From assembly GCF_949628265.1 (NCBI RefSeq), contig NC_088789.1:1054001-1118000 (forward strand): a stretch of DNA of 64,000 nt. The letters run 5' to 3'. Both the position numbers and the translations under genes were made by a program. Position 1 is the first letter of the stretch. Each line of letters starts with the position of its first letter. Positions 1-64,000 of the stretch are shown piece after piece. Under the pieces are notes generated by a model. That model was not told the origin of the DNA. It ran no database searches and saw only the letters and a program-made list of their open reading frames with translations. The DNA is from Cloeon dipterum (taxonomy: Eukaryota > Arthropoda > Insecta > Ephemeroptera > Baetidae).

Positions 1-15
1 AGGCCGCTGACCTAC

Positions 16-3000
16 TTGTGGCGCTGGGGGAGGGGGCGTTTCTCGGGGTCGTGGGGGGTGGTCGGGAATGGGGTACCTGCTCGGATGACGTCGACCCCGG
101 CGGGGTGCCAGCGCTCGCCAGGTCTCAGCAGCAGCAGCACCGTGTTGTTGGGCAGGGTGCGGAAGTAGTCGCCGTCCTCGATTTGCGTGCCGTCCGACTC
201 GAGCAGCAGCCGCACTGGTTCTCCGGGCGGCACATTCAGCTTCTCCTTGCCTGCAACACAGTAGTGCCATCTGCTATTGATCGGCGCGCGCCCTGCCAAC
301 CCACCCGCCAACCCGCCAAACTTTGCCACTCCGCCACTCGGCTCCCTCGCGCTTGCATTCGCCAACAATGCCAACACTGCCCCGGCACCGCACGCACGCA
401 CACCTTCCGCGGAGGTCCGCCCTCCCGACGCCCACCCTGACCCGCACCAAACCTAGGACGCACGCCCCAAATCAAAACCGGCCCACGCGTGGCCGGATTT
501 TGATTTTTGGCACGCCGCAGCCCTCCCATTCATCACTTCCCGATTTTAGCTCTTCTCTTTCCTCGTAATTTTTGGGCCAGGCTATTTTTCAAAAATTTAT
601 TTGTTGAAGCACGGCGAGATATAATGATATTTTTAGTTACATCTTTCATATTTTTATCAAGAGTAAATGCTGAAATTTTGCAACCCCCTATATTTCAAAA
701 GTGAATATTAATTCTAACCAATCTAAATTAAATATTGCATTTCTATTGGAAAATTTGAACAATTATGGAAAATTAAAATAGCCATATTTGGTTTAAAATA
801 TATGCTTTAATATTCAAAGATATTTCCTACGTTCTCTAAATAAATGAGAAAAAAATGAAGAAAGCAAAATGTTAACATTTTCAATCCCTCAATGGCTTGA
901 GTTTTTTTATTTAAATTTATTGTACCCTGACGATCGCCACCTAGAAGTTCGAAACGATTGTTGGCTTTTAGTGTCGTAAGTCGTCGATAATTTAATCCCA
1001 ACAAACTATCCAAACAATTTGTTTCTATTAAAAAATGGTGAAGCAATGTCCTTAAATTCCCCAGTTGGGAAAACCGTTAGTGTTCGAACGTTCGAAGTCG
1101 CGAACGGATGGCACCATTGTATGCTTCGATAATTTTCAGGCAAAAATCTATCAAAAGCTCCTCCTTTATTTTTCAAATTTGAAGGAAAAAACTTCATCGG
1201 GGTGGAAAAATGGTCATTTGGGGGTAGGGGTGGAGGGTTGAGCACCTCTAAAACCCTGCAAATCGTTAGGGGAGGTCAAGACGAGCCGAACGGTGTGCTG
1301 TTTTTGCAAGTCTGGCTGTTAGAACTCGAGATCCGGCCAAGACAAAATTCACCCTTTAGTGTTCTGACCCTCCAACAGATGGCGCCACCGTGTACTTCCG
1401 ATTTTTAAGGCTCTTGCGCTAAGAGAATTTCCGACTCAATCCTGACACAGTGCATTCTTATTTTCTTTTGAAGTGCTGAAAACCAAAATCGGTTAAGCCA
1501 ATCGTCATAGAATCGGGAAAATCACTATTTTTTAAATACAAAATCTTTTCCGACGTTTCTACGGCGAATGGCTGGACTGATTTTCGTTGTTAACACGTGC
1601 AAAGAAATAATTCTAGAAGCAGAATGCACAGCAGCATGATTTGAGACTTAAATCAAAGCGCAAGTTCATTAAAATTGAAAGTGTACGGTGGCGCCATTCG
1701 TTGGAGGCTTGGAACACAAGAATGGTTATTAGATATTTTTATAGATTCTAGCAATCTCTGCAGGTAAAAAACTACACCTGTTATATTAAAACGCATGAAG
1801 AGTGTAAACCATTATTTTTATATATGATTTTGAAATAAAATTGTACAAATGAAATATACAAGATTTATTTGGAGCTACTGTATATATATTCAAAATTATC
1901 AATGAAGTAATTAGTTTTGAGAATTTTTTGAATAATCTCTATGCGACCTATTATTTTTAATTCATTCGATAATTTACGAATATGCATAAATTGTGATTGA
2001 TAAAATTATTATGAATTAAATACTTGAAATTAATTTTTTGATAATTTATAATTATTAAATTTTTTAATAACAGTAGAAGTCATCTCAGATATATGTCCTA
2101 ATTTTGGTTGTTTAAAAATCGTGGTTGTAAGAACGAAAGTGTAAAAGTTTAATTATATTGAAAAAGTTGATTGTTTTTACGGAATAGTTCAGTTTGATGG
2201 TTCTTAAATTTAAATATAAATTTAAATTTAAGATATAAATTTAATATGAAATGGTATGAATGCTGAACGTTTGGTAATTTATTAAAAAAATAAGATTTAA
2301 AAGCTTGATATAATATTTAATTAAAAATAGTTACGTTGAGGTTATTAATAATATTTTGATAGACTTAAATTTTATTGCTGTAATTATTGCGATTTAAATG
2401 CGCTTTATATAATATTTAACTGATTGAAAATAAAATCTTGCTTTTTCGCTCTGTTAAAATCAATCCTTTAAAATTGGTTTATCCAAATGCAAAAAAATTT
2501 TAGAACCAATTATTAACGTACAATAAGGTAGAGAAAATCAGCATGCAAAGGGTTTTTCCATGTTATCAAAAGGCTTCTAAAAATTTAAAGCGTTTCAGAT
2601 TACTATTTTTGCTTCATTTGTTCCACTTTGAGGAACAGAAACACTGAAGAATTGAATAAAAAATTACATTTAAAGTTGGAGGAAAATAGGAGAGAGTGCG
2701 CATCTCCGTTCAAGGTTAGTCGTCTCTCTCTCTCTTTTCTCTCTTTGTGCTCGCTCTCTCTCGCTCTCTCTGGGGCTGGTGGCGCGCAGGCAGGGCTAAG
2801 TTTGCACTATGCCATAGCTCAAAGGCAGCGGCGGCGGCGGCGGCGGATTCGGGCCGAACAAAAACTCGGCGCGCGTTCTCTGTTTCAATAAGAGCTACTA
2901 GCAGTTGAAAGGCTGATTTAGGCGCAATATTGTGGCGAATTCGCACTGCTTTCCAGCTTTTCGGCCGGCGGAGCAGAGGCAGACAATGCGCGCGTCTGCT

Positions 3001-6000
3001 GTCTTTCGCTAAAACTAAACGCGATTCAGCTGCGCCCGCGATCAATCCCGCACTTTTGTTCCACGCCGCGCGGAAAGAGAAATCTCTTGAATCATAGTCG
3101 CGTTCAATTGAAATTTTGCCCAAGAATCTGATTTTATTTCGAATTGATAATACTCTTTATCTTTTCTATTACTTCGTTTATTTGCTCTTTGTTTATCATT
3201 CACGTAATTCATGATTCTTGCATTGCTATAAGAGGTCATTTAAGAATACACCAATAACACAGGATATGATTAAACTTTAATTGATAATCTGAACATTGAT
3301 TAATCGTATGATAACAAATATTTATATACATTTAAAAATTAAATAAAAGAAATTAAATTTAATAAAAGAACCTAAACAAAATAAAATAAGAATAAAAATG
3401 CATTTATACTAACAAAATCTATACTTAATTATTTTGTTAGTTATTATTAAATTTTATGTTTACTAAGAAACTAGGTTGAAAAGTTAACTAGTGTTAATCA
3501 AAATTACCGTAAAAAAATTTAACTTGTGTATTAAATTTACAAAAAAGAAAAAATAAAAAAAGGGAATAAATGTTTCAAATTTTTCTTTAAGTAAACCAAT
3601 CATGATTTTCAGACGTGGGGTTATGGCAAATTGAGTTGTTTGGACAACTGTTAAAAAAATTCACGACTCATATTTCCGGAAAAACAGAATTTCTTGATAT
3701 CTTAAATCTTTAATATATTCTCGTCTTCAATTGTGATGATGAAAAAGTACCCACCATGCTGCAACTTTTAATGCCCATCAACACCAAAAGTTTCAGAAAA
3801 TTTTGAAATTTTGAATTTACTAATAAATAAATACGCCAAATTGAAGGAAAAATGTTTGCTGTTTTTCATCGTATCGGGGAAAAGACACGCATAATATCTT
3901 TAAATAAATTGACGATGCGGAATTTTAATGGTTTTCGAGATATCTCCATGAAACTGAAAAAAATTAACCTTGAGAAACGTTGCTTTTGCGAAATGAAATT
4001 TTATGTCGATTTTAAATCGAAGTTTTGGCATACAATTAGCACATCTTTTACACAGAATATATCTAATTTTCCTAACAAATGGCGTCATCAATTTTACCTC
4101 TAAAAAACCGCAAACATTTCTTCATCGATCAAAAAACAAAAGACAAATAAATGTATTGAATTGAACTAATTTAGTAAAAATTGTTAACTAGCGTACTCAA
4201 AGAAAGCATCACATAATAAACGAAAATTAGAGGTCTCTGCCAGCTAGCAAATTTTGGGTCAAGTGGGCAGCCGCCAGCCACCGGGGAAAATAATCAGCTA
4301 AGTTAAGCCGGTCCCGCCAGCCGCCACCTTGAATCTCGCGGCTGAGAGTTGTGGCCACACTACATGTTATTCAAACTGAGCTCGATGATCAAAAAATATT
4401 TCGATATTCCAAAATAACGCCCAATATTTTCCAATTCTATGACCTGGATTTTTTTGTCTGCGATTATGTTAATTAGCCTAAATATGCTTTACTTTTGACG
4501 TATTTTAAGAGCCATCCATGCAAGATTTTTACCGATTAAAATTAAATATATCAGAATTTGAAAATGCCCTTCAAAAAATATGAAAAATAGTAAAGATATT
4601 AATGTAAATGTAAATAATTTTAATAAAATATAAATTTAGCTCTACAACAGCTTATTGTTTATCAATGTTAGTTTAAAAAAATTGTAAAAAAGAGTAGAAT
4701 CGTTTGATTTTTTATGCAAACTATTAATAACTGAAATGTAAATGAATTCCACTAATTATTCACTCTGCAATGAAAAGAGCCTATTGCAAAATTTTAATTC
4801 AAGGAAATTTTATACGACTTGGTTTTTATTTATGTATTGAAAATTTGAAAGCCTTTTTGTGCATTGATTACACTGAACTGTCTTGAATTTGCTGTATTAA
4901 ATTGATAGTTAAAATTTTGTTTGGGATAAAAAACGCATTTCTGTCAATTTCACGAGCTAAAACTGTCATTCTTAGACACACCGGATTTTATTCTTAATTC
5001 GTAGAGAAATAAGGTTGTAAAAAGCCTGAAGATATTAATAAATTGTAAAAAAAAATCCCCAGTCTGCGTGAAATCTCGTCTGTTTGATGATTTAGCGATG
5101 GAAAAATCTGTATCCTAGAGCGTATTTAGCACATATTAGAAATGCGAAGAGTCGGGCAATCGATCGTAAAGCGGAAAAGGCGCGGAGAGATGCAGCAAGC
5201 CCAATTTCAGTGCTCTGTGCTCTGCTCTGCTCTGCTCGGCGGGAGAGCACAAGCAGAAGCAGAACATAGCAAGCGAGCCGAGCCGAGCCGAGCCGGCTGG
5301 CTGTCGGAGACGCCGTGGAAAATGGCAGATTTGCAATCGGCCCTTGTCAAAATTCGCTCCGAGCAGCCAACAAGGTGAATGCGTCTCGATATTAAAATGC
5401 TGACTGCACTCAAGCAGCCGCTCGCCCGCCGCCGCCGCCGCTTTTTATCATCTGCCTGTCTCGCTCGCTCGATCCCACCCGCCTCTGCTCTGCGCGCGTC
5501 TAATATGTGCCACCATGGGATCGGATTTTCGCACGCGTTTACTTTCCTTCTCCGTCTTAATCACTCGCTAAAATTCATTTTAATTTTATTTCTAACTACC
5601 GGGGCCGGTATTCACGCAACGCGCTGATATGGCGTCTGGTAGAGTACGGCGGGAAAGTGACAAACGAAATTTATTATGAAAGCGCAGTGAATATTTTTGT
5701 TATTCCTTTACAAACAGCTGATTAGCCCGGTGATTGGTGAATCGACCGTTAGATGGCACATCAGGCTAATGGAAATATTAAAAAATACGCGGGAATGACA
5801 TTATTAGGTCGGCACGCCTCTTTTTCGACGCTTCTGATTGGCCGCCGGACTGTCTCCTGATTGGCCTCCGTTATTTCGACGCCAAATTGAATTCTCAACG
5901 CAGATCGCAATCCGAACCCCGGTGTTATTAACCTTTAACTAAATTGGTTATCTGAGAATATCCGCGTATTAAAAATGACTGTTGAAATGTATATGAATTT

Positions 6001-7048
6001 TAATTCGATTTCAATTTCCTTTGGATGCTTTCAAATAATTTGGAGATGACTAATTTCTTGCCGGTAATGCTGCTTTAATAGGTAAAAATTTATTTTATGA
6101 AAAGATAGATTACTACTCAAATTTAAATATATTGCAGAAATTGAAATTACAAAGGGATTTAAAATTAAATGAATTAATTATCAAAATATTAATAAATGTA
6201 AAATAAGGTAACTTTTATTGTGAAAATAAAATCTCAACGTGTTCTTAATTCAATAAAAATTGTTGACATTTATCTAGGACAAAAATCTGTATTTATATAA
6301 AATTCTCATTACTTTTTTTTAAATTTGATGGAAAAAATTCATCGGGATTGAAATATTTTTATTTGGGAGTGGAGGATGAGGGTTGAGCACCTCTTAAAAC
6401 CCTGCAAATCGTTAGGGGAGGTCAAGACGAGTCGAACGGTATGCAGGTTTTTCAATTCTGACTGTTAGAGCTCGAGATATGGCCAAGACAAAACTCATCC
6501 TTTAGTGTTCAAAGCCGGCAATAGATGGCTCCACCGTATACGTTTGATTTTAAGGCATTTTCGCAGCGATTTCAGTTTCAAGCCTTCTGCTGTGCATTCT
6601 TCACTTAAAATGTTTTCTTTTGACGTGCTGAAAACCAAAATCGGTTAATCCAACCGCCGTAGAATCGTGTAAACCATTATTTTTTTAATAAAAATATTTT
6701 CCGACGTTTTAATGGCGAATGGCTAGACTGATTTTGGTTTTTAGCACGTCTAAAGAAACAATTTTAGAAGCAGAATGCACAGCAGCACGATTGACTCCGA
6801 AATCACAGCGCAAGTTCGTTAAAAAAACCACTAGTGAATTCCCTGACCAAAAATTCTCATTTCTTAGCATTTTATACTTTCAACTTTTTATAATTTTTGT
6901 CAGAGAACTAAACATTTAATCCGTAAACAATTAATTTTTAAAAAAGCCCTGCTAAAAATTTGCTTCAAACCACCGAAAATCAATTTTTTTTATTGAAAAC
7001 CCCGCCTATAAATCCGAGCCCTAGTAATATGAAAAATTCGACGCGAGA

Positions 7049-7131
<83 letters not shown>

Positions 7132-10100
7132 CACAAAAGCATGTGCCCGAGTGTGTGTTTACCTCGCCCGAGGAAGTCTCATGAATATCTGAACGAACGC
7201 ATCCTGGCCCCGTTTTTGTTCTCGCGGCGCGCCCCATATTATATTACACCCCCGTGCGCGTGACTGCGTGCGTGCGTGCGTGCACCTACCCACCCCTGTC
7301 TTGCACCCTTGCTGGGCTCTACGCACCTCTGGCCACGAGTTCCTCAAAGGTGCTGACCACCAAAGCCTTGCGCACATTCCGCCAGATATCCCAGAGCTTG
7401 AAAGGTCGCTTGATCACTCCTCTTGGCTCCTGAAACAAAATACACAACTTTTTAGCCGAAATTCAAGCTGACGAGACAGGAAAGTAAATCAATTGTAGCA
7501 AACGGTCAGGGGGAAATTAAAAATTTGGGCTCGTTTATGCTCTTAATAATTTTAAAAAGGAGGGATTTTTTTCGTTTATTTCAAAAATCCCCGAAAATCG
7601 ATTTGTGGACTGTAACTCTTGACTGGGTTGAGGTATCATCTTGTAATTTTCACTGGCCAACCTATTTTTCGATCATGAACAATTAACAAAAAATTCGCAA
7701 GTCGAAGTTCAATTTCACCTTTCGCAACCCTTTTTCGAAAATTCAAAATTCAGGTCCCCGTTCGATTTATTCGAAGTTCAGAGCTGAAATGTAGCCCACG
7801 AAATTATGCACAAGCACACCAATTTTTCATAGGTTCAATCGCGATATTTTTTCTGCAATTCGAATTTAAGTTTAAGAACAGGCTCAGGGCCACTAGACCG
7901 CGCATGCGCAGTTCACCTCTCGATCTTTAAACACATTTTTCGCATTTCATTTGCTTATAGACACATGAAGAGCGCCCAGGGTAAACCTAGCAAGGTCAAG
8001 ATCGACTTTCAGGGTCTGACCCCAACGTTACCCTGAGATAAAAAAATTTCGAAAATTCCCAATTTTATTGAACTCGGGGTCTTTTTATAGGTGTTTGCCA
8101 CTGGAAAGCTTAAATTTAAAGGAAAAACTGCCGAATGACAATCCAGAAACCAGTTTTTGAAAAATTTAAGGAGGCCACTAATCCTGACGTATTATTAAAA
8201 ATTGTTTAAATTTTAAAACCTTTAATATTTGTGATATAAGAACCTTGTGATTTTTACATATTATGAAGTTTAAATTAAGTATTGAAAATAAATGGTATTA
8301 TTCTTAAAATATTAAATATATTGTTTTTAAGTAAGAAAAATCAAATAACATTTTTGTTTTTACTTGTTTAATAATTTTTTGCATTTTTTTATTTGTAGTT
8401 GGTTTTTTAAAAAAAACATGCATAATTTTGTTCTAATTTAAACAGACAAATATTGGATATATGCGTGCCATTAAATCAACGTAATGAAAATTTAATTGTT
8501 TTAAACACATGCTGTACATAAAGTCATAATTATGAAACTTCTATCATACTATTATCTCTTCAATGTCATGCTCTCAAGTGTTAAAAGCTCTTATTTTTGC
8601 AGGTGTAAGCAGCCAAGCTAATTTCGGTTTATGGGCAACGGGAGGGTAACTGGGCCGCGTGACAGTTCGGGGCGTTTCTTTCTCGCTGGCTCGGGGTGTA
8701 ATGAGTGGCGGGCGGGCGGGCGGCGTCAGACGCGGCCGCCGAGCATAAGTGCTTGCACAACAAAGAAACGCGAAAACTGGGTCACTGCAATATTCATATT
8801 TGTCTATGCAGGCCGCGGAAAAGGTCGCGCTTTTCCGATACACACGTACATGAAAATATGTGTGTGTGTGTGTGTGAGTGTGCTATGCACGTTTGGTTCG
8901 ATCGTTTGTTGTGTTTTTCTGTTGCATTTCCTGCTCATTACGAAGCATGAGCTGCCTTGCCGCCGCCACTGCCACTGCCGCCGCTGCCCCTGCTGCCGCT
9001 GCTGCGACGTCAGCACCTCGGGGACTCGGCACACTCATTTGCATGCCTCGAATTTGTCTGCAATGCTGCCTGCACGCTCCACTCGCTCGCTCGCCAATCT
9101 GCGGTTGCAAACGAGCGCTGCAGATCGCTCAAAATTTTCACTTGCTCCTTCCCATTCCCGCCTCTCTCCTCGTTTCAGACTTTTATTGCCACTATTAAAT
9201 TAGTTCGTTTGGAACATTTAGGACGAGGAATTTGTGGATTTCATCTGCAATATATGGCTTCTCGGTAAGAAATTGGATATCCGAGGATGTCCGCGTTTTC
9301 ACATAGACTGTTTTTAAGTAAATCATTTGGATATCATTAGGATATCTCGAAGGATATCTAATCGTGCTGCTGTGCATTCTGCTTTTAGAATAATTTCTTT
9401 AGACGTGCTGAAAACAAAAATCAGTCCAGCCATTCGCCGTAGAAACTTAAGAAAAGATTCCTTATTGAAAAAAATAGTATTTTTCACGATTCTACGGCGG
9501 TTGGCTAAACCGATTTTGGTTTTCAGCACGTCAAAAGAAAAGGAGAATGCACTGTGTCAGGATTGAGTCTGAAAGTGTAAATGCCTTAAAATCGGAAGTA
9601 TACGGTGGCGCCATCTGTTGGAAGCTTCGAACACTACGGGTTGAATTTTGTCTTGGCCATATCTCGAGTTCTAACTGTCAGAATTGCAAAAACAGCACAC
9701 CGTTCGACTCGTCTTGACGATCTGCTGGATTTTAGAGGTGCTCAACCCTCCACCCCTACCCCCAAATGACAATTTTTGAACCCTGATGATGAAAAAAGCT
9801 TTAATATTTACCGTTTTCTCCTTCAAATTTAAAATTAAAATTCAAACACTAAGGGCATACTTAACTGGGTAATTGTTAAAAAATGTAAATTAATTAATTG
9901 ACTTAAGTTAGCTAAAATCCAAAGTATACGCTGGCGCCATCTGTTTGAAGATTGGAATTTAAGGAACCTATATGATGGGTACTCCTCATTTTTTCCTCTT
10001 AAGTACATCATTGTCATTAAATTAATTGTAATCAAATGAGGAAATATACACTAGATGTTGAATAAATGCCACGCAGGTTAAAAATCAGGCTTTCTGCATT

Positions 10101-12489
10101 TCTGCCGAAAACCGATCGGTGTGGATGTTCGGCTGGTCCTTGCAGGGCAATTAAGGAAAAGGGTCGGCGCTGCAGGCTGAATTATGCAAGACGCGAGTTT
10201 CACTTTGGGTGCAGGGACACATTTGCGTGCGCGGCAGCCGCACGCCTTTGCGCCACTTATGCCCACAATCAGCCCGCATCAAATATTAACTGACACGCTT
10301 CTTGTCTTCTCGTTCGATCGGCTACAAGAAAAAAAGCAAAAATAAAAAGAGCGAAAGAGGCCTATGCGACACGTCATGGCCCACAACCCAGGACCGAAAA
10401 TCGAAATTTAATAAAAATTCTAAAAGATCCTAGCACGATTTTAAAGCCAAAATTACCGTTAAAGATATTTTCAAAAAAAAAAAATCAAACGTATTATTTG
10501 CTATTTTGTATATAAGTCCCATCTAAGAAATTGTTAAAAGTCAACTTTTCCATTTAAAAATCCCCTTCTGAAACTTCCATCCGTTGAACTCAAATTTCAC
10601 GAGGGAACCCTATTTCAGCGCCGTATTTCGCTGTGTCTCTGCAGAGAATTTTTAATTAGGCTGCAGCAGATTCCGGCGTACGTCAAAATCTGCGAGTAAA
10701 TTTGCGCTGATGCGTGCAGCGCGACACTTTTATTCGCGCGCGCAGCATAAACACGCGCGGCGAGAACGCCTGCCACTCGGCGAGATAGGCAACCGGTGGC
10801 TCGGAAGCGTCGCCCCGGTTGCATACTGCACTAATCGCACCCAATTCCTCGCGCTATTTCGCGAATAATTAATTGCGTGTGTGTGCCACTTCTTTCCTTT
10901 TAATTTGCAGCACGCGTTCTTCAAAGGTAATTCCACTGATTCAAAAATTCCAAACCTCCGGAATGGTCTCCTTACTCGAAATCTTATTAAATTTCACAAC
11001 AAAGAAGTTTCCACAAAGCGCTGTTGGACAGATCTCGACGAGAGGAATCGAAATATGCCTAGAATATTTGGAGAAATTTTTAAATATTTGAATTACCGTA
11101 AAAATGTGATTGACAGTATATACGTTACAAGAGTCAAATGGAAACAAGTAAACGTTTTGACTTGAAGGGGTTAATACTGTCAGCCTGCTCGTTTACTACT
11201 CCTGCTCTGAGAGATTTTAAAGGGCTTCAAGGGCCTCTGAACCCCTCTTGTCTACTTGCAGGTAAAAAATATTGATTAAAACCAGCATGAGAAGCCGTTC
11301 TGCAGCACTGTGTTTTTTTAATCTTTAGCTGACAATAAAAGCGCCTGATTAAAAAAAACTTCCATCTGATTTTCTGTCAAATAAAGGGAACGCAATCTAG
11401 AGCTTCAAAACTAGCTCATCCACGTGTTTTTTTAGATCGGAGCAAGGGAGTGTCCAGCAGGTGAGGCACGGAATAAGCCGATAAAATCAGAACAAAAATT
11501 ACTAGCTAATCATCTTATAATTGGTCTCGGAATTGACAAATGAGAATTTATTCCGCTGAAATGCTACATTTTTAGGGTCGATTTCCCAATATTTAATCAG
11601 AGAGCCGAAAAGTTCTTTCAGCTCTTTGCTTATTTTCTTCAATTTTCATTATTAAAAAAAATAAAAAATACATTACAATAATGTTAAATTATTTTTAAAA
11701 TTATATTAAAAGTTAGAAAATAAAATCAAATTTTGGGTTACGTGTGCAGCCACCATCCACCGTTGAAAAGGGCCAAAAATTAAAAAAGGCAGGATGAGAA
11801 AAAATTCTTCCTTGTTAAGCACGTTTCAAATATTGTCAGCCGCGCCAGCCGCCGGTGAAAATGGCCCGCCGCCGCCTTAAACTGTGTATGATTTTTTTAA
11901 ATTTCGAAACAAACAAACGATTTCCCCGCGAAAGACACGGTTTTCCATTTAAATACATTTTCTCTAAAATAAAAAATAATTGAGCAGTGCCTATTTTCGG
12001 CGTGAAATCCAAGCCGGGCGAATTAATTTCCGCGTTTTGATCTGCGAAATTGCAGAACGGCGTGGGACGACGTCCGGGCAGTGTGAGCGGCAGAGCGGAG
12101 GCGGCGGCGGCGGCAGGGCGGGGGTCGATGCGGCGGCGGCGGCGGAGCGAGCTTGTCCGCCCGACCGACCGGACGGGACACTCGGCCGAGACTTTGAGCG
12201 AGCGAGGGAATGAGGAAATGGCTGCGCCCTTGAGCGGGGGTGGAGGGGTGCGGCCGTGCGGGGGCGATCGTCAATGAATCTCGAGCGGCGGCGGCGGCGG
12301 CGGCCGAGGCAACGCCCCCCGCGCGCCGCCGAGCCATTCTTGAATGGCCGGGGGGCGGCGGCCCCCCTGCGGCCGGGGGGTCGGAAAAAGGGGGATGAAA
12401 TCAGGGGCGAGACTCACTACATCCTGCTGGGGCGAGCGGCGTTCCTGCGAGAAGGAGTGCTGGTGCAGGGAGTGCTGCTTGCTCGTCAT
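16..12489 (-). CDS. Drep / DFF-family protein with CIDE-N domain (5' part, three exons)
   Basis: The model has exon 1 at 12489-12418 (24 codons, ATG start, donor GTGAGT), exon 2 at 7429-7327 (acceptor TTTCAG, donor GTGCGT) and exon 3 from 250 (acceptor TTGCAG). Phases fit: phase 0 between exons 1 and 2, phase 1 between exons 2 and 3. Exons 2 and 3 together rebuild one CIDE-N domain: RPFKLWDIWRNVRKALVV and the STFEEL segment, then VRLLLESDGTQIEDGDYF, TLPNNTVLLLL and PGERW. CIDE-N domains mediate head-to-tail polymerisation in the DFF40/DFF45 apoptotic nuclease system and the insect Drep proteins. The ERWHPAGVDVIRA ending suggests the Drep-2 branch (inference). The 3' end of exon 3 is ambiguous: CAG|GTACCC ends it at 77, AA|GTAGGT at 16. 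The remaining exons lie beyond the left edge. Both introns are long (about 5 and 7 kb) and full of repeats. Confidence 0.82.
1150..1730. repeat. Foldback (long inverted repeat) element, copy A with outer flank
   Basis: The left arm has GCGCCACCGTG, then GTGCTGAAAACCAAAATC and GGTTAAGCCAATCGTC. The right arm returns the complement as ACGGCGAATGGCTGGACTG and then GTGTACGGTGGCGCCATTCG. Arms of roughly 150 bp face each other across a short AT-rich centre near 1520-1550. Outside the core at 1180-1350 is an outer segment (TGAGCACCTCTAAAACCCTG, GGTCAAGACGAGCCGAACGG) also seen in copies B and C. No transposase frame is present, so it resembles a non-autonomous foldback element or MITE. Confidence 0.7.
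4243..4345. repeat. Dispersed GCCAGCCGCC-type repeat, copy 1
   Basis: The pattern is AAATTTTGGGTCA, a CAGCCGCCAGCCACCGG block, a CTAAGTTAAGC spacer, then a second CGCCAGCCGCC block. The same order occurs at 11,722-11,880 and 56,335-56,530, so it is a dispersed family. No coding potential and no clear ends are visible. Confidence 0.45.
6300..6830. repeat. Foldback element, copy B with outer flank
   Basis: It has the same order and orientation as copy A: outer TGAGCACCTCTTAAAACCCTG-like segment near 6382, GGTCAAGACGAGTCGAACGG, GATGGCTCCACCGTATACG, GTGCTGAAAACCAAAATC, an AT-rich centre near 6675, then AATGGCTAGACTGATTTTGG and CTAAAGAAACAATTTTAG. The right terminal repeat is degraded or missing: no GGCGCCAT core is found before 6900. 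It lies in Drep intron 2. Confidence 0.65.
7051..7132 (+). repeat. (GA)n microsatellite followed by a G run
   Basis: A nearly uninterrupted GA dinucleotide tract of about 75 bp ends in seven G residues. It lies about 200 bp downstream of Drep exon 2 on the minus strand, inside intron 2. Length is likely polymorphic. Confidence 0.95.
8857..8881 (+). repeat. Short (TG)n microsatellite
   Basis: About nine TG repeats with one GA interruption, within a GC-rich block of Drep intron 1. No other significance seen. Confidence 0.85.
9345..9815. repeat. Foldback element, copy C (opposite orientation)
   Basis: The left arm has GACGTGCTGAAAACAAAAAT and AGCCATTCGCCGTAGAA. The right arm has TTCTACGGCGGTTGGCTAAA, GATTTTGGTTTTCAGCACGT and then GTATACGGTGGCGCCATCTG. 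The outer segment follows at 9660-9770 in reverse-complement order to copies A and B, ending in GAGGTGCTCAACCCTCCACC. The outer segment on one side only, with flipped orientation, shows that the outer flank is part of the mobile unit. Confidence 0.68.
9915..9965. repeat. Solo terminal fragment of the foldback family
   Basis: A lone GTATACGCTGGCGCCATCTG motif followed by TTTGAAGATTGGAA matches the right terminus of copy C with mismatches. No second arm is visible nearby, so this looks like a decayed copy or a remnant left after deletion. Confidence 0.4.
11722..11880. repeat. Dispersed GCCAGCCGCC-type repeat, copy 2
   Basis: AAATTTTGGGTTACGTG is followed by CAGCCACCATCCACCG, TTGTTAAGCACG and then GCGCCAGCCGCCGGTG. 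This is the same module order as copies 1 and 3. It lies in Drep intron 1. Confidence 0.45.
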
Positions 12490-13065
12490 GGGCCCGCCGC
12501 GCTAGGCTGCCTGGCCTGCTGGTCGACGCAACATCTGGCCTCCGTGGCCTCGGTGGCCGCTGGGCCGCCGCCTGCCAGGCGTGCTCCAGCCCCAGGTCAG
12601 CTCGGGCGTGCGCTCAGGTCGAGCCAGCCAGCCAGGGTTCAGCCTGCGTGCCTGCTGCGCTGCTGCAGCCCAACATGGAGTCTCGCTCGGTGCGCTGCGC
12701 GCGGTGCTGCCGTGCGGTGGTGGTGCGCCCTCCGCTCCGTGCGCGCCACCACCGGCCGCCCCGCCACCCCCCAGCGCCACCTGCCCCGCCGCCCGGAACC
12801 ACCCATCGATCCCGCCGCCAGCCGCCGCCGCCGCCGCCACCCCGTTCGCAGCCCCTCACCCCAGAGTGCCGCGGCGGCGGCGGCTGCGACCAGCTGCGAA
12901 CCCAGGCGCACCCCCTCCCCGCCCGGCCACCCCCCTGCCCCCAGCCGCCGCCGACGCACCACCGCCGGCCGAGCCACGTGCTCTCGCGCTTTCCAACCCT
13001 TGCCGTCCTTCCTTCGGCCCCGCACCTTCAATTCCTGCCAACTCACCCCCATCCACAGGGTGGCA
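12490..13065 (-). promoter_or_regulatory. GC-rich island: probable promoter and 5' UTR of the Drep gene
   Basis: This stretch is strikingly GC- and CpG-rich against AT-rich surroundings, with CCG/CGG runs. It lies directly upstream, on the minus strand, of the 24-codon first coding exon. Composition drops abruptly to AT-rich near 13,070. Long open frames on both strands are expected by chance here because GC-rich triplets lack stop codons. No TATA box is evident, which fits a dispersed CpG-type promoter. The transcription start cannot be placed from sequence alone. Confidence 0.5.
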
Positions 13066-14287
13066 AATCACCTGTCATCAACTGCAAAACACTTGTCTTC
13101 TTAACATTTTAATTCAGCTCTATTTCTTTGTATTTTGTATGCTTAGCAGGGTGTATTAATTATAGTTTAACTATTATTCTAATTCAATTATTTAAATGTT
13201 CAGTATTAACAGCTGTGGTCAAAGGTTTAAATTTTATTTTGGAAGATTTTATTAACTAAGCAAAAAGAAACTAATGTATGATAATATGGAATTATAATAT
13301 TATCGGTTTGAAGTAAATTTAAAATAAATAAATATCCCAAAAATTAAAATAATAATAAAAAGTGCTTAATTTTAAAATTTTAAAAATATTAATATAAAAC
13401 TATTATTTTGGTTAACTTAAATATATATTTAATTATCTTTATTGCAAATTAAAACAAGAAAAGTTTTTTTCTAAAAATATCTGAAAACTCTGTAAATTAT
13501 TATTTATAATTAACATTTTACTACTATAGTAGTGCAGAATGTATTTTTTTCAAGATTTTTCACATTACCGGCTCCAGAGAACACTGTCTCAACAATATTA
13601 ATAAATTTGTAACGATAGCTATCCGAATTTTAAATAATTAAACAGACAACTTCTATCACTTTGGTGTGTGTTTAATATCCTAAATTTTTTTAAATGTGCA
13701 CTGCTGATCCTCGTAACTTGCGAATTTTAGGTTAATTTAGATAATTTGTGATAAGTAGAACGCAAATAAAATATCCCCATCGTCTTGAAAAGACTTTTTT
13801 TTAAAAAAAAGGCCGTGCGAAATACTGCATATCCATGAGTTTGTTTATTTGATTTTAATTTTTGGAAAATTTATATTTATTGGGAAAAATCATTTGATTG
13901 ATACAGGTAGCGATTAAAAATCATTTGAATTGTTTGAAGCAAAATGCAGCCGATTGATAAACAATTTGTTCTAAAATTTGCAATAACCTAAATGGTAAAA
14001 ATAAAAAATTTTCAAATTTTTTCCAAGATCTACAGTGCTTGACCTCATTTTCTTAGCAGATTTCGAATCCTCTCGTCAAGATCTGTCTTTATTGTGAAAT
14101 AAAATCAAATTTCAAGTAAGGAGACAGTGCTAACTTTGCAGCCACTTTTCTCAACAATTTACTCTATATTAATTGGGTCAATTTTGGCTTCAACTGAATC
14201 CTAAGGCATCCTTGACAACAAGCTTTTTCCAGAAAATTCTACAATAAAAAAACTAGAAAATGTAATATTGTAAATAAATTGCACATC
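13066..14287. other. AT-rich intergenic DNA
   Basis: This lies between the Drep GC-rich promoter and the 3' end of the glycosyltransferase gene; the two genes are head-to-tail on the minus strand. It is very AT-rich with poly-A and poly-T runs. I see no exon, RNA gene or repeat-family member in it. Confidence 0.6.
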
Positions 14288-14293
14288 TTTATT
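14288..14293 (-). terminator. Polyadenylation signal AATAAA of the GT31 gene
   Basis: On the minus strand AATAAA lies about 60 bases after the TGA stop at 14354-14352, within a TTTGGCAAG-flanked AT-rich stretch. Spacing is normal for a short insect 3' UTR. Confidence 0.55.
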
Positions 14294-14351
14294 TGGCAAG
14301 CAAAAAGAATAATATGAGTAAAAATTGGAATACAAACGTGTAAATACAGAT

Positions 14352-17327
14352 TCATAGGTGCTTGTAGTGGAGGACTGACAGCTTGGAAGCAATCTTGGAC
14401 GAGAGTCGATAATACTGGTCAGCGGAGATGTCCTCGCCAGGCCGGTCCCACAGCTGCTCGTCGCGCAGGAACACGCGCCAGGGTTCGTTGCCTGGAAGGG
14501 GAGTGGGCGCAGGAAGGTTGCCCAGACCACCCTTTTCGGCAAAACGCTTCACCCGGTACAGCAGGTAGTGGAACTGGAAAACCTTGTCCGGCTCCACGCC
14601 TTGGAATGTAATCGACGAATCGCTGCAGCAGTTCAAACCCTGAAAAAATCAAGTGATTGAAATTTAATTACACATAGATATCGCTTTTATAATTTAAAAT
14701 GTACTCCTCTTTGACTTTAAGTAGCATTTTTCTCTGATCAAAATTTCAGTTGCGGTCCAGCAATTAAATTGATAACAGGTTATAAAATAACACAAACAAA
14801 ATATTCATTCAAAATCTGAAGAAAATTAAATAAAAATAGTATACTCATAAAAATATTAAATAATTCTTTAAAATTAAAATGAAAAAATTAACGTTTTGTT
14901 CAGTCCTGAAATTTACCTCATCAACAGGGTAAATGCTTCTCTTCCAGTAGCTGCCGAGAGGAGAGAGTTTGTGCGAGAAGAGCATTTGGTTGAGATTGAA
15001 GCCGTGGAAGCGGCCTCGCAGTCTGTGGTCCCTCGTGTCCTCTGGGCTCACGCCGGCCTCGCCCAGATACTTGCCTACAATTAATATTAAAAAATCACTC
15101 TCAATAAGTGGACGCAAAAAACCCAGAAAAAAATCGTTTGAGTAACGCAGGTCAAAGCCAAGTCCAAGGCGTGTCCGATGAGGGTTCGTGGTTGAAGATC
15201 AGACAAACGGCCGAAATTTAACAAAAATAAAACAATTTTCACCTAGCTAAAAAACCCGAAAAACAGTAAAAAATTAGTTTTAATTTTTGTTCGAAAATCT
15301 GAAAATTAGTCTCCAGATTGACGGTGGTCTTTTACATGTGATGGAGTCAGTAAGACCCTTAAATTTCGCTCGGTTTGGAAAAAAATCGCGATTTTTCGAT
15401 TTTCCATGTTAATGTCTTTTCCGAGAAACTGCAAAACTCACGTTTTTCAAAGTTCAAAACTGATCTCCTCCTAGGATTTTGATTTGATCGGCTTGAATTT
15501 GGTTTTAAAATGATCCTAGAAAAATTCCGCGTCAACCCAAGAGCCATTTTTCCGAATTTTTGCAGTGGTTGAAAGATGTCGAAAAAATGCAAAAAATTTA
15601 CTACTATATAAATTCAACGGCCTGATCAAAGTTGAAAAAACTGACAAAATGTTCTTTATTCGATGCCTAGCTGAGATTGCTAGGCGGCATGCCATTTTTT
15701 TTTAAATTTTGAATTTTTTAAAAAATCAGCAGAAAAAATTTATAAAATAATGGTGATTTTGGAAAACTACCAACGGGCGGAGGCTTTAACCTTTTTCATT
15801 TGAATTTTGATTGTTTACCGAGGTAAAAGTCCTCATTCTTCCAGTGTTTGCCGCTGTCCTCGCACGCCTGGGACGAGTTGAAGCGGTCGACGATGAGCTT
15901 GAGCGCGCCCTTGCTGAGCACGTAGCCAGCCTGCGCCACGTTGTAGTCCTCGTTCCACAAACTCATCGCATGGCCCAGATAATACGGCGTATTGGCGTCC
16001 AGCGGCGCCACCAGCAGCCTCAGGTTCTCAGGTAGCACGAACAAGTCCTCTGGGAGGAAAATCACCCATTGCAGCTCCTTCCCAGAGGAATGCCACACCT
16101 TGAAATGGAAATTAGCATTAGAGGACACTGGGTACTGAAAATCGAATGAAAAATGTTTTTCTTTAAGGACTTCTGAAGTGCTTGAGTGCGTCCATTTTTT
16201 TTAAATTCATACACAATGTCAGTGTTGGAATTCTACTCACAGGAGGCTCAAAATTTAATTTGCATGCCCTAAAATACTGAACTCACAGCTTTTAGTTCAA
16301 AGTGGCGGCTAGGAACATTAAAGGACACCATAAGGTCACCATTTTGAAATATATATTTTTTAAATTAATTGAAATATTTGATTTTAAAATTAAAAAATAA
16401 TTTTTTACTAAAATGGCGGGCTTTTTGGTCTTTCATCGGTTCCTTTAAGCCATCTTACTGGATTTTAAATGTATTCAAGATGGCGTGTTAGCAGAAAGCA
16501 TGATAATTTAAATGGTTCTTTAAATCATTTACCCACAAAAACACAAAATAAAAATTTCCAAGATGGCGGATTGAGTGGTCCTTTAAGAACAAAAAAATTT
16601 AATAACGTCATTAAAATGGCGGTGCCGGTTTACTTTAAGGGTTCTTTACGGGGAATTTCAGAAATTATCCAGGAATATTACAAAAATACCGGTGGTTGTC
16701 GAGTAACTTAAAATCAAAATTCAAGATGGACGACTCACTGCCCCTATTAAAATCCTCCTGGTGAACCTGATAACTTTCCAAATCAATATTTCCCCTACAT
16801 TTAATCTTATACCAACCCTATTTTACGCCTTTTCTTTCCAAATCAACCTGAGGATGTCCCCGTCCTTTAAGACCCACCTGATTAATCACAGAGCAGAGAA
16901 GGTGCCAGGAAGACTTGGGTTTTTCGACAAGCCGGACGTCAAGGTCTGAGGCTTGAAGGTGCGATCCCGCAGCGGCGAAGAACTCGAGGCGGTTGCAGCC
17001 GCGGCCCCAGGTCTGCTCGATGGCGCGCGCCTTCTTGCCCTTCCTGGCAAAGACGACGCACGCCACGTTGACCCTGGCGAAGAGGAAGGCGGCCTCCGAC
17101 TCGGCGCTGGCGTTGCCGTACGAGACGGCGTCGGCCGACGCCCTGCCATTCCGCACGCCCTGCGTGGCCAGCCAGTCGCGGTAGCGGTCCTCCGCCGGCG
17201 GCCTCACGGACGCCATCGACAGGGTCTCCTCCGGAGGCGACGGCCGTCCCAGCAGCAGCAGGCACGCCACGAAGCCCAACACGTAGGCGCCGCAGAAGCC
17301 CAACAAGGGCCACTGCACCCTCTTCAT
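14352..17327 (-). CDS. GT31-family C1GalT/COSMC-like type II membrane protein, 391 aa
   Basis: There are four coding exons: 17327-16878 (donor CAG|GTGGGT), 16098-15819 (acceptor TTTCAAG, donor CTCG|GTAAAC), 15074-14917 (donor GAG|GTAAAT) and 14639-14352. All phases agree, giving 391 residues against about 360 usual for C1GalT1. Residues about 7-27 form a signal anchor, so the catalytic region faces the Golgi or ER lumen. Family marks are the KARAIEQTWGRGCNR segment, AQAGYVLSKGALK (compare GGAGYVLSKEAL in C1GalT1), KNEDFYLG, and the NCCSDSSITF cysteine pair near 300. C1GalT adds galactose beta-1,3 to O-GalNAc; COSMC is its chaperone. At the metal-binding DDD position this protein reads P166-E167-D168, so it may be a chaperone-like or inactive member. 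A likely 3' splice site (ATTCTAG) lies 3 bases before the ATG, so a non-coding first exon exists upstream. Confidence 0.88.
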
Positions 17328-18233
17328 CCTCTAGAATAAAAAAAAATTAGGGTTAAAATTGGTCGAATTACAAATCTCGTCCACTTGGAAATTGGTTTTT
17401 TAGTGGATCTGAGATGTATTTTTTCATTTTCTTGTGATTCTTTGACAGTTAAAAGAAAAGCAAAACAGGTGGCCTCACCATTTGCAGCAAAAAACATAAT
17501 ATTTTGACTGGAAAATGGAAATCAAAAGCCAGGAAAATTCCACCAGGGATAAAATTTTACAACAAAATTTGGAAATTTTCACCACATTTAGAAGGTTTTG
17601 GCAGTTTCGGACAGTTTTAAAAATAATTATTTCATAATTCGTACTTGTGGCAGTAAAAATCTCGGAAAAAATATTCATCCGCTTAAATTTCACACTTTTC
17701 ACAGCCCTAAATAGCAAGTGTCAGGGTTCAATTTGTTCCAGATTTCTTCTAAAGGTCATTGGGACTGACTTACTGGCCTAATCTCAGGGTTACATCAGGT
17801 TACATGACCTCAAAGGGACGGAATATCAGCTGCACGGCGTCAAACTCGCATTCTTTGTTGACAAAACAGTAAACACTGCGAATGCTGCGAATGCGCCACG
17901 CCCACCTGTCTCCGCTGTCACTTGCAGGTGTCCTGGCCCAGCGATCGCAGCGCCACTACCCGCCAAAACGGCTGGGGAATGACGGACGAGTTTGCTAACA
18001 GCAATCTTTATTAAAACGATGAAAACAAAGCGAATTTTCACAACATTGTAATGATTTTTACTGACGATTTTTTGGCAAAAATTCTTCGACTGTTTTTGGA
18101 GCAGCCATTTTGCGTCAAGGACATACTTAAAAAAAGAGACGATCTTCAATTTACAGAATTTTAATTTAAAGACTTAAATTAACGAACAGTCAGAATAATT
18201 AAAGCTAAACAAAACTATCGTGTTTAAATAAAA
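17328..18233. other. Intergenic DNA with probable 5' non-coding exon of the GT31 gene
   Basis: The GT31 start codon is preceded by a splice acceptor, so its transcription start must lie upstream, perhaps in the mildly GC-richer stretch near 17,870-17,990. The exon itself cannot be placed. On the other side lies the 3' end of the EGF/sushi gene; a minus-strand AATAAA occurs at 18,012-18,007. Confidence 0.4.
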
Positions 18234-20425
18234 TTAGGCAGCGTTGTTGGCGACGTAGCGCTGTCCGAACTGGCACTGCGGCACGTTGGAGGGGCTGAAG
18301 ACGCCGGTCTCGTAGTAGCACGTGTAGCGGTCGGCTGGCGGAAAGGTGAAGCTCATGCCCTGCGGACAGCTGACCGCACACGTGAAATACTCGCTGGTGC
18401 CGTTGCACTCGCGGTTGCCGTTGAATGGCATGTTCCTCAGCGCGCACCGGTCGCTCCCTTAAACGAAAGTCATTGGTTTTTAATTTTTATAAAGGAAGAA
18501 TTTAAATACGCACTGTATTGGCACTGCAGCCCCCTGTACTCCTTCGGGCACAGGCACCTGTTGAAGGACAGACACCGACCGCCGTTCTGGCAAGTGGGCT
18601 CGCACACAGCTGAAAATTCTTTCGGTTTTAATTTTAGTGTAAAATCGTCAATAAAAATAGTATAAATAAAATTTGGTTTCCGGAGCCCTATGGGCCAAAC
18701 CGTGCCCATTCTGGTACCAATGCGGTTTTTCAAAATCGGCGCTTTGACCTGGGGTACCTTAATGACCTTTTTCAGGGTACCCCAACCTAACAATGAGATC
18801 CACTCCCAAGCCGATTTTTTCAGTAGTTTCGAGTACATTTGGCGATACTCAGCGATGATTTATTGCCCTTGCCTTTCCCCGACCTTCCTCAGATCACGTG
18901 ACCTGACATCCAGACCTGGACTGTTTTTTGCGATTTTATTTTAATCTTATTTTGATCAATTTCACCGCCTATTTATAATCGAAATTACAGAAATATTAAA
19001 TAAAGTTTAAATATACTTACTGTCGCAGTTTGGTATATTTTGCGCGTCGAAATTGCTGTTGGTCGAGATCCAAGCGCCGTTCCTGCATGCAAAGTCGATT
19101 TCTGTCAGCCCGCCAGGAAACTGCGCCCCATTCAGGCACTTGATGGTACAGTTCCTATTTTAATCAATTTATTAAAATACTTGAAACCACAGAAAATGTT
19201 TCACGTGAACAAAAAGAAAACAAATTCAATTTTTGGCCATTTTTTTATAATAATTTTACCTCATAGAGCATTGTTTCCTCGAGTTCATGGGCGTCTTGGG
19301 GTACGTGAGGCATTGCCTGTCCTCGAACTGGCACTGCGCGCCGCTGAAGTCTGGCTGGCACAGGCACTTGTTGGGCGACAAGCAGATGCCACCGTTCTGA
19401 CACTCGAGCTGGCAAATTGCTGCAACATTTTCAACAAATAACTCAATATTATAATTCATTCTTACGGTTCATCTAATTTCATATATTTCATAATATTTCA
19501 ATCTAATGAATACAAAATAAATATTACGTTTGCAAGGCGGTAGTGTGGTCCAGTCGGCACCTTGGACGCGCCAGTTTCCGTTCTCGCAGGTTAGGTACAT
19601 GGAATTCTCCCCGTTGGGAAACTGGTAGTTGGCGTGACAGGTGGCCTGACAGCTCCCGCTGCGCGCACACACACACAATTAATGATTTAAATAAGAAAAA
19701 TCGGTCAGTCTCGTACCTGGCAATGTTGCAGGTAATCCGCGAGTTGGACGGAACCCCTGGCAGGTGCGTGCATTCTGCTTCAATTTAAACAATATTAATT
19801 TAAATAGATCATAATTTGCCGTGAGAAGGGTGAAGGTATTTATTTTCATGTACGTGACCGACAACAAAAAACCCTCTCGCAGGTATTATTAACAAAAGAC
19901 GCGCAGGAATGCGAGAAAAACGCGTGAAAGATCAAGTATGAAAATAAATCCTTTTACGAGAAGGGAAAATTTCATTGTCTGATTTTTGGGCTTGCCTGCA
20001 TAAGTAGTCTGTTGAATTCTGTTGGGGTCAAGCTGCTGGGCCTCGTGAGTCACTTGCACGCTGCTGCTGACTGCTTGCGACGAGGGAGGAAATCTAACAA
20101 TGGGACAACAGATTACAAATATTCCAGTTGAAAAGAATTTCTACCTGGCTTGTCCAACTTCGTGTTTGATAAATGTCAGATTTGGATCGCAGTCAACCAC
20201 ACTCGTCACAACAGGAGTTCTAATTTAAACCAAATATTTGAATAGAAGAAAATTTAGATTTATGAAAAATAAATTGAAAAAAATATAAAAAGTGATGCAA
20301 TTACAATTTACAATTTTAATAATTCAATAAATCATTTGAATAAAAATTAGAATATAAAACACGTACCCTGTGCAATGGAAGCTTAGTGCGCCGACGAGGC
20401 AGAGAAAAAAGAAATAGTGTCTCAT
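18234..20425 (-). CDS. Secreted EGF/sushi-like mosaic protein, 344 aa, nine exons
   Basis: Exons are 20425-20367, 20219-20145, 20093-19996, 19774-19717, 19658-19528, 19419-19260, 19154-19021, 18609-18514 and 18457-18234 (TAA). All eight junctions keep phase. Exon 1 encodes a signal peptide (MRHYFFFLCLVGALSFHC). After a Ser/Gln-rich linker come alternating modules: a sushi/CCP-like module (exons 4-5, with ATCHANYQF and CENGNW), an EGF (CQLECQNGGICLSPNKCLC), a second CCP-like module (DRQCLTYP to PNCDS), a second EGF (CEPTCQNGGRCLSFNRC), and a third cysteine-rich CCP-like module (YFTCAVSCPQGMSF). There is no transmembrane segment, so it is probably extracellular, with a possible adhesion or defence role (inference). 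Intron 3 appears to use a GC donor (CAG|GCAAGC). Intron 8 is only about 56 bp. I do not recognise a specific orthologue. Confidence 0.82.
18670..18810. repeat. Intronic copy of the ACCCTGAAAAAGGT palindromic repeat
   Basis: GGTACCTTAATGACCTTTTT runs into CAGGGTACCCCAACC, forming an imperfect palindrome whose core on the minus strand reads ACCCTGAAAAAGGTCAT. Related cores occur near 24,635, 45,450 and 45,760. This copy lies in intron 7 of the EGF/sushi gene. Confidence 0.4.
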
Positions 20426-20759
20426 GCTTCGGCCGAAGAGTGACAAGTAAAATTAATTCACGTCGCTCATCAATATTTATAAGAGTTGAAAGGTCGGCCG
20501 GGTTATCTTTGGAGGAGAAAATTGATGCCACGGCTACTGTGTCAGTGTGCCACCACGCACGCACAGCTGCATCTGCCCTTGAACTACTCAAAATCTCAAA
20601 AATCGATCAAGAGTTTTGAATTATTTAATTAAAACATTTTGAACGAAACAAAATGAGGAATTTTATGATTAAAATACTGTGATGCCCTTACATTTAGTTA
20701 ATTTTATTTCAGTTTAAAATCACAAAATATACAGAGCAAAGAAACCGAATTTGTAAGGA

Positions 20760-21035
20760 ATTTCTCAGTGATTGGAGCTGCCAAGAGACGGCACCACCGT
20801 TCGTTTTCAATTTTCATGAATGTATTTCTTGTTGTGCGATTTCAGATTCAATCTAGTTTCTGGTGCACCTTGACCAATCGGAGAAGGCTTTTGTTGTCTT
20901 GAATATAATTCAGTTTTAGGATTCAACTGCGATTGGCTGAGTCAATTTTGATTTTCAACACGTTATTAAACCAAGAATTCACGCAATAAAGAAGTGTAAT
21001 TTTCTATAGAACGGTGGCGCCAGCTGTTGGCAGCG
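20760..21035. repeat. Foldback element, copy D (short, diverged)
   Basis: The left terminus is GCCAAGAGACGGCACCACCG. The interior arm carries GCGATTGGCTGAGTCAATTT and GATTTTCAACACGTTATT. The right terminus is AACGGTGGCGCCAGCTGTTG. At about 275 bp it is shorter than copies E and F and the most diverged two-ended copy. It lies about 330 bp upstream of the secreted EGF/sushi gene, so it could contribute to that gene's upstream region. Confidence 0.5.
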
Positions 21036-21119
21036 TAGGAAAATTTTTATTTATTGGTCATTTTATTTCGCTTTCTGCGGCATTCAATTAAATTTCTCCT
21101 CATGAAATATTCACAAAAT

Positions 21120-21535
21120 TGACCAGTTGCATAAAACCCTATAGTGTTCAAAGCCGCCAACAGATGGCGCCACCATATACTTTAGTATTAAATTTAATTT
21201 TAAAGAACATTTCGCTGCGGTTTCAGACTCAATCCTGCTGCTGTGCATTCTTCACTTAATATGCTTTTTTTTTGAAGTAATGAAAACGAAAATCAGTCCA
21301 GCCAGCCATTCGCCGTAGGACCGTTGGAAGATTTTTTATTTGAAAAAATAGTGGTTTCCACGATTCTACGGCGATTGGCTTAGCCGATTTTGGTTTCCAG
21401 CACGTCAAAAGAAAGCATATGAAGTGAAAAATGCACAGTAGTAGGATTGAGTCTGAAATCCTAGCAAGTTCCTTAAAATTAAATTTATTACAAAAGTACA
21501 TGGTGGCGCCTTTTACATGTCTGTTGACGTCTTTA
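21120..21535. repeat. Foldback element, copy E, abutting the ankyrin gene 3' end
   Basis: The left terminus is TAGTGTTCAAAGCCGCCAAC, then AGATGGCGCCACCATATAC. The arms contain GCCATTCGCCGTAGGA and TTCTACGGCGATTGGCTTAG around an AT-rich centre near 21,340. The right terminus TACATGGTGGCGCC is followed by TTTTACATGTCTGTTGACG, so the outer right TIR is damaged. The likely AATAAA of the ankyrin gene (minus strand, 21,550-21,545) is immediately next to it. Confidence 0.65.
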
Positions 21536-21581
21536 TGCAACTGGTTTATTAATGGAGATTCAGGCAAAACTCTTTTAGATC

Positions 21582-22562
21582 TCACGATTCGTAAGGACAT
21601 TCATCGCATGTGAATTTTTGCACATGATCAGTAATGTTGTTGTACTGCTCCAGCAGCCATTGACGGATTTCAGTGCGTCCATTGTTTGAAGCATGTTTAA
21701 TCGCTCTGTCAATCAGATAACTGTCGACAGAGTGCAAATATTTGGCGCTGTTTAGTTTCTTCGCCACAGCACACACTTGCATCAGATCTGCTTGGTTAAT
21801 ATTGACACGCACCTTGGCTCCACGGTCCACGAGCATCTTGGCCACACTGAAGTTCTCGGCCATGAGGGCGTAGCAGAGGGGCGTCCAGCCGTTTTTGTCC
21901 GCCTGGTTCACGTCACAGCCGGCGGAAATGAACAAATCGGCCAGGACGGTGCCGTGCTTGGTGTTGTAGCTGGTGTAGTGCAGGCTGGTGCACATCTTGT
22001 CCCTGCACAAACGCCTGGCGTCGACGCCCCCCTCCACGATCAGCCACATGCACATATCCTCGTCGGCAACCTGCGCCGCCACGTGCAGAGCGTTCCTCCC
22101 GTCGAAGTTGAATTCGTTGATTAGTCCTGGCATGTGCCTGTGCACCTTTTCCGCGAACTCCAGGTTGTTCCGCATCACGCAGTAGTCGAGCAGGTTGTAG
22201 CCGAGGTTCTGGGCCTTGAGCATCTCCACGGCAACCCTCAGGTTGACGGCCCTGATGGCGTAGTCGATCGGCGTCTCGCCGTCCACGTCCAGCGTGGTCG
22301 CATCCAAGCCTTCGGAAATGAAGAAATGGGCCAGTTCCACTCCGTGCTCAAAGTTCAACGCGACAAAGTGCAACACGGTGGCCCCGTGAGGCTCCGTCTT
22401 GGCTTTGATGTTGTGCCGCTTCGCCACCAGTCTCTCGCAGCACTCCAAATTGCTGTACAGGGCCGACTTCATCAGGTCGTTTGCTCCCACGGACAACTTT
22501 TGGTTCAACTCGGCCAGTTCCTTCAGCATCAAATTCGTGTGCTCCTTCGCCTCGATTTCCAT
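21582..22562 (-). CDS. Ankyrin-repeat protein, 326 aa, single coding exon
   Basis: The uninterrupted frame starts MEIEAKEHTNLMLKELAELN. An in-frame TGA lies 9 bases upstream, fixing the ATG. A plausible splice acceptor (TTTGTATAG) 14 bases before the ATG suggests a non-coding first exon. Ankyrin signatures include HGATVLHFVALNFEHG, DGETPIDYAIRAVNL, DGRNALHVAAQVADED and KNGWTPLCYALMAENF, with SAGCDVNQADKNG showing the classic beta-hairpin of the repeat. About five or six repeats are recognisable, some irregular. The tail (KFTCDECPYES) has two cysteines. There is no signal peptide or membrane segment, so it is probably a cytosolic interaction scaffold. A likely AATAAA lies at 21,550-21,545, giving a very short 3' UTR beside foldback copy E. 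Confidence 0.85.
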   Translation of the reverse strand: MEIEAKEHTNLMLKELAELNQKLSVGANDLMKSALYSNLECCERLVAKRHNIKAKTEPHGATVLHFVALNFEHGVELAHFFISEGLDATTLDVDGETPIDYAIRAVNLRVAVEMLKAQNLGYNLLDYCVMRNNLEFAEKVHRHMPGLINEFNFDGRNALHVAAQVADEDMCMWLIVEGGVDARRLCRDKMCTSLHYTSYNTKHGTVLADLFISAGCDVNQADKNGWTPLCYALMAENFSVAKMLVDRGAKVRVNINQADLMQVCAVAKKLNSAKYLHSVDSYLIDRAIKHASNNGRTEIRQWLLEQYNNITDHVQKFTCDECPYES

Positions 22563-22689
22563 TTTGGCTCATTTCCTATACAAAAAGTAAAAGCAAAGAA
22601 AGATATGCGTTTAATTGCGTGGTATGGCTATAAAAAATTCAAAAGAAGCAATATATTTGAGAGTGCCGCGCTATTGATTCGTGAGGGTT

Positions 22690-22990
22690 ATTTTTTGTAA
22701 ACCTCTCTGCATAGCACTTGTCATGGGCTATGAGCTCACTGGGTCCCAGCAGTAGGTCCGAATAACACCGCCAAGCGGATTAATGGAGCCTGAGTGGCCC
22801 AAAAGTCGCCTCCCCGCACCGAGCTCTTTTAGTTGAAACGCCACACATTTGTCCATAAAGCCGCTGGAAAGGTGCGCAAACCTGCACGTGGCGCCTCTCC
22901 AACCAGCCCGTTGAGCTATTTGAGCATGTCGAGTCCCTGAACTAACCACTTTTTGCCATTTCTGACTTTGGGTTGCCGCAGCTTTAAACC
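22690..22990 (-). mobile_element. Possible tRNA-derived SINE-like sequence
   Basis: On the minus strand TAGCTCAACGGGCTGG resembles a Pol III A box (TRGCNNAGYNGG with one mismatch). About 30 bases later CAGGTTTGCGCACC is a poor B-box match. A GC-balanced body follows, ending CTGGGACCCAGTGAGCTCAT. Composition stands out from the AT-rich surroundings. Only one copy is present here, no target-site duplication was confirmed, and no cloverleaf can be folded, so a LINE fragment or unique sequence remains possible. Confidence 0.3.
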
Positions 22991-23354
22991 CCCGAATTGC
23001 TAAAATATCTCCCATTGCTTTGACACTCGTGAGAATGCCTTAACGATGCGAGCCAACGGGCTGGTTTTTAGGTTAGATCACAGAAGAATCACTAGGTTGG
23101 TGATTTTAGTGACTTTTTGGTCTGAACCAGCAGAGAATGCCACAAGAACGCCGGTGGCCAATCTGAGAAGAGATCGAGCGTTTCTGTTTAACTCTTTAAC
23201 ATAATAAAGAACTAATATGAGATTCCTGAGAACGAGACCGAGACAGCTATAGTAGCGCCAAAGCAAAAGCCAAGTGACAAATCGCTAGATTCAGTCAGCC
23301 TTTTGTCACCTACGCTGGCTGTCACTGTGGCACTGCTGGCTCAATCTTACAATT

Positions 23355-23820
23355 GACCGCAGTTAAATAAACCCTTAGTGTTCAAAGCCGCCAACAGATG
23401 GCGCCACAGTATACTTTATTAAAAATTTAATTTTAAAGCGTTTCCGCTGCGATTTCTCAGAATCAATCCTGCAATTGTGGCAATATACACTTAATATCCT
23501 AAATATATTTTCTTTCGACTTGTTTAAAAGCTGATAACAAAAATCAGTCCAGCCATTCGCCATAGAAACGATGGAAAAGATAATTTATTTAAAAAAAAAA
23601 CAGTGGTTTCCACGATTCTACGGCGATTGGGTGAACCGATTTTGGTTTCCAGCGTGTCAAAAGAAGGCATATTAAGTGAATAATGCACATTGGCAGGATT
23701 GAGTCTGAAGTCGCACTGCAAATTGCCTTCAAGTTAATTTTTTACGATAGTATACGGTGGCGCCATCTGTTGCCGGCTTCGAACACTAAGGGTTTATAAA
23801 ACTCGTCAATTAAGTCAGTT
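23355..23820. repeat. Foldback element, copy F (best-preserved inverted repeat)
   Basis: The left end is AACCCTTAGTGTTCAAAGCC then GCCAACAGATGGCGCCACAG. The right end is GTATACGGTGGCGCCATCTG then GCCGGCTTCGAACACTAAGG. The terminal inverted repeats match base for base over most of about 40 bp, and the arms stay complementary towards a poly-A-rich centre near 23,590. Total length is about 430-460 bp, with no coding capacity. Beyond the TIR both sides read ATAAACCC-type sequence, shared with the left side of copy E, so a second outer variant exists. Confidence 0.72.
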
Positions 23821-24609
23821 CTTTATGTAAAAAAGAGACAAAAACAGAAGAACGCCGGATTTTCCAAATATTGGACTGCTATAGATTTGTTTATAAAAAA
23901 ATAACTATCCTAAATTTCTCTGCACAATAGATAGATATGATAAATTAGTTTGGGACTTTTAGTCGGTTACATTGGATAGAAAATTTATTTTTCGGAGAAT
24001 GCAGCGGGCTGTTAGTTATTCCGATCAGTAAAATGTCTTTCTCAGACATAATAAGGACGATTATTGATTTTATGTGCGATGAAATTTTTTAATATGGGAC
24101 AGGGTGCGCGCCTGCATTGTTCGTCATTATTAACTTAATCGAACAGCAGATTCTGGCAGATAATAACTTCCTTTTATCTACAACAGTTAAAATTGAGTGC
24201 TTACCTGGAATTTTCAGCTCACAAAAGGCATCTAGATGCGCTGAGAAGGTAAAAGAAACAACCTTACAGGAACCACGTGCTCTTGCAGACTGCATCAGCT
24301 GAGCAGGAGAAGGAATAAAAGGATCGAGATTTTTCTCTCCCTTCACAGCTGCGAGTGCGAGCGCAGGTACACTACTCGTGAGAGCGCAGTTGAGGGAGGG
24401 GGTAGGCTGCGCGTTTATTGGGGGTGGCGCTGGGATTCAAAAGTGGAAATGCCACGTTGTACATTTTATTTGACGGCGCCGCGGCAAAACCACAAAAATA
24501 GTTCTCAGATCGCGCGACCTGAGAAAGGTTGGTGACAGGCAAGGATGAAAAATTGCCACTGATGATCACCAAATTTGCTCGAAAGTATTGAAAAAGAATG
24601 AAAAACCTG

Positions 24610-24660
24610 CCTCGGGGTGGATATCAGGTCGGGTTACCCTGAAAAAGGTATATTTCCCTC
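24610..24660. repeat. ACCCTGAAAAAGGT repeat, intergenic copy
   Basis: ATCAGGTCGGGTTACCCTG continues into AAAAAGGTATATTTCCC. This matches, on the opposite strand, the core of the copies near 45,450 and 18,760 (CAGGTCGGGATTCCCTGAAA). Only half of the palindrome is kept. Confidence 0.4.
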
Positions 24661-25240
24661 CAAGCCACTTGGTTTCTCCTTCGACGCCTTCGCGATCTCT
24701 TCTAAACGGCGATAAAAAAGGATTCGTATGGTTTTGTTCGCATCGAAAACATATGCAGAATGGTCGCGTGCAAATTCTTTTTGCTACACTCGCTGGCCGC
24801 GCGCTGCGCCACTTCCGGCAGCGCAGCAGCAGCATCAAGACGCCGCAATAGCCTCCGCCGCTATAGCTGATGTGAGAGCGTCCATTTATTTTGAAACACT
24901 GGTGTGTCTCCGCATCTCCAATTTGCCCTTCAATCTTCAAGTAATAAATACTTCATAATACACATAATGAGAAATGAGAGTAAAATTAACTTGAGCTGCA
25001 ACTGTTTTGTTTTGAGTGTTTTAATTTTTAATTTGGGGCTATGCCATCAGCAGAGCTTAATATTCGCAATATTATTTGCGTGTACGCATTTTAATTGGTT
25101 TAGTTAAAAATTATCTTAATTAACACTACCATTCAGATTAATATTAAAGAAGAGTACAATCAAATTTAATTCAACACAAAGCTAGAGTAAATGTTTAATA
25201 TGCAATAAATACCACAATTTGCATTGAGTTTATGGAAGCG

Positions 25241-25246
25241 TTTATT
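25241..25246 (-). terminator. Polyadenylation signal AATAAA of the G-domain-like gene
   Basis: On the minus strand AATAAA falls about 28 bases beyond the stop codon at 25,274, followed by AT-rich sequence. The spacing is plausible for a minimal 3' UTR. Confidence 0.5.
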
Positions 25247-25273
25247 TTTTTTTTAACCATAAACACGCAGCAA

Positions 25274-26527
25274 CTAAAGCGGAGATGAACTATGCAAGTC
25301 TCCTTCTTCGTCCACAATAAAACCGTAAAAACGCTCCTCGACGAGACGTGTCATGTTGTAGACATAATACGAGCCTAATATGCTTTTGAAAAATTCTAAC
25401 TTAATAGTTTCAAGTCCAAGTTCCTGCCCTAAAGTAAAATCGGATTTTACAAAGTACATCCAGTCATGAGAGAATTGAATCGTGTCTTTGACCTTGGAAA
25501 CCCACCATGGACAGCAGTCAGTGTTCCAAACGTAGTCTGCTACCTTTACGGTGCAGTTACACTCCGATTTGAAAGAGAGATAAATTAATCTATCCATGAT
25601 CACTTTTATGATAACTTCATCGGTGAGCAAATCTTGATTATCTTTGACGAATTGGAACGTGTCGTGAGAAACATAATGACTATTTACTTTTATATTCTCG
25701 GTGTGTCTAGAAAAACTCAGTTTTTTCAGTACAAAATCACGCAATTTTAAACGTTCCTGCTGATTTTCCTTTGTAAAAAGAGTCCATGCTTTTTGCTGGT
25801 TCAATTGTGAAACGATCTGCGTCTCCTCGGCCATGCTGCCAAAGTTTAAAACCATCAATGAATTAAAGCTTCTGACAAAGTCTCCCATCAAAGCCACATC
25901 AAAATCGTCACTCTTGCTAACAATTCCGATCGAGTTGTTAAAAGATGCCAAATTTCCCTTGATGAGGCTGGCTAGTTTCGCCACCATTTTCTCTCCCGCC
26001 AGATAGAATTCGTCGAAAGTATCGAGAGGCAACACAAGCACGAATTTGACCCGCAATGCATAGTGCAGTATTTCCGTGTTGATGAATGCACCCAATAAAT
26101 CCTTCGTGATGTTGTGAGGACAGTCAAACAAGGGCAAATCTACTATTTGAACGCCGGTCTGCTTGTCAGTGTCAATACTCAGGACCGACTGTAAATGTTC
26201 TGAGTACGATTTGCTTCCTCGTAAAAATCGACTCAGCTCACCATCCTGGTCACCGAGAATCAGGACCATGTCACTTGGACTTTCGCTATGAATTTCCGTG
26301 AGGACACTCTGCAATTTGAAAAAATTAGTCCAATTCATATATGGATCTGAATTTCAATACCATGAATTGCTCGGTGATGTGTCGGACTTGAGATTCCCTG
26401 TCAGTGGGGGAGGAAGTGACCCTTAAGGTGATGCCATGAAGAACCAAAATCAACTTGAAGTAGTTATAATTACATAGGGTGCGTGTTAGAAAGTAAGAAT
26501 TTGACTCACCGGAATAAAATTCAGCAT
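25274..26527 (-). CDS. Secreted or luminal protein with degenerate G-domain-like fold, 381 aa
   Basis: Three exons: 26527-26510 (six codons, donor CCG|GTGAGT), 26453-26361 (donor CATG|GTATTG) and 26308-25274 (acceptor AATTGCAG). All junctions are phase 0. Joining the first two exons creates a signal peptide (MLNFIPLILVLHGITLRV) invisible in any single frame. From residue 50 the order resembles a P-loop GTPase: beta strand and loop ILGDQDGELSRFL at the Walker A site, VQIVDLPLFDC at the G3 (DxxG) site near D94, the strand FVLVLPLDTF, then GIVSKSD like the N/TKxD G4 motif near 168-171. The Walker A lysine is absent, so nucleotide binding is doubtful. The C-terminal part has cysteines (CNC, DCCPWW), fitting a secretory-route protein. 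I do not recognise an orthologue; the G-domain assignment is inference. Confidence 0.7.
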
Positions 26528-26819
26528 TTTGTTAACAGACCGATGAAAGCCAAATGACTGTGTTCTTCCTCGTCTAACAATAAGCTACAAATGCAGCTCA
26601 ATGATGCGTTTATTAGTTGTGTAGTGACATCAGAAGCTTGTTTGATGTTATTTCTAATTTTCGAGTTCAAAGTCCGTGAACATGTCCGTTCACCCATGCG
26701 TATGTGTATTGTGAGAGTGGGGACGAGAATAAAAAGAATGTGTATTTAATAAATACAATTGACACAATATATGCCTAAATATTATCGTCTTAAAAATAGC
26801 GCTAATAAATAAAATTGCC

Positions 26820-26918
26820 TTTTAAGCATGTGTCTCCGTGAAATCCGGCCAGGCACGAGCAACTTCCGCTCTGGCCACACACGCTCTCTCCTCCAGCACA
26901 ATTGTTTTCGAACATACT
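26820..26918 (-). pseudogene. Orphan EGF-like exon
   Basis: On the minus strand an acceptor-like ATGTATATTAG is followed by a short frame with EGF spacing: NNCAGGESVCGQSGSCSC, then LAGFHGDTC, ending at a stop nine codons later. It lies downstream of phosphatase gene 1, whose own short EGF exons have a similar FAGFxGxxC ending. No partner exon is visible, so it may be a leftover of another family copy or the last exon of an unrecognised gene. Confidence 0.35.
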
Positions 26919-28176
26919 AATATACATATTTAGGAAGCTCAGAGAGCACTTAATTTTTAGTTTGTTATCATTAATATTAAATCAATAACTGAAAAACGGA
27001 ATTAAGTGATGTTTTCCTCTGTCTGATCAATATTTTTATTCACTACTCATACTTTCAAATTTTGAGTACTCGATGTCTCGATTCTGCTTTGCTCTCCGCC
27101 GATTAATTGCTGTTTTAAATTTTAATTCTTTATTTAATTTTTGAAAGATCTGTTGGATAGAATTGGTTTTGGCAACTGCGAATCTTAGCAGCAAAGTTTA
27201 AATTAAATCTAAATTAACTTACGTCAAGTTTTGCAGTTCCTGCACGTGAAATAGGCAAAATATAAATTACTTTCTAATGCACCGCCTCTCCAGGTAAAAG
27301 ATTTTAAAGGTATGTATATAATAATTCCCTGCATCTGCACTTCCGTACCGCTAACTTTTTCCAAAAATAAAAATAGAGATTATTTTAAAAGCAAATTTAC
27401 TATGTATTAAATTTATCTCTCACTTCCTTGCTTGTATTGCTGCAAGACGCGGAAACTCTTCCCTTCCCATTAAATTTGCAGCCAGGTTCAGATCCAGAAC
27501 AATTTCATTTAATTAAAGTTTGCAAATTAACCGACAGTAAGTATTATAGTAAATTGCCCGTCGTTGAAATCTCGGACCTAACGCACGACGCAAAACCAGT
27601 TATAACCTACTATAGTTGAAAGATATGCAACCTGCACAACTGGACTGCTCTGCGGCACAGCTTACTCCTTGCCGTGTGCTTGATGAATGTGTCAAAGAGC
27701 TTGGCATTTCAAATATAGGCCTCTGAACAATTTAAAAAATAAAACAATCACCTTGATAGTTGATAAATCCTTTAGTATTATGTTGCATTTAATGTTTTTC
27801 ACATGGGCTCACAAAGAGACCATTAAACACTAATAATATTGTGATAAGAAGCGAGAAGCGATTTTTAGGGAGAATTTTCTCTCCCTCACATGTAGTAGGC
27901 GGTCTTAAGATAAAAATTATTCTCAAAGACATAATCTTCCATTATTTTTTAGCACTAAAACTATTCATGAGTAATTATTTTCTTAATTCCTTATTTTTCC
28001 TCAAATTTTACTTGAATTATATATTATTGCTTTATTACCAGCTGAAAATTTTCTCCTTTATCAGCTGGATTTGTAACTTTTATTGTTCATGCAATTTATT
28101 ATTATTTACCTAAATTAAGATCAACTAGAATTTTACTTGATATATAGTGATTAAAGTTGTGGGAAGATAAATTCGC
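26919..28176. other. Intergenic DNA including the duplicated 3' flank of phosphatase gene 1
   Basis: From about 27,622 to the stop codon the sequence matches the downstream flank of gene 2 (from about 42,664). To the left of 27,620 similarity stops, marking a duplication breakpoint. The best-conserved part is GATATGCAACCTGCAC followed by GCTCTGCGGCACAGCTTAC. No gene is seen between 26,920 and 27,620. Confidence 0.5.
27622..27705 (+). repeat. Duplicated 3'-flank block downstream of gene 1
   Basis: AAAGATATGCAACCTGCAC with GGACTGCTCTGCGGCACAGC and CGTGTGCTTGATGAATGTGT is almost identical to 42,664-42,745. Similarity begins sharply here, marking the end of the tandem duplication unit. Confidence 0.7.
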
Positions 28177-30432
28177 TCATTTGAAGTTTCCATAGGTGTC
28201 AAAAGAGCACAAGTAGTGTTTGGCAGCTTCATAGAGAAGTCCGAACTGGATCTGAAATTAAAATAACAAGTGAACAAAATAATTTTTGAGTGTAAAACTC
28301 ATTACCTCGGAGGAAACAAAGGCCGGCCTCGACTTCTTCAGGGTTCGCACCGCCAGTCCGACGTCCACCTTTTGCTCCAACTTGATTTTTTCGATCACGA
28401 AACCCATGCCGAGGAAAAGCCCGCTGGCCGTCACTCCATCACTTAAAATACAGTATCAATTAATTTGTCTCTAATTTTTATTTGTTCCTTACTGGCAGAC
28501 AATAGCGATGCACTCTTTTTCACCGGCGATTTTCAAGTTGTCCCACAGATCGATTAGCGGTCCCAAGTTAGGGGGAGACAAATCGCCCGGCATCCACCCG
28601 AATGAGGCGCATTTTACGCTCATTTTTTTGGATTTCGCTTTCTGCAAAGTTAACATTAATTAAGACCAAGTAAAAATCATTCAATTTACTTTTTTGAGTG
28701 TGACATCCGTAGTCTTCACGGAGTGGTATTCTTGAACGTCATCCAAAAACACCTCAATTTCCCCAAAGATAAGCCTGGATTGATTTGTTGGTAGAAATTG
28801 AGCCTAAAATTAAATTAAAATTATGGTTTGGAAAATGGAGATTTTTAGAGCTACTTCTGTAATGTGCGGTTCGTTTAGGACGACGATTTCACTGACGTTG
28901 AACTGGTCGACCATCCTCCAAAAGTCCGCCACCGTGTTTTTCATTGGAACTTGAGTGGCGATAAATTGTTTCGGTTTCTTGTATCCGTCGACGGTGACGG
29001 CGTTGACGAAACTCATTGTCACCACATTCTGGTAAGGGAAGAGACGCACGATGCTGTTTGATGCTGAAGAGAATTTAGATAACACATAAAAATATATAAT
29101 AAGCAGCATATTTAAATACTGGAAATGACGTTGGGGTATCTGCACTTGTCCGTTTCATTTTTAGCCGGTGTTTCCGTTCTCTGAAAATCTCTCTCGCAGA
29201 TTTCCGAGAGTTTTTCATAGCTCTCCTTCAACTTTTCATTGTTTTTTGACTGTAAAGGTGATTTATTAATTATATTTGAAGCATAAATTACGGCTTCGCA
29301 CCGTCAATTTATTGTATTCCACAGTAAAATTGGCACAGCTGATCTCAAAATTCGGGTTGGCGACGCACTCCAAGAGCACCAAGTGGGCAAACTCGAATTG
29401 TTTCTGTTAAAAAGTTTTTATTATTTAAATCCTTACAAGAAAATCGTTAAGTTTACCAAATTATCGACTAAATTCGCTCTTTGGGACCGCATCGTGGCGA
29501 AAATATTTTCAACATCAAGACGGCCGTGCGTGCGAATCATTCGGAGACAAGCATCGATCAAAATCACCGTGCCAGTCCTTCCAACTCCAGCACTTTAATT
29601 AAAAAAAAATGTTAATCAGTGTCGTCATACTGATCTGCACGAAAAAACACCTGCAGTGCACCAAAATGGGGTGTGCGTAATTTTTTTCTGCTATTTTCTC
29701 GACGAAAACCGCCATGGACTGCGGATAAAGTGGCACGCCGTGGTCAGGCCACACCGTGTAATGCAAGTGCTGAACCTGGAGAGATATTTTTAAGACCTAC
29801 GCTGGTTATTTTATCCTGAATTGTTACAAGTCTGTTTGAATTGTTGCACGAAACAGAAAGGACCCTGGAGACGTAGTCGGCGTTTACTTCCTTGTCGACG
29901 GTGCGAACAGTGATTCTGCCGTGCGTCACTTCCTGGTTGTTGTCGGGCCAGTATTTCTCACACTTGTTCTATTATTTTTTTTTAATTAAAGAGGAATGAA
30001 AAGATTATGGTAGAAATCTACCTTGCCACCCTCCAGTAGATTTGTCACCATCACAATTAACGGAACTTTCTCCTGCCACACCATTCTCCAGAAGTCGTCA
30101 AGAGTGTTCACTCTCGGTCCTTGCGTTGCGATGTATGCCTTCGGGCGTTCAAATCCCTAGATTTTGTTATTTTTTATAATTATAAATCATCTCCCTGTTA
30201 ATATTACATCGATGTAGTTGGCGTTGATGTAGTCGGAGTTTTCATCTCCAGGCAGAAGCTCCAGTTTCACTCGGGAGGAGTCGTACGCGGCCAAATTACC
30301 GTAACGATTCTTTTTCTTATTTTCCGGTTTGACGCCGTAATCCCAGTACTGAGTCTGGCCGCGAGGATATTTCTGAATCACAGTAAATTATTTAGGAACA
30401 CTTAGTTCAGGTATAAAAACAGTTATTTTACA
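28177..30432 (-). other. Gene 1 cytoplasmic region: active PTP D1 and pseudo-PTP D2
   Basis: Exon blocks on the minus strand: KNRYGN exon near 30,374-30,209; [15 protein letters not shown] exon near 30,158-30,022; [17 protein letters not shown] exon near 29,969-29,837; WPDHG/HC exon near 29,778-29,651; SAGVGRTG exon near 29,594-29,458; [13 protein letters not shown] exon near 29,404-29,303; then D2 in six exons down to 28,177. D1 keeps the pTyr loop, the WPD loop, the [10 protein letters not shown] signature and the Q-loop region. In D2 the signature is IVCHDGVTASG, the WPD loop is [10 protein letters not shown], and the pTyr loop is [15 protein letters not shown] 53-bp intron sits just before [13 protein letters not shown], so the apparent continuous frame there is not the real reading. 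Confidence 0.85.
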
Positions 30433-33400
30433 TCGAATAATTGCTCCATTAGGACGTTGTTAGCCAGGGCCGAGAGCAAATATTGTTCTATTTGTTGCGT
30501 ATTTGACATGATTGGTCTTTCGATACTCGCACTGTCGCCTTGACTTATGGCCGATAGAGGAAATATTTCGGCACTTGACATGTCCGCGTTGGTCGGCGCC
30601 TGATTTCTCCTCCTTTTATAATACACCCCGACTCCGAGAGCAGTGAGCAAGGCCAAAATTAGAAAGATTGTTATAGTTACGCTGGACGCATTGTGCTGTT
30701 GCTCATCATTTCCTATAAATTTTTTATTTGTATAGCGCGTAAGTATAAAGTTAAAGATCGTCTTTGACGAAGTTTCTGAGCACGCCAATCGATTCTTGAG
30801 GGTCGAATCAGGTCAAGTGGATATTTTTTCCTACCAAAATGTGCAGTGCGAAGTGCGAGCTTTTCGACCCTCAATATACGATTGGTGTGCTCGGAAATTT
30901 CGTCAAAGACGATCTTTATAAGACTCACTTGGACAGTTCATGCATGTGTAGTTCTGGTAAAGTGTAAAATCCTTAAAAATCAGCGAAATTTTGTGTTCTC
31001 CGCATTTGCAGTTGTCGACAGATTTTTCAAAATCGATCTTCTCCAGGGCTTCATCCATAATATTTTTATCGTCCATGTAGGTAACAATCAGAGAATCCGG
31101 CGTGCACAGTTCCTCTTTTCCAGCCTCGCTGACGTTTAAGCTGACAGAAAACATTGTGATGTTGACCTCTTGAACATTTAAACTGGATTGATCTGTTCTT
31201 TAGAGAATTAATTAGATGTTCATAGATAATATAGATTAAATTATTCTTTCCAATGGGCCTGCATTTCGTCGTGAAATTCAAAGTGTCTCCAGGGTAAAAA
31301 TTTTCAGGTGAGTGCATCGTTCCATTTTCAAAGAGGGCGAACCTAACGTTGTACTCGGTTTTCGGCTTCAGATTTGGGAGCATGACATACTCTTCCTGTC
31401 CGTTTTGAATATAGCCTTCACTTGCATTAGTCCATTGACTTGTAGACTTCTATAATTTTTTTAAATAAATCGGTTATTGAATTTTTTTATTAAAACTGTA
31501 CCACCTCTTTGTATTGGATCCAGATTTGAAGGACGTTTTCCTCTCCATTTAAACCAGTTGTCAGGTCCAGAGTAATTTCTTCAAAACTAATATTTGTATA
31601 TTGAGGAGTTACCGTTGGTATTTCTGAAAAGCGAACTGCGCCGTCGAAAAATTCGAAAATTTGTTATATTAAATTATACTTTTGAAACAATCGGGGAACG
31701 TGTATCCTTTTGCACAGCCCAATTTACAGCTTCCATTATTCGAAAAGTGTTTTTCCTTCTCGCAGGTTCGATTAGAGATTTCAGAGCAGTTATGACCAAA
31801 TCTCTTTCCAGTGCATTCTAAAAACCATTCATTTTTTTTTATTTTATACATCTAAATTTAATTTTTTAGTTTTATGTTTGAAATAAGAAAGATAATAATG
31901 TTTATTTGTTGGCCCTAAAGCTCCTACCTTCAGTACACTCAGGGTGAAGGTATCCAGTGACGCAACCCTGTAGACATTTTCCGTCTATGTTGGAGTGGTT
32001 TCCATTCAAACAGAATCGGCGAGATGTCTTAGAGCAGTTTTTGCCGAAGGTTTTCCCAGTGCAGGCTGATTATTCCACAGTAAATTAAATTAAATTATTA
32101 ACTGGAATCGATATTCTTATTGGTGCAATGATTTGAAAAAAAAATATTTCTCGAATTAATCATGAATATTTAAAAAGTTGTACATGAATAAGCAAGGTTT
32201 ATTTACGTATTAAACAATCAGGTGAATAGTATCCTAATTTGCAGCCATCAATACAGGTTCCGTTTATCGGCGAAAACTTTTCTTTTAAACAAAACCTTTG
32301 GGAAGTTTGGGAGCAGTTCATGCCATACTGTCGTCCAGCGCATCCTATATTTATAGTAGTGAAACAATAAAAACTTACATGTAAGAATCCCTTTTTTTAA
32401 ATATAAGCCTAACCTTTCAAACATTCAGGTGCGTAGAATCCTATTTCGCAACCTTGTAGGCAGTCTCCGGTAATGTGAGAGAATTTTCCATTTGAACAGA
32501 ATCGATTGTACGTTTCTTTGCAGTTTTTGCCGAACGTTTTGTTAGTGCATTCTAGAGTCATTAAACACAAACATTAATCATAAAATATAAATAATTATTA
32601 AACAAATATCCAAAAGCTAGATACGTGCATTCAAAAAAACATTTAAAAGTGGTATTTTTACATATATATTGGTTCTAGGTTCATTTTCGGTACTTACGTT
32701 TTTCACATTCTGGTGAATAATATCCTGTAGCGCACCCTTTCAAGCAGTTTCCATTTCTCTGATTGATATTGTTCTCAAAGCAGTGTTTGCTAGTAGTATT
32801 GGAACATCCAATTCCGTACCGATTGTCCTTGCAGCCTAAAATTAAGCAGTCGTTTTATTCCAAGCTATTTTTAATTTATACCAACACAATTATTACTCCT
32901 CAATAAAAATGCGAAGGTCGAACAAAACATGATTCTCTAATATTCATTTGGTGGTTTCATCACTTACTTTCGCAGCTAGGTCCTACAAATCCAGCAAAGC
33001 ATGTGCAATCTTTATTCTTTCCTTTACACACTTTGGAACCTCCTTTCAATGATTTGCTCTCACTCAGTTTATAGAGAACTATTAACAAAACAAAATCCTA
33101 CAGCACGCTGCATTCATAAAAATAACAATCTTACGTTCGTCAGGTATCGCTTTTGCATCTCTTGCATTTTTCGCCAATGAATGGCAACTAGTCGGTTTTC
33201 CAACCTTAGGTTTAAAAACCAGTTCCCCTATGTGCAAAGAATGAATTTATCTTAAATATTTTTATCTAATTAATGGAAATGATACCTTCCTTGCAGAATC
33301 TTACTCCTCCAATCACAACCGATTTAACGTGCGCAGTCAAGGTCACTTTCCAATTGTTTTCCAGTTTAATTGTGTCTGATCTGAATCTCGCTGTGGTCCA

Positions 33401-36400
33401 TTCAACAGAATCCTTGCATGCAACCGATTCTTTGTATTTTGATGTCCCTCTTTCGTCTTTCAACTCCAAGGAGAATATTATTGCGTTTCCGTGGGACTTT
33501 TTATCCGATAGATAGACGACATCGACACAAAAAGCGCTGGATGATTCACGCAGTGTTAATTCCATTGAACTAGGTGAATTCAAAGATCGAAGAACATAGT
33601 CTAGAAGAAAATACATTCCATATAAAAATTTTATCATATATATAAATATATATTTAGATGCATACACTCGTGTAGTTTGAAGAGACCATATTTGTTGGTT
33701 CGAAAGGAAACGAAATGTTCGGGTTTGTTCGACTCTCTGCCAGTGAATAAAAAGGGTTAAGAATGCAGTCGATATATATAATAATTAGGAAGTAATTTTC
33801 AAAGTTGAATTAGTTTGGCTTTTATACTTAGGAGTTTGCCACAATTTCCTACCACATACCTTTTGGGCAGGAAATCAATTTTTGCTATGTCATTAATTGT
33901 TAGCTTATCCTCGCAGTCTTTATCGGTAGTATTAAAAGTTATAGCAAGCGTGGCGTGCGCCCATTTCTTCCCACCACTGAGAAGCTCCTGTCCCTTAAAA
34001 ATCGAGCGCATTATTATTATTGTTGTAATAATATATAGCATATATATTCTACCAATTTAGCTTGGTACTCTGTCACAGGGGTCGGATACTGTCCTTTTAG
34101 GATATTCGTGCAGTCTCGTAAAATAGATTTGTGTTGTATATTCCACCCATCGAGAACAGCGATAAATCCTTTATCCAAGTTTGTGTCCTTCGTGAAAAGG
34201 AATTGCGCAGAGTCGGTGGCCAGAATCGAAAAATGAATGCTTAAATTCTGGTTGTTTGTGAAATTAAATTTTTTATTAAATTTGTCCGTTGCAATGAACA
34301 CTGGCAGGTCTGCAATTAAAAATACCATCTTAAAGAAGATAAGAATGAATAAATTTTGTACCATTCCATCGGTAGTCAGTGACCATTGGGAAATCGTAAA
34401 AAGTGTTTGGCATGTTTTCCCATCCTTTCTGACTCCACGACTTGCAGCCACTTTCTACCGCCAAATTGCAATCGTATTGGGAAAGTGGAATCGCATTTCC
34501 GTGCACATCCTCAACTTGCACTCGCACGAAATCTGTGCAAAAGTATGATTAGCGATGTCGTCTGATAGAATCTTCGGAATATCGAAAATAATAATTTATA
34601 TTTATTTTTAGAGCAATCATAAAATAAAAAATATATAAATGCTGAGTGCACATTCCCACTGGCGAAAACCAGCACCCCGTTTCGAGTCTGAATCTCCTTA
34701 ATTTTAAATTAAATATACATGGAATGCCTCTAAATTATCGATATTAAAAATATGGAAACATTTATATATTTTTTTATTTCTTATCTTTCATAACTACATA
34801 CCCGTCATGGTTGTTTGCGTGTTTTGAACAAAAGCAATTGTTGGACCGTCTGAGACGCAAGCCTCCAGTTGATCTCCATGTCTTATTTCAAACAAGTTTC
34901 CGTCCGTGCCGTGGTAGTCTAGAACTGTACAAAAGAGAAATATTGAATATCGCGTTAAAAATTTTCCAGAACACAAGAGAGGATTAAACAGAAACGAACC
35001 TGTCTCACACCTCGGGGGAAGAAATCCTTCAGCGCATCCATTCAAACAGTTTCCGTCAACATGGTTTATTTGTCCGCCTGAGCACTTTTTCGTGGAAACG
35101 TTGGAGCACTTTAAGCCAAAATTGTTGCCTCGGCAGCCTTTGAAATAAAATTAGATATGCAGCTAATTTTTTCCAAAATCTTGAATTACTCTGGTTGCAA
35201 TGAGGCTCCATGAATCCAGCGGCGCATCCTCGTAGACACGTTCCGTCAATGCGATTCAAACTTCCGTTTAGGCAGGCTCGATTGGAAGTTTTGGAGCAGT
35301 TTAGACCGTACTTATTACCAGTGCACTCTATTCAACCATAAAATCGATTCAAAACAATTTAAAATTTGCTACATTTAATTGAATTCGATAGTTGTTCTTC
35401 TCCTATCGGAAGACTCACGCATTTTATAAATTTCTGTACAGTTTAAAGAAATTTACCAGATTATGTAAGGTTCCTACAATATTTTTAACCCCAAAACGAA
35501 TAAAAAAGAGTTATTAAATAGTAAAACAAACCTTTTTCACATTCTGGAGGTTCATATCCGACTGCGCATCCTTGTAAACAGTTTCCGTTGACGTGATTGA
35601 ACGCGTTTTCCAAACAACGCTTTATGGAAGTGAAAGCACAATTTTTTCCAAATTTACTTCCTTGACATTCTGAAATTATTCGGAAAATTGGTAATCTTAT
35701 TTTTCAATTTCTTTAATTTATACTTTCAGTGCAATCAGGACTTGTGTATCCATCAGCGCAGCCTTGGGTGCAACGTCCGTCTATCGGAGAGTATTTTCCA
35801 TCGATACAGACTCGAGTGGAAGTTTCAGAGCAATTTTGTCCGAACCTTTTTTCACTGCACTCTAGTCGATCATGGAATAGTTGCAAATAAATTATAATTT
35901 AATTTTAATTTTATTTCTCAAGTGCTTTTTATTTGCTATATTATTTAAATTCCTTTTAAATTGTCCGATTAGAATCAAAATATTTTTATATAGTCCCTAT
36001 AAATATATTTCCCTCCGAAGAGAATGGATGTTTAAAAGTTTTCCTGTTTATAACCCTCAAGTTCCTTGTGATTTTGGAACTTTGGTATCACTGCCCGTTA
36101 AATTACGAGCACCGGCCAAAGATAGAGCACGGAGGGTGATTGAAACGCGTGTTGCACACTGGCATACAGAAGCTGATCGCTGTAGCCAGTGCGGGTCAAA
36201 GGAATCTAAGGAAAGCTGAAAAACGCGAGATTTCTATGGGATTATATTCAAATATTAGTGAGTTTTTTTTTGCAATATCGCGTGCAATAGAGACGTCGAA
36301 GCCTAATATTTTTACACAGATAATCGAATTTTGCGGGCCTTGCATGCCAAAAATTAAGCCAGATTCAGAATCTTCTTGTCTTTTTCTTGGTCAGAGTCTG

Positions 36401-39400
36401 ACAAAATTCCTGCCACAGAGCCGCAAGGTTGCAAAGAGTTATTTCTGTTAGCGTGCGAACTGATCTCACGTGCGCGCGTTGAAAGTGCTTTTGTACGCGC
36501 GCTGATTTCTGCTTTTCGAGGTAAAATAAATCATATATAAATTTTTTACGATTTTTAACTGTATTTTTAGACAAACTAGGTTTTATGATAGTTGAAAATA
36601 CGCAATTTATTAAATTTATTTTTCGCGCTATGAATGACGCGTTATTTACGAAAAGGCTTGTCTAGAGCTCTGTTGAAAACGAAAGCCGGGCTGAATACAG
36701 CGAGCCCCTGAATTTGAGGAAACGCGTCTTGCTTTTTTCAAGTGATTCTCAGCTCTGGCAGGCGCTTAATTTACCACCGAAAATTCAACAATAATAATAC
36801 TATTTATAATTATTAAGACTCCAAATTTGAGTTTTTTCCTGAAAAAGTAGAAATAACTTTTTCGATTCCCTGAAGAATCACTATTTGACACAATTTAAAA
36901 CTAGATTAAATTAATTCATTCCAAACGCCATAATTACTTTAAGCTTGAAACACAAATTATAAACGTGTTTTGAGTTAAGATGTGTTGAAAACTTAATTAA
37001 ATAAACCAGACAAATTTATTTAAAAAATTAAACAAACCATATGCACACAGCGGGGGTTGATATCCAACTTTGCATCCATTTTCGCAGGTTCCGTCAACGT
37101 GATTGATTTTGTCTTCAACACAATGGTTCAAGGATGTGAAGTTACAATTTTGTCCAAATTTATTGCCCCCGCATTCTATAACAATTTTACGTAGCATATT
37201 CAGTATAAAAATAGTTTAGCTTTTAATTTTTAGCGGCGAACGTTCAGTGCAAAATGACGTATTAGAAAACTTGAAAATTAGCTTTTACGTTGAAAATGTT
37301 TGCAATAATCGCGTGCAGAACAAGTTAAAGCCGCGTGAGGCCACAGAAATTTAATCGATTATCAAACTATTTAAAAAAATAAAAAAACGAGTAAAAATAT
37401 GTACAAAATTGTGGCCAGAAAGTGACTAGGCCACCACGACTTTATTTTTTTTCTCGTGTTGCTTGAGTGCAAAAACGGCATCACGCTCTCCTTGTGTTAC
37501 AATGCATTAGTTCCTGATAATCAACTTGCTCTCTGCAAATTAAATTCTAAAATTTCGAGGCAAAAGAAGTTTTTTATTTTTATTTTGACTGCACTATAGC
37601 TGCAGTAAATTGTGGATGAGTAACATAAACTTACGAGACATGCGTTTACAAAAGCATGGTTGGAAATAGCAAAAAATCCTCATAAATGATAATTTTAAGT
37701 TATTCTTTTGCATCTAACTGTAAATATCATAAAATTCATAAGATGATAACATTATTCTTGGTTTTTAACGAATTATTTTGATTTTCTTAGAATTGTTACA
37801 ATATTCATTTACTTAAATAAAGAGACAAACCCTTTTCACACAACGGGTGTTGATATCCAACTTTGCAACCCTTTTCGCAGGTTCCATCAACGTGATTGAA
37901 TTGGTCTTCAAAACATTTTTTCCCGGATGTGGAAGAACAATTTTGTCCAAAGCTCTCGCCCTCGCATGCTAGATAAATTGTTATTGGAAAAATCAGCAAA
38001 AATTAGTTACTTTTTACGCGATAAGGATATTAAATAACAACGAGTTAAAAAATAATGACAGAGAAATTCTCATATTAGAATCGATTAACACTTAGTTTGA
38101 TATTATTTACCACTAAAATAGGTAAAAAAAAACCTTTTTCGCACTCTGGAGGTTGATATCCCACTTCACAAATGGTCAAGCAATTTCCGCTGACGTGATC
38201 GATTGAGCAATATTTATTGGACTTCTTGGAGCAATTTTTACCATAGGTCTTGTTCTGGCATTCTAGACAAGAAATTTAAATACGTACAAACAAATTATAA
38301 TTTTTCGAATACTTTGCGTGCAATTTGGACTTATATATCCGTCGACGCAACCCTCAGGACAGGTTCCGTCGAATGCAGAATAGTTTTCATTCAAACATAG
38401 TCGCTCTGAAGTTTTAGAACAATTTGTGCCGAACGCCTTTCCAGTGCACTCTGCCCAATCATTTATAAAAATTGAAAATATTTTCTTTCATTGAGGAGTA
38501 GTTTGATTTAGTAAAAAAAAAATGTATACAAAACATTTTCTTGGTGAAGCATACAACAGCATAGATATGTCTTTTTTTCTCTATTATAAATTACATACAA
38601 GAAGAGGTGGGGCAAAAGAGTTATGATAATTATTTTCATACCTGATTCACAAAGTGGGGGTTGATATCCAACAGCACATCCATTCAAACAGTTTCCGTCA
38701 ACGTAATTATATTTGTTATTAGAACAACGTTTTTTGGAAGTTACGGTACAGTCTATTCCATAATTGTATCCCTGGCAAGCTGTTTTGAACAATTGGACTC
38801 ATGATTTTATTTTGCTTTTGCAACAATTTTGTTCTTGTACTACACGAGCAAAAGTTTGAATATATATGTTAAATAGTTCGCTGTTTTTCTCATGCAATAA
38901 CTGTTATTATCATGACTTACAAGTGCAGTTATCCCCTTGATATCCAGCAAAGCATTTACAATCATTTTGACTATAACACAATTTGTATCCTTCACAATTT
39001 CCTCCGAATACCTTGCATTCACCTAGCTGATATAGAACTGTAAATAAAATTGATTGAACAAACTATTTATTAGAAAGTTTGGAATTCTAAATAACATACG
39101 GTCATTGAAATAATTTTGGTCTGGAGTCTGGTTATCAGCTGGTTTCTGCAATTGAAAGCAATTATCCACATATTTCATAGTTGTTTTAGTGACCAAGTTT
39201 CCTGCGTCGAAACAAAATGAGCACAAAGAAATAACTCAAGCACTCTGGAAATTCACCTTCTTTGCAGAATTTCACCCCTCCAATTACAAGTGATTTATCA
39301 TGCGCAGTCAATTTAAGTTGCCAACCTTTTTTTGGTGTGATATCACCTGCTCTAAATTTCTCTGTGATCCACTTCCTGTTATAATCCACTGAGATGACTG

Positions 39401-41800
39401 ATTTTTCAAAAATTTTTGATCTTGATGCGTTCAAGACTTCAACCGTGAATATTTTGTCGCCTAAAGTAATGTTTTTCTTTGTTAAAAACACGACGTCTAC
39501 GCAAAACGAGCTGGTTGAATCTTCATCTAATTGCACCTCCAATGAAGTATTTGAAACTTCAAGAGGTCGAATGATGGAATCTAAAATAAGATCGCGTGTT
39601 GGTTTGAAATTTCGAGTGAATAAAAATGTTTCAAGTGCAAATAAATCTCGAGAAAGTAAAACTTATGCATAAATTTGGCTAAAATTTGGAGACCCAAAAA
39701 GTGATAAAGGAATTTTTTTAATATCAAATTAATGTCGTTCAAAGATGATATATTTTATTTTCATAATTACGATATTGATTGAATTTGTATATCGATTTAA
39801 TCATAAAAATTCTGGTTATGTTAAGCCTCCACATTTAAACTAAAACTAAAAGTGGAAAGAGATTATGCGGTCACAGAAATTTTACTCTCGGTTCTCGGTT
39901 TATCATAATGCAATTTCTTAATTCTAAAACTTTTATAAATATTTTTGGGTAAATTTACCTTTAAATGATATATCCACGGTAAAATTGCATAATCTTTAAG
40001 ACCAGATTGTTTTAACTCTAATAAAATAGGTTACTTACATTTATGAGTTTTGAACAGGCTTCTTTTACTTTTTGTACCCCTGAAGGAAACATAAAAATCG
40101 CTGTCATCTTTTCCTTTGCTGCACGAGCTGCAAATTTAGCTTAGCAATATATTTGGGATATTACATGTGTGTATTTGTAACACTAATTGGCTCAGTATTG
40201 TCGCGAAAATCAAGGAACGAATTACAAATTCATGATTATCAGTGTAAAAGTAAATTAGTTGAAACCTTTTTGCGGAAAAAGTGATATCGATGTTTTCTCC
40301 TATTACTGTCAGAGAATCGCTTTCATCGGGTTCATCGAATGTAATTTGCAGAGTGACATGTGCCCATTTCTTCCCTTTTTGGAAAACATCATGACCCTGT
40401 GTATTTTTTGCATCATCATCAGCGCCATGTGAATTCAAATACATATATATCACGAAAAAACCAACCTCTTTGGTACGATACGGTGCATCACATTTTGGCC
40501 AAGTGTCATTGTGTATATCAATAGAACCATTGATTTTAGAGCAACTCCTGAGAGCAGATATATGGCTTGTATTCCATCCGTCAATAACGGCGTTGCATCC
40601 GCTATCTAAAGTTGAATCGCTGGTGAAAAGGAATTGCGCCGAGTCGTGTGCCAAAACCGAAAAATACATCTTGGAATTCTGGTTTTTCGTGAGTTTGAGT
40701 TTTTCCTCAAATGATTCATTCGCAAAGATCATTGGCAAATCTAGAAATTAAAAGCTGCAACACTTATAAATCTGGAAGAGGAATTTTATACCATTCCAGC
40801 GGTAATCAGTAACCATCGGGAATGGATCAAATAAGCGCCGCACATTTTGTTGCTTTTTCCATCCATTCAGATTCCACTTGTTGCAGCCTTTCTCTCGCAC
40901 CAAGTTGCAATCGTGAGCAGCAAGAGGAATTGCATTCCCGTTTAAATCCACGACATCAACCGTTGTGTCATCTATATCGGGTTTGAAAAATTACACACCT
41001 GCTTCCACTATCAGGTGAAAATTTAGCGAACTCATAATTAAATGGTGCATTTTGAAGAGAAAAGCATCCCCCCTTTTCTTGTTAGCGGTGGGGGACACGC
41101 AGTGGCCGCGCCAGTTGCAACAAACGATAACTGAGCATATCGATTTGCTCACGGAAGTAAACAGTGCAAACGATAAAATATAGATTTGGTGTAGCAAATA
41201 CATACATATAACACCAAAAAATAAAAATAAACGTGTTCTCTTCCTGCAAGCTTATGTAAGAGCGTATTTTTCACAAATATTTCACTTTTCAAATATTTTT
41301 ATTGAAATATTTCACAATATATTTCAATGATATTTCACAATTGAAATATCTCACAATATTTCAATGGCATTCTCGAAGCCATTGAAGAGCACATGAAGCG
41401 CATAATGAAAGAAAAGCAAAGGTGTTATTAAGGTCAAGTACAAGTACATATTTACGCTTGGAATAAAGTTATCTAATTTATATATTTCCTCATCATTTGA
41501 ACCTCTGTCCGAGAAGCTCATATGAATTTCAATATATGTACAAAAAACAACTTAAAATCAGATGATAAAAAATAACGCTTACCGTTTTTGCTCTGGTAAT
41601 CTTTCACGAACGCAAGTGGTGTTTCGTCTGAGACGCAAGCAGTCACAAAACTTCCATTCCGAACGGGGTACGCATATCCATCCGCACTTTCGAATTCTAA
41701 TAAAATCGCAAATTGTTGAAATCGATCACACTAATTTGAATCTCGACCCACCTTTTGCTAAAAGCAAAAGAAATAGGGGTACGGCGAACCGCCCCAACAT
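28177..41800 (-). CDS. Receptor-type protein tyrosine phosphatase with FAMeT-like and EGF modules, gene 1
   Basis: The gene starts at ATG 41,800 (signal peptide [16 protein letters not shown]) and ends at TGA 28,179-28,177, with roughly 45 exons and mostly short introns. Order from the N terminus: signal peptide; ACVSDE module; FAMeT-like module 1; about nine MEGF-type EGF exons plus one short EGF; ACVSDG module and FAMeT-like module 2; short EGF plus five EGFs; two FN3-like domains; transmembrane helix; PTP D1 with [20 protein letters not shown] and [14 protein letters not shown]2 with CHDGVTASG. D1 should dephosphorylate phosphotyrosine; D2 lacks the arginine and should be inactive. Exons checked base by base (41,800-41,752; 41,696-41,583; 40,971-40,792; 40,740-40,466; 40,396-40,266; 40,127-40,039) keep phase. 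The gene could instead be two adjacent transcription units, but I see no stop codon or internal signal peptide before D2. Ligand unknown; an adhesion or recognition role is inferred. Confidence 0.82.
30432..31625 (-). other. Gene 1 FN3-like domains, transmembrane helix and juxtamembrane segment
   Basis: The transmembrane exon is 30,712-30,432, with helix [20 protein letters not shown] followed by KRRR, the expected cytoplasmic stop-transfer. Upstream exons near 31,200-30,927, 31,449-31,245 and 31,622-31,500 encode beta-rich domains. [18 protein letters not shown] is a typical FN3 F-G region and FTTKCRP a typical G strand. The last domain has a CKCGEHK/NCPSE cysteine cluster next to the membrane, a candidate stalk or disulfide-linked site. 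Confidence 0.72.
30748..30922. repeat. Intronic inverted repeat (hairpin) in gene 1
   Basis: The arm at about 30,748-30,807 (AGATCGTCTTTGACGAAGTT, GAGCACGCCAATCGATT, TTGAGGGTCGAA) is repeated in reverse complement at about 30,861-30,922 (TTCGACCCTCAA, CGATTGGTGTGCTC, TTTCGTCAAAGACGATCT). About 55 bases separate them. It lies in the intron between the last FN3-like exon and the transmembrane exon. The equivalent intron of gene 2 (near 47,220-47,270) lacks it. Confidence 0.75.
31680..33078 (-). other. Gene 1 EGF array II (five MEGF-type repeats plus one short EGF)
   Basis: One EGF per exon, near 32,838-32,700, 32,552-32,415, 32,346-32,207, 32,066-31,927 and 31,818-31,680, preceded by a short EGF near 33,078-32,967 ([12 protein letters not shown]). 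Each follows the pattern C-x-G-x-x-F/Y-G-x-N/G-C-S, then C, then NG-x-C-x-x-GC-x-x-G-Y/F and a final C. This is the MEGF/laminin-like spacing. Confidence 0.8.
33130..34930 (-). other. Gene 1 FAMeT-like module 2 and following beta-rich module
   Basis: Exons: [17 protein letters not shown] with ACVSDG near 34,927-34,800; [17 protein letters not shown] through [11 protein letters not shown] near 34,534-34,363; [16 protein letters not shown] with [17 protein letters not shown] near 34,312-34,056; [16 protein letters not shown] near 33,994-33,855; [19 protein letters not shown] near 33,740-33,670; then a module of about 105 residues ([16 protein letters not shown] to [11 protein letters not shown]) near 33,605-33,287. 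The IDGW/LDGW plus SxxR core and the YxSFRTNxxGLF ending resemble the farnesoic-acid-O-methyltransferase-like domain (Pfam Methyltransf_FA). The 105-residue module is not recognised. Confidence 0.65.
35000..39041 (-). other. Gene 1 EGF array I (nine MEGF-type repeats plus one short EGF)
   Basis: EGF exons lie near 38,781-38,640, 38,452-38,318, 38,264-38,133, 37,970-37,830, 37,178-37,040, 35,864-35,725, 35,672-35,530, 35,331-35,193 and 35,140-35,000, after a short EGF near 39,041-38,920 ([13 protein letters not shown]). The exons examined are symmetrical phase 1-1, which lets repeats be added or lost without frameshift. [20 protein letters not shown] and [10 protein letters not shown] are close siblings, pointing to recent duplication. 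A long intron of about 1.2 kb (35,865-37,039) holds no visible exon; its GC-richer middle near 36,090-36,500 may be an insertion. Confidence 0.78.
39257..41800 (-). other. Gene 1 signal peptide, ACVSDE module and FAMeT-like module 1
   Basis: Signal exon 41,800-41,752; ACVSDE exon 41,696-41,583 ([17 protein letters not shown]); exon 40,971-40,792 ([18 protein letters not shown] to [10 protein letters not shown]); exon 40,740-40,466 ([35 protein letters not shown]); exon 40,396-40,266 ([15 protein letters not shown]); exon 40,127-40,039 ([18 protein letters not shown]); and the 105-residue module near 39,582-39,257 ([12 protein letters not shown] to [11 protein letters not shown]). A further exon near 39,203-39,101 links to the short EGF. 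Confidence 0.7.
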
Positions 41801-43122
41801 TTTAGATTTCTCCCAGTCGCGAGTGAAACCTAAACTGCAACAGACCAAACAAGGAACAAAAACAACCTACTTTTTTCTTTTTCATTTTTACTCTGCGGTT
41901 ATGTGACGGTGTTTTGGTAATCTTTCATGCAAACAGAAAGCACCAATCAAATCGATCTCTAGTAAAAAAATCTGATATTTTTGAAAAGCTAGTATTTTTC
42001 TCATTCGCATAAAAAACAGCAGATATTATTGATGGCTTTAATCTCCCGACAAATTGAGGTAAAAAGGCATATTTCTGTTGGAATTTCCCACGACGCATTT
42101 CACGCTGCATGAATTTTAATCTCGATCTTGCGGTTGCCTTACATTTTGATTTTGTTTCGATTTAATCTCAAGAGTTATTTCCTTCTCGGCTACGCGTTCC
42201 AAAATCAATCAGCAGTGTGGCGGGCTTAAATTATAATATTGAAGGTATTTTATCAGTATATCAAAATGAGAATTTCATTGAATAACAAAGATATTTATTT
42301 AGGGCAGACGCTTGCCAATTTTTGTCATTCGCAAAAATTCATAACGGATTTTTACACAGAATAAACTCTGCTGGAAATCCACCCCCTCCCCCCTTCCCCG
42401 AGCTGGAGGCAACTAACTCGCCCTGGCAGGGTCACTAGCCAGTAGCCACCGTTTGAAGGTGATGCCGCCACGATTCATTGGAGAACAGAGCGCGCGGCCC
42501 GAGGCCGCTGGACCAACAGCAGAAGAGCCAGCGGCGGCGGTCGCCACTCCTGCCGAGACGCTAAAGCCACACCGCTTGCGGGCGCAGAGCCAGCAGGCGA
42601 GCCGTTGTGCCAGACTTAAAATATTTTTCTTGACTGTCGTGCTTCCGCATTGAAATGTGCGTAAAAGATATGCAACCTGCACAAAAGGACTGCTCTGCGG
42701 CACAGCTTACTCCTTGTCGTGTGCTTGATGAATGTGTCAGAAATAGGCCTGTGGATAATTTTAAGAATAAAACAATCACCTTGATAGTTGATAATTTTCA
42801 TTTACTATTATGAAGCGATTAATGATTTTTTTCACTTGGGCTCGTGAAGAGACTGTTTACACACAAATAAATATTGTAATAAGAAGCATACAAGCGTTCT
42901 TTAGGGAGAATTTTCTCTCCCTCGCACGTGGTTTAGGCGTTTCTATGATTAAAATTGTATTTCTAATAAATATTAAATCTTCCATTATTTTTAGTATTTT
43001 AACTAATCATATTATTTTCTTTATTCTTTATTTATCCTTAAATTTAACTTATTTCAACGAGAATATTACTTGATATTATTGATTAAAGTGTAATATAACG
43101 TTGTGAGAATAGATAAGTTCAC
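41801..43122. other. Intergenic DNA between phosphatase genes 1 and 2
   Basis: Left part (41,801-42,660): promoter and 5' UTR of gene 1, with a GC-rich patch at 42,450-42,600. Sequence just upstream of the ATG (CTGCAACAGACCAAACAAGG) resembles that of gene 2 (CTGCAACGGGCCCAACAAGG near 57,093), so the promoters are duplicated too. Right part (42,664-43,122): duplicated 3' flank of gene 2. No separate gene is seen. Confidence 0.5.
42664..42745 (+). repeat. Duplicated 3'-flank block downstream of gene 2
   Basis: This is the partner of 27,622-27,705. The start-to-start spacing of about 15.04 kb gives the size of the gene 1 duplication unit. A 14-base match (GATATGCAACCTGC) occurs at the equivalent place after gene 3. 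Confidence 0.7.
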
Positions 43123-46100
43123 TCATTTGAAGTTTCCATAGGTGTCAAAGGAGCACAAGTAGTGTTTGGCAGCTTCATAGAGAAGTCCGAACTGGATCTG
43201 AAATAAAAATAACAAGTGAACAAAATAATTTTAGAGTGTAAAACTCATTACCTCGGAGGAAACAAAGGCCGGCCTCGACTTCTTCAGGGTTCGCACCGCC
43301 AGTCCGACGTCCACCTTTTGCTCCAACTTGATTTTTTCGATCACGAAACCCATGCCGAGGAAAAGCCCGCTGGCCGTCACTCCATCACTAAGTATAGTGT
43401 TAATTAATTAATTGGCCTCTAATATTTTTATGTTGGTTACTGGCAAACAATCGCGATGTACTCTTTTTCACCGGCGATTTTCAAGTTGTCCCACAGATCG
43501 ATGAGCGATACCATGTTAGGGGGAGACAAATCGCCCGGCATCCAACCAAATGAGGCGCATTTTACGCTTAATTTTTTTATTACTCCTTTCTAAAATTTAA
43601 ATTAATTTAAAAGAAAAAAAAGAAAAATATATGCTTTTACTTTTTTGAGTGTGACATCCGAAGTCTTCACAGAGCGGTATTCTTGAACATCATCCAAAAT
43701 AACTTCGATTTCGCCAAAGACAAACTTTTGTTGCTTCGTTGGAAGGTATTGAGCCTGGAAAAAAGTTTAAATTTTGAGGAAAAAGGGGAAATGAAATTGT
43801 GATACTTCTGTAATGTGCGGCTCATTAAGGACGACGATTTCACTGACGTTGAACTGGTCGACCATCCTCCAAAAGTCCGCCACCGTGTTTTCCATCGGCG
43901 CTTGAGTGGCGATAAATTGTTTCGCTTTCTTGTATCCGTCGACAGTGACGGCGTTGACGAAACTCATTGTCACCACATTTTCGAATGGGAAGAGTTGCAC
44001 GATGCTGTTTGATGCTAAATAAAATTTAGATAAAAGAAAAATATAAAATAACAATCAATTTTCACTACAGGAAATAAAGTTGGGGTATCTGCACTTGTTC
44101 GCTTCATTTTTAGCCGGTGTTTCCGTTCTCTGAAAATCTCTCTCGCACATTTTCGAGAGTTTTGAGTAGCTCTCCTTCAGCTTTCCGTTGTCGTTTGACT
44201 GCAAAAGTCAAAATTTTAATTAAATATTCATTAAAATTGGCACATAACAGTGATTTTGCTGATATATTTTTACATTAAGAGTGGGCACCCATAGAGCAAG
44301 TTGTGCGCCTCTGAAAGTTATCTTGGAGCCTCTAGCTCCCGAGGCCCCGTCACCAAAATGTTTCATTATCTTCCCTAGTAAAATCTAAAAAAAAACGTGA
44401 ATTTCGATGCGAAACCAGGTCAATCGACGTGAGGTGCTGCGATATGAAGTGTGAACAAGTGAAAATAATAGGTGAATTAAAAAAAATCAAAAGAAAGTGT
44501 GAAAAAACGCCAGGATTTTTGGAGCATTGGAGGTGGCATAAAATACGCAGAATTTTACGGTGAGAACAATGAACTTTAGATTTTACTGTACGACCCATAG
44601 TAGCCGAGTTAATAATATTTAAAGGTGAAAAAACGTCGTTTGTGACATTACAAAAGTTTGGTTTTCAGGACTCGGCCGGGGCCCTGTGGGCCGGAGGCCG
44701 GTGATTCCTGCGCCAGTCGATGTCCCTTGGTGGGGCACGTCCGTCCGTGTGCGGCTTTTCAAAATTTAACTATAATTCGAAATGCCAAGAATTTTATTTA
44801 GCAAAAATTTCGAAAAATTCAATATTTCGGATTATTTTTGCATCATGACCTGAAGTTTTCCCGGATATGCCGCCAAGCCATTAGAGCTAGGTATTAGTAT
44901 TAGATGAATCAACTTTTATGAGAATTTTATCAACTTTTATCAGCCGGTTTGACTTTTAAGGAAGTGGATTTTTTGTTTCGAAATCTCCCGCATGATGGAC
45001 GCCATATTTCGGGTCCAGGAAAAATGTTCAAAATAATTTCTCATTCAGTAACGTGAAATTTATCTGGGAATCTTTTGAGACCAATTACGAGTCGATCCGA
45101 ACAAATCCTAGGAAGAGATGGAAATTGAAGTTTGAAAAAAAGTGTTTTTTTAACTTGCCTGTTAGAAATAACATAGGAAATCGAAAAACTACGATATTTT
45201 CCAAACGCGGACCCAAAATGGGTTTCCACCTGTTTCGCCTTACGTGGAAGTCTAACGTCGGTCTGCAAACTGATTTTGGGGTTTTTCGAGCCCATAGAAA
45301 AATTAAAATTGATTTTTTTTACCTCCTTGGAAAGTGTACAGGTGAAATGGTTTTATTTTCAATCAATTTCAACCGTTGGTCCTATCCTCGACCACGACCC
45401 CTCATAAAACAGGTATTTGGATCGGCTTTAATGGGCAATACCCTGATGACCTTTTTCAGGGAATCCCGACCTGAGATCCTTCCGCGGCGACTTTTTTCAG
45501 TTTTCGCGATTTATTCAGGTAAACATTGCTGTTGGTTTCCCCAATTTCGGACCATTTTGAGCCGCGAGCGTTAGTTGTTGACACAAACTTATTATTTTTG
45601 TCCCGGTTTTTCCGGGTTTGTGCTCGCAGAGGTGTGCAATGCAAATGCGCGCACTGCCGTTCTTTTCGTTATTTTTGTAAAAATTCAACCGCTCGTCCGT
45701 TCGTCGACCCCGACCCCTCATCGGACAAGTTTCGGAAATGTTTCAACCTGGCATACCCTGACGACCTTTTTCAGGGTCAAGGCTATATTTTAAAAAAACT
45801 ACGTACCGTCAATTTGTTGTATTCTTCAGTAAAATTGGCACAGCTGATCTCAAAATTCGGGTTGGCAACGCACTCCAAGAGCACCAAGTGGGCAAACTCG
45901 AATTGTTTCTGTTAAATATAGTTTTTATTTTTAAATCCTTCCAAGAAAATCGTTAAGTTTACCAAATTATCGACTAAATTCGCTCTTTGGGACCGCATCG
46001 TGGCGAAAATATTTTCAACATCAAGACGGCCGTGCGTGCGAATCATTCGGAGACAAGCATCGATCAAAATCATCGTACCGGTCCTTCCAACGCCAGCGCT

Positions 46101-46880
46101 AAAAATTAAATAAAAATCATCGTCATCATACTGATTCTGCATGAAACCTCACCTGCAGTGCACCAAAATGGGGTGTGCGTAATTTTTTTCTGCTATTTTC
46201 TCGACGAAAACCGCCATGGACTGCGGATAAAGTGGCACGCCGTGGTCAGGCCACACCGTGTAATGCAAGTGCTGAACCTGGAGTGAAATTTTTAAGACCT
46301 ACGCTGGTTATTTTATCCTGAATAGTTACGAGTCTATTTGTATTGTTGCACGAAACATAGAGGACCCTGGAGACGTAGTCGGCGTTTACTTCCTTGTCGA
46401 CGGTGCGAACAGTGATTCTGCCGTGCGTCACTTCCTGGTTGTTGTCGGGCCAGAATTTCTCACACTTGTTCTATTATTTTATTAAAAATTAGGGAATGAA
46501 TGAAAAGGGTATGGTAGAAATCTACCTTGCCACCCTCCAGTAGATTTGTCACCATCACAATTAACGGAACTTTCTCCTGCCACACCATTCTCCAGAAGTC
46601 GTCAAGAGTGTTCACTCTCGGTCCTTGCGTTGCGATGTATGCCTTCGGGCGTTCAAATCCCTAGAATTTATTTTGTTAATAATTATAAGTCATCCACCTG
46701 TTAATATTACATCGATGTAATTTGCGTTGATGTAGTCGGAGTTTTCATCTCCAGGCAGAAGCTCCAGTTTCACCCGTGAAGAGTCGTACGCGGCCAAATT
46801 ACCGTATCGATTCTTTTTCTTATTTTCCGGTTTGACGCCGCAAACCCATGATTGAGTTTGGCCGCGAGGGAATTTCTGTA
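43123..46880 (-). other. Gene 2 cytoplasmic region: active PTP D1 and pseudo-PTP D2
   Basis: D1 exons lie near 46,877-46,706 ([15 protein letters not shown]), 46,660-46,525, 46,470-46,336, 46,281-46,153 (WPDHG, ILVHC), 46,100-45,962 ([18 protein letters not shown]) and 45,907-45,806. D2 exons lie near 44,200-43,123, with [17 protein letters not shown] as the altered signature, [12 protein letters not shown] at the WPD position and [16 protein letters not shown] at the pTyr-loop position. A 52-bp intron (GTAACT ... CTCCAG) precedes [13 protein letters not shown], keeping phase 0. Confidence 0.85.
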
Positions 46881-49800
46881 AAAAAAACGTAATATCCGTA
46901 ATTAAATAAATATTTTCATTCACCTCGAATTGCTCCTTTAGGACATTGCTTGCCAGGGACGATAGCAAGTATTTTTCGACATCTTGATCAGATTTTTCGC
47001 TTGATTCGTCATTTTGATCTATGATTGATAGAGGCACCATTTCTGCACTGGCTATTATTTCCACGTGGGAAGAAAATTGGACTCGATTTGGAGAATGAGA
47101 TCTTTTCCTTTTGATAAAATAGACTCCAACTCCGGTAGCAGTGATCACGATCAAAATTATTATTGTTGTCAAAACTGGGATGTATATGTTGTGATAATTC
47201 TCAGCATTTTCTTCACAGATAATGTTTAATTATTATATTAAACGTATGATAGAAAAAAATCGACTCACTTGGACAGTTCTCGCAAGCGTAATTCTGGTAG
47301 AGGATTGCATTCTTAAACGTCAGCTCAATTTTGTTTTCTCCGCATTTGCAGTCGATTATAGACTTTTGAAAATCTATGCCGTCCAACGTTTCATTGAAAA
47401 TACGTCCAAGTTCATCGTGGTAAACCGTCAGCATTTGTGGTGAGCACAGTTCCCCTTTTTGAGCATCATCACTGAAGTTTAAGCTGACTGAATACGTTTT
47501 CATGTTGACATTTTTCACATTTAAAGAAGATTCATCTGCATTTCTAACGATTAATAATTGCGTATTGTAAATTAATTTTTCTTGCCAATCAGTCTGCATT
47601 CCGTGGTAAAATTCAATTCGTCTCCAGGCAAGAAATTTTCTGGGTAGTCCATCGTGTCGTTTTCAAATAGGGCAAGTCTAACGTTGTAATCAGTTTTCGG
47701 CTTCAGACTCGTGACCAAATACTCAGCTTGATCATTGAAAATATAGCCATCACTGGAATTCATCCATTGGTCTTCAGAGTTCTAAAAATAGAATCGGCCA
47801 ATTATATCTGAAGTTTGCAAAATTTTAATCTCGCACCTCTTTGTATTGGATAAAGATGTGACTGATGTTTTCCTTTCCTTCTAAACTAGTCGCAAGGTCT
47901 AGAATGATTCTATCAAAACTGATAGTTTTGTAACTGGGAATTGCTTTTTGGATTTCTAAAAGATGATTCTATAATTGTTATTTAAAAATTAAAATTATTT
48001 TAATGCTCACCTTTTAAACACTCAGGGTATACGTATCCTTGGGCACAACCAAATTGACAGCTTCCATTATTCGAGAAGTGTTTGTCATTCGAACAAGAGC
48101 GATCAGAGATTTCAGAGCAGTTTTTGCCGAATTGCTTGTATGAGCATTCTGTGAATTTATTTTTGATTGACTTGACAATGTATTTAACCAATAATAAGAA
48201 GCTGAACGAGCTTTTTTTTATTTAATTATCAATAAAGCTGTTAATTTAATTAAATTTAAACGATTAGAGTCTAGCCATTTAGTTAAAATCGATTTTTATG
48301 ATATGAATTTTTCCTTTTTGCTCTTACCTTCGAAACATTGAGGCCCAATGAACCCATCGACGCAACCTTCCAGGCAAATTCCGTCTATGTGGGAGTGATT
48401 TCCACTTAAACAGGCGCGTGTGGAAATTTCAGAGCAATTTACGCCGTAATTGTTTCCACTGCACTCTAATTAATAGAAATACATATTACATGTAATTATT
48501 TTTTAGACATTCGAATGATTCAGATTTTGTCTGGAAAAGCAAGGGGTTTAGATAAACAAATGAAACTGATTTTTATTTTGGAAAATTGGTTAAAAAATCT
48601 TAAAATATTAATTTTTTAATATGTATTACTTAATCTAATAAAGACAAACCTTTTTCACAATCCGGGAAAATATATCCTTCTGCGCACCCCTCCAAACAGT
48701 TACCGTCGCTTTGATTGATTTTGTTTCCAAAGCAGTGCTTCAGGGTCGTGTTGACACAATTTATTCCAAATTTCATGCTCTCGCAGGCTATATGCAAAAT
48801 TAAGAAATTCGTCAGCAAGTTTCAAGTTCTCTCACGCAATTTTTAATTGAACTTTGAAATTTACTGTTGTTCTAGCAATTTTATAACCATTGGAAAATAA
48901 CAATTAAAATTACTCTTCTTGAGAAATATGACCCATAATTGTACTGGAATTGCTGGCTAGCTTACGATTTGTACAGTTTTCTCCTTCAAATCCAGCAAAG
49001 CAAGTGCAATTGTCACTCTGATTTTTGCACAGTTTTAATCCGGAACAGTTTTCATTGAAGGATTTGCATTCTATGAGCAAAAGCAAGCCTGAAAATTAAA
49101 TGTGAATCTGGAAAAATTCCGTAAAAATTAAATTAGATGCACTTACGATTCTTGTAAATTCCGTCAATTTCATCTGGCTTAGAAAATTTTGCTTTTCTTG
49201 CAAGTGCATGACAACTCTTAGGTTTTTTTACAATTGGCTCAAAAATCAAGTCTCCTAAAAGAAGGGGATAATATTTTTTTAAAAGAATCTGATTGCATAC
49301 CATCTTTGCAGAATTTGACGCCGCCAATCACAAGCGACTCAACGTGTGCATTCAAGGTGAGTGTCGAACCCTTTTCCAATGAAATATTTCCTGATCTGAA
49401 TCTCGCCGTGGTCCATTCAAACGAATCCTTTGATGCAACCGATTCTTTGTATTTTGATGTCCCTCTTTTATCTTTCAGTTCCAAAGAGAATAATGTTGCG
49501 GTTCCGTGAATTTTTTTATCTGACAAATAAACAACATCGACACAGAAAGCCTTTGACGACGAGTCATTCAGTTTCAATTCCATCGAACTATGAGATTTCA
49601 AAGATTTAAGAGCGTTGTCTGCGAAGGCAAATTAAATTTTCCTTAAAGCTTGTCTCGTGCATTAACTATCTTAAAATACGTACATGTATGTAGTTTGAAA
49701 AACCCCTTATCGTTAGTTCTGTAAGAAACGTAATATTCCTTGCCTTTGGTTTCCTCTGCGCTGCAGGCGAAAAATATGAATATTGAAAAGAAAAACTCAT

Positions 49801-52800
49801 CTTTTTTCGTTACCTTTTACGGAAGTATTGAATCTTTGTCGTATCACCAGGAACGATGGAATTTTTTCCATTGGTAATATTAAATGAAATTTCCAGCGTT
49901 GCGTGTACCCATTTATTTCCGTTGCTGAGAATCGCATTTTCCTGTAAAATTGTTTGCATTTTTATTTATTAACTTTGAATCACGGTCATGTTGAAATCCA
50001 ACCGATATATTTATGCTTGGGCTCGTACAAGTAGGAAAATTTTTCGAATTTTTTATATAGTCAGGTATGTTGGTGCAGTTTCTCAAAACAGAAGAATGTG
50101 AGTCTCTCCATCCATCGAGGACAACGGTATTCCCTTTCTTTAAAGTTGAGTCATCTGTTAAGAGGAATTGTGCCGAGTTCTTTGCCAAAATCGAAAAATG
50201 TTTCCTGAAATTGTGATGATTCGAGAAACTGATTTTATCCTTAAAACTCCCGTTTGTGAAGGCGACTGGCAGGTCTAGAAATTAATTGTAAATTCGGTAA
50301 ATTCAATTAAATAGAAAGCAGAAAATTTGTTACCACTCCATCGGTAATCAGTGACAATTGGGAAGGAGTTTGACTCGTTATCCGTATTGAAAAGCTCAAA
50401 ATCATTCAGTTCCCATGAATTGCAACCATTTTTCCGCAACAAATTGCAGTCGAATTCTGAGATAACAATTGCGTTTCCGTTCAAATCCTTGATATTCACA
50501 CTCGTGGAATCTGCATCAATTAAAAAATTTTAGCTTTTAATGTTTAACTTTCAATGGGAATCTCTCCCAATGGTCGCACTGCCGTGATTTTGTTATATTT
50601 TTACAATAGACAAATTTAAAATAGATAAATATTCACCATAATGCAGTTGTTGTTTTTAAGAAAAATGAAACAATAGAAAATTTCACATAAATCTTGATAA
50701 ATTAAAAAAAAAATCAATTGCTGTAAACAACTCACCTGATTTGTTTTCAATATTATCTGGCACAAACGCTAGCGTCGGTTCATCTGAGACGCACGCCTCC
50801 AAATTCCCTCCACGCCTTATTTCAAACAAGTACTCGTCCGCGCCATGGTAATCCAGAACTTTTTTAAATATCAAAATTTATCTTTAAATTATAACAACAA
50901 ACTACTCGCGAACCTGTTTCACACTGCGGGGGAAGAAATCCTTCTGCGCAACCTAACAGACAGTTTCCATCGACGTGGTTAATGCTGTCGTTTAAGCAAT
51001 TCTTTTTGGAAACGCTGGAACAATTGACGCCGAAATTCTTTCCTTGACACCCTTTATGAAGAGAAGAGACATATTTCTTGACTAATCAGCCATGCATTTA
51101 AATTTTTATCCGAGTGTATAATTTTTTTATAAATTTAATAACTGCATGGACATTATAACAATTCGGAGCTTGTGCTACTTACGATTTGTACAGTTGTCTC
51201 CGTCAAATCCAGCAAAGCAAGTGCAACTATCATCTTTCTGATTTTTACATAGTTGAAGTCCAGTGCAATTTTTATCAAATAAATTGCATTCGCTAAGTGT
51301 TAATAGGCCTGAAATTGAGATTGCCAAATCAGTCCTTGAAAGAAAAAGAATGTTATATTGCTCACGGTTGTTGAATTTTTCGTCAGTTTCCTGTTTCTCA
51401 TTTTTTGCTTTTGTTGCCAGTGATTGACAACTTTTAGGGTTTTTTACAATTGGCTCAAAAATTAAATCACCTAAATTAAGGAGTTATAAAATTGCATATA
51501 TTGTTCACAAAATCTGATAGCATACCTTCATCTTTGCAGAATTTGACGCCGCCAATCACAAGCGACTCAACGTGTGCATTCAAGGTGAGTGTCGAACCCT
51601 TTTCCAATGAAATATTTCCTGATCTGAATCTCGCCGTGGTCCATTGAAACGAATCCTTTGATGCAACCGATTCTTTGTATTTTGATGTCCCTCTTTTATC
51701 TTTCAGTTCCAAAGAGAATAATGTTGCGTTTCCGTGAATTTTTTTATCTGACAGATAGACGACATCGACACAGAAAGCCTTTGACGACGAGTCATTCAGT
51801 TTCAATTCCATCGAACTATGAGATTTCAAAGATCTAAGAGCGTTGTCTGCGAAGACAAATTAAATTTTCCTCAAAGTTTGTCTCGTGCAACTATCTTAAA
51901 ATACATACATGTATGTTTTTTGAAAAACCCCTCATCATTAGTTCTGTAAGATACGTAATATTCCGTGCCTTTGGTTTCATCGCTGCAGGTGAAAAATGTG
52001 ATAAATTTAAAACAAATCTCGTATTTTGTTACCTTGTAGGGAAGTATTGTATATGCGTGGCATCACCAGGAACGATTGAATTATTTTTATTGGTAATATT
52101 AAATGAAATTTCAAGCGTTGCGTGTACCCATTTCTTTCCGTCGCTGAGAATCGCATTATTCTGTAATTTTATTTGCATTTTTATTTTTAACAGCGAATCA
52201 TGTTCGTGTTGAAATCCAACCGATATAGTTATGCTTGGGCTCGTACAAGTAGGAAAATTTTTCGAATTTTTTATATAGTCAGGTATGCCTGTGCAGTGTC
52301 TCAAAACAGAAGAATGTTCGTCTCCCCATCCGTCGAGGACAACAGTATTCCCTTTCTTTAAAGTTGAGTCATCTGTTAAGAGGAATTGTGCCGAGTTCTT
52401 TGCCAAAATCGAAAAATGTTTCCTGAAATTGTGTTGATTCGAAAAACTGAGTTTATCCTTAAAACTCCCGTTCGTGAAGGCGACTGGCAGGTCTAGAAAT
52501 TAATTGAAAATTCAATTATATATAGAAAGCAGAAAATTTGTTACCACTCCATCGGTAATCAGTGACGATTGAGAAAGAGTTTGACCCGTCGAAAAGCTCA
52601 AAATCATTCAGTTTCCATGAATTGCAACCATTTTCTCGCAACAAATTGCAATCGAATTTTGAGAGAGCAATTGCGTTTCCGTTCAAATCCTTGATATTCA
52701 CACTCATGGAATCTGCTTCAATTAAAAACTTTTAATGGACATATGTTCCAAATGGTCGCACTGTCGTGATTTTTGATATTTATGCAATAGACTAAATAAT

Positions 52801-55800
52801 TAAATTGTCACTGTATTCTATGCAGTTGTTATTTTTATTAAAAATGTAACACAAGAAAATTCACATGAATCTTGACAAATTAAAACAATCAATTGCTGTA
52901 AACGACTCACTTGGTTTGTTTGCAATCTTATTTGGCACAAACGCAAGCGTTGTTTCATCTGAGACGCACGCCTTCAAAATCCTCCCACGCCTTATTTCAA
53001 ACAAGTACTCGTCCGTGCCATGGTAATCCAGAACTTTTTTTAATATTACATTTTCTGTTAAAAGTAGGAATATAAACTAGACACGAACCAGTTTCACACT
53101 GCGGGGGAAGAAATCCCTCTTTGCAACCTAACAAACAGTTTCCGTCAACGTGGTTTATTTTGTCATTGATGCACATTTTTGAGGAAACGCTGGAACAATT
53201 GACACCGAAATTCCTGTCCTTGCAGCCTTAGAAATTGCGATATTAACAAATGGCTGTTATATTTATATTTTGAATTAAAATCATTTTGGCAAACTAATTA
53301 TTATTTATTTCTTTAAGGAGTATTATAGCATGCTCTTAAAACTGAAAAATGCATAAAATTTGATGATTTTTTTTTACTTTGCGGGAAGCATAAAAAAATT
53401 GAAATTCATCTCGTCTTAACGTTAATTTGTCAGCATAGCAAAAGATAACCATCACAGTAACTTTACCTTTTGTGCAAGTGCCTTCTCCAGAACGTTGAAA
53501 ACCAGCAAAACATTCACATTCTCTACATTCATTTTTACACAGTTCGAATCCAGAGCAGTTTCCATTGAAAGCTTTACATTCAGTGAACAAGACTACAAGT
53601 TTCAAAATATTAATAAAAATCTGCTTGCGTAAAATTATAATTATTTACTTGAATTAAATTTTTCATTAAGCAATGAAGTTTCTGGTTCTTCGGCTGGTTT
53701 CTCCAGTAAATGGCAACCGTTTGGATTTCTTATCTTGTGCTTAAAAATCAAATCTCCTTTTCCGATATGTTAAGCAGAGCATAATTTAATTTTTGACATT
53801 GAGTTACCTTCTGTGCAGAATTTGACACCGCCAATTACGAGAGACTCCACGTGGGCTGTCAAAATGAGTGTCGAACCATTTCTCAATTTCGTTCTGTTTG
53901 ATCTGAATCTTTGTACGGTCCATGAAGAATTATTTGTAGATGTGATCGATTCATTGAATTCTAAGTTTCCATTAGCGTCTGTTAACTCCAAAGAGAGCAG
54001 TTTTTCTTGATCCTCTAGGCTTCGAGTTGGTAGGTAGACGACATCAACACAAAATGTGCTAGACGACTCATTCAGTTTCAGTTTCATCGAGCTAGACGCA
54101 TTTAAGGAGTGCAAAACGTGGTCTGAGGGAGGAAAATATTCTCGGTACTCATTAGAAGGCATTAACTAATACAAAATCATACATTTATGTTGCTTGAACA
54201 GGCTCTGATTATTCGACCTGAATGATACATAGTAATTCCCGTCTCCATTTTCAGCACTGGAAATTAAAATATAAAAAACAAAATTCTAAAATGGCGAATT
54301 GAAGGTACAATGCGTACCGATTGGGTAAGAAATGAATATTTTTAGTCTCATTTAAAATTAGCAAATCCTTGAATCTTTCATTGGTTGCATTAAATGAAAT
54401 TTGGAGAGTGGCGTGCGCCCATTTCTTGCTAGCGCTGAGAATAGGATTTCCCTGGAAAATTGAACATTATAGCAACACGAGATGTCTCTTCTATTCTGAG
54501 GTCTAACCGATGTGTTTTGGTACATTGCCAAGCAAGTCGGATATCTTCCTGTGAAGTTTGTGCCGTATTTCAAAGCAGATTTATGTTCCCCTCCCCATCC
54601 GTCGATAGCAGCGTGAAATCCCCTATTTAATGACGAATCGTTTGTGAAAAGGAACTGTGCAGAGTCTCTAGCCAAAATTGAAAAGTGCATTTTAAAACTG
54701 TGGTCATTCGTGAAATTTATCATCTCCTTAAGACTTCCGTTTGTGTAGATAACTGGCAGATCTAAAATTTCGGAATTAATTTTTATGCTGTTTGACGATG
54801 AGTATTTTACCATTCCATCGATAGTCCGTGACCTTAGGGTAGGGGTCTGACAAGTTCTCAATGTTCAGTTTCTTTTCCCATCCATTAGTCAGATCCCAAA
54901 ATTCACATCCATTTTCTAGCACCAAATTGCAGTCGTATTTTGAAAGAGGAATTTTGCCTCCTCTCAAATCTTCAACTATCACCTTCGTGAAATCTGTGTG
55001 TTTGAGACGATTTTTTTTTAATAAATTTACACGCCTCAAACAAATTAATAAATTGAAAACGCTGAAAGCAGATTGTATACCGCTCAAAAAGGGGTCTCGC
55101 GGAAAACAGCGGCGACAACCCCCTCCACACTACCCCTCGCCCATACCAGGGCACGAATCAGTAACCAAATTCACGGTGGCTGGCTGAGCCCTGAGACCTC
55201 TTTTTGATTAGTATTCCATCATCCAAGATGACAAACATATTCGTAAATAATTACTTTAATTTTATTTTATTTATAATAATTTTACAGAAATAAAAAGAAA
55301 AATCGCATGACTGGGATATTTTAAAGATTATTCTCTCTAACGGCCCCTTACAGGCCCGCGACCGAAACGCTTCCATCTTCACTGGTAAAAAAAAAATACT
55401 CAAAACGCACAGATCGGTCCAAACCCGGGAAATGAACGCGGGGCAGTGAATTAAGTGTCTGGTAGTCAAAATCACCCTTAGATCCATAGGTGAATTAAGA
55501 AAAAAAATCATTTAATTTTTTTTCTTTTAAAGAAAATACGTATTTTTGCGCAGATTTTTTAAGCATCCAGGACAGGCGGGGGCGGCAATGGTGCCCAACA
55601 AACGCAGAATTTTACACGAGTCCAACCAACATTGGTTTTTCCCAGTGCAACCCGTAGGAGCCGAGTTATTATTATTAAAGTAAAAAACCCTGAAATGTGA
55701 CATTTAAACCTTTGGTTTTCGTCAGGGGGCCGTAATGCTCATATTTTAGTACCAATCGACGCTCCTTGGTGAGGCGCGTCCGCCCGAGTACGGATTTTCT

Positions 55801-57048
55801 AAATTGGACCATTTTTCGAATTTTTATGATTTTTTCGGCTGAATTTTTGAAAATGGCATAATTTTAAATAGATTCCGCCCTTTATTTTTCCAGTCCAGGA
55901 AGGGTCAGAGCGCGTATCGCCCGTGTGTTGGCTTGAAGGGTCCAAGGGGGGCAAGCTGCTTCAATTAATTTATGGCATCAAAACAATGATGCTAATTTAT
56001 TGGAGTTAATTTGTAGTTGGAGAATTTAAATTTTCATTTCCTGACCGTGGTAGCTAATAAACAAATCACCTCGAATTAAAGTAGTTATTATATACTTTAG
56101 TTTGAACATCTCAATGTTTAAATAGATAATTTTTAACTTAATAGGCATCAATCCGTAACCTCGAACCGCGTGAACAGATAAAATTGGAATGTTTTTGACA
56201 TTAATTCATCGCAATTGTAATTTATATTCGCCCACCAGCTGGCCGGCGCAGGTGGAACGGAAACTTCCTTCTGGCAGCGTTTTCCGTGTGTAGCCATAAT
56301 CCGGATGAAAAGTCTGCTGCTTTGAGCCAGTCTACTAATTTTGGGTCACGTGATCACTGGTCAGCCGCCAGTCACATTGACATTCGCAATTTTGCTAAGT
56401 TACTGCTCCGGTCATGCCAGCCGCCGGTCAAACAGTAAAAAAAAACGAAGTGCGCCGGTCAACAAATTTGGACTATCAAACTTCACTTTAAAAATTTTGT
56501 CAACTGGTAAAAATTATCATTCGCCGCTGAGCTTAATATCCAAGACTGAACAATGAGACCTCAAGAAATACCATAGATTATTATAACAAAATTAAAAAAA
56601 TGTGGAAAATTCTCCATGCGCCGCGGCCCTGGTACTTGTCCTTCGGTGACTTTTGACATTTTACATAATTCAATTTGTGCAAATATTTGTCCCGCACTAG
56701 GATTATCTGCTGTATATGATCGACATATGTGAGGAATGGGGGAAATATATTTAAAACTATTTAAAAATAATGGCAAAAAGGATTAACACGGAAAATAATG
56801 TGCAGGTGTTGTGACTTACTTTGGTTGTTTCCAGGCGGATCTTTCGTAAACGCCACTGTTGGCTCATCTGAGACGCAGGCCGCCAATCCCTTTGCATCCC
56901 ATATTTGGAACAAATACCCCTCCGTGCCGTTGAAATCTGATGATTTTGCAAATTTCCTTATAAACTCTCAGCAGTTGCCTCTATAGTTGTATGACCCACC
57001 TTTTGCTAAAAGCAAAACGATCAACGGGACGGCGAAGCGCTCCAACAT
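43123..57048 (-). CDS. Receptor-type protein tyrosine phosphatase with FAMeT-like and EGF modules, gene 2
   Basis: ATG at 57,048 (signal peptide [16 protein letters not shown]), TGA at 43,125-43,123. Order: signal peptide; ACVSDE module (56,940-56,818); FAMeT-like module 1 (55,000-53,650); short EGF (53,594-53,468); one EGF (53,228-53,090); module 2 (53,032-51,365); short EGF; one EGF (51,054-50,916); module 3 (50,862-49,146); short EGF (49,089-48,965); three EGFs (48,790-48,012); FN3-like domains (47,956-47,270); transmembrane exon (47,216-46,924, helix [18 protein letters not shown] then KRKR); active PTP D1; pseudo-PTP D2. It is a tandem paralogue of gene 1 with a different exterior: three FAMeT-like modules and five EGFs against two and fourteen. 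The catalytic exons are nearly identical to gene 1. The intron at 44,195-45,805 holds a repeat insertion absent from gene 1. Confidence 0.82.
44260..45800. mobile_element. Insertion of about 1.5 kb in an intron of gene 2, made of dispersed repeats
   Basis: Gene 1 has a short intron at this place (about 29,251-29,302); gene 2 has about 1.6 kb. The extra DNA contains a segment also found at 55,430-55,800 (ACGCAGAATTTTAC, GTAGCCGAGTTA, CCTTGGTGGGGCACGTCCG) and two ACCCTGATGACCTTTTTCAG-type palindromes near 45,430-45,475 and 45,740-45,780. No transposase or reverse transcriptase frame is evident. It is either one composite non-autonomous element or two nested insertions. Confidence 0.55.
48880..53228 (-). 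repeat. Internal tandem duplication of a 2.2-kb exon block in gene 2
   Basis: Unit 1 (about 53,228-51,055) and unit 2 (about 51,054-48,880) each contain EGF, ACVSDE exon, the FAMeT-like exons, the 105-residue module, linker exon and short EGF, in the same order and spacing. Coding identity is very high: the frames near 51,829-51,530 and 49,601-49,310 differ at only a few residues, and intron sequence is also alike. The duplication is recent and occurred after gene 1 and gene 2 separated. Confidence 0.8.
55430..55800. repeat. Second copy of the dispersed segment found in the gene 2 intron insertion
   Basis: Ordered matches to 44,510-44,770: ACGCAGAATTTTACACGAG, AACCCGTAGGAGCCGAGTTA, TGTGACATTTAAACCTTTGG, CCAATCGACGCTCCTTGGTG and GGCGCGTCCGCCCG. 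Divergence is moderate. It lies in the large second intron of gene 2. Confidence 0.5.
56335..56530. repeat. Dispersed GCCAGCCGCC-type repeat, copy 3
   Basis: AATTTTGGGTCACGTGATC is followed by GTCAGCCGCCAGTCACATTG, TTGCTAAGTTACTGC and then CATGCCAGCCGCCGGTC. It lies in the second intron of phosphatase gene 2. A weaker trace may sit near 57,960-58,100 (TAATTTTGGGCC, GTCAGCTGCACCAGTCGCCG). Confidence 0.45.
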
Positions 57049-58483
57049 TTTGGATTTGTCTCAACCACCTCTGCAGAGAGAAATATCTGCACTGCAACGG
57101 GCCCAACAAGGAAAATAAAGACTATTTTTTATCTTTGGGTTTATCATGTGGTCGCGACTATACGATTAACACTGGTGAACATAATCAAAAGAAAAACCCC
57201 CAGCAGGGAGATTTGCTATAAGTTTTTTCTTCGCACTGGATAGATTTTTCGAATTAAATAAATATTAAACTAGTGTCAGCTTTTAGCTAAAGAGAATATA
57301 TTTTATGAAATGCACAGACTAATGATTTGCTTTATCGTCACTCTTTGTCCCTTAATCTTTTTAGTGAGAGACTTTCCTCTACTGCTTCCTCTCCTTCATT
57401 AGACACATTAACCACATCCATGACATCATTAATAGTATTAATATACATCCTTTGTAGACATAATTTGATGATATATATCCTTAAAATTGTGTCACACAAA
57501 GACACGCTCCACCTTTTGGGCCTGTGCGTTTTCCTGCGCTTCAGTTTAACTCTGCAAACTGCTCCATTTATTTATTCAATCCTTTAGGCCCAAACCGAAA
57601 AAATGAGTTTGATTCACTTCCATCATAATTTAACTTGACTTCGGAGCAATGGAAACGAGATTAAAGGCTGTGTTCTAATTTTTGGTGTCTGTTTTGCCGG
57701 CTTTACTACTCGATTGCTGCAAATCTCAAGCGCTCGATCCCCAGGCAGCCAGCCAACCCAACATTAACAACGAGAGTTTGGATCGAGCGGCGGCTGAGAA
57801 TGCGTTAAAAGCAATGACGGCGAGCTATTCCCAGAGTATTAAGCGTCCGACAATTCATCTGGCAACCTCCTTACTATATGAAAATCAGCCTATCGTCGAT
57901 AGTTACAATAATAATATACAATGGAAGTGGAAAATCTCCAACCACACAACCAAACGTCTAATTTTGGGCCATAAAATTGCAAAAATCGAAAAAAATGCCT
58001 GAGAAAAAATTGGCCTGCGGCTCTTCAGGGTGAATTAAGCTCTATCAAACTTCATTTTAATCGTTTTAATGATTTGTCAGCTGCACCAGTCGCCGAAAAA
58101 AATGTGCAGCCAAGACCTATGTTATAGGGAAACGCCGTGTAACGGGCAAGGAAAGGAAGTGTGAATCGCAAAGTAAGCAGGCAACGCGACCCGCAGATAA
58201 ACTACGATATCAGCATGAAATCTGTTACGAACGCGTGCTATATCGTGATCGTTGATCGAGTACAACACTTTTTCATGCTTTTCCTGCTCCGTGTTTATTA
58301 TGCAACACCTGTTCGTTTTAAACCTCAACAACTTTTGCATTAATTGTCCGTTACGTTTATTTGAGTAATAAATAATCAAAGACACTGGAGGAAATACTCT
58401 TTTGGTTCGCAAGGGCAAAGAAATCGATGAAGATTTTTTAAATCCCCACCCAAATTAAAAATTAAATTTTGCCGGTCGAGTGC
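57049..58483. other. Upstream region of phosphatase gene 2
   Basis: The first about 150 bases resemble the region upstream of gene 1 and should contain the promoter. An open plus-strand frame near 57,682-58,002 has no family signature, no ATG start and no supported splice sites, so it is not called. The rest shows nothing recognisable. Confidence 0.4.
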
Positions 58484-58676
58484 GTGGCGACTTCAGATGG
58501 GCCGAAGGTGAAATTCTGCGACTTTGAACAGTTCGTTATGGTTGTCTCAGCCTGGCAATTTTCAAAGAGACGAGAAATTGTGCGTCTATATTAACCCTGA
58601 GCAGGCCAACAAGTTGAATGCCCACAATTGCATCTGCAAACTCCCTGCTATATGCAAATTAATATTATTGTACTGA
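58484..58676 (+). pseudogene. C-type-lectin-like C-terminal fragment with a frameshift
   Basis: Plus strand: RGDFRWAEGEIL (compare the G-x-F-x-W of CTLDs) runs to a stop. In another frame SSLWLSQPGNFQRDEKLCVY is followed by NAHNCICKLPAICK and a stop at 58,674-58,676. QPGN, EKLCV, NC and AICK match the order of the CTLD long loop and final cysteines. The two halves are out of frame by one shift near 58,510-58,530 with no room for an intron. An AATAAA overlaps the stop at 58,676-58,681. The N-terminal half of the domain was not found. Probably a decayed lectin gene; a sequencing error would be the alternative. Confidence 0.42.
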
Positions 58677-59098
58677 ATAAACAATTTTTTTTGGTAAAAG
58701 CTTTTGTTGAATATGATTCAGAAGGATGAGAGATAATTATTTTATCGTGGCCAAGCAAGTCAGAAAGGTCAGGACGAGATCATGAAATGAATTCTCTGCC
58801 GATCTGCCCGTACATTCATTTTATCACTTTAACCTTTGACAAAATTAAATAGATTAGAGATTACTATCGCAAATCGTAATGCAAAAGTCTACTATTAAAT
58901 TTTGGAATTTGTTATTAAGTAATGATCAAATTTTATTCAGGTTCTATATTTCATTGAGCCTGTGTGTTAATCACATAACGATTACAAGATATCAGAGGGC
59001 TGCGGTGTCAACTGTTTCAGTTGAATTCACGGGGTCCACCTGGTTATGACCGGTCTATAATCATAAGATACAGTCATTGACCATGCAAGTTTATTCGA

Positions 59099-59308
59099 CT
59101 AGATTACCTTGATACCCTTGCCACGACCTCTTGTGATCCTTCCAGTGCTACTTTTTGGAGATAATACTATTAAAAAGAAACCACGATTATGACACAAGCT
59201 CCATTGATTCTGTTGCAAACTTTTACCTTCGGTGAATCCCGCATCCGTTGGAGACAGGATGAAAGAAATGACCAGGAGAAAAATGTAGAAGAAATGTTTG
59301 AAGAGCAT
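59099..59308 (-). CDS. Small secreted basic peptide, 49-aa precursor, two exons
   Basis: Exon 1 is 59,308-59,227 (27 codons plus one base, donor GAAG|GTAAAA) and exon 2 is 59,166-59,099 (acceptor TTTTTAATAG), joined in phase 1 across a 60-bp intron. The first about 23 residues are a clear signal peptide (MLFKHFFYIFLLVISFILSP then TDA). The remainder is short, has no cysteine and is rich in Arg, Lys and Gly (GRITRGRGKGIK). AATAAA lies at 59,095-59,090 just past the stop. Size, signal peptide and charge resemble a linear antimicrobial or peptide-hormone precursor, but no family is recognised and no dibasic-Gly amidation site is obvious. Without the splice, a 69-aa reading would be taken instead. 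Confidence 0.55.
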   Translation of the reverse strand: MLFKHFFYIFLLVISFILSPTDAGFTEGKSLQQNQWSLCHNRGFFLIVLSPKSSTGRITRGRGKGIKVI

Positions 59309-61100
59309 GTTGAAGCTTGGCTGCGAGATTCTACACTGGAGCAGTAAAGTGATTTCAGCACTTGAAAGCAGACCGCCAAGTATAAGAGACCAACTGATAA
59401 CCTTTATTTGGGCTCATTTGCGTCTTGCCTTTTTTTTCTTTAAAAACTTTGTTGACAATAAGCTGGACAGTAAAACAATACATACACAGTGGCCTTAAAA
59501 ATAAAAAGATAAGTATTTTGTTACGTATTTTTGTGTGTACCACTCTCACAAAACACGAGATATGAGACGAGTGATTGTTAACTCGTGGACTGCTAAAGTT
59601 AAAGTCGGGTGCGTTGGTAAAATAATCATATTCAAGAGCAGCAGGCGCTCTCTCTCTCTCGGCGACCGTGCAGCTCAATGTAGCGAGATAAACGAATAAA
59701 AAGTGGGACGAAGTTTAGCCGCGTCCTAAATACATTTTCTTGACAATATAGCGGCTGCGTGCAGGAAAAAGTAAGAAAACAGGATTTTTATTTTTTATTT
59801 TTGCAACTCCAAATTTCGGGGTCTAACTATCAGAATTTCAAAAATTAACCACAGTTGGACTCTTCTGACTAACTAAAGGGTTTAGAAGGTGCATACTCCC
59901 ACCCTCTTTTACCCGATTGCTAAAATTTGATAGTAAGCGACAACCGTTCTTGGCGCGACTCACTTAGGGATGGAGAGAAATAACTTTCCAAAATTGTCGT
60001 GCTTGTAATCCGAGATTTGTAGTTGCTAAGAAACCAAAAACACGAAAAAATACAGGAAATATTCCAATTTAGTTATTTTTGCACCATCATCGTTTTAGCA
60101 ATTTTTCGCTAGTACTGTTTGCCCTTTCTTGCTGTGTATGACCTTTCATTTATTAATAAATTCTCAAATTAATTTTAGGTTTGCCCATGCACACTATGGA
60201 GAATGGCTAATGCGGAATCAATCAAAAATTGAATTTTATAAATACAGCCCCGAGTCACAAATTTTCCAAAATTCCTAAAAAATTATTTAACACGGATATT
60301 TTAGAAAAGCGGAATATTTATTTTGGGTCAGTACCACTCGTATCCATTTAATGTGGTCGCGAGTAAAAATGTTTCATTCCGCGCGCGGCGCGCGCTTTAT
60401 CAAAACCTGGAATGACAGGCTACTGGCAACGAAAAACTGCTTGGCGGCACAGCCCCATTTGTGCGGTTTAAATCTGACTATCTAAAATTAACTGCATTTT
60501 AATTAAAAACATTTTGTGAATGGATTCGTGACCTTAAATCAAATATATATTTTTTTTTTAAATTTGAATGGTCAATTATCACTCATCATTCTTCCAAAAA
60601 AATGTATTCTGCAAATTTATGTAATCAATTTTGTTAAAATAGTTTCACACGAATAAATTAGAATTTAGACCTGTTTTAGTGGTTTTATTTGGTCTCAGGG
60701 ATGAATCCTAGCTGGCTTCCAGCTTTAAAACTAATCTAAATAAATTTAAGTGAACATAAAATGTTGGTCGGCCATCCAACTGACATATTTTGACGAACTA
60801 AAATTTGATAAGTCCACTCCGGCGACCGTTCCTACAAATTTTATACTGATTTTCCGGGAAAGGTCCGCAAAACTTAGTTATTATATGACACCCCAATATG
60901 AACAAAAATTTTGAAATCGCAGACGATAAGAAAATATATCTTGGAAACACCAAAATCCTTTCAATTTTATTTTTATGTCCACCAGCAGTTTTATTTGGCA
61001 ATGTTGGGTGCGTGCGTGAGGGTAATTTTTCTGATCGTTTTTTCAGCAGATTAGTGTGTGTAAATAATTCAAATTTTCCCAATACATCACAGCCCGTGGC
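59309..61100. other. Intergenic DNA
   Basis: The first 150 bases are the presumed promoter of the small peptide gene. The region also holds a degenerate foldback fragment at 59,800-59,930 and a short CGCGCGCGGCGCGCGC run near 60,379. No gene signature is seen. Confidence 0.5.
59800..59930. repeat. Degenerate outer segment of the foldback family
   Basis: The order of short matches (AATTTCGGGGTCTAACTATC, AGAATTTCAAAAATTAACCA, GTTGGACTCTTCTGAC, GGTGCATACTCCCACCCTC) parallels the outer flank of copy C (CTCGAGTTCTAACTGTCAGA through GAGGTGCTCAACCCTCCACC) with heavy divergence. No TIR core is recognisable, so this is an old fragment. Confidence 0.35.
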
Positions 61101-61109
61101 GTGAAAGTG

Positions 61110-61380
61110 CGAAGAAATTTGGGCCGGCCAATCAGAGCGTTTGTTTACATCATCTCTCGCGCGCACGTTTTTCTTCAGCCATCAACCAGTTCAGCTGTTC
61201 AGCAAGCAGCGTGCCGCTATTCAGCTGCTTCTTGTCGTGTTTTTTTAGTTTGTGCAGTGTGCTGAACAATTAATTGTTGAAAAGTGATGTGTCATCGGTG
61301 TTGTCCAGGTTCCAGCGGCGGTGGACAGCGTGGACATGACTTGGGAGGCAATGTGTCGCAGGAAAATATCCGAATGGGTG
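61110..61380 (+). promoter_or_regulatory. Candidate promoter and first exon, plus strand
   Basis: A GC-balanced stretch in AT-rich DNA, with CCAATCAGAGCG (inverted CCAAT-type context) near 61,128, followed by a strong donor ATGG|GTGAGT near 61,378. The short frame before the donor begins ATG at 61,286 (MCHRCCPGSSGGGQRGHDLG) and another begins at 61,337 (MTWEAMCRRKISEW); neither is recognised. It could be the 5' end of a gene whose further exons lie beyond the right edge, or a non-coding first exon. Confidence 0.35.
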
Positions 61381-62875
61381 AGTGTTACACCTTTTTATAT
61401 TTAATGCATTTTATGTCTGATTCGCCAGGGAAAAATGGTCTGTTTTATTTTAAAATATATCAAACGGCCGACAGTAGAATTCGTCACAAAAAACACACTT
61501 AAAATTATCCTCATTAAACTGCAAAGAAATATGGCAGGAATTTGTTGATTTATTTTACTTCACTGATCACCGCCACCGCACCAATAATGAAAGGATAGAA
61601 AAGGCACACATGCAATGCACAAAGCGAACAGGTCGCTAAAACATCGACAAATCAAAAGGATATTAGAGTCGGACGAAGCCAATAAACAGCCTGATTTTTG
61701 CTAAAATCAATTTAATCTAACAATGAGGCACGTTATCACGTTGTCCCTGCTGCTCTGCCCAGCTGTTTTTTAAATTTTTGAATCGGGGAGTCTACGAATC
61801 ACAATTTCATACTTTTCAAATCTCGTTTCTATGCAATGCTTCAAGACAATCGCCAAATCTGTACATCAAGATCAATTTTATTCCTCAAGATGTCTTTCCT
61901 TTTTAATAGTTTCCTATTTATTTAGATGTCCTTTGCAGGAGAGAGGTGATAGTGATTATAGCGGCTGAGGCTCGCGCCAGGAAGTGCCAATCTGCAGGCA
62001 TGACTCATTGCTCGCGGCAGCTGCTTCGAATGACAGACAAATTTTATCATCATGACAATTTCATTCATTCTGGTTAAATCGACAGCGGAAATGAGGCGAA
62101 CGAGATAATAGCAGTTATGTCGACAGTTCTTTGCTGCATTTATATTTAATTCATTCAGGATAATAATGATAACGAGATAATTTCTCACAATCAGGTCGAT
62201 TAGGTTGATTTGTAATGTATAGTCGGACGGTTGCTTCAAAAGTATTTTTATTTTAAATAAAGTCTGAGCACAGTCACGCATTTTTCTTCCTGGTTTGCGT
62301 GCACCCTAGCTATCAAAGCAGCGGCTTTACGGTCATTATATTGAACTCGGCAACAGAGTGTTGATTCATACAGACTCACTTGTTCACTACAAGTGCTAGA
62401 CGGATATGCAACCTGCTTCTAAGTAACCCAGAGCGGAACAGTTTCCTTCCCAGTGAAAGTGTGAGATTATTATAGAATGGCCGCAACCCAACGAGTTTTT
62501 TCTTGATTAGGTTGGTGCACGCTAATTTCTATTATTTTTTATTTATTCGGTTGAATGAAATTCCATTTTCAATGAGGTATTGCTTTAATAACTTAATTAT
62601 CTTATTAATAAACATATTATTGACATTTTTCACACCATATCTTCTCTTCTATTTAATAATAACTATTGCCTTACTGTGATTAATACACGATTATTTTCAT
62701 ATCATTAATTATTATATGATTAAATAATAGAACTGATAAAAAGGCATCTAGTGATTTGCTACTGCATAATATTAATTGTAGCAATTTCTCTATAGATATT
62801 GGGTTAAGACTTAAAAATATCACTTGTTTTATTGATTTATCTTCGAATGCGAACGGTTTTAAATTATCATCTTCT
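61381..62875. other. Intergenic DNA upstream of phosphatase gene 3's 3' end
   Basis: AT-rich. GATATGCAACCTGC at about 62,404-62,417 lies about 460 bases beyond the gene 3 stop, as the same motif does beyond genes 1 and 2. An open minus-strand frame at 61,922-62,281 shows no family signal. No gene is called. Confidence 0.45.
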
Positions 62876-64000
62876 TCATTTGAAGTTACCGTAGGTGTCA
62901 AACGAGTTCAAATATTGCTTGGCGGCTTCGTACACGAGCCCAAACTGGATCTGCATAAGGATAAAAAGAAATTAAAATTCCAATATTTAAATAAAAAATA
63001 ATAACCGCACTTCTGAGGAAACAAAGGAAGGTCTCGACTTTCTCAGGGTTCGCACTGCAAGCCCAACATCAACCTTCTGCTCCAGCTTAATTTTCTCGAT
63101 GACGAAGCCCATGGCGAGGAAAAGCCCGCTGGCAGTCACCCCGTCACTAAAAAGCATCAATCATATTTAATTAATTTTTATTAATTTTTCTCTTACTGGC
63201 AGACAATGGTGATGCTATCTTTCTCATGGGCCGTTTTCAAAGTGCCCCAAAGGTCGATGAAGGGTTGCAAGATTGGCGGAGCAGCTTGTTGCGGCATCCA
63301 GCCAAATGAGGCGCACATGACGCGCACTTTTTTGCATTTTCCTTTCTAAAATACCAATTATGAATTGAGTGATAGCGTTAAAAAGATAATTCGTACGGAA
63401 TGAAGCTCGATGTCCAAGGTTCTAATGTTATTATCATCTTCAGCATCAGCCAAGGTAACTTGTATAGCACCGAAAGCGAATCTGCGTTGCTTGGTTGGAA
63501 GAAAATCGCCCTGAAAAAAATCAATGAAAACCGGTACGAGAGTTTGATATTTTAAGAAATACGTCTGAAATGTGCGGCTCGGTGAGCACAACGATTTGCT
63601 TCACGTTGAACTGATCGATCAATCTCCAAAAATCCGCAACAGTGTTTTTCATCGGCACTTGAGTGGCGATAAATTGCTTCGCTCTGTTGTATCCGTCGAC
63701 GATAACGGCGTTGATAAAACTCATGGTCACGACATTCTCGTAAGGGAAAAGTTTTACGATCGCGTTAGACGCTGAGTAAGAGAAATAAATTAACGAATAA
63801 CTATAGAGTTTCTGATGATTGTATCTCACAGGCTATGAAATCCGGATATCTGCATTTGTCCGTTTCGTTTCTGGCAGGTGTTTCCAATCTTTGAAAATCC
63901 TTTTCGCAAATCATCTCAACTTTTGCGAAGCTCTCCTTGAGCTTTTCACTGTTCGACTGTATAAAAGGGGAATTTGGTTTTTTTATGCTTTGTTCAAGAC
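62876..64000 (-). CDS. Receptor-type tyrosine phosphatase, gene 3 (3' part: pseudo-PTP D2)
   Basis: Minus-strand exons from the right edge: EKLKESFAKVEMICEKDFQR near 63,959-63,829; [18 protein letters not shown] near 63,773-63,563; LPTKQRRFAFGAIQVTLAD near 63,510-63,394; [15 protein letters not shown] near 63,345-63,196; [20 protein letters not shown] near 63,150-63,010; and the last exon near 62,953-62,876, ending in FDTYGNFK and TGA. It is collinear with the D2 halves of genes 1 and 2 but more diverged. It also lacks the signature arginine. D1, the membrane segment and the exterior lie beyond 64,000. The distance between genes 2 and 3 (about 5.8 kb) is larger than between 1 and 2 (about 1.3 kb). 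Confidence 0.85.

What the first reader, a model, noticed from the sequence alone, without database searches (positions are those of the whole stretch)
28177..64000. Tandem cluster of receptor tyrosine phosphatases with FAMeT-like plus EGF exteriors
Three collinear paralogues lie on one strand. Each complete copy joins FAMeT-like modules (DSAQFLF ... xDGW ... SxLR; YVSFRTN), MEGF-type EGFs, FN3-like domains, one transmembrane helix and two PTP domains. I know of no standard receptor PTP class (R2A, R3, R5, LAR and others) with this exterior. The copies share the interior but differ in extracellular module number, as expected of a recognition receptor under diversifying change. The FAMeT assignment rests on motif order only.
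Basis: partly seen in the sequence, partly recalled or inferred. Interest (0 to 1): 0.85.

Follow-up and report, generated by a model that had tools for sequence, protein, structure and literature searches.

The report
Insect phosphatase receptors, active and dead
An insect genome carries about twenty related cell-surface receptors with a sugar-binding-like outside and a phosphatase inside; most have lost a key catalytic residue, and some nearly identical outsides are joined to both a working-looking and a dead inside, much like the paired receptors of vertebrate immunity.

Summary
Two complete genes (A, 28177-41800; B, 43123-57048; minus strand) and the 3' end of a third (C) encode signal peptide, repeated lectin-like heads, EGF-like modules, FN3-like domains, one TM helix and tandem PTP domains. 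The same module order in 14 genes read argues that these exons form one gene. The FAMeT assignment is weak but favoured: PF12248 below cut-off in 5 of 17 units, best E 9e-4. Another head module folds like a carbohydrate-binding module.

Seven keep Cys, Arg and WPD Asp; 5 have Cys to Ser, 1 only Arg to Lys, 7 WPN. Changed D1s remain under purifying selection. In two mosaics (G2/H, E/F-G) and two duplicate pairs (J/K, C/D) an intact and a dead interior share nearly the same exterior (head dS 0.07-0.14, D1 dS up to 2.0). I read this as a paired-receptor family in which active phosphatases are opposed by substrate-binding pseudophosphatases. Ligand, expression and activity are untested; positive selection on heads is not shown.

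The parts
28177..41800 (-). Gene A: 47 coding exons, 2355 aa; SP, head unit [X1-X2-Fa-Fb-Fc-JR-L-E], 9 M modules, second head unit, 5 M modules, FN1, FN2, TM, D1, D2
43123..57048 (-). Gene B: 46 coding exons, 2384 aa; three head units, 5 M modules in all, FN1, FN2, TM, D1, D2
62879..63953 (-). Gene C, only its D2 exons; D1, TM, FN, one head unit and SP continue to C4:1125009 outside the window
   Evidence: tblastn with exons of A and B; TM seen by hydropathy only
41752..41800 (-). Signal peptide exon of A ([15 protein letters not shown])
   Evidence: hydropathy 1.24; matched as first exon in C, D, E, F and L too, not detected in G, G1, G2, H, I, J, K
57000..57048 (-). Signal peptide exon of B
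38921..41696 (-). A head unit 1 (X1 to E)
35000..38779 (-). A: nine M (MEGF-like, six-Cys) modules, one exon each, phase 1-1
32968..34924 (-). A head unit 2
31680..32835 (-). A: five further M modules
53089..56936 (-). B head unit 1 (X1 to M1)
   Evidence: start of its Fa exon uncertain by 9 nt
50914..53033 (-). B head unit 2 with M1 (82% aa identity, dS 0.21 to unit 3: recent internal duplication)
48650..50858 (-). B head unit 3 with M1
52033..52492 (-). FAMeT-like module (Fa-Fb) of B unit 2; PF12248 E 0.0067, 16.6 bits (cut-off 24.2)
   Evidence: family tally
51526..51846 (-). JR module of B unit 2: beta-sandwich, AF2 mean pLDDT 82; 20 of the 50 listed PDB matches are carbohydrate-binding modules by title
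30432..30712 (-). A transmembrane and juxtamembrane exon
   Evidence: hydropathy 2.56
46924..47210 (-). B transmembrane and juxtamembrane exon
   Evidence: hydropathy 2.31
29302..30372 (-). A PTP D1: [17 protein letters not shown] present; Q-loop first Gln replaced by Asp
   Evidence: (aligned with B)
45807..46875 (-). B PTP D1, same state; 97% aa, dS 0.12 to A
28177..29249 (-). A PTP D2: pseudophosphatase, P-loop VCHDGVTASG
43123..44198 (-). B PTP D2: pseudophosphatase
31193..31250 (-). A intron FN1b/FN2 with GA donor (TTG|GAAAGA)
47536..47585 (-). B intron FN1b/FN2 with GC donor (TTG|GCAAGA)

Best explanation
These are members of an expanded insect family of receptor protein tyrosine phosphatases that works as a paired recognition system. 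SHOWN by sequence: a head of FAMeT-like and CBM-like beta modules (X1-X2-F-JR-L-E) on a stalk of EGF-like and FN3-like modules, one TM helix, and tandem PTP domains; at least 20 genes with a readable D1, all on one chromosome; phase-1 borders of head units and EGF modules (in A and B) that let them be added or lost in frame; D1 domains either with the three core catalytic residues or without one or more, the latter still constrained; near-identical exteriors on divergent interiors. INFERRED: the heads bind a glycan or glycoprotein; members with an intact D1 dephosphorylate substrates presented to the inactive D2; members with Ser for Cys, Lys for Arg, or Asn for Asp bind the same ligand and substrates without normal release of phosphate, and so act as decoys or substrate traps that oppose the active partner. 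Gene conversion or recombination keeps the two kinds matched outside.
For: Gene models and Pfam. Same module order in 14 genes read. Catalytic states of 20 D1s: intact Cys/Arg/Asp A, B, C, E, H, I, J; Cys to Ser G1, G2, D, G, K by codons TCC, TCA and AGC; Arg to Lys with Cys kept F (D and G have Lys too); WPN L to R; WPE also in G1, G2. At least two separate Cys losses on the D1 tree. D1 dN/dS inside changed groups: G1-K 0.27 (0.17-0.45), D-G 0.21, D-F 0.18, F-G 0.15, N-R 0.13, N-O 0.15, L-Q 0.14, all intervals below 1. Exterior and interior disagree: G2(dead)-H(intact) 92.8% over 3379 nt including introns, then 68-79%; E(intact)-F(Lys for Arg) 85.3% over 2588 nt, then 66.6%; E-G 94.2% over 3276 nt, then 68-78% apart from a 59-nt piece. 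Head dS 0.07, 0.10, 0.08 against D1 dS 2.0, 1.1, 1.1. J(intact)-K(dead) and C(intact)-D(dead) are duplicates with head dS 0.07 and 0.14. JR fold like CBMs. Published precedent: PTPRU D1 is inactive and is proposed to compete for substrates of active paralogues (passages); Siglec-11 and -16 stay paired by gene conversion (abstract).
Against: No ligand, expression, co-expression or enzyme data. All 20 D1s lack the first Q-loop Gln (16 Asp, 4 Asn), so even 'intact' members may be slow or dead. The JR fold score is modest: the top match is a GOLD domain, only 4 matches reach E 0.001, and CBM matches have TM to query about 0.47-0.61; fold does not prove sugar binding. Duplication with later decay of D1 could give J/K and C/D without any pairing. 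Not every member has a partner: A and B are both intact and unlike outside. G and G1 show no FN modules, and in G the stretch between M1 and TM has no recognisable FN exon, so G may be a broken gene; the E/F and G2/H cases do not depend on it. Conversion can distort the D1 tree, whose deep nodes are poorly supported. G1-G2 is too close to test (interval 0.09-1.85) and M-P is loose (0.14-0.76).
Confidence: 0.45

Rival explanations
1. Ordinary birth-and-death expansion of an adhesion or guidance RPTP: changed D1s are duplicates on the way to pseudogenes, and exterior similarity is plain recent duplication or random conversion within a tandem array.
For: A remnant with SP and X1 next to D2 exons sits at C4:602.8-604.3 kb; homogenisation occurs on either side, since A and B share the interior instead; G, G1 and L show no FN modules and G may be broken between M1 and TM.
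Against: No in-frame stop in the PTP models of the 14 genes modelled, of which 12 reach the last D2 exon (in G and I exon D2c was not detected); D1 dN/dS well below 1 within changed groups; Cys lost at least twice and two other catalytic residues changed in other groups while the rest of the domain is kept.
Confidence: 0.3
2. Non-catalytic adhesion receptors: the PTP domains of most members are scaffolds or redox switches, and the family is mainly for binding (cell-cell or matrix), as suggested by relatives that carry the same head without a PTP.
For: 13 of 20 D1s lack a core residue and all 20 lack the Q-loop Gln; further head modules lie on C1, C2, C3 and C4 away from the RPTP genes; of two such genes read by eye, one ends in a Ser/Thr-rich stalk, TM and short tail (L049), one in a hydrophobic C-terminus. 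FAMeT plus EGF proteins are adhesive secretions in sea stars.
Against: Seven members, including the most divergent one (I), keep HCX5R and WPD; A-B D1 dN/dS is 0.12.
Confidence: 0.2
3. The exterior and PTP exons belong to separate transcripts, the GA or GC donor before FN2 not being spliced, so that the main products are soluble heads.
For: The junction just before FN2 has a GA donor in A, E, G2, H, J, K and GC in B, and read-through there meets a stop before the TM exon (for A the open frame ends at 31066-31069).
Against: The same junction has a GT donor in C, D and F; in E an in-frame GT alternative exists; module order is kept across the genes read; GA-AG splicing is known in some animals (passages).
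Confidence: 0.05

Closest known systems
Receptor PTPs of the R2A (LAR) and R4 (PTPRA/PTPRE) classes
   Same: SP, ectodomain, TM, D1, D2; best solved-structure matches of B's cytoplasmic part are PTPRA 5.3e-118, PTPRS 1e-114, LAR 1.3e-109
   Different: Exterior is FAMeT-like and CBM-like heads plus EGF-like modules, not Ig/FN3 or a disordered glycosylated stalk; Q-loop first Gln absent; many D1s changed
PTPRU (R2B receptor with dead D1 and D2; PMC7320164)
   Same: Both PTP domains inactive; proposed to compete with active paralogues for substrates (passages read)
   Different: PTPRU has the R2B exterior (MAM, Ig, FN3), keeps the catalytic Cys and has WPE and an altered pTyr loop; here Cys is Ser in five genes, and dead members coexist with intact paralogues of near-identical exterior
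Vertebrate paired receptors (Siglec-11/16, CEACAM, CD300A/C)
   Same: Near-identical binding regions joined to opposed cytoplasmic parts, matched by gene conversion (Siglec abstract; others from listing abstracts only)
   Different: Those signal through opposed inhibitory and activating tails; here the contrast is intact against dead phosphatase, and opposing function is not shown
FAMeT/EGF adhesive proteins of sea stars (PMC9382459)
   Same: FAMeT domains combined with EGF-like domains in extracellular proteins such as Sfp7 (passages)
   Different: Secreted adhesive proteins; no PTP is described in the passages seen

Membership tests
Tandem-domain receptor PTP | Signal peptide, single TM, two PF00102 domains | tested here: met
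   genes A and B:
Tandem-domain receptor PTP | D1 with HCX5R, WPD and KNRY | tested here: met
   met in A and B (window) and C; over the family 7 of 20 keep Cys, Arg and Asp
Tandem-domain receptor PTP | Q-loop with first Gln (QTxxQ) | tested here: not met
   0 of 20; Asp in 16, Asn in 4; aligned to Gln of PTPRA. The role of this Gln is recalled
RPTP class R2A/R2B/R3/R5 by exterior | Ig, MAM, FN3-only or carbonic-anhydrase exterior | tested here: not met
   no such Pfam match in A or B up to E 1 apart from weak FN3; class exteriors partly read, partly recalled
PF12248 Methyltransf_FA | Match over Pfam cut-off 24.2 bits | tested here: not met
   5 of 17 units match at all, best E 8.8e-4; next family 2 of 17; the two units printed singly score 17.1 and 16.6 bits; profile comparison with two true FAMeT sequences of this genome not significant
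PF03272 Mucin_bdg / CBM-like | Match over cut-off 27; CBM-like beta-sandwich | tested here: inconclusive
   B whole protein 29.7 bits but no single stretch passes, A no match; 2 of 11 JR modules match, best 0.006; fold similar to CBMs
EGF-like modules | Six cysteines in EGF spacing | tested here: inconclusive
   E module: 13 of 16 have six Cys ending 1-8 as in EGF; M module 8-7-11-3-8 in 42 of 49, which is not the classic C-x-C form; no Pfam EGF match
Paired receptors | Near-identical exterior with different interior | tested here: met
   G2-H, E-F, E-G; J-K and C-D weaker
Paired receptors | Shared ligand and opposed signalling in the same cells | not testable with these tools
   no expression, binding or activity data

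The most novel reading that the evidence does not exclude
An invertebrate paired-receptor system built from receptor phosphatases: lectin-like heads are shared between active and naturally substrate-trapping (Cys to Ser, Arg to Lys, Asp to Asn) phosphatase interiors, and also placed on short-tailed or anchored proteins without a phosphatase, so that one recognition surface can give opposite or no signals.
Probability: 0.35. Interest if true: 0.9.

Novelty: new variant of a known kind. Interest (0 to 1): 0.72.

Why it matters
Paired activating and inhibitory receptors are known to me only from vertebrate immunity (recalled; the examples seen are vertebrate). Here sequence alone suggests an insect counterpart that uses intact against dead phosphatases. 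It also supplies natural Cys-to-Ser (5 genes) and Asp-to-Asn (7 genes) receptor PTPs kept by selection, resembling laboratory dead and trapping mutants (recalled), some beside intact partners. That makes the open question of what pseudophosphatase receptors do directly testable in matched pairs. If the heads bind glycans, the family is a candidate recognition repertoire in an insect.

Tried and rejected
FAMeT by profile-profile comparison: hhalign of 16 units (the truncated unit of gene I left out) against two FAMeT sequences of this genome gave E 0.19, no better than the JR control at 0.11 (X2 and D1a controls 0.63 and 0.69); too shallow to decide. AF2 of the Fa-Fb stretch failed (pLDDT 37), so no fold search was made with it. 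PDB profile searches of the JR and F modules gave only chance-level matches (best E 0.85 and 1.7). A PDB search with the true FAMeT sequence gave none at E up to 10. X1-X2: no Pfam match better than E 0.076, one member each for two families (9 members). Rfam and tRNA scans of the window: none. The idea that different exteriors show positive selection was tested and not supported. The idea that the FN1b/FN2 junction is a broken splice site in A alone was rejected, since GA recurs at the same place. A Daphnia guess for the host was dropped on seeing contigs of 33-37 Mb and 7tm_6 insect receptors. Ten literature searches gave no listed title or abstract start that describes this architecture; searches returned no paper, and searches matched more papers than were listed. 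The library lacks most subscription papers and holds no preprints.
Full report
OBSERVATION. The window is C4:1054001-1118000 of a 190 Mb genome in 10 contigs. Minus-strand open frames show a repeating set of exons. I chained them with splice scores and phase matching. Gene A runs 41800 to 28177 (47 exons, 2355 aa), gene B 57048 to 43123 (46 exons, 2384 aa). Median introns are 59 and 56 nt. There are no internal stops. The script allowed GT-AG introns only and found 45 of 46 in A and 44 of 45 in B; the remaining junction was placed by hand. I set three junctions of A by agreement with its paralogues; borders of A exons 4-7 and the start of B exon 4 remain uncertain. Of gene C only D2 lies inside the window.

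DOMAINS. Each complete gene has a signal peptide, head units X1-X2-Fa-Fb-Fc-JR-L-E, M modules, FN1, FN2, TM, D1 and D2 (module names are mine). Pfam gives two PF00102 stretches at 1e-114 (B) and 3.4e-116 (A, first model); FN3 families are below cut-off. TM helices have mean hydropathy 2.56 and 2.31 over 19 residues. B's cytoplasmic part is closest to PTPRA, PTPRS and LAR among solved structures. In 13 of 16 E modules six cysteines end in the EGF spacing 1-8, and 42 of 49 M modules have the spacing 8-7-11-3-8, yet no Pfam EGF family matches. EGF-like is therefore a cysteine-pattern call.

HEAD MODULES. Fa-Fb-Fc: 5 of 17 units match PF12248, best E 8.8e-4, and no other family matches more than 2. 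The two matches printed singly (units of genes G and B, E 0.0048 and 0.0067) are below cut-off and start the alignment near the profile's beginning. An hhalign test was not significant, and AF2 failed on this stretch. I hold FAMeT-like as likely but unproved. JR: AF2 gives a seven-strand beta-sandwich with mean pLDDT 82. In Foldseek's PDB list the first match is a GOLD domain (E 7.6e-4), and 20 of the 50 listed are CBMs by title (CBM61, 35, 6, 4, 16 and others) at E 8e-4 to 5e-3; viral, toxin and other beta-sandwiches make up part of the rest. Pfam's Mucin_bdg, described as a putative mucin or carbohydrate-binding module, matches B at 29.7 bits (cut-off 27), but no single stretch passes and A has no match; 2 of 11 JR modules match alone. 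A sugar-binding head is an inference.

ONE GENE, NOT TWO. I read 14 genes: G1, G2 and A to G in C4:994-1178 kb, plus H (605 kb), I (2.54 Mb), J and K (29.21-29.23 Mb) and L (30.01 Mb). All have head modules, then PTP exons, in that order on one strand. Single modules are missing from the match lists: FN in G, G1 and L, M in G1, TM in C and I. In C and I a hydrophobic TM stretch is there by hydropathy (2.17, 3.19), whereas in G no FN exon is recognisable between M1 and TM. A to F each begin with the same signal-peptide exon and end with the same D2 exon. Of 334 module junctions in 13 genes, 317 have a fair in-frame GT-AG solution. In A and B, unit and EGF borders are phase 1, so they can be gained or lost in frame. 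A has 2 units, B has 3, and the 12 others read have one. Hits suggest two units also upstream of M (29.62 Mb) and P (30.125 Mb). Transcripts were not available.

FAMILY SIZE AND CATALYTIC STATE. A genome search gave 183 PTP exon matches, of which only part was listed. With short extra stretches I could read D1 in 20 members, all on C4. Cys, Arg and WPD Asp are all present in A, B, C, E, H, I, J (7 of 20). The P-loop Cys is Ser in G1, G2 (codon TCC), K (TCA), D and G (AGC) (5 of 20). F keeps Cys but has Lys for Arg, as D and G also do (1 of 20 with Arg alone). L, M, N, O, P, Q, R have WPN for WPD (7 of 20). G1 and G2 also have WPE. The first Q-loop Gln is Asp in 16 and Asn in 4, never Gln (same calls). 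D2 lacks its P-loop Arg in the 13 genes where it was read. On the D1 tree the G1/G2/K group (next to intact J) and the D/F/G group (next to intact C) are separate, so Cys was lost at least twice. In the second group F still has Cys, so two losses or a regain by conversion occurred. Deep nodes have support of 26-56 only.

SELECTION. Within changed groups D1 dN/dS is 0.13-0.27 for G1-K, D-G, D-F, F-G, N-R, N-O and L-Q, with bootstrap intervals below 1; M-P is 0.30 (0.14-0.76), and G1-G2 is too close to tell. These D1s are therefore being kept. In six close pairs the pooled heads run at 0.59-0.98 with intervals that include 1. Two single exons have no synonymous change at all (Fb of G1-G2, 10 non-synonymous; JR of F-G, 8). 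That is fast change or relaxed constraint; positive selection is not demonstrated, and pairwise Nei-Gojobori values cannot detect selection at few sites.

MOSAICS. Between A and B the D1 is homogenised (dS 0.12; its introns 83-98% identical), while head units of A and B differ at dS 1.05-1.76. Elsewhere it is the reverse. G2 (Ser for Cys) and H (intact) are 92.8% identical over 3379 nt with introns, up to FN2, then 68-79%; head dS 0.07, D1 dS 2.0. E (intact) and F (Lys for Arg) are 85.3% identical over 2588 nt, then 66.6%; head dS 0.10, D1 dS 1.1. E and G (Ser for Cys, Lys for Arg) are 94.2% identical over 3276 nt, then 68-78% apart from a 59-nt piece at 85%; head dS 0.08, D1 dS 1.1. J/K and C/D are duplicates along their length, in which one D1 is intact and the other dead. 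So exterior and interior have been recombined at least twice between intact and dead members; the direction is not known.

RELATIVES WITHOUT PTP. Head modules also occur on C1, C2, C3 and elsewhere on C4. I saw no PTP match near them in the part that was listed. I read only two. L049 (C3) runs head, Ser/Thr-rich stalk, TM and short tail. The C2:1.855 Mb gene has head, one M-like module and FN3-like repeats and ends in a hydrophobic stretch. Both were read by eye without splice models. For the M module, 67 of 68 genome matches are on C4, but that search missed the M-like module of the C2:1.855 Mb gene, so it does not bound the module's spread.

MECHANISM. The most likely reading is a paired recognition system. 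An intact member binds a ligand and removes phosphate from substrates held near D2. A dead member with the same head binds the same ligand and holds or shields the substrate. Support by analogy: PTPRU, with two inactive domains, recruits substrates of active paralogues and is proposed to compete with them (passages of PMC7320164). Siglec-11 and -16 keep matched binding domains by gene conversion (abstract of PMC5701461). Steps shown are architecture, catalytic residues, constraint and mosaics. Steps inferred are ligand type, co-expression, opposed function and any role in immunity.

KNOWN OR NEW. Ten literature searches gave no listed title or abstract start that describes FAMeT-like plus EGF RPTPs or an RPTP family of this kind in insects; several listings were capped. 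FAMeT with EGF is known in sea star adhesive proteins (passages of PMC9382459). I recall, without a test here, that some molluscs have RPTPs with MEGF-like exteriors. I rate it a new variant of a known kind.

HOST. Five matches to the insect odorant-receptor family 7tm_6 make an insect likely; that this family is insect-specific is recalled.

The report was held against its calls once; counts were mended (D2 genes 13, complete D2 models 12, E modules 13 of 16, caveats for G and G1) and one search was added. None of these changes required new odds.

Noticed in passing
window 31193-31250 and 47536-47585; same junction in C, D, E, F, G2, H, I, J, K: The intron before FN2 has a GA donor (TTG|GAAAG) in A, E, G2, H, J, K, a GC donor in B and a GT donor in C, D, F (11 genes looked at, gene I unclear). 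Of 334 module junctions in 13 genes, 17 lack a fair in-frame GT-AG; 6 are this junction (A, B, G2, H, J, K; E has a GT alternative). Retained, it would leave a soluble head.
   Followed up: partly
L037 1804-3324 (C4:602.8-604.3 kb): Signal peptide and X1 exons lie directly beside D2 exons: a remnant with an internal deletion.
   Followed up: partly
C4:1156301-1156576 (gene F): Exons D1b and D1c lie 3 nt apart, so the intron between them seems to have been lost in F.
   Followed up: no
L030/C4:1169680-1170156 (gene G): Between M1 and TM of gene G no FN exon is recognisable and the sequence looks unrelated: G may be broken.
   Followed up: partly
L049 (C3:8181001-8185000) and L050/L051 (C2:1853001-1859000): Head genes without PTP in the stretch read: one with a mucin-like stalk, TM and short tail, one with FN3-like repeats and a hydrophobic end.
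   Followed up: partly
C4:29.63, 29.65, 29.82, 29.98 Mb: Head modules closer to the C2 (PTP-less) type lie between the RPTP genes of the second cluster.
   Followed up: no
window 15-452, minus: Open frame with a CIDE-N domain, E 4.8e-16.
   Followed up: no
window 21585-22568, minus: Ankyrin-repeat open frame, Ank_2 E 3e-34.
   Followed up: no
window 18473-19468, minus: Two open frames with EGF_2-type domains of a neighbouring gene (E 6.7e-7, and 4.4e-4 just below cut-off).
   Followed up: no
window 14355-17330, minus: Open frames that by eye resemble a core-1 galactosyltransferase (recalled); three of them gave no Pfam match singly at E up to 0.01.
   Followed up: no
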